Assembly (NCBI GenBank): GCA_022616275.1
Contig: JAKEFB010000271.1
Location: forward strand, 1 to 42,596
Source of the DNA: Chloroflexota bacterium
Lineage (GTDB): Bacteria > Chloroflexota > Anaerolineae > Promineifilales > Promineifilaceae
Length of the DNA: 42,596 nucleotides
Reading direction: 5' to 3'
A program made the translations under genes and the position numbers. This document shows, piece after piece, positions 1 to 42,596 of the stretch. Numbering within the stretch: the first letter of the stretch is position 1; every line of letters begins with the position of its first letter. Below the pieces are notes generated by a model. The model was given only the letters and a program-made list of their open reading frames with translations, was not told where the DNA came from and did no database searches.

Positions 1-1
1 C

Positions 2-478
2 CTGGAGCAGACCTACGCCAGGCTGGGCTACCGGGTGGGCTTTGTCGAGTACCTGATGGCCCGGCCACTAGAGGGATTGGTGGCCGCTGCCCTGCCTTAC
101 CTGGTGCGCCACGCCCGTAACAGCGACGACCTGCTGGCGTTGAGTGCCATTGAAGGGTTGGAGGATAGCAAGATGTGGCCGGCCGATCTATTGAATCCTA
201 TCTTCCGCTATTACTACGTGGTTGTGGATGGCCGGCCGGTGGCCAGGGGCCGCCTGGCCCGCTACGACGACGCTATTGCCTGGATATCGCACGTCTTCAC
301 GGCCCGGCCGTACCGCCGGCGGGGCATCGCCCGGAGCTTGATGCAACACCTGCTGGCCGACGGTGTGGCGGCCGGCTTTCGAGAGACGGTCTTACTTTCT
401 ACCGGGGAAGGACACGCTCTCTACCGGCAGGTGGGCTTTCAAGACCTGGCCAGGGTGGTGTCGTTTGTGGGGGTGTAG
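2..478 (+). CDS. Tandem-GNAT acetyltransferase, 5' truncated by window edge
   Basis: The reading frame is open from base 2, so the gene begins outside the window. The first visible residues (YARLGYRVGF, then LMARPL) look like the closing strands of one GNAT domain. They are followed by a second, complete-looking GNAT domain with the acetyl-CoA pyrophosphate-binding signature RPYRRRGIARSLM and a C-terminal LYRQVGF strand. A tandem two-domain acetyltransferase is therefore likely, moving an acetyl group from acetyl-CoA to an unidentified amine. The first in-frame start inside the window (GTG at 35) would cut the first domain and is not the true start. The TAG stop (476-478) lies inside the first unit of a short tandem repeat that fills the following gap. 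Confidence 0.75.
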   Translation: MEQTYARLGYRVGFVEYLMARPLEGLVAAALPYLVRHARNSDDLLALSAIEGLEDSKMWPADLLNPIFRYYYVVVDGRPVARGRLARYDDAIAWISHVFTARPYRRRGIARSLMQHLLADGVAAGFRETVLLSTGEGHALYRQVGFQDLARVVSFVGV

Positions 479-580
479 GAGTGTAGGGGTGTAGTTATGT
501 GGTTATGTTGTTTTGTGGTTAAGTAGTTGTTGCTGAAAGCTGAAAGCTGATAGCTCATAGCTGATAGCTGACAGCTATTT
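473..580. repeat. Octad array followed by heptad array
   Basis: Seven consecutive 8-nt units run 473-528 (GTGTAGGA, GTGTAGGG, GTGTAGTT, then progressively diverged units ending AAGTAGTT). After a short joint, seven 7-nt units run 532-580 (GCTGAAA twice, GCTGATA, GCTCATA, GCTGATA, GCTGACA, GCTATTT). The first octad contains the stop codon of the upstream GNAT gene. The array ends just before the trpG ribosome-binding site. No coding potential is apparent. Confidence 0.85.
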
Positions 581-593
581 TCGGAGGAATGGT

Positions 594-1157
594 ATGATTG
601 TGGTCATAGATAATTACGATTCTTTTACTTACAACCTGGTGCAGTACCTGGGTGAGTTGGGTGCGGAGCTGCGCGTGTTTCGCAATGACCAGGTGACGTT
701 GAAGGAAATCAGGGATCTGGCCCCAACGCACATCGTCATTAGCCCTGGCCCCGGCGACCCGGAGGATGGCGGCGTCTCCAACGAGGTTATTCGCCAGTTG
801 GGCGTGACGACGCCCGTTTTAGGGGTATGCCTGGGCCACCAGTGCATCGGCTACGTCTACGGCGGCAAGGTTAGCCGCGCGCCCCGGCTGATGCACGGCA
901 AAACGTCGGCCGTCTACCACAACGGCAAGGGACTTTTTTACGGCGTGCCCAGCCCCTTTCAGGCCACTCGCTATCACTCGCTCATCGTCGAGGAGCCGCT
1001 GCCTGGTAGCCTGGAAGTGACCGCCTTTACTCGCGACGGGGAGATCATGGGTTTGCACCACAAGGAGCACCCGGTGGTGGGCGTCCAATTCCACCCGGAG
1101 AGTATCTTGACCGAGCACGGTAAACGCATTTTGCAGAACTTTCTAGAGGGACGGTAA
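594..1157 (+). CDS. trpG: Anthranilate synthase glutamine amidotransferase subunit
   Basis: This class I glutamine amidotransferase supplies ammonia from glutamine to the TrpE subunit for anthranilate synthesis, the first committed step of tryptophan biosynthesis. The N-terminus [11 protein letters not shown] is typical of TrpG/PabA. The oxyanion-loop motif SPGPGDP lies near residues 50-56, the nucleophile is Cys79 in GVCLGHQ, and the His-Glu pair is H167/E169 in FHPES. The length of 187 aa is normal. A GGAGGA ribosome-binding site (583-588) precedes the ATG. trpD follows directly. No trpE is in the window, so the partner must lie elsewhere, and a shared role with PabB in folate synthesis cannot be excluded. 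Confidence 0.93.
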
Positions 1158-1171
1158 AAGGAGAGTGAGTG

Positions 1172-2206
1172 ATGCCACTAAAAGCTGCTATCGCCGAGGT
1201 AATTAACGGCCGCCACCTGTCTATGGACCAGGCTGAGGCGGCCATGAACGTCATTATGCGCGGCGAGGCAACGCCGGCCCAGATCGGCAGTTACCTGACG
1301 GCGCTGCGCATGAAGGGCGAGACGGTCGAGGAAATTGCCGGCAGCGCCAGGGCGATGCGCACCCACGTAGTCCGGGTGGATGTGCCTCTGGGGTTGGGCG
1401 GCATGTTGGTAGACACTTGCGGCACCGGGGGAGACGGCAAGCACACCTTCAACATTTCCACGACGGCCGCCTTCGTCGTCGCCGGCTACGGGCTGAAGGT
1501 AGCCAAGCACGGCAACCGGGCGGCCAGCAGCCAATGTGGCTCGGCCGATGTGCTCATGGCCCTGGGCGGCAACCTGGACCTGACGCCGGAACAGGTGGCC
1601 GAATGTATCCAGGAGGTCGGGATTGGCTTTTTGTACGCCGTGAATCACCACCCGGCTATGCGCCACGCCATTGGCCCGCGCCGGGAGATTGGCCAGCGGA
1701 CCATCTTCAACGTGCTCGGGCCGTTGACCAACCCGGCGGGGGCGACACATCAACTCATGGGTGTCTACGATCCGGTCCTGACCGAGCCGCTGGCCCACGT
1801 CCTGGACGCGCTGGGCAGTAAGGCGGCTTATGTCGTCCACGGTGCGGATGGGCTGGACGAGTTGTCTACCACAGGCGTCAACCGCGCCAGCCGCCTGGCC
1901 AACGGCGAGGTGACGAGCTTTGACCTGGACCCGGAAACGCTGGGACTCGGCCGGACCACGCTGGAGCAATTGCAGGGCGGTCCGCCGGAAATAAATGCCC
2001 AGATAACGCGCGACATCCTCACCGGGCAGGACCGGGGGCCACGGCGGGACATTGTCCTGCTGAACGCGGCCGCGGCCCTGAGCCTGACCTGCGACGACTG
2101 GGCGGCCGGGCTGGCGGAAGCCAGCGAGTCCATTGACAGCGGCGCGGCCCGCTATGTCCTGGATGCCTGGGTTGACAAGACCAACCGTTTCCGTCGCAAG
2201 GCGTAG
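1172..2206 (+). CDS. trpD: Anthranilate phosphoribosyltransferase
   Basis: Transfers the phosphoribosyl group of PRPP to anthranilate, the second step of tryptophan synthesis. The PRPP-binding glycine loop appears as DTCGTGGDGKHTFNIST, followed by KHGNRAASSQCGSADVL and the conserved GPLTNPA stretch. The length is about 344 aa, as expected. I prefer ATG 1172 because AAGGAG (1158-1163) sits 8 nt upstream; the adjacent GTG at 1169 would be only 5 nt away. The gene begins 14 nt after the trpG stop, so the two are almost certainly co-transcribed. Confidence 0.94.
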   Translation: MPLKAAIAEVINGRHLSMDQAEAAMNVIMRGEATPAQIGSYLTALRMKGETVEEIAGSARAMRTHVVRVDVPLGLGGMLVDTCGTGGDGKHTFNISTTAAFVVAGYGLKVAKHGNRAASSQCGSADVLMALGGNLDLTPEQVAECIQEVGIGFLYAVNHHPAMRHAIGPRREIGQRTIFNVLGPLTNPAGATHQLMGVYDPVLTEPLAHVLDALGSKAAYVVHGADGLDELSTTGVNRASRLANGEVTSFDLDPETLGLGRTTLEQLQGGPPEINAQITRDILTGQDRGPRRDIVLLNAAAALSLTCDDWAAGLAEASESIDSGAARYVLDAWVDKTNRFRRKA

Positions 2207-2209
2207 CTG

Positions 2210-2218
2210 TGTTACAAT
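2210..2218 (+). promoter_or_regulatory. Possible extended -10 promoter for the Uma2 gene
   Basis: TGTTACAAT matches an extended -10 element (TGn followed by a TATAAT-like hexamer). No good -35 is present at 17 nt. It would start transcription near 2225, just after trpD, allowing separate expression of the Uma2 gene and trpC. Confidence 0.35.
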
Positions 2219-2227
2219 GGAGGTGAT

Positions 2228-2257
2228 ATGAACGGCAATTTGGAGGTGCCAACATGA
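2228..2257 (+). CDS. Possible 9-codon leader peptide upstream of the Uma2 gene
   Basis: GGAGGTGAT (2219-2227), a long match to the anti-Shine-Dalgarno complement, is followed by ATG and a 9-codon frame reading MNGNLEVPT. Its TGA overlaps the ATG of the Uma2 gene (ATGA at 2254-2257). A second GGAGGTG (2242-2248) lies inside it and serves the Uma2 start. The arrangement fits translational coupling, but so short a frame could arise by chance. Spacing from the core GGAGG to ATG is only 4 nt, which is short. Confidence 0.25.
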   Translation: MNGNLEVPT

Positions 2258-2850
2258 CTACCCGGGTAGTGCAGCCTACAAAGGAGCGCGAGCACGCGTG
2301 GCCTCCTACACAGGGTGACTGGACATACGAGGACTGGTATCGTCTGCCCGACGACGGCATGCGCTACGAGTTGATAGATGGAGTTTTATACATGAGCCCA
2401 CCACCTTCGGTTGCCCATCAAAGTGCTGTGCTCCGCCTGGCTGCCCGGATGCTTTTCCATGCAGATACAAATGGCCTTGGCCTTGTCTTGACCTCGCCTA
2501 TTGCGGTTAGACTTCCCGGCCGGGATTCCGTTGTCGAGCCGGATATTTTGTTTATAGCCAAAGAACGACTGGACATTGTCGGTGAGGAGACGATAGACGG
2601 CGCGCCCGACCTGGTTGTCGAGGTGTTGTCGCCGGGCAACTACTTTTACGACCGGGGCAAGAAGCAGGAGGCGTATCGGGTGGCTGGTGTGCGCGAATAT
2701 TGGATTGTGGATAATCGCATGCGAACCGTGGAGGTTTTACAGCTTCAGGGGGAAGTTTTTGTCCCGTCCGAGCCGGCCGGTCGTGGCGCTGCCGTCCGTT
2801 CTTCGGCCCTGGCCGGTTTTGAAATTCACGTAGATGACCTTTTTGGCTGA
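2254..2850 (+). CDS. Uma2 family (DUF820) putative endonuclease
   Basis: This 198-aa protein belongs to the Uma2 family, a restriction-endonuclease-fold group common in cyanobacteria and Chloroflexota with poorly known roles. Visible features are YEDWYRLPDDGMRYELIDG at the N-terminus and the PD-(D/E)xK-like core EPDILFI, then APDLVVEVLSP, followed by the KKQEAYRVAGVREYWIVD helix-strand. GGAGGTG at 2242-2248 supports the ATG. The gene sits between trpD and trpC on the same strand with small gaps, so it is probably co-transcribed with tryptophan genes. A link to tryptophan metabolism is not implied, because Uma2 genes are often scattered singletons. Confidence 0.85.
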   Translation: MTTRVVQPTKEREHAWPPTQGDWTYEDWYRLPDDGMRYELIDGVLYMSPPPSVAHQSAVLRLAARMLFHADTNGLGLVLTSPIAVRLPGRDSVVEPDILFIAKERLDIVGEETIDGAPDLVVEVLSPGNYFYDRGKKQEAYRVAGVREYWIVDNRMRTVEVLQLQGEVFVPSEPAGRGAAVRSSALAGFEIHVDDLFG

Positions 2851-2862
2851 CAGCGACCGCTA

Positions 2863-3726
2863 ATGAGCGTGTCCAACGTAGCCAAACGCCGGGGGACTAT
2901 CCTGGACGAAATTATGCGCTTTCACCGAGAGCAGTTGCCCAAGGTAATGCGCGAAGTGCCACTGTCCGATTTACGAGCGCTGGCCAGCCTCGCCCTGCCG
3001 GCCGTGGATTTCTGCGCTGCCCTGCGACCGCCAGGCGTTTCCCTGATTGCCGAGTGCAAAAAGGCTTCTCCTAGCAAAGGGCTGCTGGTCCGCAACTACG
3101 ACCCCGTGGCGTTGGCCCGAAGTTACGTACGCGCCGGGGCCAGGGCCATTTCGGTGTTGACCGACGCCCGCCACTTCCAGGGCTCCCTGGAACATCTGCG
3201 GGATGTGAAGGAGGCGCTGAAGCAGCCGGCCGCGCTGATTGGCAACCGCAACGATCCCCGGCGAGAGCTAGGGATTCCTGTTTTACGTAAGGACTTCATT
3301 TTCCATCCCTACCAGGTGTACCAGGCCAGGGCGGCCGGGGCCGATGCCGTGTTGCTGATTGCCGCCGTCCTGGAAGGGGGAGAAATCGCCGAACTGTTGG
3401 CCCTGGCCCACCAGCTCCAGATGAATGCGCTGGTGGAAGTACACACCGAGCAGGAACTGGAGCAGGTTCTGCCGCTGAAGCCACGCGTCGTTGGCGTCAA
3501 CAACCGCAATTTGCAGACCTTTGAGGTGGACTTTGAGACCACCGCCCGGCTGCGGCGGTTGATTCCGGCCGGTGTGCTCGTGGTGGCCGAGAGTGGCATT
3601 AAAACACCGGAGGACGTGCGCCGGTTGCGTGAGCTGGGGGTGAATGCGATCCTGGTGGGGGAGACGCTGGTCAAGAGCAAGGACGTTTACGAGACAGCCC
3701 GGACGCTGGTCCAGGCTGGGCGGTAA
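2863..3726 (+). CDS. trpC: Indole-3-glycerol-phosphate synthase
   Basis: Closes the indole ring from carboxyphenylamino-deoxyribulose phosphate in tryptophan biosynthesis. TIM-barrel landmarks are visible in order: LIAECKKASPSKG (catalytic Glu and Lys), ISVLTDARHFQGS, VLRKDFIFHPYQV, ALVEVHTEQEL, VGVNNRNLQTFEV and VVAESGIKTPEDV. At 287 aa it is slightly long. The excess is explained by about 17 residues (KQPAALIGNRNDPRREL) between the helix VKEAL and the strand IPVLRKDF, where most homologues I know have almost nothing. The ATG lies 12 nt after the Uma2 stop. The TAA stop abuts the stop of the convergent zinc-ribbon gene with no base between them. Confidence 0.93.
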   Translation: MSVSNVAKRRGTILDEIMRFHREQLPKVMREVPLSDLRALASLALPAVDFCAALRPPGVSLIAECKKASPSKGLLVRNYDPVALARSYVRAGARAISVLTDARHFQGSLEHLRDVKEALKQPAALIGNRNDPRRELGIPVLRKDFIFHPYQVYQARAAGADAVLLIAAVLEGGEIAELLALAHQLQMNALVEVHTEQELEQVLPLKPRVVGVNNRNLQTFEVDFETTARLRRLIPAGVLVVAESGIKTPEDVRRLRELGVNAILVGETLVKSKDVYETARTLVQAGR

Positions 3727-4818
3727 TTAAGGTTCGATTTCCTCAACTTCCCCGGTGACGTTGAGCTTGAGGGTGACGTGTTGACCCATCTCAAAGCTGC
3801 CCCACTCGTCAAAGCTTAGCTCCTGGCTGTAACTTTTCCCCTCCTCGCCGGTGAAAAAGATGGTGTACGTTTCGGTGCGTTGTCCTTCACGCTCGTTTTT
3901 GGCCAGCGTCGCTTCTGGCCAGACCGGGGAGCGGTCTTCCCCGGCCGCCTCTTCAGTGCGGTCTACCACCCACTTGTCAATTTCGTAGGTGTACCACGTC
4001 TGGTAAACTGGTTCCTGACGATAAATTGGCTCCTCGTACGTTTCCGTCCGGTACTCGGTCTCGTAAACCGGCTCGGTACACTCGATGTCCTCAAAGTAGC
4101 CGTTGCCCAAATCCCGTTGGCCACAGACGTAGGTGCGCTGGCCGACCTGGACTTGCTCGGAGACCTGCCGTTCACGGCTCTCATAGTGGTCGAGGACCTG
4201 GTTGTAATGGTGAATTTCCTGGCGCTGGCTGGTGATTCGCCCCCCGGCCGGCAGTGACCAATCTTCCTCGGTAACCGTCCGGTAAGCCTCGACGGCCAGG
4301 GTCCGTTCCCAGGTAAAGCCGCTGATAGTGGCTTCGACGTCCCGGCCGCCCAGGAGTAAGACGGCGGCCAGCAGGCACAGGCACAAAAAGAAGAATCCGG
4401 CGACCCCTGCCCCGGCCAGGGCAAACGCTCCCTTTTTCGACTTGGCCGTCGAGGCGACCGGTCTGGCTGGGAGCGGCATGGGAGCATCCAGGTCCATGTC
4501 GCCAGACCGGGGCGCTTCGCCGGGTTTGTAATCGCGGACCTGCTGCTGGGCGCTGCTGTCCTCGCGGGGGGCGCTACACGACTGGCAGACAACAACGTCG
4601 GACGGGTTGCTGGAGCTGCAAAAGGCGCAGATCCAGTCCGGGCCAATTTTGGCCTGCTGCTCTTGTAGCTTATCGGCGGCGGCCGGTTCGTCCCCGGCCA
4701 GGTAGAATTTCGTGCCTTCCGGCCGGGAACGGCCGCAGTTGGTGCATTCTCGATGCCGGCCCAGGATAGCGGTTGTCCCACAGTACTGGCAGTCCCAACG
4801 ACCTTCTCTAATTGCCAT
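3727..4818 (-). CDS. Zinc-ribbon membrane protein of unknown function
   Basis: This 363-aa protein starts with two zinc-ribbon modules: CQYC with CTNC at about residues 10-28, and a RanBP2-like W-x-C-x2-C-x10-C-x2-C module near 61-80 (DWICAFC and VCQSC). A polar linker leads to one strongly hydrophobic helix near 131-157. The remaining ~205 residues are polar and rich in Tyr, Glu and Thr, with a repetitive stretch of short E-P-V-Y and E-T-E-Y units near 240-275. The likely topology is cytoplasmic zinc ribbons and an extracytoplasmic C-terminus. I recognise no enzymatic signature. No convincing ribosome-binding site precedes the ATG. Confidence 0.75.
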   Translation of the reverse strand: MAIREGRWDCQYCGTTAILGRHRECTNCGRSRPEGTKFYLAGDEPAAADKLQEQQAKIGPDWICAFCSSSNPSDVVVCQSCSAPREDSSAQQQVRDYKPGEAPRSGDMDLDAPMPLPARPVASTAKSKKGAFALAGAGVAGFFFLCLCLLAAVLLLGGRDVEATISGFTWERTLAVEAYRTVTEEDWSLPAGGRITSQRQEIHHYNQVLDHYESRERQVSEQVQVGQRTYVCGQRDLGNGYFEDIECTEPVYETEYRTETYEEPIYRQEPVYQTWYTYEIDKWVVDRTEEAAGEDRSPVWPEATLAKNEREGQRTETYTIFFTGEEGKSYSQELSFDEWGSFEMGQHVTLKLNVTGEVEEIEP

Positions 4819-4870
4819 TTAGCTGATTATGGCTTTTTTGCCAGCGTCGCGCAACCCACGACAGAAAAAT

Positions 4871-5107
4871 TTATCTTAGCGCTGGCCACTCGGCTACTCT
4901 GGTCTTGGCCCAGGCAGCATCGGCCGGAGGGAGAAAAGGTTGGGGAATGGGCTGAGTACAGTCTATGGCAGTTGTGTAGTAAGCGCGGTCATAAGTCGTG
5001 GCGAAAGCGCTTTGCAAATCGAGGGGAAGATCGGGGAAAGGAGGCCGGAGAGGAACAGCGACAACGGGTAGGGGGGAAGGATCCATGCCAGGAAAAGGTG
5101 AAGGCAT
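4871..5107 (-). pseudogene. DUF4058 remnant with internal deletion
   Basis: The 78-aa frame joins the characteristic DUF4058 N-terminus (MPSPFPGMDP) directly to a typical DUF4058 C-terminal segment (VVAVPLRPPFPDLPLDLQSA, then DRAYYTTAIDCTQPIPQPFL, and AAWAK). Intact family members are several times longer, so roughly 150-200 internal codons appear to be missing. The fusion point falls near 5075-5080. The deletion kept the frame open, so a short product could still be made. Family assignment is from memory of the consensus ends. Confidence 0.6.
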
Positions 5108-5119
5108 TACCTCTGTACC

Positions 5120-6196
5120 TTAACCGGGCAGGGCGGCGCGGAGGATGGTGAGCCAGTTGCCGCCCATGACGTTGGCTACGTCGGCTTCGCTGTAGCCGTG
5201 CGTTTTGAGGGCCTCGCCGACCAGGCGCAGGTCGGCCGAGCTGTTCAGCTCGGCCGGGATGTCGTTGACGCCAAAGCCGCCGTCAAAATCGCTGCCGATG
5301 CCGACGTGGTTGGCGTCGCCGACGAGCTGGCAGATGTAGTCCACGTGGGCCAGGACGTGCTCCAGGGTCACCTCGTGCTTCGGCCCGCCGCGTGGGTGGT
5401 TACCTTTAAGGAAAGAGTTACACAGCACAATGCCGATGACGCCGTCCCGCTCGGCAACGCGCCGGATTTGCAGGTCGCCGAGCTGGCGGGCGCTGGGCAC
5501 CAGGGCGCGGGCGTTGCTGTGAGAGGCGACGATCCGCCCCTCGTAGCTGTCCAGGGCCTGCAGGCTGGCCTCTTCGCTCATGTGGGTCAGGTCCAGGATA
5601 ATGCCCAGGCCGGCCAGCATTTCCAGCAGGTGCCGGCCCTCTTTGGTCAGCCCACCGCCGCTCCGCCAGGCTCCCGGCGAATAGCGGGTGTCGTCCCAGG
5701 CCGGGCCGACCAGGCGCAGGCCGCGCTCGTACCACAACTCGGCTTCAGCCGGCTGGCGAATAGGATCGGCACCCTCCATCAGGGGCACAATGCCCAGGAG
5801 CGGTTCCTGGCCGTCCTGGTGGCTGGCGAGGACCTCTTCCAGCGATGTCAGGTCGGTGACCAGGCGAATATAGTCCACGTCGTCGGCCAGGCGGTGGTAG
5901 TAGTCCAGTTGCTGTTGAGCCAGTTGGTGGGCCTCGTCGGGCGTGCTGTAGACCATCGGCTCGCCGGGCTTGAAGAGAGAATGGCCGGCCGGGCCAACGA
6001 AAAGGGTGCCAAAGACCAGGCCAACGCCGCCCTGGCGCAGCGTGGGAAAGGAAACGGTGGCCATGCCCTCTGAACCGGGTTTTTTACTCTCAGCCTGGCG
6101 GATCTCGGCTACCGGTTGCAGCAGGTCCCGGCCGTAGCGAAGGGCGTTGTAGGCCAGGTCAAGGTGGGCGTCAACAATGAACATACTGCCTGTCAT
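5120..6196 (-). CDS. Membrane dipeptidase (peptidase M19)
   Basis: Zinc-dependent dipeptidase of the renal dipeptidase family. The metal-binding motif H-x-D is H11/D13 in VDAHLDLAYN. Further family signatures are the acidic PLMEGADPI segment, LILDLTHMSEEASLQAL, the His of IVASHSNAR and GIGSDFDGGFG. The length of 358 aa is typical. No signal peptide is seen, so a cytoplasmic enzyme is likely. ATG 6196 overlaps the end of the endonuclease IV gene by 4 nt (ATGA), so the two are translationally coupled. Natural substrates could be dipeptides or D-amino-acid-containing peptides. Confidence 0.92.
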   Translation of the reverse strand: MTGSMFIVDAHLDLAYNALRYGRDLLQPVAEIRQAESKKPGSEGMATVSFPTLRQGGVGLVFGTLFVGPAGHSLFKPGEPMVYSTPDEAHQLAQQQLDYYHRLADDVDYIRLVTDLTSLEEVLASHQDGQEPLLGIVPLMEGADPIRQPAEAELWYERGLRLVGPAWDDTRYSPGAWRSGGGLTKEGRHLLEMLAGLGIILDLTHMSEEASLQALDSYEGRIVASHSNARALVPSARQLGDLQIRRVAERDGVIGIVLCNSFLKGNHPRGGPKHEVTLEHVLAHVDYICQLVGDANHVGIGSDFDGGFGVNDIPAELNSSADLRLVGEALKTHGYSEADVANVMGGNWLTILRAALPG

Positions 6197-7065
6197 TGTA
6201 CCAGTTCTCGCAAAGCCGCCAAATTGACCGGATCCATCTCCACCTCGTTGCCGGCCTCGTCCGTTTCCGTTTTCGGCGTTTCCAGAAAAGCGCAGTGGTC
6301 GGCCCAGCGCGGGTCGTTGACAAAGTTGGCGAATCCTTCCAGGCCGATCTGGCCCCGGCCGATGTGTTCGTGGCGGTCTTTGCGCTCGCCCAGGCCGTGT
6401 TTGCTGTCGTTAAAGTGAAAGCAAAGGACTTTGTCCAGGCCGGCCACCCGGTCAAATTCGGCCATCGTGGCGGCGTAGGCTTCAGGGGTGCGGATATCGT
6501 AGCCGGCCGAGAAGACGTGGCAGGTGTCAAAGCAAACACCCAACCGGTCCTGGTCGCCGTCGTTATGGCCGTGCTTCAACAGGTAAGCCAGGTGTTCGAA
6601 GCGATAGCCCAGCGTGGTCCCGGTGCCGGCCATCGTCTCCAGGCAAACGGCGGTGCGGTAGCCGGCCGTTTCGGCCAGCAGCCGCCGCAAAGCCCGGGCA
6701 ACGTTGGCCAGGCCCGTGGCTTCGTCCGCCTCCATGTAGGCCCCCGGGTGGAAGGTGACGTGGGGCAGGCCCAGGGCCTCAGCCCGTTCCACCTCTACCT
6801 TCAGCGCTTCGTAAGACCTTTCCCACAGCCAGGGGTCCGACGAGCCGACGTTAATCAGATAGCCGGCATGGACCCCCACCGGAATGTGACTGTGGGCGCC
6901 GGCCGCCTCGTGAAAGGCCGTCAGGTCGGCCTCAGTCAGCGGCCGGGCGGCCCACTGTCGGTTGCTCTTGGTAAAGATCATGATACTGTCGCAGCCGGCG
7001 GCCAGGCCTCGTTCAAAAGCCAGGTGCAGGCCGCCGGCCGTGCTCATTTGTGCGCCCAATTTCAC
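6193..7065 (-). CDS. nfo: Endonuclease IV, AP-site repair
   Basis: Cleaves the phosphodiester bond 5' of abasic sites in base excision repair. The sequence opens with LGAQMSTAGGLHLAFERG. It then shows VHAGYLINVGSSDPWLWERS, FHPGAYME, CLETMAGTGTTLGY, VCFDTCHVFSAGYDI, CFHFNDSKHGLGERKDRHEHIG and FLETPKTE; together these contain the His, Glu and Asp ligands of the three-zinc site. The length of 290 aa is normal. It lies upstream of, and overlaps by 4 nt, the dipeptidase gene on the minus strand. Confidence 0.95.
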   Translation of the reverse strand: MKLGAQMSTAGGLHLAFERGLAAGCDSIMIFTKSNRQWAARPLTEADLTAFHEAAGAHSHIPVGVHAGYLINVGSSDPWLWERSYEALKVEVERAEALGLPHVTFHPGAYMEADEATGLANVARALRRLLAETAGYRTAVCLETMAGTGTTLGYRFEHLAYLLKHGHNDGDQDRLGVCFDTCHVFSAGYDIRTPEAYAATMAEFDRVAGLDKVLCFHFNDSKHGLGERKDRHEHIGRGQIGLEGFANFVNDPRWADHCAFLETPKTETDEAGNEVEMDPVNLAALRELVQ

Positions 7066-7083
7066 TTTTTATTCACCTTTGAA

Positions 7084-7165
7084 TCGCGAATGGCACGAAT
7101 GGACGAATGACGCGAATGTTTTAAAAATTATTAGCGCCATTCGTTGAATTCGCCGCTATTCGCGA
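7084..7165. repeat. Direct and inverted CGAATG repeats
   Basis: Four CGAATG-containing units occur with 8-9 nt period at 7085-7118. The complementary CATTCG and ATTCGCG units lie at 7138-7165. TCGCGAAT (7084-7091) can pair with ATTCGCGA (7158-7165). The element fills the gap between the 74-aa gene and nfo, both on the minus strand. Confidence 0.7.
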
Positions 7166-7168
7166 TAA

Positions 7169-7393
7169 TTAAACGTCCTCCGGCGCGCGGCTGCCGAAGT
7201 AGCCAATTGGCTCAAAGCCTTCCAGCGAATAAACGCCGTCGCCGTAAACTCGCCAGACCCGGTTGCCGGCCGTGTCCACGACAAAATCGCCTTCTAACCG
7301 GCCGGTTACTTCGTCCTCCAGGGTGTATAAGGTGTCGCCCACCAGGTAGGCAAACAACTCACCCTTGCGATCATACAATCCACGACGTTGCAT
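7169..7393 (-). CDS. Small 74-aa protein, possibly a beta-flower-type domain
   Basis: A short acidic protein made mostly of alternating beta-type segments (LYDRKGELFAYLVGDTLYTL, then VVDTAGNRVWRVYGDGVYSL). The recurring pattern of a DxxGxxxxxLxxxxxYxL strand pair resembles small four-fold beta-flower proteins, but this is a tentative impression. It starts 2 nt after the stop of the upstream LysM gene, so it is probably co-transcribed. No signal peptide or membrane segment is seen. Confidence 0.6.
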   Translation of the reverse strand: MQRRGLYDRKGELFAYLVGDTLYTLEDEVTGRLEGDFVVDTAGNRVWRVYGDGVYSLEGFEPIGYFGSRAPEDV

Positions 7394-7395
7394 GG

Positions 7396-8172
7396 TTAAC
7401 CTCCCGTAATCATATACGTGGCGCGGGAAGTTCCCTCGTTGTCCACCAGGGTCACCGTTTCACCCGCTTCCCAGGTTGGCTCGGTCAGCCCCCAGTACAC
7501 GTCGGATAGGCCATCCCGGCCGGCGCCACTGTGGACCAGGATGGCCGCCCCGTCGCCGAACAGGGTAACCTGGCCGAAGGTGTACACCCGGCCCTGCTCG
7601 TCCTGCAACTGCCAGTTCAGCAGGGCCACCGGCCGGCTACCCACGTTGGCAATCGAGACCGCTTCCGTGGCCAGGTCTCCCACGCCAATCACTTCTCGAA
7701 TTTCAATAATAACTTCTCCTTCAACAGGCAGGTCGGTAGGGATAGGTGTCGGCGGAACGGCCGCCGTCGGCGGCAGGGTCGGAATGGAGGTTGGCGTCGG
7801 CAGGCCGCCAATGGGAATAACCAGCTCCTGGTTGACCTGGATAAAGTTAGGATCGCTAAGACCGTTGGCCTGCATAATGTCGCCCAGCGGCACATCGTAA
7901 AGCTGGCTGATGCTGCCCAACGTCTCGCCGGCCTGGACAATGTGGACCCGCGTTTCGGCCGCCGGCGGGGCGGCCGCCTCTGTGCTGGATAAAGCGCCCA
8001 CCGGGGCAGTGCCGCCGGCCAGTGGCGTCGTCAATGCCAGAGGCGTCGAGCCAGCTACGATTTCTGTACCCGGCGGCCGGCGGCTGTCCCACCAGAAAAG
8101 GATAGCCAGCACGACCACGGCCGAGACGATGATGTTAATAAAGATAAAAGGTAGCATCCGACGGACTGACAT
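7396..8172 (-). CDS. LysM plus lamin-tail-domain surface protein
   Basis: The 258-aa product begins MSVRRMLPFIFINIIVSAVV, an N-terminal membrane anchor or uncleaved signal. It is followed by a low-complexity linker, a LysM domain (VHIVQAGETLGSISQLYDVP through VNQELVIPI) and a Pro/Thr-rich linker (LPTPTSIPTLPP). The C-terminal lamin-tail-like beta domain includes VSIANVGSRPVALLNWQLQD and ends ATYMITGG. I chose ATG 8172, with GGAGAG just upstream and the hydrophobic anchor directly after it. The frame stays open further upstream to 8514, but that stretch has no anchor and runs through the glgA promoter region. It probably binds peptidoglycan or glycan at the cell surface. It is the first gene of a minus-strand series running to 3727. 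Confidence 0.85.
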   Translation of the reverse strand: MSVRRMLPFIFINIIVSAVVVLAILFWWDSRRPPGTEIVAGSTPLALTTPLAGGTAPVGALSSTEAAAPPAAETRVHIVQAGETLGSISQLYDVPLGDIMQANGLSDPNFIQVNQELVIPIGGLPTPTSIPTLPPTAAVPPTPIPTDLPVEGEVIIEIREVIGVGDLATEAVSIANVGSRPVALLNWQLQDEQGRVYTFGQVTLFGDGAAILVHSGAGRDGLSDVYWGLTEPTWEAGETVTLVDNEGTSRATYMITGG

Positions 8173-8234
8173 ACGCTCTCCACAAGCATTCTGGGCCGGC
8201 CGGCGTGCTACAGGACTCAGACCGGTTGGCTGGT

Positions 8235-8262
8235 ATTGTACCCCAGGGCCGGGGCCTCGCAA
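8235..8262 (-). promoter_or_regulatory. Possible promoter for the LysM gene
   Basis: On the minus strand TTGCGA (8262-8257) and TACAAT (8240-8235) are 16 nt apart and lie about 60 nt upstream of the LysM start. Each hexamer agrees reasonably with sigma-70 consensus. Confidence 0.35.
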
Positions 8263-8281
8263 GGCAGACCCCGGCCTGCAT

Positions 8282-8310
8282 TTGGCTAATCTTTTCAAAT
8301 AAGGGACAAT
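8282..8310 (+). promoter_or_regulatory. Possible promoter for glgA
   Basis: TTGGCT (8282-8287) and GACAAT (8305-8310) are separated by 17 nt, each matching consensus at four of six positions. A transcript would start near 8317, so the following 18-bp hairpin would lie in the glgA leader. Confidence 0.35.
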
Positions 8311-8315
8311 AAAAC

Positions 8316-8367
8316 CAAGAGCTAGAGCTAGAGCTAGAGGAAGCCAGGACTCTAGCTCTAGCTCTTG
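8316..8367. repeat. Perfect 18-bp inverted repeat made of GAGCTA hexads
   Basis: CAAGAGCTAGAGCTAGAG (8316-8333) is exactly complementary to 8350-8367, with 16 nt between the arms. The arms are tandem 6-nt units (GAGCTA). It lies between the divergent LysM gene and glgA, so it is not a terminator for either gene. A leader hairpin or a protein-binding site is more plausible. Confidence 0.85.
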
Positions 8368-8397
8368 CTCCACACTCAAAGACACAGGAATGAGGTG

Positions 8398-9855
8398 ATG
8401 GCAGACCCATTGAAGATTTTGTATTTGAGCGCCGAGGTTGCGCCGTTTGCCAAGACGGGTGGGTTGGGGGATGTCGGTGGCTCGCTGCCCAAGGCGTTGC
8501 AGGCCCTGGGCCACGACGTGCGGGTGGTGATGCCGGCCTACCGGCCCATTGAGGAAAGCATCTACACCGGCCGCTACGACCTGGAAGTGCTGCCCGGCAA
8601 CCTCAACGTGCTGTTGGGTATCGGCCGGCTGCCGACTGGTGTCTTTGAGGGCCGGCTACCGGGTAGCGATGTGCCAGTCTATTTTATTGCCGAGGGTAAC
8701 CTCTTTAACCGGCCGAACATCTACGGCTACCCGGACGACGCCTATCGTTTTGCTTTTTTTAGCCGGGCAGCGCTGGATCTGACCCTGGCCCTGGACTGGC
8801 GGCCGGACGTGGTCCACGCCCACGACTGGCACACCGCGCCGGCCCTGACCTGGCTCGCCACGGCTGGGCAGGGTTACAATTGGTTCCAGGGTATACCCAG
8901 CCTCTTTACCATCCACAACCTGGCCCACCAGGGGCGGACTACCTGGGACATCTTCAATTACCTGGGCCTGACCACCCACGCCCTGGCCGAGGAGGGCTAT
9001 GGCGAGGTCAATTTCATGGCCCGGGGTATTTACCACGCCACCATGATCAACACCGTCAGCCCCACGTATGCCCGCGAAATTATGACCCCTGACGGAGGCG
9101 CTCACCTCGACGGCCTGCTACGCTACCGCTCCTACGACGTCCACGGTATTCTCAACGGCCTGGATTACGACGAGTGGGACCCGGTCACTGACACCCGCAT
9201 TGCCAGCCGCTACAATGTGAAGAACCTGGCCGGCAAACGGCCGAACAAGCGCGCCCTCCAGGCCCGGGCCGGTTTGCCCCGGCGGGATGACGTGCCCCTG
9301 GTAGCCATGATTTCCCGCCTGGACTGGCAAAAGGGGCTGGACATTACCGGCCACGTCGTTCACCTGCTGCTCAACGGCTACGCCGGGGAGGCCCAGTTTA
9401 TCGTCCTGGGCACGGGCGCGCCCGAATACGAAAATATGTTTGCTCAACTGGCCAGCTACCACCGCGACAAGATGACGGCTTTCCTGGATTACATGCCCGG
9501 CCTGGCCCCTCTCATTTACGCCGGCAGCGACATTTTCCTCATGCCGTCGCGCTTTGAGCCGTGCGGCCTGGGGCAACTGATTGCCATGCGCTATGGCACG
9601 GTGCCGGTCGTCCGGGCAACCGGCGGCCTGGCTGATACGGTCCAGGACATGGTGACCGGCTTCACCTTTAGCGACTATCATACCAGCGCTTTCTGGCACG
9701 CCCTGCAGCGGGCTACCTTTGTCCATAACCTGGATAAAGAAAGCTGGCGTAAGATTCAACTCAACGGTATGACGGCCGACTATTCCTGGCAGCGCTCGGC
9801 CCTGGGCTACCAGCAGCTTTACGAATGGGCCATTGCCCGGATGCGGGGGTGGTAA
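8398..9855 (+). CDS. glgA: Glycogen synthase (ADP-glucose type, GT5)
   Basis: Extends alpha-1,4-glucan from a nucleotide-sugar donor, usually ADP-glucose. The donor-binding K-T-G-G-L-G-D-V motif is at residues 19-26. HAHDWHTA, FTIHNLAHQG, MARGIYHATMINTVSPTYAREI, ISRLDWQKGLDI, MPSRFEPCGLGQLIAMRYGTVPVVRATGGLADTV are all typical of GT5. The length of 485 aa is standard. I chose ATG 8398, next to a GAGGTG ribosome-binding site, over an upstream TTG at 8365 because residues 2-10 then match the family start. malQ follows after 15 nt. Confidence 0.95.
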   Translation: MADPLKILYLSAEVAPFAKTGGLGDVGGSLPKALQALGHDVRVVMPAYRPIEESIYTGRYDLEVLPGNLNVLLGIGRLPTGVFEGRLPGSDVPVYFIAEGNLFNRPNIYGYPDDAYRFAFFSRAALDLTLALDWRPDVVHAHDWHTAPALTWLATAGQGYNWFQGIPSLFTIHNLAHQGRTTWDIFNYLGLTTHALAEEGYGEVNFMARGIYHATMINTVSPTYAREIMTPDGGAHLDGLLRYRSYDVHGILNGLDYDEWDPVTDTRIASRYNVKNLAGKRPNKRALQARAGLPRRDDVPLVAMISRLDWQKGLDITGHVVHLLLNGYAGEAQFIVLGTGAPEYENMFAQLASYHRDKMTAFLDYMPGLAPLIYAGSDIFLMPSRFEPCGLGQLIAMRYGTVPVVRATGGLADTVQDMVTGFTFSDYHTSAFWHALQRATFVHNLDKESWRKIQLNGMTADYSWQRSALGYQQLYEWAIARMRGW

Positions 9856-9870
9856 GTAGAGGTTATTGGT

Positions 9871-11427
9871 ATGCGTTTTCCACGATCTGGCGGCGTTCTC
9901 ATTCATCCCACTTCTTTCCCCGGCCGCTATGGCATCGGCGACCTGGGGGAGGCAGCTTACCGCTTTGTTGACTTTCTGGAGTGGTGCAAACAAACCATCT
10001 GGCAGGTGCTGCCCCTGGGGCCGACCGGCTACGGGGATTCCCCTTACCAGGCTTTTTCGGCCTTTGCCGGCAACCCGTTGCTTATCAGCCCAGACCGGCT
10101 GGTTCAGGAAGGGTACCTGCCGGCCGGGGCTGTGGCCAGCGTGCCCAACCTCCCGACCTACCGGGTGGACTTTGGGCCGGTGATTAACTACAAGAACGAA
10201 CTGCTCCGGCAGGCTTACGAACATTTCCAGGAGCAGGGAACGGCTGAACAACAGGAAGCGTTTGAACAGTTCTGCGCTGTCCAGGCCGGCTGGCTGGACG
10301 ACTTTGCTCTCTTTATGGCCCTGAAGGCCCACCACGCCGATCAGGCGGGCGGGGTCTGGAATACCTGGCCCAAAGAGCTGGTGCGGCGCAGGCCGGCCGC
10401 CTTGAAAAAGTGGGCCGGCACGTTGAATGCTGAAGTCGTCCGGCACAAGTTCAACCAGTTCCTCTTTTTTGAGCAGTGGCTGGCCCTGAAACAGTACGCC
10501 AACGAGCGAGGCATTCGCATTGTCGGCGACGTGCCCATTTTTGTCGCCTTCGACAGCGCCGACGTGTGGGCTAACTCCGACCTTTTTTACCTGGATAGGG
10601 CCGGCCGGCCGACGTTCGTGGCCGGCGTGCCGCCGGATTATTTCAGCGAGACCGGCCAGCGCTGGGGTAATCCCCTTTATCGCTGGGAGGTGATGGCCAG
10701 CAATGACTACGCCTGGTGGGCCGAACGGCTGAAAATGGTCTTTACCCAGGTGGATGTGGTCCGTATTGACCATTTCCGGGGCTTTGAAGCGTATTGGGAG
10801 ATCCCGGCCGACGAACCGACGGCCGTCATCGGCCGCTGGGTGAAGGGGCCAGACGCGGCTTTCTTCCAGGCGATGCGGGAGACGCTGGGCGAACTGCCGA
10901 TTATCGCCGAAGACCTGGGGGTTATTACGCCGGAGGTTGAGGCGCTGCGGGACCGGTTCGGGTTTCCGGGGATGAAAATCCTCCAGTTTGCCTTTGGCGG
11001 GGACAAAAAGAGCGATTTCCTGCCCCATAACTTTACCCACAATTGCGTCGTCTACACCGGCACGCACGACAATGAGACGACGGTTGGCTGGTACCTGAAC
11101 GCCAGTCCGGCCGAACAGGACCACGTCCGCCGCTACGTGGCCCGCGATGGCAGCGACGTTGCCTGGGACCTGATACGTCTGGCCTACGCCTCGGTGGCCG
11201 ACACGGCCGTCGTTCCGATGCAAGACCTGATGTCGCTGGGCAACGAGGCGCGGATGAACTACCCCGGCAAGAGCGGCGGCTGGTGGCAGTGGCGCTACTT
11301 GCCTAACATGCTCACCGATCTGATGGCCTTACGCTTGAAAGAGATGACGGCGCTGTACGGCCGGGCACCGAAGGAGCCGGAGGAGGATGGAGAGACAAGG
11401 GGACAGGGGGACAAGGGGACAAGGTGA
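9871..11427 (+). CDS. malQ: 4-alpha-glucanotransferase (amylomaltase, GH77)
   Basis: Disproportionates alpha-1,4-glucans; with glgA next door it suggests glycogen or maltodextrin turnover. GH77 landmarks are SGGVLIHPTSFPGRYGIGDLG, LPLGPTGYGDSPYQ, the nucleophile region VVRIDHFRGF, IAEDLGVITPEVEALRD and TGTHDNETTVGW. The length of 518 aa is normal. The last ~15 residues (GETRGQGDKGTR) are encoded by a purine-rich 8-nt tandem repeat (about 11398-11427) and look like a recent repeat-driven extension. The stop overlaps the start of the next gene by GTGA. Confidence 0.94.
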   Translation: MRFPRSGGVLIHPTSFPGRYGIGDLGEAAYRFVDFLEWCKQTIWQVLPLGPTGYGDSPYQAFSAFAGNPLLISPDRLVQEGYLPAGAVASVPNLPTYRVDFGPVINYKNELLRQAYEHFQEQGTAEQQEAFEQFCAVQAGWLDDFALFMALKAHHADQAGGVWNTWPKELVRRRPAALKKWAGTLNAEVVRHKFNQFLFFEQWLALKQYANERGIRIVGDVPIFVAFDSADVWANSDLFYLDRAGRPTFVAGVPPDYFSETGQRWGNPLYRWEVMASNDYAWWAERLKMVFTQVDVVRIDHFRGFEAYWEIPADEPTAVIGRWVKGPDAAFFQAMRETLGELPIIAEDLGVITPEVEALRDRFGFPGMKILQFAFGGDKKSDFLPHNFTHNCVVYTGTHDNETTVGWYLNASPAEQDHVRRYVARDGSDVAWDLIRLAYASVADTAVVPMQDLMSLGNEARMNYPGKSGGWWQWRYLPNMLTDLMALRLKEMTALYGRAPKEPEEDGETRGQGDKGTR

Positions 11428-11429
11428 CA
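11397..11429. repeat. Purine-rich octad repeat at the end of malQ
   Basis: Units of GGGGACA and AGGGGACA-type spaced 8 nt apart cover the malQ terminus, its stop codon and the start of the next gene. This places a tandem array of the intergenic type inside coding sequence. Confidence 0.7.
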
Positions 11430-12473
11430 GGCAAGAAGACGATCACTCTACGAGCGGGAAGAGGAGGGAACGAGGAACTCTCTTTGTCTCCGGAGTTGGC
11501 CGGAGTTCGCAGCGAACTCTCAACTCATCACCCCCTCTCCCCCTCACGCCTGTTGCCATGCCTTTTACTGGTGTTGGCCCTGGCTTGCGGCCGGGCGGGA
11601 GAGGAGCCGGCCGTGCCCGCTTTTCCGACAGATGAGGTTGAGGAGCCGGCCGTCGCGGCCGGGGAGCCAGAGAACGCGCCGGCGGGTAGCAGCGAGGGGG
11701 AAATGATCTCTGGCGGGGAGACGCGCCACTACCGGCTTTACGTGCCTTCCACCTACCGGCCGGATCAACCCCTGCCGTTGGTGGTCAATTTGCATGGTCT
11801 GGGGGCCAGGGCGGTCGAGCAGGAGTTGCTCAGCGGCATGTCGGAAAAGGCGGAAACGGCCGGCTTTATTGTCGTCTACCCCGAGGGGCTGGGTACGCCC
11901 CAATCCTGGAACGTGCTTCCCAGCCAGGTGAACAACAGGGACGTACAGTTTATCCGTGACCTGGTCGAACATCTGCAAGACCAGTTGGCTATTGACCCGG
12001 CGCGTATTTACGTGACCGGGATTTCCAACGGGGGTGGGCTGGCCCACCGGTTGGGCTGCGATCTGGCTGGCGTTTTCGCTGCTATTGCCCCGGTCTCAGG
12101 GGCCTACCTCTTTGGCCACGACTGCCAGCCGTCCCGGCCGGTCCCGGTCATCGCCTTCCACGGCACGGCCGACCGGATTGTACCTTACGATGGCCAGGGA
12201 CGGAGCCTGCCACCCATTCCTCAGTGGGCGGCCGATTGGGCGGCTCGCAACGGCTGCGCCGGCGGGCCGGCCGTGACCTTCGAGCAGGGCGAAGTGACTG
12301 GGGAAAGCTGGAGCGATTGCCGCCGGGGGGCGACAGTGACGCTGGTCACCATCCAGGACGGCGGCCACACCTGGCCCGGCGCGGCGCTGGCCCCCAACCT
12401 GGACATTGCCACCCAGGATATCAACGCTACCGACGCCATCTGGGAGTTCTTCGCTGCCCACCCCATGCCCTGA
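11424..12473 (+). CDS. PHB-depolymerase-like esterase, putative lipoprotein
   Basis: Alpha/beta-hydrolase of the polyhydroxybutyrate depolymerase/feruloyl-esterase (LpqC-like) group. Visible motifs are VVNLHGLGA (oxyanion region), the nucleophile Ser201 in TGISNGGG, FHGTADRIVPY with the acid Asp, and GGHTWPG with the catalytic His. The segment LPCLLLVLALAC followed by GRAG resembles a lipobox, so the mature enzyme is probably a surface lipoprotein. The GTG start at 11424 leaves about 45 residues before that signal, which is unusually long. No better start is visible, so the true start may be a later non-ATG codon. It could act on polyesters, esterified plant polymers or other esters. Confidence 0.82.
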   Translation: MTGKKTITLRAGRGGNEELSLSPELAGVRSELSTHHPLSPSRLLPCLLLVLALACGRAGEEPAVPAFPTDEVEEPAVAAGEPENAPAGSSEGEMISGGETRHYRLYVPSTYRPDQPLPLVVNLHGLGARAVEQELLSGMSEKAETAGFIVVYPEGLGTPQSWNVLPSQVNNRDVQFIRDLVEHLQDQLAIDPARIYVTGISNGGGLAHRLGCDLAGVFAAIAPVSGAYLFGHDCQPSRPVPVIAFHGTADRIVPYDGQGRSLPPIPQWAADWAARNGCAGGPAVTFEQGEVTGESWSDCRRGATVTLVTIQDGGHTWPGAALAPNLDIATQDINATDAIWEFFAAHPMP

Positions 12474-12508
12474 GAGGGGGGAGGTTTCCAAAACCTCCCC
12501 CCTCTCAG
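12470..12508 (+). terminator. 18-bp perfect hairpin after the esterase gene
   Basis: CTGAGAGGGGGGAGGTTT (12470-12487) pairs perfectly with 12491-12508 across a 3-nt loop. The stem includes the esterase stop codon. No continuous T-tract follows, so it may act as a terminator of imperfect type or as a 3'-end stabiliser. Confidence 0.65.
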
Positions 12509-12513
12509 TAAAT

Positions 12514-12542
12514 TTGACTTTTACTGTGCTCTATGGGAAAAT
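12514..12542 (+). promoter_or_regulatory. Probable tRNA-Arg promoter
   Basis: TTGACT (12514-12519) and GAAAAT (12537-12542) are separated by 17 nt. The predicted start (about 12550) lies a few bases before the mature tRNA. Confidence 0.5.
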
Positions 12543-12555
12543 CTTAGTTTGGGAA

Positions 12556-12627
12556 GCCCCTGTAGCTCAGAGGATAGAGCGTTGGCCTCCGGAGCCAAAG
12601 GCCCGAGTTCGAGTCTCGGCAGGGGTA
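12556..12627 (+). tRNA. tRNA-Arg (anticodon CCG)
   Basis: A complete cloverleaf can be drawn. The acceptor GCCCCTG pairs with CAGGGGT (closing G-U pair). The D-arm is GCTC/GAGC, the anticodon arm is TTGGC/GCCAA with loop CTCCGGA (anticodon CCG, reading CGG), and the T-arm is CCGAG/CTCGG with loop TTCGAGT. The discriminator is A, and CCA is not encoded. Confidence 0.93.
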
Positions 12628-12630
12628 CAG

Positions 12631-12727
12631 CTTCATGATTCCATGAAGTAGGCGCGGACTTGCCTCTGGCGTAGTTGCTACCTTAATGTCATGGCACTAC
12701 ATGGGCAAGTTGGCGCTTTTTTATTTT
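12631..12727 (+). ncRNA. Structured element with T-tract between tRNA-Arg and RRM gene
   Basis: A small hairpin (CTTCATG/CATGAAG, 12632-12648) is followed by a long nested fold. GCGC 12652-12655 pairs with 12713-12716, ACTTGCC 12658-12664 pairs with GGCAAGT 12704-12710, and inside these GTAGT 12671-12675 pairs with ACTAC 12696-12700. The fold ends in TTTTTTATTTT (12717-12727). It could be a long-looped terminator for the tRNA, the 3' end of a small RNA, or a conditional leader for the RRM gene. Confidence 0.5.
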
Positions 12728-12760
12728 GCAAGGGTAAGTTCTAGTGGCTGGCCCGGTAAG

Positions 12761-12776
12761 CCCACCAGTTGGGTGG
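12761..12776 (+). promoter_or_regulatory. Leader hairpin just upstream of the RRM ribosome-binding site
   Basis: CCCACC (12761-12766) pairs perfectly with GGGTGG (12771-12776) over a 4-nt loop, ending 3 nt before AGGAGA (12780-12785). Such a hairpin could tune translation of a cold-inducible RNA-binding protein; the function is inferred. Confidence 0.45.
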
Positions 12777-12793
12777 TTTAGGAGAAAGAAAAA

Positions 12794-13096
12794 GTGAATA
12801 TCTACGTTGGTAACCTGTCGTTTGACACCACCGAGGAGGATCTGCGGGCGGCCTTTGCCGCTTATGGTGAGGTTTCCTCTGCGGCCATTATCAAGGATAA
12901 GTTCAGTGGCGAGTCGCGCGGTTTCGGTTTTGTCGAGATGCCTCGCCAGTCTGAAGCCCAGACGGCCATGCAATCGCTGAATGGCAGCGAGCTGCGCGGC
13001 CGGACGCTGACTGTAAATGAAGCCCGGCCACGGGAAGAGCGCGGCAACCGGTTCGAGCGGAAGGATAACTTCCGGGGTGACCGTCGCCGGCGTTAA
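12794..13096 (+). CDS. RRM RNA-binding protein
   Basis: The 100-aa protein has one RNA-recognition motif: RNP2 as IYVGNLSF (residues 3-10) and RNP1 as SRGFGFVEM (around 41-49). An Arg-rich tail follows (NEARPREERG to GDRRRR). It resembles the glycine/arginine-tailed Rbp proteins of cyanobacteria, which respond to cold and act as RNA chaperones. The GTG start lies 8 nt after AGGAGA. A strong terminator follows at 13171-13206. Confidence 0.93.
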   Translation: MNIYVGNLSFDTTEEDLRAAFAAYGEVSSAAIIKDKFSGESRGFGFVEMPRQSEAQTAMQSLNGSELRGRTLTVNEARPREERGNRFERKDNFRGDRRRR

Positions 13097-13097
13097 T

Positions 13098-13156
13098 TTT
13101 GGAGATTAGAGAATAGAGATTGGAGATTGTGATCAACTTCTGTTGTCAATCTCCAA
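13098..13156. repeat. GGAGATT-type heptad array with inverted arm
   Basis: Units of GGAGATT, AGAGAAT and AGAGATT run through 13101-13129. TTGGAGATTG (13120-13129) is perfectly complementary to CAATCTCCAA (13147-13156). The array starts directly after the RRM stop codon. Confidence 0.75.
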
Positions 13157-13170
13157 ATTAAGTGAAAGGG

Positions 13171-13206
13171 CCGGCCGGGATAGAGTGATGTCCCGGCCGG
13201 TTTTTT
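13171..13206 (+). terminator. Rho-independent terminator of the RRM gene
   Basis: CCGGCCGGGA (13171-13180) pairs with TCCCGGCCGG (13191-13200) over a 10-nt loop and is followed by six Ts. Confidence 0.88.
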
Positions 13207-13250
13207 GTTGGGGAGCCTGACCGGCACTTCAGGGAACGCCACAGCGCCGG

Positions 13251-13505
13251 CTAAAAGCTACTTTTCGTTTTCTGTTGGGATGCGGGTGGGGACAGGACGG
13301 CGATTTTCTTGGCCACAGTGCCATAGTAGCGCTCTGATTGGCGGATGAAATGGACCATAAGCCCTTCTTCCGGCCGGCCGATTTCCATATCTTTAAATTC
13401 AAAGTATAGTTCACTGCCGTCATTATCTTGAATGATAATGCCGAACTGCTTGTCGGGGTCAATCCAGCGGATGACGCCGGTGCCGACTTCGGGTGCTTCG
13501 CTCAT
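13251..13505 (-). CDS. Cold-shock-domain-like small protein
   Basis: The 84-aa protein follows the cold-shock-domain pattern: GVIRWIDPDKQFGIIIQ (RNP1 region), then SELYFEFKDME (RNP2 region), and GLMVHFI near the last strand. The usual KGFGFI and VFVH residues are only partly conserved, so nucleic-acid binding is probable but not certain. It converges on the RRM gene across the shared terminator region. Together with tRNA-Arg these form a small RNA-related cluster. ATG 13505 is preceded by AAGGA on the minus strand. Confidence 0.75.
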   Translation of the reverse strand: MSEAPEVGTGVIRWIDPDKQFGIIIQDNDGSELYFEFKDMEIGRPEEGLMVHFIRQSERYYGTVAKKIAVLSPPASQQKTKSSF

Positions 13506-13591
13506 GGATATCCTTCCTTACTATGATACGTGCTGGCGAACTTCGTTCGCAGCGATGCGCGGCGCTGGTTGTAGGCCGGCCTCTGGCCTGG

Positions 13592-14776
13592 TCACCCGGC
13601 CACTTTGGTGTGGTCAACGGTCTTCACCGACAGATAAGCGCCGTGTGAAATGGCCAGGAGGGTGTTCAGGCTGTCGGAGAAGGGTGGCAAGTCCACGCCG
13701 AGGGGATGCAACAGGACAGGGCCATTGCGCAGGAGCGCGGCCAGGGCAGCGGCGTAGGCCACCAGGACGATAATGGTGAAGAAAAACATCTGCACCTTGG
13801 ACATGTCAATGAGCATGTAGTTGCCGACCTCGTTGCCGCGAAAGAGGTCGCTCCAGGTGGCCTGCGAGGGATCGCTGTTGCGGTGGAGCAGGCCTTCCCG
13901 CTCGGTGTCAGCACGTTGGCGGGCAATGGCAGCATTTTGATAGGTGGCTTCGGACTGGGCCAGGACTGCCTCGGCTTGCTGGACGGCGGTGACGGCGTCA
14001 CGGTGGACCTTGTCGGCCGCGGCGCGACGGGCTTCGGCCAGCCGCTGCACGCCGCGCAAGGCGGCCTCAGCCTCTTGCCTGGCCTCGTCGGTGGCGGCCT
14101 GGTCCAGGGCGTTCTGGGCCTCTTGCAGCAGTTGGGCCATGTCGTTTTCAGTCTGCTGCTTTTTAAGTAAGGCGTCGTTGGCGGCCGTTTTGGCCTTTTC
14201 CAGGGCGGCGCTGGCCTCGTCTCGCGCTTTCTGGGCGCTCTCCTCCTCCAGCGCCCAGCGCCCCAGGCTGGCCTCGCGAATCTCGACGACGCGATTTTTC
14301 TTGTTGCTCTGGATGAGATTGGAACCGGCAAAGGAGGCGGCGCTGATGCCCATGGCCAGGACCAACTCGGAGGGGAAGGTGATTTGTAAGGGGGCCGGCT
14401 CGCATTCGTCGTCGGCCGGCTCACAGACCAGATTGCCCAGGATGCGGGGCATGGCAATGGTCAGGTAGGCGGACAGGACCAGGATTGACCAGAGCACAAT
14501 TTGCAGCCGGGAAAGGCTCATTTTGTAGCCGGAATCAATGAGCACGCCCAGCCAGCGGCCGGTGGTCGCCCGGCCGATCAGGCCCAGAAAGAGGGCCATG
14601 ACGGCGATCAGAATAGCCCAGGAAATGAGCCGGTCAACGCCGGTAGCCTGGAGCTGGGGCCAGGGGCCGGTGAACGAAAGAACGGCCGCGGCGGTCAGGA
14701 ATACGATGACAATAAAAGGCCAGGGAATGGTGCTGGCGCGCCGGGTCGGGCCGGTAGGAGCTGTCATTTCAGCCAT
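13592..14776 (-). CDS. Multi-pass membrane protein with central coiled coil
   Basis: About 394 aa. Four hydrophobic segments occupy the first half (WPFIVIVFLTAAAVLSF near 20-36, then ISWAILIAVMALFLGLI, LSRLQIVLWSILVLSAYLTI and ELVLAMGISAASFAGSNLI). A highly charged Ala/Glu-rich coiled coil spans roughly residues 170-290. Two further segments follow (KVQMFFFTIIVLVAYAAAL and NTLLAISHGAYLS). I chose ATG 14776 because GGAGGAA lies directly upstream. The pattern suggests a scaffold or sensor with a long helical arm on one membrane face. I recognise no named family. Confidence 0.75.
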   Translation of the reverse strand: MAEMTAPTGPTRRASTIPWPFIVIVFLTAAAVLSFTGPWPQLQATGVDRLISWAILIAVMALFLGLIGRATTGRWLGVLIDSGYKMSLSRLQIVLWSILVLSAYLTIAMPRILGNLVCEPADDECEPAPLQITFPSELVLAMGISAASFAGSNLIQSNKKNRVVEIREASLGRWALEEESAQKARDEASAALEKAKTAANDALLKKQQTENDMAQLLQEAQNALDQAATDEARQEAEAALRGVQRLAEARRAAADKVHRDAVTAVQQAEAVLAQSEATYQNAAIARQRADTEREGLLHRNSDPSQATWSDLFRGNEVGNYMLIDMSKVQMFFFTIIVLVAYAAALAALLRNGPVLLHPLGVDLPPFSDSLNTLLAISHGAYLSVKTVDHTKVAG

Positions 14777-14864
14777 AGTTCCTCCGCTGGTGGGGTGGCA
14801 GGCGCCACGCCACACTTGGCATAAAACGCTTCTACCGGATTGTATGTGAGAACGTGGAGAGGGG

Positions 14865-14899
14865 CAAGTGGCAGGTGGCAGGTGTCAAGTGCCAGGTGC
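14865..14899. repeat. CAGGTGG-type heptad array
   Basis: Five consecutive 7-nt units: CAAGTGG, CAGGTGG, CAGGTGT, CAAGTGC, CAGGTGC. It lies between the SRPBCC gene and the membrane-protein gene, both on the minus strand. Confidence 0.8.
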
Positions 14900-14945
14900 C
14901 AGACTGTGGCAAGGCCAAAGTCCTGTCAAGTGGCGATAGGTAGTT

Positions 14946-15359
14946 TTAGAGAAGTGATTGATTGGCCTCTATCCGGTTCTTTAAAGAGTCCAGCGTTTGC
15001 TTTTGGACCTGTTCCATCATGTGGGCGAGTGGTTCCTGTTGGGCCGGATCAAGCGCTTCAAAGTCCCACTCCCAGACTACTACTGATTGCCCATTTTGCT
15101 CGTCTACAGCAAAGATGCCGGAAGAGTTCTTGATGGGAGCCAGCGTCTTGAGATGCCTGTAGCGATAAGAGCGCGTCTCACCGGAGTAGTCGCTAATTTC
15201 CTCTTCAATCTGGCCGTCGTTGCAGACACGCCTGTTCCCTGCCACTCTTGGACTAGTCACTCCGGGAATCCAGGTGTCACAGGCAGCCAGGTCGCCCAGG
15301 ACCTGCCAGGCCTCGTCGGGAGAAGCATTGACCACGATTGTGTTGTGCAGCTTAATCAT
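14946..15359 (-). CDS. SRPBCC (START-like) protein
   Basis: The 137-aa protein has the hydrophobic ligand-binding helix-grip fold of polyketide-cyclase-like SRPBCC proteins. The N-terminus IVVNASPDEAWQVLGDLAA, a central RSYRYRHLKTLAP strand pair, VVVWEWDFEAL and a long C-terminal helix are the usual elements. The ligand is unknown. Its ATG overlaps the tetR stop by 4 nt (ATGA), so it is translationally coupled to the regulator. It may bind or modify the molecule the regulator senses. Confidence 0.85.
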   Translation of the reverse strand: MIKLHNTIVVNASPDEAWQVLGDLAACDTWIPGVTSPRVAGNRRVCNDGQIEEEISDYSGETRSYRYRHLKTLAPIKNSSGIFAVDEQNGQSVVVWEWDFEALDPAQQEPLAHMMEQVQKQTLDSLKNRIEANQSLL

Positions 15360-15964
15360 CTTGCCTCCTTAAACAAGCTCTGTAAATAGTTCTTAAAATG
15401 CCGGAGATTCTCTTCGAGGATCCGTGGTTCTTGCCTGGCCTTGGCCAGAATTAAGGACCCTTCGTAGACGGAGAGGAAATATTCGGCCAAACTTTTTGTA
15501 TCGAGCTGGCTGGCTGGCGCATATTTCTCTCTGGCTTCGTCAAGCATCTGTTGGAACTGCCGGGCATGATAGGCAAAAATTTCCTCACAGTTGGCCCTAA
15601 TATCAGGATGGGTGTAAGCAAGCTCCTGGGTTAAATTGCCAATCAGGCAGCTTTTAGGTGTCTCCGGGTCTCCGGCCAGGGCGATAAAAAAGTCAAGATA
15701 GCCAAGCGCCTGGGCCAGCGGGTCGGCCAGGTTATTAAAAGGCCCTTGGCTTAACGTTTGGACCTGGAATTGCCAGAAGCGATTTAAAGCCGCTTTGGCC
15801 AGATCGTCTTTGCTCTTAAAATAATAAAAGAAGCTGCCTTTGGTGACGCCGGCCTGCTGGCAGATTTCTTCGACGCCGGTGGCCGTGTACCCTTTGGCCA
15901 GCATCAGGCTGATAGCGGCGTCCAGAAGGTTCTCTTTGGTGGATGAGTCTTTTACTCGTGCCAT
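15356..15964 (-). CDS. TetR/AcrR family regulator
   Basis: The 202-aa protein has an N-terminal TetR helix-turn-helix (TKENLLDAAISLMLAKGYTA, then EEICQQAGVTKGSFFYYFKSK). Its ligand-binding C-terminal domain carries the KSCLIGNLTQELA stretch known from regulators of the LmrA/YxaF-like subgroup. I chose ATG 15964, just downstream of a matching promoter and palindrome; the frame runs further upstream but through the promoter. It probably represses itself and the coupled SRPBCC gene. The divergent cyclodeaminase-like gene shares the same 129-nt space and could also be a target. Confidence 0.9.
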   Translation of the reverse strand: MARVKDSSTKENLLDAAISLMLAKGYTATGVEEICQQAGVTKGSFFYYFKSKDDLAKAALNRFWQFQVQTLSQGPFNNLADPLAQALGYLDFFIALAGDPETPKSCLIGNLTQELAYTHPDIRANCEEIFAYHARQFQQMLDEAREKYAPASQLDTKSLAEYFLSVYEGSLILAKARQEPRILEENLRHFKNYLQSLFKEAR

Positions 15965-15973
15965 GTGCTTAAT

Positions 15974-15991
15974 ATACCTACCGGTTGGTAT
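15974..15991. promoter_or_regulatory. Probable TetR operator
   Basis: ATACCTACC followed by GGTTGGTAT forms an 18-bp palindrome with one mismatched pair. It lies directly after the -10 box of the tetR promoter and over the expected transcription start, which fits autorepression. Confidence 0.7.
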
Positions 15992-16018
15992 GTTATCAAA
16001 GATAGACTGCCGTGTCAA
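15990..16018 (-). promoter_or_regulatory. tetR promoter
   Basis: On the minus strand, consensus TTGACA (16018-16013) and TAACAT (15995-15990) are separated by exactly 17 nt. The promoter is immediately followed by the palindromic operator. Confidence 0.75.
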
Positions 16019-16092
16019 GGTTCTCTTCCGTATCACGACAGAGAATGCCATCCGGCTGTTTAGTCTACCGGCCGGAGGCGGCGAGGTGTACA

Positions 16093-17067
16093 ATGGAAGC
16101 AGTGATTATCCTTAATCAGCAAGAGGTTGAAGCGCTGCTGGACCTGGACCAACTGGTGCAGGCGCTGGCCCCGGCTATGGCCGATTTGAGCGCCGGCCGG
16201 GTGTCAATGCCACAACGGGTAGCGGCGCTGGTGCAGGAGCAACAGGGGCTGTTAGGGGTGATGCCGGTTTACCTGCCGTCATCTCAGACGCTGGCCGTCA
16301 AGCTGGTCAGCGTCTTCCCCGGCAACGCCGGCTCGGGCCGGCCGACGCACCAGGCGGTGGTCCTGGTCTTTGATGCCGCCAACGGCGCGCCCCTGGCGCT
16401 GCTGGATGGGACGTACCTGACGGCCGCCCGGACAGCGGCCGGCTCGGCGCTGGCCACCCAACTGCTGGCCCGGCCGGAGGCGGACGTGCTGGCCATCGTC
16501 GGGACGGGGGTCCAGGCCAGGGCCCACGCGCGGGCCATTCCCCGCGTCCGGCCGGTGCGGGAGATTCGCATCCTGGGGCGGGATCCAGAGAAGGCCGGCC
16601 AATTGACTACAGAAATTAGTGAGGGGCAAGGCATCCCGGCCAGGGCGGTGGCTTCTTTCCAGGAGGCGGCGGCCGGGGCGGGGGTTATCTGCGCCGCCAC
16701 CCACGCCAGCCAGCCGGTGGTCCTCGGCCGGTGGCTGGAGCCGGGCACGCACGTCAACTCGGTTGGGCTGCACCCCAACGGCCGGGAACTGGACGACGAG
16801 ACGATCCTGAAATCGCTCGTCGTCGTCGAACAGCGGGCGGCGGCGCTGACCCACCTGTCCGGCGGGGCCAATGACCTCACCTGGCCAATCCGCGATGGGC
16901 TGATCAGCGAAGCCCACATTCGGGCCGAGGTGGGCGAGCTGGTGGCCGGCACGCGCCAGGGGCGGACCAGCCCGGAGCAGATCACGCTCTATAAGTCGGT
17001 TGGGGTGGCTGTACAGGATGCGGTCGCGGCGCAACTGGTCTTGGACGCGGCCCGTAAGGGATTTTAG
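16093..17067 (+). CDS. Ornithine cyclodeaminase/mu-crystallin family dehydrogenase
   Basis: This 324-aa NAD(P)-dependent enzyme belongs to the family that includes ornithine cyclodeaminase, alanine dehydrogenase (archaeal type) and ketimine reductases. The substrate domain shows AVKLVSVFPGNAG, then LLDGTYLTAARTAAGSALAT. The Rossmann motif is VLAIVGTGVQARAHARAI (G-x-G-x2-A). VNSVGLHPNGRELDDE and YKSVGVAVQDAVAA close the pattern. ATG 16093 gives the normal length; the upstream GTG at 16012 would add unrelated residues from the tetR promoter. Substrate assignment is not possible from sequence alone. The TAG stop lies in the first unit of a heptad array. Confidence 0.88.
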   Translation: MEAVIILNQQEVEALLDLDQLVQALAPAMADLSAGRVSMPQRVAALVQEQQGLLGVMPVYLPSSQTLAVKLVSVFPGNAGSGRPTHQAVVLVFDAANGAPLALLDGTYLTAARTAAGSALATQLLARPEADVLAIVGTGVQARAHARAIPRVRPVREIRILGRDPEKAGQLTTEISEGQGIPARAVASFQEAAAGAGVICAATHASQPVVLGRWLEPGTHVNSVGLHPNGRELDDETILKSLVVVEQRAAALTHLSGGANDLTWPIRDGLISEAHIRAEVGELVAGTRQGRTSPEQITLYKSVGVAVQDAVAAQLVLDAARKGF

Positions 17068-17094
17068 ATTTTAGATTTGGATTTTAGATTGGGG
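17061..17094. repeat. ATTTTAG-type heptad array
   Basis: Units ATTTTAG (17061-17067), ATTTTAG (17068-17074), a 6-nt ATTTGG, ATTTTAG (17081-17087) and ATTGGGG. The first unit supplies the stop codon of the cyclodeaminase-like gene. Confidence 0.8.
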
Positions 17095-17128
17095 AGTGTA
17101 GCCGTCAAGGCGGCAATAGGATGTGAAA

Positions 17129-17332
17129 ATGACAGTACAAAATGCGCTTGACAAAGCGGCCGAAAGCCTGACCAGCGAATTGCCGATTAGTGATTGGGGG
17201 CACTGGCTCATCTACCTCTTCGAACGCCTGGAACGGGCGGCCGAACGCCAGCAGGAGAAACAGGCATTCGATATCGTTCTGCTTCAGCTTCGTTCGGACA
17301 TTGACACCAAACTGCTGGGCGGCCGCTGGTAA
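17129..17332 (+). CDS. Small hypothetical protein (67 aa)
   Basis: A short, mainly helical protein (TVQNALDKAAESLTSE, then WLIYLFERLERAAERQQEKQ). No family is recognised. ATG 17129 is preferred, with AGGATG upstream; a GTG six bases earlier is possible. It precedes the glycosylase gene by 8 nt and is likely co-transcribed with it. Confidence 0.55.
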   Translation: MTVQNALDKAAESLTSELPISDWGHWLIYLFERLERAAERQQEKQAFDIVLLQLRSDIDTKLLGGRW

Positions 17333-17340
17333 GAGTAATT

Positions 17341-18234
17341 ATGCGCGTCGAACTCAGGGTGGACAAACCCTATGACTTTGCTCAGAGCATGGAGGACTAT
17401 GGCTGGATTAGTCTGGCCCCTTGCCGCTGGGTGGAGGAGAGCCAGGCGCTGGAGCATGTTCAGCAGTTAAGCAGCGGCCGGGTAGCGTTGGTCCAGGTCA
17501 GGGTGACCGGAGAATCAGACAGCGCGGCCCACTTAGAGGCGCGGGTGGAGGCAGCCGCATCCCTCTCGGCCGTTGAGCTGGCCGAAATCGAGAGTAACCT
17601 GCGCTGGATGTTGCGGCTGGACGAGGAGTTCGCTTCCTTTTACAGCCTGGCGGCCGGCGACCCGCTGTTGTGGCAGCAGGTTGGGAACGGCCGGGGCCGG
17701 CTGCTGCGCTCGCCTAGCCTGTTTGAAGACGTGGTCAAGACGATCTGCACCACCAACACCACCTGGCGGCAGACGGTGGGCATGGTCGAGCGCCTAGTGC
17801 AATTCCTGGGCAGCCCTTACCCGGCCGACCCCGGCCGGCGGGCCTTTCCCACGCCGGCCCAGGTAGCGGCGGCCGAGCCGGAGCTGCTGCAAAAGGAGGT
17901 CCGGCTGGGCTACCGTGGCCCGTACATCCGGCAACTGGCCGAGGAAGTGGCCACCGGCCAGCGTGACCTGGAAGGGTTAAAGTGCAACCCGCTGCCGGCC
18001 GCAGAGCTGAAGAAGCAACTCAAGAGCATCAAAGGGGTGGGGGACTACGCCGCTCATACGCTGCTGATGGCGCTGGGCCATTACAGTGCGCTGGCGCTGG
18101 ACAGCGAAATGCGGAGCCTCGTGACCAGGAAGTACTTTAACGGCCAGCCACCGGCCGATAAGGAGCTATTGGCGGTCTACGACAGGTGGGGGGAGTGGAA
18201 ATACCTGGCCTACTGGTTTGACTTGCTGACTTAA
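17341..18234 (+). CDS. HhH-GPD DNA glycosylase (AlkA/OGG-like)
   Basis: Base-excision-repair glycosylase of the helix-hairpin-helix superfamily. The hairpin is LKSIKGVGDYAAHTLLM (about 224-240) and the catalytic Asp is D254 in LALDSEMR. The Lys typical of bifunctional OGG/EndoIII enzymes is not evident before it, suggesting a monofunctional alkyl-base glycosylase. The N-terminal part (LRVDKPYDFAQSMEDYGW, then LAPCRW) matches the beta-domain start of AlkA-like proteins. No C-terminal Fe-S cysteines are present. Length 297 aa. It converges with the Kelch gene, leaving 8 nt between the stops. Confidence 0.85.
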   Translation: MRVELRVDKPYDFAQSMEDYGWISLAPCRWVEESQALEHVQQLSSGRVALVQVRVTGESDSAAHLEARVEAAASLSAVELAEIESNLRWMLRLDEEFASFYSLAAGDPLLWQQVGNGRGRLLRSPSLFEDVVKTICTTNTTWRQTVGMVERLVQFLGSPYPADPGRRAFPTPAQVAAAEPELLQKEVRLGYRGPYIRQLAEEVATGQRDLEGLKCNPLPAAELKKQLKSIKGVGDYAAHTLLMALGHYSALALDSEMRSLVTRKYFNGQPPADKELLAVYDRWGEWKYLAYWFDLLT

Positions 18235-18242
18235 GGCACAGT

Positions 18243-19247
18243 TTAGGGCGTGAAGATTTCTACCCGGCGGCTGGTTGAGACCAGGGTCAGGGCGGCCGGC
18301 TTGGTCCCCCCGCCGACGACGTACAACCGGCCGTCTACGACAGCCGAAGCCAGCCCGTGGCGTGAGGTGGGCAGGGGCGCGGTGGCCTGCCAGGTGTTGG
18401 TAGTTGGGTCGAAAACCTCGTGTTGGGCAAAGGTGCAGTTCGGCCGGCGGCTGAAGTTTTCGCCGCCGGTGACGTGGATGCGCCCGTCCAGGGTGGCGGC
18501 GGTCAGGCCGCCGCGAGCGGTGGGCATGTCCGGGTGGCTGGCCCAACTTCCGCTGGCCGGGTCGTAGGAATCGACGGTGGCCAGGTTGCCAGACCAGCGG
18601 CCGCCAATGACGACGATCCGATCACCGCTCACAGCCGCGGCCAGGTGCTCGCGTGGGGTTGGCAACTGGCCCGGCGCCTGCTGCCAATGACCGCCGGCCG
18701 GGTCGTAGACCCAGATGGTCTCAACCTCATCCCCAACCCCACCGACGACGTAAAGCTGTTCGTTAAGAGCCACCAGGGTGTGGGCTGCCCGGCGGCCGGG
18801 CATGGCCGCTATAGCCGTCCAGATGTCCTGGGCAGGGTCGTAAACCCAGGCGTCCCCGGATGGCGTATCCAGGTTGTTGCCCTGGTAGCCGCCGGCCACG
18901 TAGATCCGCTGGCCGGTAGCGGCCAGGCCGAAGTGGTGCAAGGGGCGGGGTAGCGGGGCCAGCTTTTGCCAGGCATCGGCCACCGGGTCGTAAACCTCAA
19001 AAGCGGCCGTGGCCCCGGTTAGCCGTAGCCCACCGGCGACGTAAATCTTGCCATCCAGGGTGGCGGCGACCAGCTCCGAACGGCCGGTGGGCATGGCCGC
19101 ACCCGCGCTCCAACTGCCGCCGGCCGCGACCGGAGACTCGATGGGGCAGGCAACAGGTGGGGGCGCAACTATCAAAACGTAAGAGCCGGCGCAGCCAAGG
19201 AGCAGCAAAAGAAAGAGTATCAGCAGAAGTCGCCGCAGGCGTTTCAT
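18243..19247 (-). CDS. Kelch-repeat lipoprotein
   Basis: A lipoprotein signal peptide (LLLILFLLLLLGC, lipobox LLGC at about residues 16-19) precedes five to six Kelch blades of about 47 residues. Each carries a DGKIYVAGG or EQLYVVGG strand and a VYDPxxxxW turn, consistent with a beta-propeller. The protein is probably anchored on the outer face of the membrane, with a binding rather than catalytic role. Its ATG is 4 nt after the stop of the alpha-oxoamine synthase gene, so the two form an operon. Confidence 0.9.
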   Translation of the reverse strand: MKRLRRLLLILFLLLLLGCAGSYVLIVAPPPVACPIESPVAAGGSWSAGAAMPTGRSELVAATLDGKIYVAGGLRLTGATAAFEVYDPVADAWQKLAPLPRPLHHFGLAATGQRIYVAGGYQGNNLDTPSGDAWVYDPAQDIWTAIAAMPGRRAAHTLVALNEQLYVVGGVGDEVETIWVYDPAGGHWQQAPGQLPTPREHLAAAVSGDRIVVIGGRWSGNLATVDSYDPASGSWASHPDMPTARGGLTAATLDGRIHVTGGENFSRRPNCTFAQHEVFDPTTNTWQATAPLPTSRHGLASAVVDGRLYVVGGGTKPAALTLVSTSRRVEIFTP

Positions 19248-19251
19248 CTAC

Positions 19252-20469
19252 TCAGCGCAAGATACCCCCAATCTCTTTGGCCCCGGCCGTCAGCGCTTCC
19301 ACGCAGTAATCCAGGTCCTCAAGGGAGTGGTTGGCGGAGACGGTAGCCCGCAGCCGGGCCTGGCCCTCCGGGACAACCGGGGCGACGATGGCCTGGACGA
19401 AGATACCCCGGTCCTGGCAATATTTGGCTAACAGGGCGGCCTTTTCCAACTGGAAACACATCACCGGGATGATGGCCGTTTCCGTGTTGAGCAGGTCGAA
19501 GCCGGCTGCCCGCAGCTTGCCGGCCAGGTATTGGAAATTGCGGCGCAACTTCTGGATACGCTCCGGCTCTTCCTCGATTACTTCAAAGGCAGCCAGGGAA
19601 GCGGCGGCCGAAGCCGGCGGCAGGGCGGCGGAAAAGATGAAGCCCCGGGCCTCGTGTTTGAGGAACTGGCATAATTCCCGGCTACCGGCCGCATACCCGC
19701 CGGCGCTGGGGACAGTCTTGCTGAGCGTGCCCATCTTGATGTCTACGCTGTCCGGCGGCAGGTCAAAGTGCTCCTCAATGCCGTGGCCGGTCTCGCCCAG
19801 GACGCCAATGGAGTGGGCTTCGTCCACCATCAGGTAAGCGCCGTACTGGCGGCAAAGGCGGCTGACTTCCGGCAGGTTGATGATGTCGCCGTCCATGCTG
19901 AAGACGGCGTCTACGATGACCAGCTTGCGCAGGGCCGGCTCACAGTCGGCCAGCCGCCGTTCCAGGTGTTCCATGTCGTTGTGGCGGAAGCGGAGAAACC
20001 TGGCCTGGGAGAGCAGGCAGCCGTCCACAATGCTGGCATGGTTGAGCTTGTCGCAGATGACGGTGTCTCCCTTGCGCAGCAGGCTGGAGATAACGGCCAC
20101 GTTAGTCACGTAGCCGCTGGAAAAGGTCACGGCCGCCTCGGCCCGTTTAAACTCGGCAATTTTGGCTTCGAGCTGGTTGTGGATGGCCAACGTACCGGCC
20201 AGCAGCCGGACGCCGTGGGTGCCTGTACCGTATTTATCTACCGCTTCCCGGGCCGCCTGGTTGATCTTGGGATGGCCGATCAGCCCCAGGTAGGAATAAC
20301 TGCCGAGCATTATCATTTCCCCGTGGCCGGCGACCATGACCCGGCCGTTGGGCAAAATCTCCTGGACTTCTTCCAGGTAAAAATAGACCCCCTGTTCTTT
20401 ATAGAAGTCTACGTCCCACAGAGACGCCGGCGTCAGGGCCGGTACCTGTGTCGTTGTATCGTGAATCAT
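19252..20469 (-). CDS. Alpha-oxoamine synthase (PLP-dependent acyltransferase)
   Basis: Class II aminotransferase-fold enzyme that condenses an amino acid with an acyl-thioester, as in BioF, KBL and serine palmitoyltransferase. PLP ligands visible are H144 (LNHASIVDG), D216 in VDEAHSIGVLG and the Schiff-base Lys K251 in MGTLSKTVPSAGGY. The segment GSYSYLGLIGHPKI and YGTGTHGVRLLAGT are family-typical. The N-terminal YFYLEEVQ stretch leans towards serine-palmitoyltransferase-like members rather than BioF, so a lipid product is possible. There are no biotin genes nearby. AAGGAGAAGGT precedes the ATG. Substrate is unresolved. Confidence 0.85.
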   Translation of the reverse strand: MIHDTTTQVPALTPASLWDVDFYKEQGVYFYLEEVQEILPNGRVMVAGHGEMIMLGSYSYLGLIGHPKINQAAREAVDKYGTGTHGVRLLAGTLAIHNQLEAKIAEFKRAEAAVTFSSGYVTNVAVISSLLRKGDTVICDKLNHASIVDGCLLSQARFLRFRHNDMEHLERRLADCEPALRKLVIVDAVFSMDGDIINLPEVSRLCRQYGAYLMVDEAHSIGVLGETGHGIEEHFDLPPDSVDIKMGTLSKTVPSAGGYAAGSRELCQFLKHEARGFIFSAALPPASAAASLAAFEVIEEEPERIQKLRRNFQYLAGKLRAAGFDLLNTETAIIPVMCFQLEKAALLAKYCQDRGIFVQAIVAPVVPEGQARLRATVSANHSLEDLDYCVEALTAGAKEIGGILR

Positions 20470-20587
20470 ACCTTCTCCTTATCCATCGAAATTGGCGATT
20501 GGAGCGTGAAATCCTCCACACCTTGTCCAGTGATGCTATTGGAACACGCCTGATTCTATCGTTGGTGAAACATTTCCTCAACATTTA

Positions 20588-20646
20588 CTGGAGTTAGAGT
20601 ATCGAGTTAGAGTATCTACTTCTCCTTTGACGCTAACTCTAACTCT
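20588..20646. repeat. GAGTTAGAGTATC direct repeat with inverted arm
   Basis: GAGTTAGAGTATC occurs twice (20591-20603, 20604-20616). CTCTAACTC (20637-20645) is the complement of GAGTTAGAG. It lies between the divergent alpha-oxoamine synthase and PBP genes. Confidence 0.75.
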
Positions 20647-20690
20647 TTCGCGATTTTTCCTCAAACGCGGTTCGTGATAGGATCGGGGCA

Positions 20691-23600
20691 ATGTCTAGAA
20701 CCACGCGCGTTGTCCGCTGGCGTTACCGGCGGCACAAGACCGAAGGGCAGGGTTGGCGGCTAATCTTTCGCGTAGCCAGCAGCCTGTTATTGACCGGGTT
20801 ACTGGCGGTCGCCTTACTATTTGTCGGGAGTATCACGGCCGCAGCGGCCGTCTACGATTCACTCACCAGCGATCTGCCTGACTTCACCGAGATCGAGCGG
20901 CTAGGGCAGGACACAGACACCACCTTTGAAACAACGAAGATTTACGCCTGGGGGGACGATCCGGACGGCGACGGCCGGCGCGACCTGGTGCTCATTTACG
21001 AGGTCATTGACCCACTAGGCGGCGACCGGCAATGGCTAAAACTGGACCAGATTCCGCAAACGGTCGTTGACGCCACCGTGGCCATCGAGGACAAGACGTT
21101 CTGGACCAACCAGGGTTTTGACGTGGAAGGTGTTGGCCGGGCCTTTTACCAGTACGTATGGCTCGGGGGCGAGGTCCAGGGTGGCTCGTCCATCACCCAA
21201 CAACTGGTCAAAAATAACCTGATTGAGGAGGAGCGACGGCTGGTCGGCGAGGAGGTAAATTTCGACGACTACCGGCGCAAGGTGGAGGAGCTACTGCTGG
21301 CCCAGCGCATTTCCCAAGTCTATACCAAAGAGCAGATTATGGAGTGGTATCTGAATACCAATTTCTACGGCAACCTGGCCTACGGCATTGAAGCGGCGGC
21401 CCGGGTCTACTTTGACAAGACGGCGGCCGAGTTAACCCTGGCCGAAGCAGCCATGCTGGCGGCGATTCCCCAGTCGCCGGCTTTCAATCCCATTGATCGG
21501 CCGGAAGAGGCCAAGCAACGCCAGGAACTGGTGCTGGAGGCCATGTACCGCGAGGGGCTGATTGGCCAGGAGGCGCTGGTGGCGGCCAAATTCTCGCCGA
21601 TCGAGGTAGCTCCAGGTATTGAGGAACGCTTCGACATTATTGCCCCTCACTTTGCCCTGTACGTGCGCAAGCAGTTGGAGCAGCAATTCGGGCCGGCCCA
21701 GGTGCTGCGCGGCGGATTGCGAGTCTACACGTCGCTAGACCTGGAAATGCAGAGGCAGGCGGAGTGCCTGGCTCGGGCCGAGGTAGCCCGTCTTTCCGGG
21801 GAGGTGGGGGAAGGGCTGACGGCCGACGAGCGGGCCAACTGCCCGGCGTTGGCCTTTTTGCCGCCGCTGCGCCAGGAAGAGATAGGGGTAGAGCGCAACG
21901 TCACGAACGCGGCCGTGGTCGCCCTGGACCCCCGAACAGGGGAAATTAAGGCCATGGTCGGCAGCGTGGATTACTGGGACGAAACGATTGACGGCTCCTT
22001 TAACGTGGCCGTGGACGGCCTGCGCCAGCCCGGCTCATCCTTCAAGCCGTTTACCTACCTGACGGCATTCAGCCAGGGATACACGGCCGCGACGATGGTG
22101 CTGGACGTAGAGACAGATTTCGGCACGCCTTACAACGGGGTGGCTTACGTGCCGGAGAATTACGACAGCCGCTTTCACGGGCCAATGCGCCTGCGGTTGG
22201 GCCTGGGCAACAGCTACAACATTCCGGCGGTGCAGGTCATGAGCTGGGTGGGAGTGGATCGGGTTATTCGGACTGCTCATAGTATGGGCATCACCAGCCT
22301 GGACAAAGGGCCTAACAGCTACGGCCTGTCACTGACGCTGGGCGGGGGCGAGGTCCGGCTGATTGACATGGTCTACGCTTTTGCGGTGATGGACAACATG
22401 GGGGTCATGATCGGCCAGCCGGCGCCAGAGTCGCAACAGCGCCTGGGCTTCCGCACCCTGGACCCGGTGGCCATCTTACGGGTGGAGGATAGCGACGGCC
22501 GGATCATGTATGAGTACAATCAGCCGCAGCGGCGGGAAATCCTGACCCCTCAACTGGCCTTCCTGATCAACGACATTCTCTCTGACCGGTCAGCCCGCTG
22601 CCAGGCCTTCGGCTGCCCCAGCATCCTGGAGCTGCCCGATGGCCGGCCGGCGGCGGTGAAAACAGGCACGACCAACGACTTCCGCGACGCCTGGACGGTG
22701 GGCTATACCCCCCAACTGGTGACCGGCGTGTGGGTGGGCAACAGCGACAATACGCCGATGAATGACGTGTCCGGCCTGGCGGGAGCAGCTCCCGTCTGGC
22801 AGGCTTTTATGAGTTGGGCTTTGCAGAATGAGCCGGTTGAGGGCTGGCCGCAGCCGCCGGGTATTGTTCGCCGGCCGGTGTGCGAGCTGTCCGGCTTGCT
22901 ACCGACGCCTTACTGTCCTGCGGTCAACGAATATTTCATTGAGGGGACCGAACCAATTATTTACGATAACCTGTACCAGGAGTTTCGCATCAACCGGGAG
23001 ACGGGCCGGCTGGCGACTATTTCCACGCCGCCGGAGTTGATCGAGACAAAGACGTACATCATTTACCCGGAGCAGGCGGCCGATTGGGTGCGGGAGAACG
23101 AGATTGAGCAACCGCCGACGGAGTACGACACGATTACCACGCCGGACGGCCGGGAAGGAAACGCGGCCATTACCTCGCCCCAGCCCTTTGCCTTCGTAGG
23201 CGACCAGATAGAGATTGTTGGCAGCGCCGGTGGCGACAACTTCGCCTATTACCGCCTGGCCTTCTTCCGGGGGCTGACGCCGGCCGACCTGCAAAGTATC
23301 GTCGAACAGGAGACAGCGCCAAAGCGCAACGAAGCGCTGGGGGTGTGGGACGTGAGTAACCTGAACGGGCTGTACACACTGCTGCTGACGGTCGTTCGCC
23401 AGGACGGCAGCTTTGACGAGGTCAGCCTACCGGTGACGGTGGACAACACGCCGCCCACGGCCGAGATCCTCTTTCCGCTCCAGGACCAGAGTATCTTCAC
23501 CGACGAGGAGTGGGTGATTGTCCAGGCCCAGGCTGGCGACGACCTGTCTATTGACCGGGTGGAGTTTTACGCAGACGGGGCCGGTGTGCCGTTTGCCATC

Positions 23601-23735
23601 AGCACCGTGCCGCCTTTCACCGAGAAGTGGCGCATTCCCGGCCCGGGTTGCCACGTCTTTAAAGTCATCGCCTTTGACGCGGCCGGGAATGAGGCGGAGA
23701 GTGCGGCGGTGAGTGTCTGTTTGGTGGAGCGGTAG
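20691..23735 (+). CDS. Class A penicillin-binding protein (PBP1A-like)
   Basis: Bifunctional peptidoglycan glycosyltransferase/transpeptidase, 1014 aa. A cytoplasmic basic N-terminus leads into one membrane helix (about residues 25-55). The GT51 domain has the catalytic Glu in VAIEDKTFW and the motif GGSSITQQLVKN. The transpeptidase domain has the active-site Ser449 of S-S-F-K, then SYNIPAVQ as the S-x-N motif and KTGTT starting at K657. A C-terminal extension of about 280 residues contains beta-rich Ig-like segments (VTVDNTPPTAEILFP, then VEFYADG), common in Chloroflexota PBPs. It stands alone on the plus strand. Confidence 0.94.
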   Translation: MSRTTRVVRWRYRRHKTEGQGWRLIFRVASSLLLTGLLAVALLFVGSITAAAAVYDSLTSDLPDFTEIERLGQDTDTTFETTKIYAWGDDPDGDGRRDLVLIYEVIDPLGGDRQWLKLDQIPQTVVDATVAIEDKTFWTNQGFDVEGVGRAFYQYVWLGGEVQGGSSITQQLVKNNLIEEERRLVGEEVNFDDYRRKVEELLLAQRISQVYTKEQIMEWYLNTNFYGNLAYGIEAAARVYFDKTAAELTLAEAAMLAAIPQSPAFNPIDRPEEAKQRQELVLEAMYREGLIGQEALVAAKFSPIEVAPGIEERFDIIAPHFALYVRKQLEQQFGPAQVLRGGLRVYTSLDLEMQRQAECLARAEVARLSGEVGEGLTADERANCPALAFLPPLRQEEIGVERNVTNAAVVALDPRTGEIKAMVGSVDYWDETIDGSFNVAVDGLRQPGSSFKPFTYLTAFSQGYTAATMVLDVETDFGTPYNGVAYVPENYDSRFHGPMRLRLGLGNSYNIPAVQVMSWVGVDRVIRTAHSMGITSLDKGPNSYGLSLTLGGGEVRLIDMVYAFAVMDNMGVMIGQPAPESQQRLGFRTLDPVAILRVEDSDGRIMYEYNQPQRREILTPQLAFLINDILSDRSARCQAFGCPSILELPDGRPAAVKTGTTNDFRDAWTVGYTPQLVTGVWVGNSDNTPMNDVSGLAGAAPVWQAFMSWALQNEPVEGWPQPPGIVRRPVCELSGLLPTPYCPAVNEYFIEGTEPIIYDNLYQEFRINRETGRLATISTPPELIETKTYIIYPEQAADWVRENEIEQPPTEYDTITTPDGREGNAAITSPQPFAFVGDQIEIVGSAGGDNFAYYRLAFFRGLTPADLQSIVEQETAPKRNEALGVWDVSNLNGLYTLLLTVVRQDGSFDEVSLPVTVDNTPPTAEILFPLQDQSIFTDEEWVIVQAQAGDDLSIDRVEFYADGAGVPFAISTVPPFTEKWRIPGPGCHVFKVIAFDAAGNEAESAAVSVCLVER

Positions 23736-23900
23736 AACTGGACAGGGAGAGGGGGAGAGGGAGTGACAACTGGACAACTAACTGTCTAAGGGCGTTCACG
23801 CGGCCTTCACGTTGAATTTACGGCCCACATACGGACGACTTTTGCTGGCTGGCGTATGCTAAGGGTGATTTGGCAGGGCTCAGGTTAGCCTGGCAATCTG

Positions 23901-23928
23901 ACGACAGACGACGGACGACGGACGACAG
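23901..23928. repeat. ACGACGG-type heptad array
   Basis: Four consecutive 7-nt units: ACGACAG, ACGACGG, ACGACGG, ACGACAG. It lies in the 263-nt space between the PBP stop and the histidine-kinase start. That space otherwise holds only a short purine-rich repeat just after the PBP stop (23740-23780). Confidence 0.8.
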
Positions 23929-23998
23929 CCGGGCAGTGGGAAATTGTCCATCGTCGCCACTGTGCGGGATGGCCCAGGGGCCGGCCGGGACGATAACG

Positions 23999-24751
23999 AT
24001 GATGGCGCTGGAGAGCACGCGAATAAACCTGGAACAATTAAATGCAGCGTTGTCCCGCACCCAACGGCTGGCCGGTATTGGGACGTTGACGGCCAGCGTG
24101 GCCCACGAATTAACCAACCCCATCAGCATTATCACCAACACCTGCCACAACCTCCTCAGCCAGGTGGCCGACGATAACCTGAGCGTAGACGAGCTGCTGC
24201 ACTACATCCAGATGATTGACCAGAGCGCCTGGCGCTGCGCCCGCCTGGTCCAGACGTTGCGGACGTACACTCACATTGACAACCCCCAGGTAGAGCCGTG
24301 CGATTTGAATAAAATGATTGAGGACTCGCTGACGCTGGTAGCTTACCAATTCCGGCGGCAATTTAACGTGGAGATTGAAACGGAGCTGGCCCCGGACCTG
24401 ACCTCCCTTCGCTGCGACCCTAACCAGATTACCCAGGTGTTGGTCAACCTGCTCACGAACGCCCGCGACGCAATGCACGCCCTGGGGGGCACGGTCCACA
24501 TCACTTCCTGGGCTGTGCCGGAAGAAGGAGCAGTGGCTTTTGCCGTGCGCGATTCAGGCGCCGGGATTCCGCCGGAACTCCTGGATCGCATTTTTGAGCC
24601 GTTTTTCACGACCAAGCCGGCTGGCCTGGGGACAGGGTTGGGGCTATCCATTGCCGCCGGTATTGTTCAACAGCACCACGGCCGGATCACGGCCGAAAAT
24701 AACCCCGATGGGGGAGCAACTTTCACCGTTATCTTGCCAACTGGCCGGTAA
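23999..24751 (+). CDS. Orphan soluble histidine kinase
   Basis: About 250 aa, made only of the dimerisation/phosphoacceptor and ATPase domains. The H-box is ASVAHELTNP with His36, the N-box is NLLTNARDAM, then DSGAGIP (G1), FEPFFTTKP (F-box) and GLGTGLGLSI (G2). There is no membrane segment and no PAS, GAF or receiver domain in front, and no response regulator gene next to it. The start is uncertain: ATG 23999 or 24002 lacks a clear ribosome-binding site. The frame continues upstream to 23870 but through the heptad array. It lies 56 nt upstream of the ECF sigma gene. Confidence 0.85.
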   Translation: MMALESTRINLEQLNAALSRTQRLAGIGTLTASVAHELTNPISIITNTCHNLLSQVADDNLSVDELLHYIQMIDQSAWRCARLVQTLRTYTHIDNPQVEPCDLNKMIEDSLTLVAYQFRRQFNVEIETELAPDLTSLRCDPNQITQVLVNLLTNARDAMHALGGTVHITSWAVPEEGAVAFAVRDSGAGIPPELLDRIFEPFFTTKPAGLGTGLGLSIAAGIVQQHHGRITAENNPDGGATFTVILPTGR

Positions 24752-24807
24752 GGCCATATCTTTTGAGCGCCTTTTACGTTAAACCTGGTTAGCAAGGAGG
24801 TTGCCGG

Positions 24808-25362
24808 GTGACCCAGGGTGACGTGGGCCTGGTACGGCGCGCCCAGACGGGCGATCAAGCGGCGTTCGTGGCCATTTACGAGCAATATCAGCCCCCGGTC
24901 TACACCTACGTGTATTACCGCGTGGGTGAGGCCGCCCTGGCCGAAGACCTGACGGCCGAGGTTTTCGTGCGCCTGGTGGACAAAATCCACACTTTCACGC
25001 CAGGGGAGCGGCCAATCCTGGCCTGGCTCTACACCATTGCCGGCAACCTGATAACCGACCATTACCGCCACAACGGTCGGGTCACGCTTCTGCCCCTGGA
25101 CGAGGAAAGGGACGTGAGCGAAGTAGACCCGGCCCAACTGGCGCAAAGCCACCTTGCCCAGGAAAGGCTGCTGGCGGCCATGCGACAACTGACCGAGGAA
25201 CAACGGCAGGTCGTCTTGTTGAAGTTCGTGGACCGGCGCAGCAACGCCGAAGTGGGGGCGATCCTGGGTAAAAGTGAGGGAGCCATCAAAGCGCTGCAAC
25301 ACCGGGCCCTGGCCGCTTTGCGCCGGGCGCTGGTGGAGGAGCAAGAACATGAACGAGCGTGA
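24808..25362 (+). CDS. ECF-type RNA polymerase sigma factor
   Basis: The 184-aa sigma factor has region 2 (FVAIYEQYQPPVYTYVYYRV through WLYTIAGNLITDHYRH) and region 4 (LTEEQRQVVLLKFVDRRSNA, then AILGKSEGAIKALQHRALAA). Region 3 is absent, as in all ECF factors. The GTG start follows AAGGAGG at the right distance. The downstream gene starts inside this one (14-nt overlap), which strongly suggests a coupled sigma/regulator pair. The target promoters are unknown. Confidence 0.93.
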   Translation: MTQGDVGLVRRAQTGDQAAFVAIYEQYQPPVYTYVYYRVGEAALAEDLTAEVFVRLVDKIHTFTPGERPILAWLYTIAGNLITDHYRHNGRVTLLPLDEERDVSEVDPAQLAQSHLAQERLLAAMRQLTEEQRQVVLLKFVDRRSNAEVGAILGKSEGAIKALQHRALAALRRALVEEQEHERA

Positions 25363-26770
25363 TTTTGAAACGATCCTGGATCAGAGCCTGGCCTGGCTGC
25401 AAGCCGGGGAAAGGTTGGAGGCGTGCCTGGCACCCTATCCTGAGCAGGCTGACGCGCTGCGGCCGCTGCTGGCGACGGCCGGCGTCGTGCTGGATACTCC
25501 CCGGCCGCAAGCCCGGCGGGCAGCGGTGCTGGCCGGCCGCCAGCGCATGCTGACCGCCCTGGCCGCCCAGAAACAGGAACCGGCCGTATCTTCTGGGCCG
25601 TTGCCTCGTTATGCAGAGCAACTCTGGTTAACCCTCAGGCAGCAAAAGGAGAAAATTCAAATGAGAGTTGCTCTACGTTCCGTCCTTACTTTTTTGTTTG
25701 TATTTTTCCTGGGCGGGAGCCTGGCCCTGGCTGCTTCGACCAGCAGCCTACCCGGCGAGCCCCTTTACCCGGTGAAACGGGCCTGGGAAGGGATACACTT
25801 CTTCTTTATGAGCGATCCCGAGGCGCGCCAGTTATACGGCGAGCAACTGCGGATCCGGCGGCAGGAAGAGCTACAGGAATTAATCCGGCTGGGCCGGCCG
25901 ACGGCCATCACCATCGAGGGCCGCCTGGAAGCGATGGCAGCGGAGTGGCTGGAGGTGGATGGCTTCCGTATCCTGATCGGCCCGGCGACGGTGTGGGATG
26001 ACCGGCCGGCCGTGGGCCAGATGGTGCGGGTGGAGGTGCAGATACAGAGCGATGGGACACTGCTGGCTCGCCGGATCGGGTTCAGCCCGGTCGCATTACC
26101 GCTGGCAGTAACCTTAACGCCAACACCGTGCAACAAGGGCGCCTGCGGCACGGAAACACCCTTGCCCACGGCTACGCCAACCGAGGAACAGCCCACGCCA
26201 ACGCCATCTAAGAGCACGGCCACACCTACCCCCTGCAACCTGGGTTTCTGCGGCACGATCACGCCGACGATGACGGTCAGCACAACCGTAACGCCGACTA
26301 AGACGCCACTGCCTGAGCCGACGGCTACTATTTGCAACCTGGGCGTTTGCTTTACGGTGACGCCACCGGCCACCGAGCCGCCGCCCCCTTCGGCCACGCC
26401 GTGCCCGCCGTTAGGGTGTGTGACGCCTGTTCCTACGCCGACGGAGTGCAATACCGGCGCCTGCGTCACCGACACGCCTGAGCCGCCGACCGACACGCCG
26501 CCACCGCCTTCGGCCACGCCGTGCAATCCGGCCACGTGCAGCACGAACGTGCCTTCGCCTACGCCGGAGCCCAGCGAGACGCCTATCCCTACCCCTTCGG
26601 GCACGCCCTGCAATCCGCTCGGCTGCCAGACTCCCGTTCCGACGCCGACCGAATGCAACTTTGGCGCCTGTTTCCCACCGACTGAGTCGCCAACGCCGCC
26701 TCCCCCAGGCGACCCAACAGCAACGCCGACCGAGTGCAGTCCGCTTGGCTGCAACGGGGGGACCTGGTAG
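25349..26770 (+). CDS. Putative membrane anti-sigma partner with nine Cys-x4-Cys modules
   Basis: A 473-aa protein starting inside the sigma gene. The cytoplasmic N-terminus (residues 1-104) contains SLAWLQAGERLEACLAPYPE and ALRPLLATA, typical of Chloroflexota sigma-factor partner proteins. One membrane helix spans about 105-128. It is followed by a DUF5667-like segment (GEPLYPVKRAWEGI) and a DUF5666-like beta domain (about 185-250). From residue 261 to the end, Thr/Pro-rich linkers separate nine C-x4-C modules such as CNKGAC, CNLGFC, CNTGAC, CNPLGC and CSPLGC. These likely lie outside the membrane and may form nine small disulfide loops. An anti-sigma role is inferred from the gene overlap and topology. 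Confidence 0.8.
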   Translation: MNERDFETILDQSLAWLQAGERLEACLAPYPEQADALRPLLATAGVVLDTPRPQARRAAVLAGRQRMLTALAAQKQEPAVSSGPLPRYAEQLWLTLRQQKEKIQMRVALRSVLTFLFVFFLGGSLALAASTSSLPGEPLYPVKRAWEGIHFFFMSDPEARQLYGEQLRIRRQEELQELIRLGRPTAITIEGRLEAMAAEWLEVDGFRILIGPATVWDDRPAVGQMVRVEVQIQSDGTLLARRIGFSPVALPLAVTLTPTPCNKGACGTETPLPTATPTEEQPTPTPSKSTATPTPCNLGFCGTITPTMTVSTTVTPTKTPLPEPTATICNLGVCFTVTPPATEPPPPSATPCPPLGCVTPVPTPTECNTGACVTDTPEPPTDTPPPPSATPCNPATCSTNVPSPTPEPSETPIPTPSGTPCNPLGCQTPVPTPTECNFGACFPPTESPTPPPPGDPTATPTECSPLGCNGGTW

Positions 26771-26777
26771 AAAGCAA

Positions 26778-26846
26778 AGACCCCGCAGGTCGGGGCACGA
26801 AACGTGCCCGGGGCATGGAACATGCCCGGGGAGACCTGCGGGGTCT
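26778..26846. repeat. Three-way-junction palindrome between convergent genes
   Basis: AGACCCCGCAGGTC (26778-26791) pairs perfectly with 26833-26846. Inside are two perfect hairpins: GGGCACG/CGTGCCC (26793-26799 with 26803-26809) and GGGCATG/CATGCCC (26811-26817 with 26821-26827), each with a 3-nt loop. It separates the sigma-partner gene (+) from pdxT (-) and could serve as a two-way terminator or a mobile palindromic repeat. Confidence 0.85.
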
Positions 26847-26850
26847 CATT

Positions 26851-27438
26851 TCAGGTGGTAGAGCGGACCAGCTCGAGGAAGTATTGGTGGAAACGTTTGT
26901 CGCCGGTGAGTTCGGGGTGAAAAGAGGTAACCAGCCAATGGCCTTGTCGGGCGGCCACGGCCGTGCCATCCTCCAGGCGAGCCAGCACCTGGACGCCGGC
27001 CTCCTCGTCGGCGGCAACCAGCCGGGGGGCGCGAATGAAGACGGCCGGGAACGGTCTGGCCTGGCCATTGTTCAGCGCGGGGACGTCCAGGCCGGTCTCA
27101 AAACTATCTACCTGCCGGCCGAAGGCGTTGCGCTCGACCTGGATGTCCATCAGGCCCAGGAGCGGCTGGTCCCGGCCGATGTCCCGGGCCATGAAGATCA
27201 TCCCGGCGCAGGTGCCCCAGACCGGCTTTTCTTCAGCAAAGGCGCGCAGCGGCTCCACCAGCCCGTAGAGCGTGGCCAGCTTGCCGATGGTGGTGCTTTC
27301 GCCGCCGGGGATGATCAGGCCATCCAGGCCGGCCAGGTCTTCCGGCAGCCGCACTTCCACCGCCTCCACGCCGAGTTCACGGAGTATCTTGATGTGTTCG
27401 ATAAACGCGCCCTGGAGGGCAAGTACACCGATTTTCAT
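26851..27438 (-). CDS. pdxT: Pyridoxal 5'-phosphate synthase glutaminase subunit
   Basis: Supplies ammonia from glutamine to PdxS for PLP synthesis by the DXP-independent route. The sequence starts [14 protein letters not shown] and shows [13 protein letters not shown], the nucleophile Cys in VWGTCAGMI, and the His/Glu pair in SFHPELT. ATG 27438 lies 2 nt after the pdxS stop and gives the standard N-terminus and length (195 aa); an upstream TTG is unlikely. PLP from this operon would serve, among others, the PLP-dependent alpha-oxoamine synthase in this window. Confidence 0.95.
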
Positions 27439-27440
27439 GG

Positions 27441-28340
27441 CTACCAACCACGCACTGCTAACTGTTCCGCTTCCGGCAGTTCGCGAGCCGAGCGGCCGAC
27501 CATCGGTTCGCCCAGGTTCTCGCTGACGGTGGCCAGGATTTCCGGGTTGTTGTAGTGGGTGGTGGCCTCGACGACCGCCTTGCCCCGGCGGGCCGGGTCA
27601 CCGCTCTTGAAGATGCCGGAGCCGACGAAAACGCCGTCCACACCCAGTTGCATCATCAGCGCCGCGTCGGCCGGGGTGGCCACGCCGCCAGCGGCAAAGT
27701 TGACGACCGGTAGCCGGCCGAGCGCCTTGGTTTCCACGACCAACTCATACGGCGCGCCGATTTGCTTGGCGTAGCTCATTAACTCCTCGTCAGGCATGAG
27801 CTGCAGGCGGCGAATCTCGCCCAAAACGGCGCGGGCGTGACGGACGGCCTCGACTACGTCGCCGGTGCCAGCCTCACCCTTGGTGCGGATCATGGCCGCT
27901 CCCTCGCCAATGCGCCGCAGGGCCTCGCCCAGGTTGCGGCAGCCACAGACGAAGGGGACTTTGAAGGGGTGCTTGTTGATGTGGTGTTCTTCGTCGGCCG
28001 GGGTCAGAACCTCACTCTCGTCAATGTAATCCGCGCCGATAGCTTCCAGGATTTGGGCTTCGACAAAGTGGCCAATCCGGCACTTGGCCATGACCGGAAT
28101 GCTGACGGCGGCCATGATTTCCCGGATCAGACCGGGGTCAGACATGCGGGCCACGCCGCCGTGGGCGCGGATGTCGGCCGGGACCCGCTCCAGGGCCATG
28201 ACGGCCACCGCGCCGGCCTGTTCGGCGATCACCGCGTGTTCCGGCGTGACCACATCCATGATCACGCCACCCTTTAACATTTGGGCCAGGCCGCGCTTGA
28301 CCTTGACGCTACCAACTTCTTTATAACCGTTGCCTTCCAT
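27441..28340 (-). CDS. pdxS: Pyridoxal 5'-phosphate synthase PLP-forming subunit
   Basis: Condenses ribose 5-phosphate, glyceraldehyde 3-phosphate and ammonia into PLP; forms a dodecamer with PdxT. Conserved segments are [17 protein letters not shown] with the Schiff-base Lys region, [57 protein letters not shown], and [16 protein letters not shown]. The length of 299 aa is normal. TAGGAGG precedes the ATG. First gene of the pdxS-pdxT operon. Confidence 0.96.
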
Positions 28341-28421
28341 AACGACCTCCTAAAAAGTGATTAGTAATGAGTAATGAGTGTAGTTGGCCGGGCCAACCGC
28401 GAGAACTGAGGACTGAGTATG

Positions 28422-28472
28422 CAAGTCTGCAAGTTTGTGAGTTACTTGCAGACTTGCCACTTGCAGACTTGG
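28422..28472. repeat. Inverted repeat of CAAGTCTG units
   Basis: CAAGTCTGCAAGT (28422-28434) is perfectly complementary to 28444-28456, with a 9-nt loop. A further ACTTGCAGACTTG copy follows at 28459-28471. It lies between divergent genes, so it is not a terminator. Confidence 0.8.
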
Positions 28473-28635
28473 ATAGTCACCCGTCTCAGATCCAGTTGGC
28501 GTTTGTTTGATTGTATGGGGAGGGGAGAGGGAAAACAAGAGGATTGGACCTATTGTTGTATAATAAAATAGGTATTAGGTAGGGCCAATCCAGAGAACTC
28601 TCAGAATCGCTTCGAGTTTCCGGCAGTGGTTATAG

Positions 28636-28664
28636 TTGGAAAGAGGGCCGGCACAGGGTACAAT
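28636..28664 (+). promoter_or_regulatory. Probable promoter of the HTH regulator gene
   Basis: TTGGAA (28636-28641) and TACAAT (28659-28664) are 17 nt apart, giving a leader of about 70 nt before the start codon. Confidence 0.5.
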
Positions 28665-28738
28665 CAAAATACCGGCCGGCTTGCTGTAAGCTTGAGGGTT
28701 TGAAATAAAATGGTTGCCGGCCGGTGGAAGACCGGTCT

Positions 28739-29215
28739 ATGAAATCAGGGAGCAAATATCACGCCTTGTACAGCCACTTGCGCGATAGCGGGCAGGACGA
28801 AGTGACGCTGACATTTCCCCAGTTAGAGAGAATCCTGGGCCAGCCTTTGCCTGCTTCGGCCGGCCGGCAGCGGGCCTGGTGGAGTAACCGCAGCAGGGGG
28901 GCAGTCCAGGCCGAAGCGTGGGTAGGCGCCGGTTATCACGTGAAAGAGGTGGACCTGGTGGCCGGACAGGTGACCTTCCGCAAACCCGGCCTGGTCTATA
29001 ACGTCCAACGGGAGGGAGACGTCGTCTTGTGGAATGGGGAGCTGGTCAAGGCGCTGCGCCACCACCTGGGGTTAACCCAGGCTGAACTGGCCGAAAAGCT
29101 GGGGATGCGCCAGCAGACGATTAGCGAGTGGGAAACAGGAGTCTACCAGCCCAGGCGTTCAACCTCCAAGTTTTTGACGATCGTTGCCGAGCAGGCCGGC
29201 TTCACCTACGAATAA
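28739..29215 (+). CDS. HTH (XRE-type) regulator with N-terminal DUF7662-like domain
   Basis: About 158 aa. The N-terminal half (KYHALYSHLRDSGQDEVTLT, then RQRAWWSNRS, and GYHVKEVDL) matches a small domain often found alone in Chloroflexota and recalls DUF7662. The C-terminal half is a classical helix-turn-helix (ALRHHLGLTQAELAEKLGMR, then QQTISEWETG). It is probably a DNA-binding regulator with an attached sensing or dimerisation domain. ATG 28739 is preferred, while GTG 28724 is possible. A clear terminator follows. Confidence 0.82.
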   Translation: MKSGSKYHALYSHLRDSGQDEVTLTFPQLERILGQPLPASAGRQRAWWSNRSRGAVQAEAWVGAGYHVKEVDLVAGQVTFRKPGLVYNVQREGDVVLWNGELVKALRHHLGLTQAELAEKLGMRQQTISEWETGVYQPRRSTSKFLTIVAEQAGFTYE

Positions 29216-29229
29216 TCCCAATAATAAAA

Positions 29230-29265
29230 CCTGCGAGGTTTTCAGAAACCTCGCAGGCTTTTTTT
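29230..29265 (+). terminator. Rho-independent terminator
   Basis: CCTGCGAGGTTT (29230-29241) pairs with AAACCTCGCAGG (29246-29257) over a 4-nt loop and is followed by C and seven Ts. Confidence 0.92.
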
Positions 29266-29274
29266 CACTCTGCC

Positions 29275-29303
29275 TTGACAAAAAACACGTTAACGGTTAG
29301 AAT
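29275..29303 (+). promoter_or_regulatory. Strong sigma-70-like promoter
   Basis: Perfect TTGACA (29275-29280), 17-nt spacer, TAGAAT (29298-29303). A CGTTAACG palindrome sits in the spacer, and GTTAC/GTAAC arms (29306-29323) surround the expected start. It drives the 58-aa gene. Confidence 0.75.
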
Positions 29304-29360
29304 CAGTTACGCTACCGTGTAACAGGTCGGCAACTATATTTTATCGAGGAGAGTGTGCAG

Positions 29361-29537
29361 ATGGGTAGTTACAACCTGCCGGAAATCATCCAAATGTGGG
29401 AACATGATAAGTTGACGACGGAGCAGGCAGTCGGCCAACTCTTGCTGCAACTCCAGGAGCTGGCGGAGCGGGTTGGCCAGTTGGAGCAGCGCGTGGCCGA
29501 AATCAGGCGGCCGGGGGAGCATCATTCACGCAAGTAG
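29361..29537 (+). CDS. Small coiled-coil protein (58 aa)
   Basis: A short acidic protein: NLPEIIQMWEHDKLTTEQAV, then a heptad-patterned helix (LLLQLQELAERVGQLEQRVAEI) and a basic tail. The leucines are spaced as in a coiled coil, so oligomerisation is likely. GAGGAGA lies upstream; a GTG at 29355 is a possible alternative start. A near-consensus promoter precedes it, suggesting high expression. Its 3' end overlaps the convergent SGNH gene by 16 nt. No family recognised. Confidence 0.65.
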   Translation: MGSYNLPEIIQMWEHDKLTTEQAVGQLLLQLQELAERVGQLEQRVAEIRRPGEHHSRK

Positions 29538-30613
29538 CCGGCAACGAGTGGCGCGATGACCAGGCCGAAAAGGCGGTTGCCAGTGGCGTTTAAGTGGAGG
29601 TCATATTTCCAGAAAAGCTCACTATAAGTGGTATTCTCGGCCGCCAATAGTTCGTCAAGCGCGGGGCGCACGTCTACGACGTTTAACTGGGACAGGATGT
29701 CCGGCGCAACGGATTGCTTTAAAGTATTCAGGCTTTCGGCCGGATCTTCCTTGTTGGGAACCGGGATAACCACGAGTGTAAAGCCATTCTGACGGCTCAA
29801 AACAACCAATTCCTGGAATAGTTCGTTGACTCGTTCAGGATCGTTTGGGCCATCTCCGCTGTTGAGGCCTATTAACGAGGGATAGAAGTAATTGGTCCGA
29901 AGGGTAGGGTTACCTCTCTGGAGTGATAGGAGCCGGACAATATACAGGTGGTTAAACAACCATGAGGAAAGAGCCGATGGCTCATGGTTATCTACGTAGG
30001 CCCGTAAGCTATTCCGCTGTTCCTCTGTGCGAAAGGCGACCACGAAGCCATGATAACATTCCCTGAATCTCGGGCCTGCTAAAATGTCTCCGATGTCGTT
30101 TTCGTAAAAAGCCAGAATGACCAGGTCCGGCCGGTAAACCGGCAAGTACCGTTTAAGGAGACCCAGGTGAACGTCGGTGCCCGTGCCATCCAGCCCAAGA
30201 TTGAATACTTCGACCGACGGGTAACCGCTTTGCCGCAATTGTTCCTGGAGTAGAAACGTCCAACTATCGCTCTTGGGTACGTGGAGGGAAGCGGTAAAGG
30301 AATCGCCGATGACGACAACGCGGGGAGTATTCTCCGGGTCGTGCTCGACGTCGTAAAGACCGTCTGAGTTTATTTCCACGACGTTATTTATCTCAAAGTA
30401 ACGCCGCATCCGGCCGGTGGCGTTGGCCGTGAAGCGAAAGCCAAGCTCGCCATCGGGTTCATACACGCAAGGCTGTTCGGTGACATCTAATATGGGTGGT
30501 TTCAGCAGCCGGAGTAAACCCTCGGCAACGAGCAGGCCGAGCAGGAGACCGATGGAGACCATTAGCAAGAGACGGCCGATCCGGGCGGACGCTTTTTGCC
30601 GGTTTTCTTTCAT
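29522..30613 (-). CDS. SGNH/GDSL hydrolase, membrane-anchored
   Basis: 363 aa. A basic N-terminus and one membrane helix (about residues 13-36, LLLMVSIGLLLGLLVAEGLL) precede an SGNH fold. Block I is VVVIGDSFTAS with catalytic Ser105. NLGLDGTGTDVHL supplies the oxyanion Gly/Asn, and DLHLNATGN near the C-terminus gives the Asp-x-x-His-like block V. It is likely an extracytoplasmic esterase or acetyl-transfer enzyme acting on cell-surface glycans. ATG 30613 overlaps the end of the upstream methyltransferase gene by 4 nt, so both are coupled. Confidence 0.85.
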   Translation of the reverse strand: MKENRQKASARIGRLLLMVSIGLLLGLLVAEGLLRLLKPPILDVTEQPCVYEPDGELGFRFTANATGRMRRYFEINNVVEINSDGLYDVEHDPENTPRVVVIGDSFTASLHVPKSDSWTFLLQEQLRQSGYPSVEVFNLGLDGTGTDVHLGLLKRYLPVYRPDLVILAFYENDIGDILAGPRFRECYHGFVVAFRTEEQRNSLRAYVDNHEPSALSSWLFNHLYIVRLLSLQRGNPTLRTNYFYPSLIGLNSGDGPNDPERVNELFQELVVLSRQNGFTLVVIPVPNKEDPAESLNTLKQSVAPDILSQLNVVDVRPALDELLAAENTTYSELFWKYDLHLNATGNRLFGLVIAPLVAGYLRE

Positions 30614-31350
30614 AGATGGTCGGAACGTTTTTCCAGGACGAGAAAATGGGAAATACCCAGCGTGGCCAGGGGGGTTTTTTCGGCCGTGTAGAGCGCCTTT
30701 TTCAGCAGCCGGCCGAAGCGTGGCCAGCGGTATTCAATGTTGTCGTAGCCGCCAAAGATGCGGCTGTGGTGGACCACCCGGACGGGCAGGCCCCGGCAGA
30801 GGCGGCGTAGTTCGGCCGTGGTGTAGGTCCGCACGTGGGGGGCCAGCCGGTTGCGCAGGAAGTTGGGCAGGTAGTTGACCAGGGGGATGTTGCCGAAGAC
30901 GTAGCGGCCGCGCCAGAAAATGCCGTGCTGCTCAACCGGGTACCAGCGATTGGGGCAAAAGATGGCGATCCGGCCGCCCGGCCGGGTCACCCGAACCATC
31001 TCGGCCATCGTCTGCCGGTCGTCGTCTACGTGCTCGATGACCTCGTTGCTCAAGACAAAATCGAGGGTGTGGTCGGCAAAGGGCAGCCGCTCGCCAACGC
31101 CCTGGACGACTCCGTTGGCGCGAGGCAGGGCCTGGATAGCCCGATCCAGTTCTACTTCCAGGCCAAAGCGCTGCCGGCTGAAGGGAGCCAAAGCAGCCAG
31201 GTAAGTGCCCAAGCCACAGCCGTTGTCCAGCAGCCAACCGGACAGGTCGGCCCAGCGCTGGATCATGACCAGCCGCCGCTCCTGCCCGGAACGCCAGACG
31301 TAGCCGGGCTCCCCCCGGGTGGCAGCTTTGGTGGAGTGGCCATCATCCAT
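30610..31350 (-). CDS. Class I SAM-dependent methyltransferase
   Basis: 246 aa with the Rossmann-fold SAM motif WLLDNGCGLGTYL (motif I), an acidic GLEVELD strand end, GERLPFADHTLDFVLSNEVIEHV (motifs II-III region) and VTRPGGRIAIFCPN. The Tyr/Trp-rich C-terminal part (GIFWRGRYVFGNIP, then GYDNIEYRWPRFG) resembles methyltransferases of surface-glycan or lipid clusters. Coupled to the SGNH hydrolase gene, it may act in cell-envelope decoration. The start is not fully certain: ATG 31350 lacks a strong ribosome-binding site. Confidence 0.85.
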   Translation of the reverse strand: MDDGHSTKAATRGEPGYVWRSGQERRLVMIQRWADLSGWLLDNGCGLGTYLAALAPFSRQRFGLEVELDRAIQALPRANGVVQGVGERLPFADHTLDFVLSNEVIEHVDDDRQTMAEMVRVTRPGGRIAIFCPNRWYPVEQHGIFWRGRYVFGNIPLVNYLPNFLRNRLAPHVRTYTTAELRRLCRGLPVRVVHHSRIFGGYDNIEYRWPRFGRLLKKALYTAEKTPLATLGISHFLVLEKRSDHL

Positions 31351-31388
31351 GATAAGAGCAATTTCCCTTGCATATTATTGCAGGGTTC

Positions 31389-31416
31389 TTGCACTCTTGC
31401 GAGCGCAGGGTAACAT
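31389..31416 (+). promoter_or_regulatory. Possible promoter of the SRPBCC gene
   Basis: TTGCAC (31389-31394) and TAACAT (31411-31416) are 16 nt apart, about 35 nt before the start codon. Confidence 0.4.
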
Positions 31417-31450
31417 TGTACACAAGAGATTACCTACAAGGAGGCCCAAC

Positions 31451-31879
31451 ATGGCTAGCGTATCTTCCAATATCGTGATTAATCAACCCGTTGAGAAAGT
31501 TTTCAACTACGTCACGGCCGTCGAGAATCATACAGCCTGGCAAGCAAGTATTCTGGAGGCCAGGGTGACGCCCGATGGCCCGCTAGGCGTGGGTTCGACG
31601 TACCATTACACCACTGACGTCATGGGCCGCCGGTTCCAGTCGCAAATGCAGATATCGGCTTTTGAACCGAACAGGAAATGGAGTGTCAGAACGACCGGCG
31701 TCCCGACCCCGGTTGAGACTGTCTACCTGTTTGAGCCTGTCGGGAACACCACGAAGTTAACGATCTCAATGGAACTGTCTGGTGGATACCCTGCCGCGGC
31801 CGAAGCCATGGTCAAGCAACAGATGCAGAAGTCCCTCGACGAACAGGGTAATCGAATCAAGCAGATGGTGGAAAGATAA
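31451..31879 (+). CDS. SRPBCC (START-like) protein
   Basis: The 142-aa protein has the helix-grip fold pattern: VSSNIVINQPVEKVFNYVTA, then ENHTAWQASILEARVT, GSTYHYTTDVMGR, ISAFEPNRKW and a C-terminal helix ending NRIKQMVER. It is likely a small hydrophobic-ligand binder or cyclase-like protein. AAGGAGG (31438-31444) supports ATG 31451; the open frame upstream to 31319 crosses the promoter. The TAA stop is immediately followed by a heptad array. Confidence 0.88.
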   Translation: MASVSSNIVINQPVEKVFNYVTAVENHTAWQASILEARVTPDGPLGVGSTYHYTTDVMGRRFQSQMQISAFEPNRKWSVRTTGVPTPVETVYLFEPVGNTTKLTISMELSGGYPAAAEAMVKQQMQKSLDEQGNRIKQMVER

Positions 31880-31914
31880 GCTGTAAGCTAGCAGCTTTTA
31901 GCTATTGGCTATCA
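31880..31914. repeat. GCTATTG-type heptad array, left of the S23-like gene
   Basis: Five consecutive 7-nt units: GCTGTAA, GCTAGCA, GCTTTTA, GCTATTG, GCTATCA. The array begins on the base after the SRPBCC stop codon. Confidence 0.82.
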
Positions 31915-31928
31915 ACTATCCATCCATA

Positions 31929-32291
31929 ATGCAAGATTTTCGGCAGTTGCAGGTCTGGCAAAAGAGCCATGCGATTGTCTTGGCGATTTATCAGGCTACG
32001 CAGGCCTTTCCTCCAAGTGAAATGTATGGCTTGACCAATCAACTTCGCCGGTCGAGTACGTCTATTCCGACCAATATTGCCGAAGGGTGCGGCCGCGGCA
32101 GTGACGCCGGCTTTGTTCGTTTTTTGCATTTTGCTGTAGGCTCGGCCAACGAAGTTGAATACCAGCTACTGCTTGCCCATGATATAGGCTACCTGAACCA
32201 GGCAGTTTACCAGCAACTGAATCAGCAAACTGCTGAAATCAAGCGTATGCTCATAGGGCTACTTAAAACACTGAAGATCAATAGCTCATAG
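31929..32291 (+). CDS. Four-helix-bundle protein (S23/IVS type)
   Basis: 120 aa, starting MQDFRQLQVWQKSHAIVLAI, followed by the family signatures LTNQLRRSSTSIPTNIAEG and LHFAVGSANEVEYQLLLAHD. Members occur inside rRNA intervening sequences and as free genes in many phyla; their function is unknown. ATG 31929 is preferred on homology; the ribosome-binding site is weak. The gene is bracketed by two heptad arrays built from related AGCTA-containing words, and its stop lies inside the right-hand array. Confidence 0.9.
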   Translation: MQDFRQLQVWQKSHAIVLAIYQATQAFPPSEMYGLTNQLRRSSTSIPTNIAEGCGRGSDAGFVRFLHFAVGSANEVEYQLLLAHDIGYLNQAVYQQLNQQTAEIKRMLIGLLKTLKINSS

Positions 32292-32323
32292 CTAACAGCT
32301 AACAGCTTATAGCTAACAGCTAT
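32282..32323. repeat. TAGCTAA-type heptad array, right of the S23-like gene
   Basis: Six consecutive 7-nt units: TAGCTCA, TAGCTAA, CAGCTAA, CAGCTTA, TAGCTAA, CAGCTAT. The array contains the stop codons of both flanking convergent genes (TAG 32289-32291 on plus, TAG 32322-32320 on minus). Confidence 0.88.
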
Positions 32324-32943
32324 TTCACCAACTCGTCATACTTGCGGCGGACTTCCCGGATGTCCTCCCAGGTCAGGGCTTTGGGGGAGCCTGGCCCACG
32401 CGTGGGGTTGCGCAACAGGTAGGCGGGGTGGAAGATGGGCATCACCCACCGGCCGTGCCACTCAAACCACTGGCCGCGCAGCTTGGTGATCCCAGACTGC
32501 CCGAGAATGGATTCGCAGGCGGCGTTGCCGGAGAGGAGCATAATGACCGGGTCCACGAAGCGAATCAGCTCCAGCAGGTAGGGCTTGTAGAACTCGATTT
32601 CCTCAGAGGTGGGTTTGCGCAGGGGCTTGCCGCCGTCGCCCGGCGGCAGGCGGAAGACGGCGTTGGTAATGAAGACGTCTTTGGCCGGGTCAAAGTTGGC
32701 CGCCTGCAAAATCTGGTCCAGCAACTGGCCGGACTTGCCGACAAATGGCTTGCCTTGCCGGTCTTCCTCGGTGCCTGGGGCTTCGCCAATAATCATCAAT
32801 TTGGCCTGGGGATTGCCCCGGTAGATGACCATGTTGGTCCCGGCCGGGAACAACGGGTCATCCTCCATCTTGGTCATGGCCTCGACCAGTTCGTCAAACG
32901 TTTCAAACTGCGCCGGCCGCGGGTCAAACAAGCTGAACTGCAT
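32320..32943 (-). CDS. Uracil-DNA glycosylase, family-4-like without Fe-S cysteines
   Basis: 207 aa. Motif 1 is GEAPGTEEDRQGKPFVG (residues 53-69) and motif 2 is HPAYLLRNP (172-180), both typical of family 4 enzymes that remove uracil from DNA. The four cysteines that bind the usual [4Fe-4S] cluster are missing: the N-terminus has no C-x2-C, the segment after ITN reads AVFRLPPGDG where family 4 normally has a Cys before RPP, and the only Cys is C143. GGAGGAA just before ATG 32943 fixes the start. Its TAG stop lies in a heptad array. Confidence 0.85.
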   Translation of the reverse strand: MQFSLFDPRPAQFETFDELVEAMTKMEDDPLFPAGTNMVIYRGNPQAKLMIIGEAPGTEEDRQGKPFVGKSGQLLDQILQAANFDPAKDVFITNAVFRLPPGDGGKPLRKPTSEEIEFYKPYLLELIRFVDPVIMLLSGNAACESILGQSGITKLRGQWFEWHGRWVMPIFHPAYLLRNPTRGPGSPKALTWEDIREVRRKYDELVK

Positions 32944-33059
32944 CGCTCTTCCTCCACATAGCTGGTCTGACAAGCTCAAGCGCGGCCGGGCGGCCGGCCT
33001 GAGCAGTTACAGGCTGCCATTGTAGCGCAATTTATCAATTGGGGCATGAGGCGGGTGGC

Positions 33060-34112
33060 CTAAAAGAGAGCCTTCATCACCTCTTCCAGCTTTTCCGGCG
33101 ACGGCCGCAGCTTTTCTTCGGGTAGATAGGCCAGGGGCGTCTCACCCAGGTTGCTGACCTCGGCCAGAGACGGCCGGGAGTCGTCAAAGTAGATCAGCCC
33201 GGTGATGAACTCCTTGTTTTGTCTGGCCCACTCCAGCCGGTGCAACGCGCCCATCCGGTCGGTGGGGTCGTAATCTTCGTCCAGCTTGCGCAGCCGGATT
33301 ATCGAGCCGTCGTGAAGGGTAACTTCCTTGACTTCGCCTGGCTCGTACTCCTCGATGAGGATTTCTTCTTGTTTGGGCACAAAGCCGGCCGGGATGAAAG
33401 AAATATCGTGCAGCGGGTCTTCGTGCTCCTTGCCCCAGCCGTAGCTCTTGGGCGAGTCGTCGCGGTTGTTGAAGGTGACGCAAGGGCTGATGATGTCCAG
33501 CAGGGCCGTGCCGCGATGGCTGAGGGCAGCTTTCAATAATTCACGTACCTGCTTGGGGTCGCCGGAGAAGGAGCGGGCAACAAAGCCGCAACCGGCAATG
33601 ATCGCTTCCAGGCACAGGTCTTCGGCCGGGAAGAAATTTTTGCCGGCGTATTTCAGCTCCAGCCCTTCGTCGGCCGTGGCCGAGAACTGGCCTTTGGTCA
33701 GGCCGTAGACGCCGTTGTTCTCGACGACGTAGACCAGGCGGACGTTGCGGCGCATCAGATGCTTAAACTGGCCCAGGCCGATGCTGGCCGTGTCGCCGTC
33801 GCCACTGACGCCGAGGGCGATCAGGTGGTGGTTGGCCACCAATGCTCCGGTGCCGACGGAGGGCATCCGGCCGTGTAGGGCGTTAAAGCCGTGGGAGCGG
33901 CCAAGGAAATAGGCCGGCGACTTGCTCGAACAGCCAATGCCGCTCAACTTGATGAGCTGGTGCGGCTTGAGGCTCAACTCATAGGCGACGGTAATAATCT
34001 GGCTGGTAATGGAGTCGTGGCCACAGCCTTTGCAGAGGGTAGACGGCCGGCCTTTATAATCGGCGTACTCCAGGCCAATGGCGTTGCTGCGTTCAGCAGG
34101 TCGGGCGGTCAT
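33060..34112 (-). CDS. 2-oxoacid:ferredoxin oxidoreductase beta subunit (second complex)
   Basis: This TPP-binding beta subunit is 350 aa. The TPP motif is VSGDGDTASIGLGQF, with the N-terminal CKGCGHDS and the later SGIGCSSKS and SPCVTFNN cysteines expected to bind the [4Fe-4S] cluster. ENNGVYGLTKGQFSAT is typical of KorB-like subunits. With the adjacent alpha subunit it oxidatively decarboxylates a 2-oxoacid to acyl-CoA and reduces ferredoxin, or runs the reverse carboxylation. The start overlaps the alpha subunit by 4 nt (ATGA). Last oxidoreductase gene of the cluster. Substrate (2-oxoglutarate, pyruvate or branched-chain) cannot be fixed from motifs alone. Confidence 0.9.
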   Translation of the reverse strand: MTARPAERSNAIGLEYADYKGRPSTLCKGCGHDSITSQIITVAYELSLKPHQLIKLSGIGCSSKSPAYFLGRSHGFNALHGRMPSVGTGALVANHHLIALGVSGDGDTASIGLGQFKHLMRRNVRLVYVVENNGVYGLTKGQFSATADEGLELKYAGKNFFPAEDLCLEAIIAGCGFVARSFSGDPKQVRELLKAALSHRGTALLDIISPCVTFNNRDDSPKSYGWGKEHEDPLHDISFIPAGFVPKQEEILIEEYEPGEVKEVTLHDGSIIRLRKLDEDYDPTDRMGALHRLEWARQNKEFITGLIYFDDSRPSLAEVSNLGETPLAYLPEEKLRPSPEKLEEVMKALF

Positions 34113-35962
34113 CGTGTTTGCTCCTTGTCCAGGATGGCTTCCACCAGCCAGCGCGCCGTCAGCGGCATGCCGTCCAGGTGGGCCAGGGAAATCATTTTGG
34201 TAGCCAGGTCGGGCAGTTCCACAGTCAGAACCTGGTGCATTTGCCCGTCCCGGTTGAGTTCAACCACGTAAACCCGGTCGTAGCAGGCGACGAAGTCGCG
34301 CACTTCGTCGTTGATAGGCAGGGCGCGCAGCCGGAGGAAGCCGGTGGGCAAGCCCTGGGCAGCCAGGCGATGGCGGGCTTCCTCGACGGCCGGCAGGGTG
34401 GAGCCGTAGGCGATAAGGCCGGCGCGGGCTCCGGCCGTTTCCTCAATGACCGGCCGGGGGACCATTTGCCGCGCCGTCTCAAATTTACGGGCCAGACGGA
34501 GCATGTTGGCTTCCCAATCTTCCGGCTTCTCGCTGTAGGCGGCAACTTCGTTGTGGCCGGTGCCACGGGCAAAATAGACGGCCTTGGGGTGTTCGTTGCC
34601 GGGCAGGGTGCGGTAAGTGATACCGTCGCCGTCCAGATCCACGTAGCGGGCAAAGCCCTTCGCCGCTACTTCTTCGGCGGCCAACACTTTGCCCCGCTTA
34701 ATCGGTTCTTTGGGGTACTCAAAAGGATCGGTCAGCCAGTTGTTCATGCCCAGGTCCAGGTCGCTCATGACGAACACCGGCGTCTGCAGCTCCTCGGCCA
34801 GATTAAAAGCGGTGGTGCCAAAGGCGAAGCACTCAGCCACCGTGGCCGGCAGCAGCAAGACGTTTTTGGTGTCGCCGTGGCCCAGGAAGTAGGCAAAGAG
34901 GAGGTCTCCCTGGGAGGTGCGAGTGGGCAGGCCGGTGCTTGGCCCCACGCGTTGAATGTCCCAGATGACGGCCGGGATTTCGGCGAAATAGCCCAGGCCA
35001 ACGAACTCGGCCATCAACGAGATGCCAGGGCCGGAGGTAGCGGTCATGGCCCGCGCCCCGGCCCAGCCGGCGCCGATCACCATCCCGGCCGCGGCCAGTT
35101 CGTCCTCGGCCTGGATGACGACGCACGTCTCCTGGCCCGTTTCCGGGTCGCGGCGCAAACGGGGCAGAAAGCCGCTGAAGGCGTCCACCAGGCTGGTAGA
35201 TGGGGTGATAGGATACCAGGCCACCACAGTCGCCCCGCCAAAAATAGCCCCCAGGGCGGCCGCTTCGTTGCCGGTAATCAGGATTTTGCCCTGGGTCAGG
35301 TTCATCGGCCGGACGGTGTAGGGGTCGCGCTTGTCAATATTCGCGGCCGTCCAGTCGTAAGCCAGGCGGACAACCTGCATGTTTTGCTCGACCAGGCTCT
35401 GGCGGCCGCCGAAGTGGAAGGACAGCGCCTCCTGGACTTTGTCCGGGTCAATGGCCAGCAGTTGGGCAACAGCGCCAACGTAGACCATGTTGGCCAGGTA
35501 GTCGCGGATTTTGCCTTTGACGCCGGCCTCACGCAGGAAGAGATTGACCGGAATGGCGTAGTTGACGACGTCCTGGCGCAGGGGCACGTCGCGCCAGTCG
35601 GCGTTGTAAAGGCAAACGCCGCCGGCCGGTAGATTGGCGATGTCTTCGGCTACCGTATCCTGGTTAAAGGCAACCAGGATTTCAGAGGTATGCCGGCGGG
35701 CGACGAAGCCTTCGTGGCTGACCCGAATGTGGTACCAGGTCGGCAGCCCCTGGATGTTGGAGGGAAAGATATTCTTGCCGTTAACCGGGATACCCATCTT
35801 AAACAGGGCGCGGAGCAGGGTCAGGTTAGAGGTCTGGCTGCCGGTGCCGTTGGCCGTAGCCACGACAAGGGAAAAGTCGTTGACCACCGGCGGCCGCCCG
35901 TTGGCCGGCCGGGTTTCCTCGCGTGGTTGCGTCCGAGAAATGGTTGCTTCCATGAGAGTCAT
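34109..35962 (-). CDS. 2-oxoacid:ferredoxin oxidoreductase gamma-alpha fusion subunit (second complex)
   Basis: 617 aa. The N-terminal ~200 residues form the gamma domain (VVATANGTGSQTSNLTLLRA). The rest is the alpha domain with ITGNEAAALGAIFGGATVVAWYPITPST, the Y-P-I-T-P-S-T motif that contacts substrate and TPP, IQAEDELAAAGMVIGA, ATSGPGISLMAEFVGLG and [20 protein letters not shown]. The domain order gamma-alpha is standard for this subfamily. Either ATG 35962 or ATG 35953 may be the start. The 38-nt space before it is almost entirely a 29-nt palindrome. Confidence 0.9.
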   Translation of the reverse strand: MTLMEATISRTQPREETRPANGRPPVVNDFSLVVATANGTGSQTSNLTLLRALFKMGIPVNGKNIFPSNIQGLPTWYHIRVSHEGFVARRHTSEILVAFNQDTVAEDIANLPAGGVCLYNADWRDVPLRQDVVNYAIPVNLFLREAGVKGKIRDYLANMVYVGAVAQLLAIDPDKVQEALSFHFGGRQSLVEQNMQVVRLAYDWTAANIDKRDPYTVRPMNLTQGKILITGNEAAALGAIFGGATVVAWYPITPSTSLVDAFSGFLPRLRRDPETGQETCVVIQAEDELAAAGMVIGAGWAGARAMTATSGPGISLMAEFVGLGYFAEIPAVIWDIQRVGPSTGLPTRTSQGDLLFAYFLGHGDTKNVLLLPATVAECFAFGTTAFNLAEELQTPVFVMSDLDLGMNNWLTDPFEYPKEPIKRGKVLAAEEVAAKGFARYVDLDGDGITYRTLPGNEHPKAVYFARGTGHNEVAAYSEKPEDWEANMLRLARKFETARQMVPRPVIEETAGARAGLIAYGSTLPAVEEARHRLAAQGLPTGFLRLRALPINDEVRDFVACYDRVYVVELNRDGQMHQVLTVELPDLATKMISLAHLDGMPLTARWLVEAILDKEQTR

Positions 35963-35970
35963 GCCTACAA

Positions 35971-35999
35971 GTAGAGACGTTGCATTGCAACGTCTCTAC
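35971..35999. repeat. 14-bp palindrome GTAGAGACGTTGCA/TGCAACGTCTCTAC
   Basis: A perfect 14-bp inverted repeat around one central base, filling the gap between the two oxidoreductase gene pairs. Very similar GTAGAGACG palindromes are, to my memory, scattered through genomes of cyanobacteria and other phyla as short interspersed palindromes. Confidence 0.9.
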
Positions 36000-36000
36000 C

Positions 36001-37524
36001 TCAATTGATATTTTCCTTCAGATGATGGACCACGTCCCGGAAAGAGAGCACGCCTTGTGGCCGGTTTTCGTCGTCCACCAGCGGCAAGTGGCGGAAGCCG
36101 TGGATGGACATTAGGTGCAGGGCATGCTTGATGGACATCTTGGCGCTCAGGGCGTGGGGGTCCGGGGTCATGTACTGGCCAACCACTGCCTGGGTCAAAT
36201 CCTCCACCTGGCAGGCAACCCGGGTGAGCACGTCACGCTCGGTGAAGATGCCAATCAGCCGGCCGTCCTCGTCGGTTACCAGCAGGCAGCCAATATTGTG
36301 ATTGTTCATCTGGCGGATGGCGTTGGACAGCGTCGTTTGCTTTTCGACGGTAATGGGCGGCTTGGGCTGCAGGACAGCGAGGGACGCGCTGGCCAGGTGG
36401 TCCTGCATGTCGGTCGGCACTTCTCGTTTCTGGTCCAGCTCGTCCACGTAGGCCTCGTCCAGTTCCGGCGATAACTTGCCGGCTACCCGGGCTTCGACGT
36501 CGGCTGAGGGCTTTACTTCCCACAAGTCGGCCGCGCGGTACAGTTTGCCCAAATCGCCGCGCCCTCTTTTGGCAATAGCGTCATTAACCTGGCCCATTAA
36601 TCCCTCGGTGTAAGTCGGACGGCGGACGTCGCGGAAGACGCCCATCAGGGATGGGTGCTCAATACGGCTGAGCAGGTAGGCCAGGTGGGAAGATTCGTTG
36701 TGGGCGTCGTGGACCAACAGCTCCTCTTCGCCGACGCCGTTGCCCAGTTGGACAATTTCCGGCTCAAAGCCGGAACGCAGGCGGATACCCTTGTCCCGGT
36801 TCTTGCCAAAGATCAGTGGCTGTCCATCTTCCAGGAACAGCAAATTGTCGTCCCGAATGGTGCGATCGCTCAGGGAATCCCACTCGGTCGGGTTAAAGAT
36901 GACACAGTTCTGGTAGACCTCGACGAAGGCCGTGCCCTGGTGGGCGGCCGCCAGGGCCAGCGTGTCAGCCAGGTGTTTGACGTGGGCGTCCATTGTCCGA
37001 GCGACGAAGGTAGCCTCGGCGCTGAGAGCTACGGACAGGGGGTTCAGCGGCTGCTCAATGGCCCCCATTGGCGAGGATTTGGTTTTGTGCCCCTGGCGGG
37101 AAGTGGGCGAGTACTGGCCTTTGGTCAGGCCGTAAATGCGGTTGTTAAAGAGTATGATCCGCAGGTTGACGTTGCGGCGGCAGGCGTGCAACAGGTGGTT
37201 GCCGCCAATAGACAGGCCGTCGCCATCGCCGGTGACAACCCAGATGCTCAACTCCGGGTTGGCCACGGCCAGACCGGTGGCCACCGTAGGCGCCCGGCCG
37301 TGGATGCTGTGAATGCCGTAGGTGTTCATGTAGTAGGGGAAACGGCTGGAGCAGCCAATCCCGGAGATGAAGACGATGTTCTCCCGGGGAACGCCCAACT
37401 CCGGCATCACCTTTTGCATCTGGGCCAGGATGGCGTAGTCGCCGCAGCCGGGGCACCAGCGCACTTCCTGGTCGGAAACGAAGTCCTTGCGGGTGAGATT
37501 TAAGGATACGGTTTCGGTAGTCAT
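36001..37524 (-). CDS. korB: 2-oxoacid:ferredoxin oxidoreductase beta subunit fused to a CBS pair (first complex)
   Basis: 507 aa. Residues 1 to about 300 are a KorB-type TPP subunit: RWCPGCGDYAIL, SGIGCSSRFPYYMNTYG, VVTGDGDGLSIGGNH, LFNNRIYGLTKGQYSPTS and QNCVIFNP, including the cluster cysteines. A linker (~300-375) leads to two CBS domains at about 375-507 (ITVEKQTTLSNAIRQMNNHN, GIFTERDVLTRVA, then VGQYMTPDPHALSAKMSIKH and HLPLVDDENRPQGVLSFRDV). Tandem CBS domains bind adenine nucleotides, so this subunit could sense ATP/AMP or NAD(H). Typical KorB proteins are ~300-350 aa and lack this extension. Confidence 0.9.
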   Translation of the reverse strand: MTTETVSLNLTRKDFVSDQEVRWCPGCGDYAILAQMQKVMPELGVPRENIVFISGIGCSSRFPYYMNTYGIHSIHGRAPTVATGLAVANPELSIWVVTGDGDGLSIGGNHLLHACRRNVNLRIILFNNRIYGLTKGQYSPTSRQGHKTKSSPMGAIEQPLNPLSVALSAEATFVARTMDAHVKHLADTLALAAAHQGTAFVEVYQNCVIFNPTEWDSLSDRTIRDDNLLFLEDGQPLIFGKNRDKGIRLRSGFEPEIVQLGNGVGEEELLVHDAHNESSHLAYLLSRIEHPSLMGVFRDVRRPTYTEGLMGQVNDAIAKRGRGDLGKLYRAADLWEVKPSADVEARVAGKLSPELDEAYVDELDQKREVPTDMQDHLASASLAVLQPKPPITVEKQTTLSNAIRQMNNHNIGCLLVTDEDGRLIGIFTERDVLTRVACQVEDLTQAVVGQYMTPDPHALSAKMSIKHALHLMSIHGFRHLPLVDDENRPQGVLSFRDVVHHLKENIN

Positions 37525-37573
37525 AGTTACTCCAAGTGATGAGGACTGAGTCCTCCATCCTCTCGCTCTTGCT

Positions 37574-39439
37574 CTAGCTCAGCTCCATGATCTTCTCGTA
37601 AATCTCGCGGATGGTGAACGGCCGGGCATGCAGCTTGGGGTAGGGCTGGACGTTGATGGCGTAACGGCCGCGCAGCAAAAAGGCCAGTTGGCCGCTGTTG
37701 AGTTCCGGCGTGACAATGCGCTTGTAACGGCTCAGAATGTCGCGCAGGTTGCGCGGGAAGGGGTTGAGGTAACGCAGGTGAGCGTGGGCGACCGATTTCC
37801 CTTCCTGCTGGGCGCGCCGCACGGCCGTGCGGACCGCGCCGTAGGTGCCGCCCCAACTGACCAGCAACAAATCGCCAGCCTTGGGCCCAAAAACTTCCTG
37901 ATCGGGAATGACGTCGGCCAGCGCGGCCACCTTGTGAGCCCGGTCGGTGACCATCCGCTCGTGGTCCTGGGGTGCGTAAGAGACGTTGCCGGTGACAGGC
38001 GCTTTGCTCAGGCCGCCCAGCCGGTGTTCCAGGCCGGCCGTGCCGGGCAGGGCCCACGGCCGGGCCAACGTCATTTCGTCGCGCAGATAGGGCAAGAACG
38101 GTTCCTGGCCGTTGCCGTCCTGGCGCGGCCCCGGATGATTCACGACTATAGGCGCGATGTCGTCAGGGTTGGGGAGAAGCCAGGGTTCGGAACTGTTGGC
38201 CAGGAAGCCTTCAGACAGGTACAGGACAGGCGTCATACCCCGGATAGCCAGCCGCACCGCTTCGATGGCCATGTCAAAACAATCGGCCGGGCTTTGGGGA
38301 GCAACGATAGGAATGGGGCTCTCGCCGTTGCGGCCGAACATGGCCTGCAGCAGATCGGACTGTTCCGTCTTGGTGGGTAGACCGGTGCTGGGACCGCCCC
38401 TCTGAACGTCCACAATGACCATCGGCAGCTCCAGGACAATGGCCAGGTTAATGGCCTCGCTCTTGAGGGCCAGGCCGGGGCCGCTGGTACCGGTGACGGC
38501 GATGGCTCCGCCAAAGGCCGCGCCAATCACCGAGCCTATCGCCGCAATTTCGTCTTCGGCCTGGAAGGTGCGCACGTCGTAGTGGCGCAGCGGGGCCAGG
38601 AAGTGGAGGATGTCGCTGGCCGGGGTAATGGGATAGCTGCCGTAAAAGAGTGACTTGCCGGCCTTCTGGGCAGCCGTTACCAAACCCATTGCCGTGGCTT
38701 CATTGCCCGTGATCTTGCGGTAGACGCCGGGCGGCAGCGCAGCCGGGCGGACCCGGTAGCGCTGGCGGAAGATTTCGGTGTTTTCGCCGTAGTAGTAGCC
38801 CATTTTCAGGGCCTTGGTGTTGGCCTCGATCAGTTCGGGCTTGCCGGTGAATTTCTTATCAATCCAGGCCAGGGTGGTGTCTATCGGCCGGTCGAAGATC
38901 CAGAAGCTCAGGCCCAGGGCAAAGAAGTTCTGGCTGCGGTCCTTGTCCTTGCTGGAAAGCCCCTGGACATCCTTGAGGGCGTCGCGGTTGAGCGAGGTCA
39001 GGGGGACCTGGTGGACCTGGTAGCCGGCCAGGGAGCTATCATCCAGCGGGCTGGTCTCGTAGCCGGCTTTGCGCAGGTTTTGCTGGTTAAAGGCGTCGGT
39101 ATTGACAATGATCGTCCCGCCCTTTTTCAGTTCGGGCAGGCTCTTTTTGAGAGCGGCCGGGTTCATGGCCACCAGCACTTCCGGCTCGTCACCTGGAGTG
39201 AGGATGTCTTCGCTGGAGAACTTCACCTGGAAGCCGCTGACACCGGGCAGTGTACCGGCCGGAGCGCGAATTTCGGCCGGGAAGTCTGGCAGCGTGCTCA
39301 CGTCGTTGCCAAAGACGGCCGAAGTGTTGGTGAATTGGGTGCCGGTAAGCTGCATCCCGTCGCCCGAGTCGCCGGCAAAATGAATGACGATGGAGTCCAG
39401 CTCTTCGATGACTGACTCTTTTTCTTTTACGTCGGACAT
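37574..39439 (-). CDS. korA: 2-oxoglutarate:ferredoxin oxidoreductase gamma-alpha fusion subunit (first complex)
   Basis: 621 aa. The gamma domain starts [20 protein letters not shown], followed by [20 protein letters not shown], the hallmark of KGOR-type KorA. The alpha domain has [91 protein letters not shown] and a C-terminal transketolase-C-like domain. The start is supported by AGAGGT upstream. The gap to korB (50 nt) and the gap to the CBS gene (about 107 nt) carry repeats but no promoter I can identify. The 2-oxoglutarate assignment is from overall KorA likeness. Confidence 0.9.
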
Positions 39440-39464
39440 AGTACCTCTAATTCTTAGTGTGTAA

Positions 39465-39540
39465 GGAGATTAGAGATTGGCGATTAGAGATTGACAACCA
39501 GAGGTTGCTCACAATCTCCAATCTCTAATCGCCAATCTCC
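39465..39540. repeat. GGAGATT/AGAGATT heptad array with inverted heptad arm
   Basis: The left arm has units GGAGATT, AGAGATT, GGCGATT, AGAGATT (39465-39492). The right arm, read on the other strand, has GGAGATT, GGCGATT, AGAGATT, GGAGATT. GGCGATTAGAGATTG (39479-39493) pairs perfectly with 39519-39533. It fills the gap between the CBS gene and korA inside an apparent operon. Confidence 0.88.
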
Positions 39541-39546
39541 GCTTCA

Positions 39547-40014
39547 TCACCCACCCTCCACCTTCTCCGGGATCTGGTCCGGGCGGGGGGGCAGGTTCAA
39601 AATCTCGATCGGGTAACGGGCAGCCAGGTAATTGATAATCGCCTGGTGGGTCATATTGCCGACGATGGCCCCGGAGGAATCCACGGCCGGCAGGTTGCGG
39701 AAATGCCGCTCGTCCATTAACCACAACGCTTCGGCGGCCGGGGCGTCTGGGCTGATGGTAATGGGGCTGGAGGTCATGACGGTGTCTACCGGCCCGCTCC
39801 AGGTTTGGGGTGCGGTGACCACTTTGCGCAGCACGTCCCGGTCGGTGAGAATGCCGATCAGGTGGTTATCCTGGGTCACCAGGCAGACGTTGACCCCCTT
39901 TTCGCGCATGAGAGCGACCACGTCCCGCACCGGTGTGCCACTGGCCGCCTGGCAAAAGCTCGACAAATCGAGGTGGGATACCTGTTCAGTGTGCAAAACT
40001 TCTTTTAAGCTCAT
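39547..40014 (-). CDS. Stand-alone tandem CBS-domain protein
   Basis: 155 aa. Two CBS domains: residues ~13-72 (GTPVRDVVALMREKGVNVCL, then LIGILTDRDVLRKVV) and ~78-140 (VMTSSPITISPDAPAAEALW, FRNLPAVDSSGAIVGNMTHQ). Such Bateman modules bind adenosine nucleotides. It starts 2 nt after the GntR stop and precedes korA, which suggests it regulates the oxidoreductases, possibly together with the CBS pair fused to korB. Confidence 0.9.
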   Translation of the reverse strand: MSLKEVLHTEQVSHLDLSSFCQAASGTPVRDVVALMREKGVNVCLVTQDNHLIGILTDRDVLRKVVTAPQTWSGPVDTVMTSSPITISPDAPAAEALWLMDERHFRNLPAVDSSGAIVGNMTHQAIINYLAARYPIEILNLPPRPDQIPEKVEGG

Positions 40015-40016
40015 GC

Positions 40017-40784
40017 TTACTCCATCCTCTCGCTCTGGCTTGATATTCGTCGCTGGCTGTGGCCGGTCTCTGACCCCGGCTGGTTTCCAGCCGCCTCCAC
40101 CCCAGCCGTTAATTCAGGATGTAAAATGGCGGCCGGCAGCAAATCAAAATGTTCGATCAGGACTTGCCGGCCGCGCTCAAAATCGTCTTCACAGAGGGCC
40201 TCGACAATCGCCTGGTGATAGGTCCAGACGGTAACCCAGTAATGATATTCGGCAAAGCGGGTCACCTGGCTGGTCTCGTAAGCGTCCCAATAGGCTTGCA
40301 GCAGGCCCTGGACAAAGGGGTTGTCCAGGCGGCTGAAGATAGTCAGGTGAAGGTCACGGTGTTCGCCATTGGGAATATGCACCGGGTCGCCCCGCAATCT
40401 GCTCCAGGCCCGGGCCAGGATATCTTTGAGCCGCTGTTTGTCTTCGACCGTTAACTGGGTGACTGCTTCGTGCCACATGCTGGCTTCAATGGTCTGGCGC
40501 AACTGGCTGAACTGGGCGAAAGAGGCCTCGTCAGTGGCCAGGCTAAAGAGCAGACTGGTGAGCACGGCCCGGTGGAAGTTGAACTCTTCGCGGCGAGTGC
40601 CCAGGCGCGGCCGGACTGAGACCAGCCCCAGGTGGCGCGCCAGCTCCAGTTGCTCGCGGAGCTTGCCGACGCTGACCCCCAGCTCATTGCTGAGTTCGGT
40701 CAGGGCCGGCAGCCGGTCTCCTGGCTTTACCTCCTGGTCAATCAGGTACTGCAGCAGTTCAGAATTTAGCTTGTCTAACCGCAT
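40017..40784 (-). CDS. GntR/FadR-family transcriptional regulator
   Basis: 255 aa. An N-terminal winged helix (LLQYLIDQEVKPGDRLPALT, then ELSNELGVSVGKLREQLELA) is followed by an FCD-type all-helical ligand domain (SLLFSLATDEASFAQFSQLR, HRDLHLTIFSRLDNPFVQGL, and YHYWVTVWTYHQAIVEALCE). The His residues of the FCD domain may bind a metal and a carboxylate ligand such as a 2-oxoacid. The last ~30 residues are low-complexity. First gene of the CBS-kor cluster, so it probably controls it. Confidence 0.88.
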   Translation of the reverse strand: MRLDKLNSELLQYLIDQEVKPGDRLPALTELSNELGVSVGKLREQLELARHLGLVSVRPRLGTRREEFNFHRAVLTSLLFSLATDEASFAQFSQLRQTIEASMWHEAVTQLTVEDKQRLKDILARAWSRLRGDPVHIPNGEHRDLHLTIFSRLDNPFVQGLLQAYWDAYETSQVTRFAEYHYWVTVWTYHQAIVEALCEDDFERGRQVLIEHFDLLPAAILHPELTAGVEAAGNQPGSETGHSQRRISSQSERME

Positions 40785-40930
40785 GGCCCAATGATCTAAT
40801 GAATCTAATCAATCCTATGGTTTTAATTTTAACAAAAATAGCGCTGGTGACAAGCACAGAAAGGTCCTTGCAGGTCATGAAAACATGCCGGATGCTTTGT
40901 TGAAGTCGGCCGGCTTGCGCTAGGCGAGAA

Positions 40931-40972
40931 GATTGGAGATTGGAGACTGGAGATTAGAGATTAGAGATTAAT
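40931..40972. repeat. GATTGGA/GATTAGA heptad array
   Basis: Six consecutive 7-nt units: GATTGGA twice, GACTGGA, GATTAGA twice, GATTAAT. The last unit contains the stop codon of the nitroreductase gene (TAA on the minus strand, 40970-40968). The rest of the space up to the GntR start (40785-40930) shows no feature I can support. Confidence 0.85.
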
Positions 40973-41576
40973 CGTCCAGGAGAATCGTCCGGGAGGCCAG
41001 GGGGTGGCGGCCTTTTTCTTTTTGTTCGGCCGGATAGCCCAACGTAATCAGCCCCTGGGGTTGCCAGCCGGCCGGCAGGTCGAGCGTCTCCCGGACGACC
41101 TCGGGGCAAAAGAGGGGCGCGCACATCCAGCAGGCGGCCAGCCCCAGGGCGTGGGCGGCCAGCAGCAGGTTTTGCCCGGCCATGGCCACCGACTGGACGG
41201 CCATGATCCACTCGTTGCGCTGCCGCCGCTCGTCGGGGTAAACGTCCATGTCGGCCATGCTCAGGCAGAGAAGGACGAGAACCGGGGCGGCGGTGAGGCG
41301 CTGGTAGGAGCGGCCGGCGTCCTTCTCAATGACCTCTTCGGGCATGTGGTCGGCCGCCAGGTCGGCCCGGAGCTGCTGACCCATGGCCGTGGCCAGGCGG
41401 TGCTTTGTCTCTGCGCTGGTGACGACGGCAAAGCGCCACGGCTGGCGATTGTGGGCCGAGGGCGCCCAGGTGGCAGCCAGCAGCGCCTCTTCCACCAGCT
41501 CCCGAGGAACCGGGGTGAGTTGGTAGCGGCGAATCGAGCGCCGGCCGCGCAGCAGGGTGAAGTATTCGTTGGACAT
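40968..41576 (-). CDS. Nitroreductase, FbiB C-terminal-domain type
   Basis: 202-aa FMN-dependent nitroreductase-fold protein: RRSIRRYQLTPVPRELVEEA, TWAPSAHNRQPWRFAVVTSA, QSVAMAGQNLLLAAHALGLA, then ACWMCAPLFCPEVV and LPAGWQPQGLITLGYPA. The pattern around CWMCAPLF and the WxPQ segment resembles the C-terminal domain of FbiB, which acts in coenzyme F420 maturation. No F420 ligase domain is attached, so an F420 role is only suggested. The stop codon falls in a heptad array, and another array lies just upstream of the start. Confidence 0.85.
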   Translation of the reverse strand: MSNEYFTLLRGRRSIRRYQLTPVPRELVEEALLAATWAPSAHNRQPWRFAVVTSAETKHRLATAMGQQLRADLAADHMPEEVIEKDAGRSYQRLTAAPVLVLLCLSMADMDVYPDERRQRNEWIMAVQSVAMAGQNLLLAAHALGLAACWMCAPLFCPEVVRETLDLPAGWQPQGLITLGYPAEQKEKGRHPLASRTILLDD

Positions 41577-41590
41577 TGTCTTCCTGTCGT

Positions 41591-41660
41591 ATTGGAGATT
41601 GGAGATTAGCGATTGGAGATTGGAGGTGGGTTAATCTCCATTCTCCAATCGCTAATCTCC
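41591..41660. repeat. ATTGGAG heptad array with 25-bp inverted arm
   Basis: Left units: ATTGGAG twice, ATTAGCG, ATTGGAG twice (41591-41625). GGAGATTAGCGATTGGAG and the next seven bases (41601-41625) pair with 41636-41660 with one mismatch, leaving a 10-nt loop. The right arm contains the stop codon of the methyltransferase gene. Confidence 0.9.
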
Positions 41661-42476
41661 TTTCGTGCAGATGAAGACGCCGGCGAGCTTGTTGACCCGG
41701 AACTTACCTTCTTGGGCGATAATTTGCTCCAACTTCCGGCGCAGAGCGACTATGACGTTCTCCCAGGTATGACCGGCTTGCAGAAACGGCTCGAATCGCT
41801 CGCGGATAGTGCTCACGTAGTCCAGCACCGGCTGCGGCTCGGGGAAAACCAGGGCGGTGTGTAGATCGGCCCGCTCGACGCCCTCAAAGTGGCGCTCCAG
41901 GAGTGAGTGGCCATTCTCCAGGGTGAAGGAGGGGGACAGGACCTGGGAGTTCTGGAAAGCGTGTTGAGCCTCAGCCAGCCCCAGAGTGACGCCAACAGCG
42001 GCCTGGAGCTGGCGCAATTCAGCCATGGTGTGGGCGCTGTTGGTAGCGGCCAGCAGCCGGCCGCCCGGTCGGAGGATGCGGGCAATCTCGGCCACGGCCG
42101 CTTCCTTGTCCGGCACGTGGTAAAGCATGTGGTTGGCCAGCACGACGCCGGCCGAGGCGCTGGCCAGGGGCAACCGCTGGACGTCACCGTTCAGGCGGTC
42201 CAGGCCCGGATAGGGCAGGCCGCGCAGCATTCCCAGGGAAAGGTCGGCGGCTATGTAACGCCGGCAACGTGGGCGCGTTTCGGCCACGTAAGCGCCGCTG
42301 CCGCAGCCAACGTCAACGACGGTTTCATCGCCCCGCCAAACCAGGTGGGCCAGCACCCAGCGCACGAAATCCACCCGTGGTTGAGTGTATTTTTCGTGAG
42401 TCAGGATGCGGATTTGCAGATTGTCCTGGCTCTTGTACTGCTCGCGGACGTAGCGGATGTCGTCAAAGGCGGTCAT
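41652..42476 (-). CDS. Class I SAM-dependent methyltransferase
   Basis: 274 aa. The SAM-binding motif I is VVDVGCGSGAYVAE, followed by IAADLSLGMLRGL, NGDVQRLPLASASAGVVLAN, HMLYHVPDKEAAVAEIARIL and RPGGRLLAATNS, a UbiE/MenG-like methyltransferase_11 pattern. The N-terminal extension (ten or so charged residues) and the helical C-terminus point to small-molecule methylation. The substrate is unknown. The last two codons and the stop (GGA GAT TAG) are supplied by the heptad array. Its ATG is 1 nt after the stop of the upstream GNAT gene. Confidence 0.87.
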   Translation of the reverse strand: MTAFDDIRYVREQYKSQDNLQIRILTHEKYTQPRVDFVRWVLAHLVWRGDETVVDVGCGSGAYVAETRPRCRRYIAADLSLGMLRGLPYPGLDRLNGDVQRLPLASASAGVVLANHMLYHVPDKEAAVAEIARILRPGGRLLAATNSAHTMAELRQLQAAVGVTLGLAEAQHAFQNSQVLSPSFTLENGHSLLERHFEGVERADLHTALVFPEPQPVLDYVSTIRERFEPFLQAGHTWENVIVALRRKLEQIIAQEGKFRVNKLAGVFICTKGD

Positions 42477-42477
42477 T

Positions 42478-42594
42478 TTACAACTGTTTGCCCAGGATGA
42501 TCATCAGCCCCGCGATGGGGGTGCGTAGCCGGCGGTCTTCTTCAAAGCCCAGGCGCTGGTAGAGGGCCAGGGCCCGGCCGTTGCCGGCGGCCAC
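42478..42594 (-). CDS. GNAT acetyltransferase, C-terminal fragment at window edge
   Basis: The minus-strand frame is open to the window end and reads GRALALYQRLGFEEDRRLRT, then PIAGLMIILGKQL and a TAA stop. ALALYQRLGFEE is the typical last helix-strand of GNAT acetyltransferases. The rest of the gene is outside the window. Confidence 0.8.
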   Translation of the reverse strand: MAAGNGRALALYQRLGFEEDRRLRTPIAGLMIILGKQL

Positions 42595-42596
42595 GC

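Follow-up and report, generated by a model that had tools for sequence, protein, structure and literature searches.

The short-period tandem arrays scattered between the genes of this stretch of 42,596 nucleotides (the window) probably, at about 70%, belong to a dispersed family of mobile hairpins, an intergenic counterpart of the 23S rRNA intervening sequences, either as its arms or as relatives that lack the gene. This reading builds on a bias in period, word families, inverted arms, IVP genes lying between inverted arms, agreement between arm words and solo-array words for most of those tested, and filled and empty sites in two Nostoc plasmids. In the window there is one full copy of 446 bp (31877-32322), plus about fifteen gene-less arrays or hairpins (Table 1).

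Table 1. Arrays, hairpins and the IVP element of the window.
Feature	Position	Strand	Remarks
8-nt array	466..528	.	gap before gene 594-1157 (trpG by eye)
Solo heptamer array, AGCT words	532..576	.	ends 17 nt ahead of gene start 594
6-nt (AGAGCT) two-armed hairpin	8318..8370	.	arms 8318-8339, 8350-8370
8-nt array, GACAAGGG words	11394..11429	.	3' end of gene 9871-11427
Solo heptamer array, RGAGATT words	13099..13129	.	TRF
Solo heptamer array, GGTGGCA / CACYTGR family	14860..14902	.	
Heptamer array, GATTTTA words	17060..17094	.	overlaps 3' end of gene 16093-17067
GAGTTA-word hairpin	20591..20645	.	arms 20591-20616, 20633-20645
Solo heptamer array, GACGAYR words	23900..23928	.	
Short heptamer array, TGAGTAA words	28357..28383	.	
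8-nt hairpin, CTTGCAGA words	28416..28471	.	
Left arm, IVP element	31877..31920	.	degenerate heptamers, AGCT words; starts at upstream gene's stop codon
IVP/S23 four-helix-bundle gene	31929..32291	+	PF05635, 138 bits
Right arm, IVP element	32281..32322	.	AGCT-word heptamers; holds IVP stop codon
6-nt array, CTCTAG words	37560..37585	.	
Two-armed RGAGATT hairpin	39466..39540	.	CAACC...GGTTG apex
Single-armed RGAGATT array	40930..40970	.	overlaps 3' end of gene at 40968-41576
Two-armed RGAGATT hairpin	41591..41660	.	arms 41591-41625, 41633-41660

The arrays at 31877-31920 and 32281-32322 form the two arms of a single hairpin, with an IVP/S23 gene (PF05635) between them. They scored 17 as an inverted pair, folding pairs them round the gene (z -4.8), and the right arm extends to the end of a convergent gene at 32320. 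The IVP protein has PDB relatives in 2gsc (E 3e-20) and 2rld (E 2e-11), and the longer open frame of its gene has a possible start at TTG 31905. The available text on the 23S rRNA intervening sequences of Leptospira and Coxiella, which terms them selfish, describes an S23p/IVP ORF in the loop and a terminal complementary stem, with two or three tandem heptamers ahead of the Coxiella gene, depending on the strain (Warrier et al. 2016, PMC4990558). An IVP/S23 gene in a hairpin loop was likewise found in the window element and for 7 of the 9 IVP genes of the genome. On the other hand, the known intervening sequences lie inside 23S rRNA helices, whereas the elements of this genome, including that of the window, are located between protein genes; moreover, gene-less arrays far outnumber genes here, and the arms are made of heptamers or octamers. 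Rfam detected nothing but a tRNA in the window. PF05635 is also described as resembling Avd, the accessory protein of diversity-generating retroelements (DGR), by comparison of 4DWL with 2GSC (PMC10053308, available text). Of the four RVT_1 matches in the genome none is on the window's contig (C196), and the Avd-like gene that does stand beside a reverse-transcriptase match (L196, contig C160) lacks heptamer arms.

Inverted flanks scoring at least 14 surrounded 7/9 IVP genes of the window genome versus 7/949 other genes in the sample, 1/259 genes of 60-200 aa and 0/10 other genes in IVP loci. When the relatives were included, 22 of 33 IVP loci with both flanks passed and 11 fell below the cut; these came from 38 loci after removal of L215 (no open frame) and of L198, L203, L206 and L225 (cut by contig ends), and the loci of the relatives are the best-scoring matches returned, not a random draw. 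Among other groups, including other phyla, 13/23 loci passed and 10/23 did not, out of 30 from which L284 and L291 (no open frame) and L287, L289, L290, L298 and L302 (short flank) had been removed. In cyanobacterial plasmids, 11/12 loci passed and one was below the cut; the 12 were chosen from 32 records, and L309, L312 and L313 carry one related element. Flanks were 200 bp for the window genome, its relatives and the controls, and 250 bp, with no matched large control, for the other groups and the plasmids. In the plasmids, 3/8 neighbouring genes also scored at least 14, presumably because the 250-bp flanks extend into the arms or into further arrays. The choice of open frame went by position, and some frames were extended at the start; that of L214 is probably not IVP, given its long tree branch. 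Counted against the IVP-hairpin reading are L193, whose flanks are arrays that are not inverted, and the armless Avd-like L196. Two of the loci cut by contig ends were still scored (L203, 16; L225, 13).

Concerning the arrays as a whole, they are real and beyond chance. TRF returned period-7 rows for nine of the ten heptamer arrays listed by the sequence-only reading (532-576, 14863-14902, 17060-17090, 23900-23928, 28363-28379, 32280-32322, 39466-39492 with 39512-39540, 40930-40969 and 41591-41625); the tenth, 31880-31914, had no TRF row but scored 9.5 for degenerate AGCT words with period 7. The 8-nt and 6-nt arrays noted alongside them were recovered by TRF as well (473-528 and 8318-8370), and the list is extended by arrays at 11394-11429 (8 nt), 13099-13129 (7 nt), 20591-20645 (hairpin), 28416-28471 (8-nt hairpin) and 37560-37585 (6 nt). 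A 441-kb sample of the same genome held 35 arrays of period 7, 13 of period 8, 12 of period 14, four of period 6 and two each of periods 12 and 15, with none at the remaining periods within 2-15 and none in Markov-1 shuffles. A larger sample of 1.24 Mb (61 pieces, 15% of the 8.53-Mb genome) gave 153 arrays of period 7, 64 of period 8, 18 of 6, 10 of 9, six of 3, three of 4, one of 5 and none of 10; longer periods peaked at multiples (69 at 14, 44 at 21, 26 each at 16 and 18, 24 at 24, and 21 each at 12 and 15), those of 12, 15, 18 and 24 being mostly intragenic. Shuffling did not produce equal numbers: one 1.24-Mb shuffle contained a single array at period 5, another at period 9 and none elsewhere. 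Although a crude gene caller assigned 91% of the larger sample to coding sequence, 122/150 non-overlapping arrays of period 7 were intergenic, as were 48/62 of period 8 and 8/18 of period 6. Stop codons in all three frames were considered as the cause of a period that is not a multiple of three; 58/122 heptamer arrays had them versus 65.9 expected, and only five versus 14.0 expected on both strands, and this candidate was rejected.

The dominance of period 7, seen also in loci pooled from other genomes, could reflect local polymerase slippage, a polymerase contact length of 7 nt allowing any local heptamer to expand in place (an idea that MacGregor 2015, PMC4679880, in its available text, credits to earlier work). 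The arrays would then be neutral. In relatives, some long and nearly perfect arrays do resemble fresh expansion and, at polymorphic columns, neighbouring units are more alike than distant ones; that test by lag is biased because the arrays were chosen by lag-7 identity, and it was not used for the preferred reading. In RGAGATT arrays taken with no lag selection, adjacent units were alike in 49/131 cases, slightly fewer than in shuffles (p 0.047). Slippage also leaves unexplained the recurrence of words at dozens of unlinked places in a genome, the dialects of genomes, the inverted arms, the IVP genes between them and the empty sites. It is thus distinctly unlikely as the origin of the arrays, and it may well lengthen arms after insertion.

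The earlier impression that almost every gap has its own word was not borne out: 116/122 intergenic heptamer arrays of the 1.24-Mb sample fall into eight word families (patterns defined by eye), and the ten listed arrays of the window include three of RGAGATT (39465, 40931, 41591) and three of AGCT words (532, 31880, 32282). The array at 532-576 has the same word type as the IVP arms. RGAGATT is the commonest word of the window genome (40/122 heptamer arrays), which uses about a dozen words in all. Word sets vary between genomes, and within one genome words recur at dozens of unlinked sites. The proposal of a constraint on period or structure rather than on sequence holds in part. Both this genome and the pooled loci of others favour period 7 (and 8), and inverted pairs are frequent. 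The word at a given gap is nevertheless restricted to a limited set that differs between genomes, and most of the arm words tested recur in solo arrays of their own genome. A further possibility is that each word is the target of its own RNA- or DNA-binding regulator; a post-transcriptional role has been proposed for TAACTGA repeats (MacGregor 2015, PMC4679880, available text), and constant cores inside families (AGCT, GATT, GACGA) and proximity to starts and stops fit it. This is scarcely credible with words in both orientations, about a dozen of them in one genome, different words in the same gap of related genomes and inverted arms flanking IVP genes.

An inverted partner within 100 bp was found for 79/178 intergenic arrays versus 1/178 under the null, which indicates that many arrays are hairpin arms; more than half of the solo arrays had none at the score used, which was counted against the IVP-hairpin reading. 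Such hairpins could instead be transcription terminators or protectors of 3' ends, selected for RNA structure with the word free as long as it pairs. Arrays do start a median of 6 nt past the stop codon in co-directional gaps, divergent gaps have about half the density (0.92 per kb versus 1.81 and 2.03 in the other gaps), and gaps with arrays fold better than control gaps (z under -2 in 76/145, 52%, versus 49/150, 33%). However, folding energy showed no preference for the sense strand (55 vs 48, p 0.52) and T-runs followed the array in only 1/106 gaps on the sense side, versus 12/106 on the antisense side and 17/295 random places; on these two results termination was rejected as the main explanation, and we regard it as very improbable. 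Divergent gaps are occupied too, and the two arms do not mirror each other at the variable R of RGAGATT units (22/66 alike, null 0.48), so that recent fold-back copying and selection for exact pairing are both unsupported at that position.

The words of IVP-element arms are largely predictive of the solo arrays of a genome, as judged from sequence matches. GCAGTRA, an IVP arm word of genome G035, matched 91 times in that genome and 23 times in its congener G022; three other genomes gave 10 matches and the remaining 55 of 60 none. Similarly, GCAGGGGA, from an IVP arm of G024, had 65 matches in G024, three in its congener, three in G000 and none in the other 57. The backwards control word turned out to be a dialect word itself (GAATGAC, up to 101 matches in G024) and is not a clean control. 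Nine genomes free of IVP had no arrays in 214 kb (six of the nine are outside the window's family), and 11 IVP-bearing genomes excluding G000 had 51 in 540 kb, 26 of them from G024; this correlation comes from small samples with kinship uncorrected. Furthermore, period 7 or 8 clusters on the IVP tree (5 changes versus a shuffled mean of 8.6; 0/500 shuffles as low). Two of eight G000 arm words (L193, L194) were absent from the G000 sample, that of L193 being commoner in other genomes. G009, with no PF05635 match and 20 RGAGATT matches, and G016, with 5 IVP genes and no arrays in 54 kb, count against the IVP-hairpin reading, as do the two missing arm words.

So does the absence of an IVP-bearing copy of RGAGATT among the nine IVP genes of the window genome. 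This absence also fits an alternative in which the IVP genes are passengers in hairpins made otherwise, the arrays being mobilised by a separate system. The whole genome has nine IVP genes, compared with 178 intergenic arrays in 15% of it, and some solo hairpins have a short conserved apex instead of a gene: a looser apex pattern (2-6 nt loops) occurs at 24 places in the sample, 13 of them intergenic, and 7/13 intergenic occurrences of CAACC..GGTTG lie inside RGAGATT arms, with no match in the genome to the GCAACC-4nt-GGTTGC pattern. Passengers would not account for the match of IVP-arm and solo-array words by genome or for the clustering of period on the IVP tree, nor for the finding that element plus arms form one unit of ~418 bp (78-82% nucleotide identity) at three unrelated cyanobacterial plasmid sites, where homology stops at the arms. 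This alternative is unlikely, though it keeps some weight.

Evidence for insertion comes from Nostoc sp. ATCC 53789, where plasmids pNsp_a and pNsp_c share a segment A-B-C, with an element at the A-B junction in one and at the B-C junction in the other, each being empty where the other is filled. The two plasmids provide both a filled and an empty site for each of two IVP elements. TTCTA is present at both ends of the pNsp_a element and is inseparable from arm sequence as a target-site duplication. L318 shares its neighbours with L317 and gives no independent second site.

In the full form of the proposed mobile hairpin, degenerate heptamers or octamers in tandem make up the left arm, the IVP/S23 gene follows, and the right arm carries the word in inverted orientation. 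The elements are situated at gene ends, often at or just past the stop codon and usually sparing the next ribosome-binding site; solo arrays would derive from the full form by loss of the gene. The IVP protein, to our knowledge not a known transposase, may help the element to spread; it might, for example, bind the hairpin and attract a reverse transcriptase or a repair polymerase that acts in trans. The 7- or 8-nt step would be fixed while the arm is synthesised. Genomes would have dialects because lineages of the element differ in word and period.

Tentatively, a wider reading could be proposed, in which IVP/S23 hairpins are an unrecognised class of mobile DNA without a transposase. An Avd-related IVP would read the word and period of its own arms and bring the polymerase or reverse transcriptase in trans; this one class would have produced the 23S rRNA intervening sequences as well as the heptamer repeats seen in cyanobacteria and in other phyla, and AGCT-like words would be common to one IVP clade of Chloroflexota and Cyanobacteria. 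Word and IVP protein similarity were correlated over all pairs (Mantel r 0.10, p 0.008) and not over cross-phylum pairs (r 0.04, p 0.15). Words tracking the protein across phyla was rejected as a general rule, being confined to the AGCT-like clade (p 0.0002 when that clade is included, 0.14 when it is left out).

The short tandemly repeated heptamers of cyanobacteria are named STRR. Tandem, degenerate, intergenic heptamers at many loci (122 arrays in 1.24 Mb) resemble them, although STRR are cyanobacterial, the window's nearest named relatives are Chloroflexota, and about a dozen words tied to IVP elements occur here in one genome; cyanobacterial IVP loci have the same type of arm. The parallel had been drawn with cyanobacterial repeats of a few fixed words, a description ill-fitting for the 12 plasmid IVP loci, where AGTCAGA, GGGAGTA, GGGAAAA, GTAGGGT and AGCTAAA words are all present. 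REP/BIME and MITE are also small, dispersed, mostly gene-less intergenic hairpins; here, however, the arms are tandem arrays of a genome-specific word. A MITE of a known transposon shares its ends with a transposase-coding element; here the words are shared by arrays and IVP-coding elements. Heptamer repeats have been described as intergenic and near gene ends, often conserved in position but variable in length and sequence, and in Xanthomonas also as inverted pairs; the words (GGGAATC, GGGGAYT, TAACTGA) were treated singly, with no linked gene named in the available text (Rehm et al. 2015, PMC4692102; MacGregor 2015, PMC4679880). In the available accounts, intergenic heptamers and the S23/IVP gene are each reported without an agreed function or origin (PMC4692102, PMC4990558).

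IVP hairpins thus offer a specific starting point for explaining bacterial repeats of unclear origin. If the heptamers and the S23/IVP gene belong to one element family, the questions about both become testable, annotators would have grounds to regard genes labelled 'four helix bundle protein', together with the repeats beside them, as potentially mobile, and RNase III cutting of element-bearing operons would be a possible consequence to look for. Insertions were found in operons between cas6 and cas4, cas10 and cmr3, and nrdB and nrdA in cyanobacterial plasmids, and between ftsI and murE (by eye) in the window genome.

Most likely, the heptamer arrays of this contig are members of a mobile hairpin family, the complete version of which includes a gene of the IVP/S23 four-helix-bundle protein family (IVP; PF05635). 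In the window, two AGCT arrays enclose such a gene, which matches PF05635 with 138 bits and whose product has 2gsc, the solved structure of XCC0516, and 2rld as PDB relatives. The sequence-only reading had listed these two arrays as separate ones; both are real, but they flank a single gene, and the whole stretch folds with the arrays paired as arms round it. The features discussed are collected in the table.

Coordinates of the features discussed (window positions unless a contig or locus is named; L, loci read; G, genomes of the 60-genome set, G000 being the genome of the window; C, contigs of G000)
Feature	Location	Remark
Protein-coding gene (trpG by eye)	594-1157	
tRNA gene	12556-12627	Sole Rfam match in the window
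First AGCT array	31877-31920	Arm of the IVP element
Second AGCT array	32281-32322	Arm of the IVP element
Paired stretch with IVP gene	31877-32322	-158.7 kcal/mol, z -4.8
Apex CAACC-N(2-6)-GGTTG	39495-39507; L009, L010, L019 (two), L023, L184	In RGAGATT arms
PF05635-like gene of L196	G000:C160:1174-1473	30 bits, below cut-off
RVT_1 (reverse transcriptase) match	C160:1756-2346	Adjoins the gene of L196
Non-IVP open frames between inverted flanks	L182:8628-8730; L177:4850-5450; L152:762-1515	
IVP elements at CRISPR-Cas/nrd sites	L307, L311, L310	Pseudanabaena NZ_CP112875; Picosynechococcus NZ_CP016476; Nostoc edaphicum NZ_CP054697

The observation made from the sequence held in the main, with TRF and a simple autocorrelation score recovering the arrays where they had been listed. 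The genome (8.53 Mb, 309 contigs, the window being C196) is rich in them: a 441-kb sample held 35 strong arrays of period 7, 13 of period 8, 12 of period 14, four of period 6 and two each of periods 12 and 15, with none at the remaining periods within 2-15 and none in Markov shuffles. Over 1,241,010 bases in 61 pieces, 153 arrays of period 7 and 64 of period 8 were counted, against zero for each after shuffling. Heptamer arrays were intergenic in 122 of 150 cases in a sample that is 91% coding, a split that rests on our own crude gene caller. The same bias appeared in 80 pooled loci, several from other phyla (27, 17 and 7 arrays of periods 7, 8 and 6, respectively). Regarding the affiliation of the contig, the nearest named relatives of the trpG-like protein are Chloroflexota MAGs (up to 84% identity), labelled Chloroflexi, Anaerolineae or Ardenticatenaceae.

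Among 178 intergenic arrays with periods of 6-8, 79 have an inverted copy (score 10 or more) no more than 100 bp away, versus one in a flank-swap control; such pairs are the two arms of hairpins. The median distance from stop codon to block was 6 nt, and that from block to following start 24.5 nt, across 106 co-directional gaps. Co-directional gaps contain 1.81 arrays per kb, convergent ones 2.03 and divergent ones 0.92, and the array overlaps the gene end at 38 of the 142 gene 3' ends that face an occupied gap. Folding of the array gaps showed no preference for the sense strand and U-tracts were found in only 1 of the 106 gaps; therefore, these hairpins are not ordinary terminators. Another possibility is that the arrays arise by slippage, but slippage alone would not make a small conserved apex, and of 13 intergenic occurrences of CAACC-N(2-6)-GGTTG, seven lie within RGAGATT arms. 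Two other apex copies, at loci L182 and L187, both read CAACCTACGGTTG and belong to different arms.

The idea that almost every gap has its own word did not hold, since 116 of the 122 intergenic heptamer arrays fall into eight word families, defined by eye: RGAGATT (40), CACYTGR (21), AGCTNAY and GACGAYR (13 each), TGAGYRA (9), GATTTTA (8), and CAACYAY and AACCAAT (6 each). The 48 octamer arrays gave five further families, with two arrays fitting none. Whole-genome searches of 60 genomes, this one included, revealed that the words form genome dialects: RGAGATT in three units had 365 matches in the own genome and was present in 18 genomes, CACYTGR 116 and six, and AGCTNAY 73 and four. Other genomes of the family keep the period with different words (GAATTAC and GAATGAC in G024, CACCCAT in G005). 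Within RGAGATT arrays of the own sample, neighbouring units were alike at the R position slightly below expectation (49/131, p 0.047), as were facing units of the two arms (22/66; p about 0.007, in one of seven registers tried). This could possibly reflect selection against perfect repeats.

The own genome contains nine PF05635 matches, eight of them above the cut-off. Inverted flanks scoring 14 or more surround seven of the nine genes versus 7 of 949 other sample genes, 1 of 259 genes of 60-200 aa and none of 10 other genes inside the IVP loci. There are two exceptions. At L193, array words flank the IVP gene but are not inverted, and the gene of L196, which lacks inverted flanks, adjoins a reverse-transcriptase match. 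A downstream stretch has a WNNNNGFRLV-like motif, of the kind known from variable regions of diversity-generating retroelements; L196 and RVT_1 are probably such an element with its accessory protein Avd. PF05635 has been likened to Avd (PMC10053308). Inverted flanks also surround a small number of open frames in the genome that are not IVP genes; these may be other cargo or chance.

PF05635 is present in 50 of the 60 genomes, the own one counted. In the own genome and its relatives, 22 of 33 IVP loci having both flanks pass the score-14 cut, with periods of 7 or 8 and arm words that vary by genome. Among other groups, 16 of 30 source genomes have the family and 13 of 23 usable loci pass. Furthermore, 32 plasmid records match PF05635; the 12 read are all cyanobacterial, and 11 pass (from Calothrix, Pseudanabaena, Nostoc, Trichormus, Picosynechococcus, Aulosira, Geminocystis and Stanieria).

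Arm words also recur in arrays that carry no IVP gene (solo arrays). Six of the eight own-genome arm words were found in the own sample, at 34 loci with the window's own arms counted, and were absent when 0.76 Mb from other genomes was searched. The remaining two were absent from the own sample, and one of these had six occurrences in the other genomes. In the own sample, eleven words taken from arms of other genomes gave three loci. Two whole-genome word predictions held. GCAGTRA, an IVP arm word of G035, had 91 matches there and 23 in the congeneric G022; a further 10 were spread over three genomes, and the remaining 55 had none. GCAGGGGA, an arm word of G024, had 65 matches there, three in its congener G003, three in G000 and none in the other 57. 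These words in common suggest that solo arrays descend from IVP elements. Moreover, nine genomes without PF05635 had no array in 214 kb, and eleven others had 51 in 540 kb, G024 contributing 26; the Spearman coefficient over 21 genomes was 0.81, with small samples and kinship ignored. There are counter-cases: G009 has no IVP match, yet 20 RGAGATT matches, and G016 has five IVP genes and no array in 54 kb.

A single gap may hold different words. For 30 of the 60 genomes, the gap upstream of the neighbour of L189 (murE by eye, with ftsI by eye ahead) was compared, one locus (L232) being cut. It holds an IVP gene with GGACTGA-type arms in G000, G010 and G029, solo arrays of other words in seven genomes (G013, G015, G022, G025, G030, G033 and G035), weak solo arrays in G008, G009 and G018, and in the remaining genomes the gap is short or has hairpins without heptamers. 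The word differs between the congeners G015 and G030, and unit number between G022 and G035. Before trpG, other-word arrays or hairpins were found in L033, L039, L041, L034 and L029, among 17 loci compared. In a tree of 69 IVP proteins (55 labelled), in which many forks are unresolved, the 7/8 period label required five changes versus 8.6 when shuffled, none of 500 shuffles being as low. AGCT-like words are common to one IVP clade that occurs in both Chloroflexota and Cyanobacteria (51-64% protein identity); outside it, words do not track the protein across phyla.

Heptamers have been described before. MacGregor 2015 (PMC4679880) reports TAACTGA repeats and credits to earlier work the proposal that 7 nt is a polymerase contact length, and Rehm 2015 (PMC4692102) describes heptamers of unknown role near gene ends in Xanthomonas and Nostoc. 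In Coxiella, tandem heptamers precede the S23 gene of a 23S element (Warrier 2016, PMC4990558), which alone joined S23 protein and heptameric repeats among the matches listed by a full-text search with few subscription papers.

Empty sites show that IVP elements have inserted in two plasmids of Nostoc sp. ATCC 53789, pNsp_a and pNsp_c, which have the segment A-B-C in common (91-98% nt). The A|B site is filled in pNsp_a by an element with AGTCAGA-type arms and is empty in pNsp_c; the B|C site is filled in pNsp_c by a different element with GGGAAAA-type arms and is empty in pNsp_a. At A|B, the insertion coincides with the stop codon of A, which reads TAG where the site is empty and TAA where it is filled. 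A related element of ~418 bp occupies unrelated sites in Trichormus, Aulosira and Nostoc sp. ATCC 53789, with homology stopping at the outer arm ends. IVP elements were also seen between the CRISPR-Cas genes cas6|cas4 and cas10|cmr3, and between nrdB|nrdA (annotated names).
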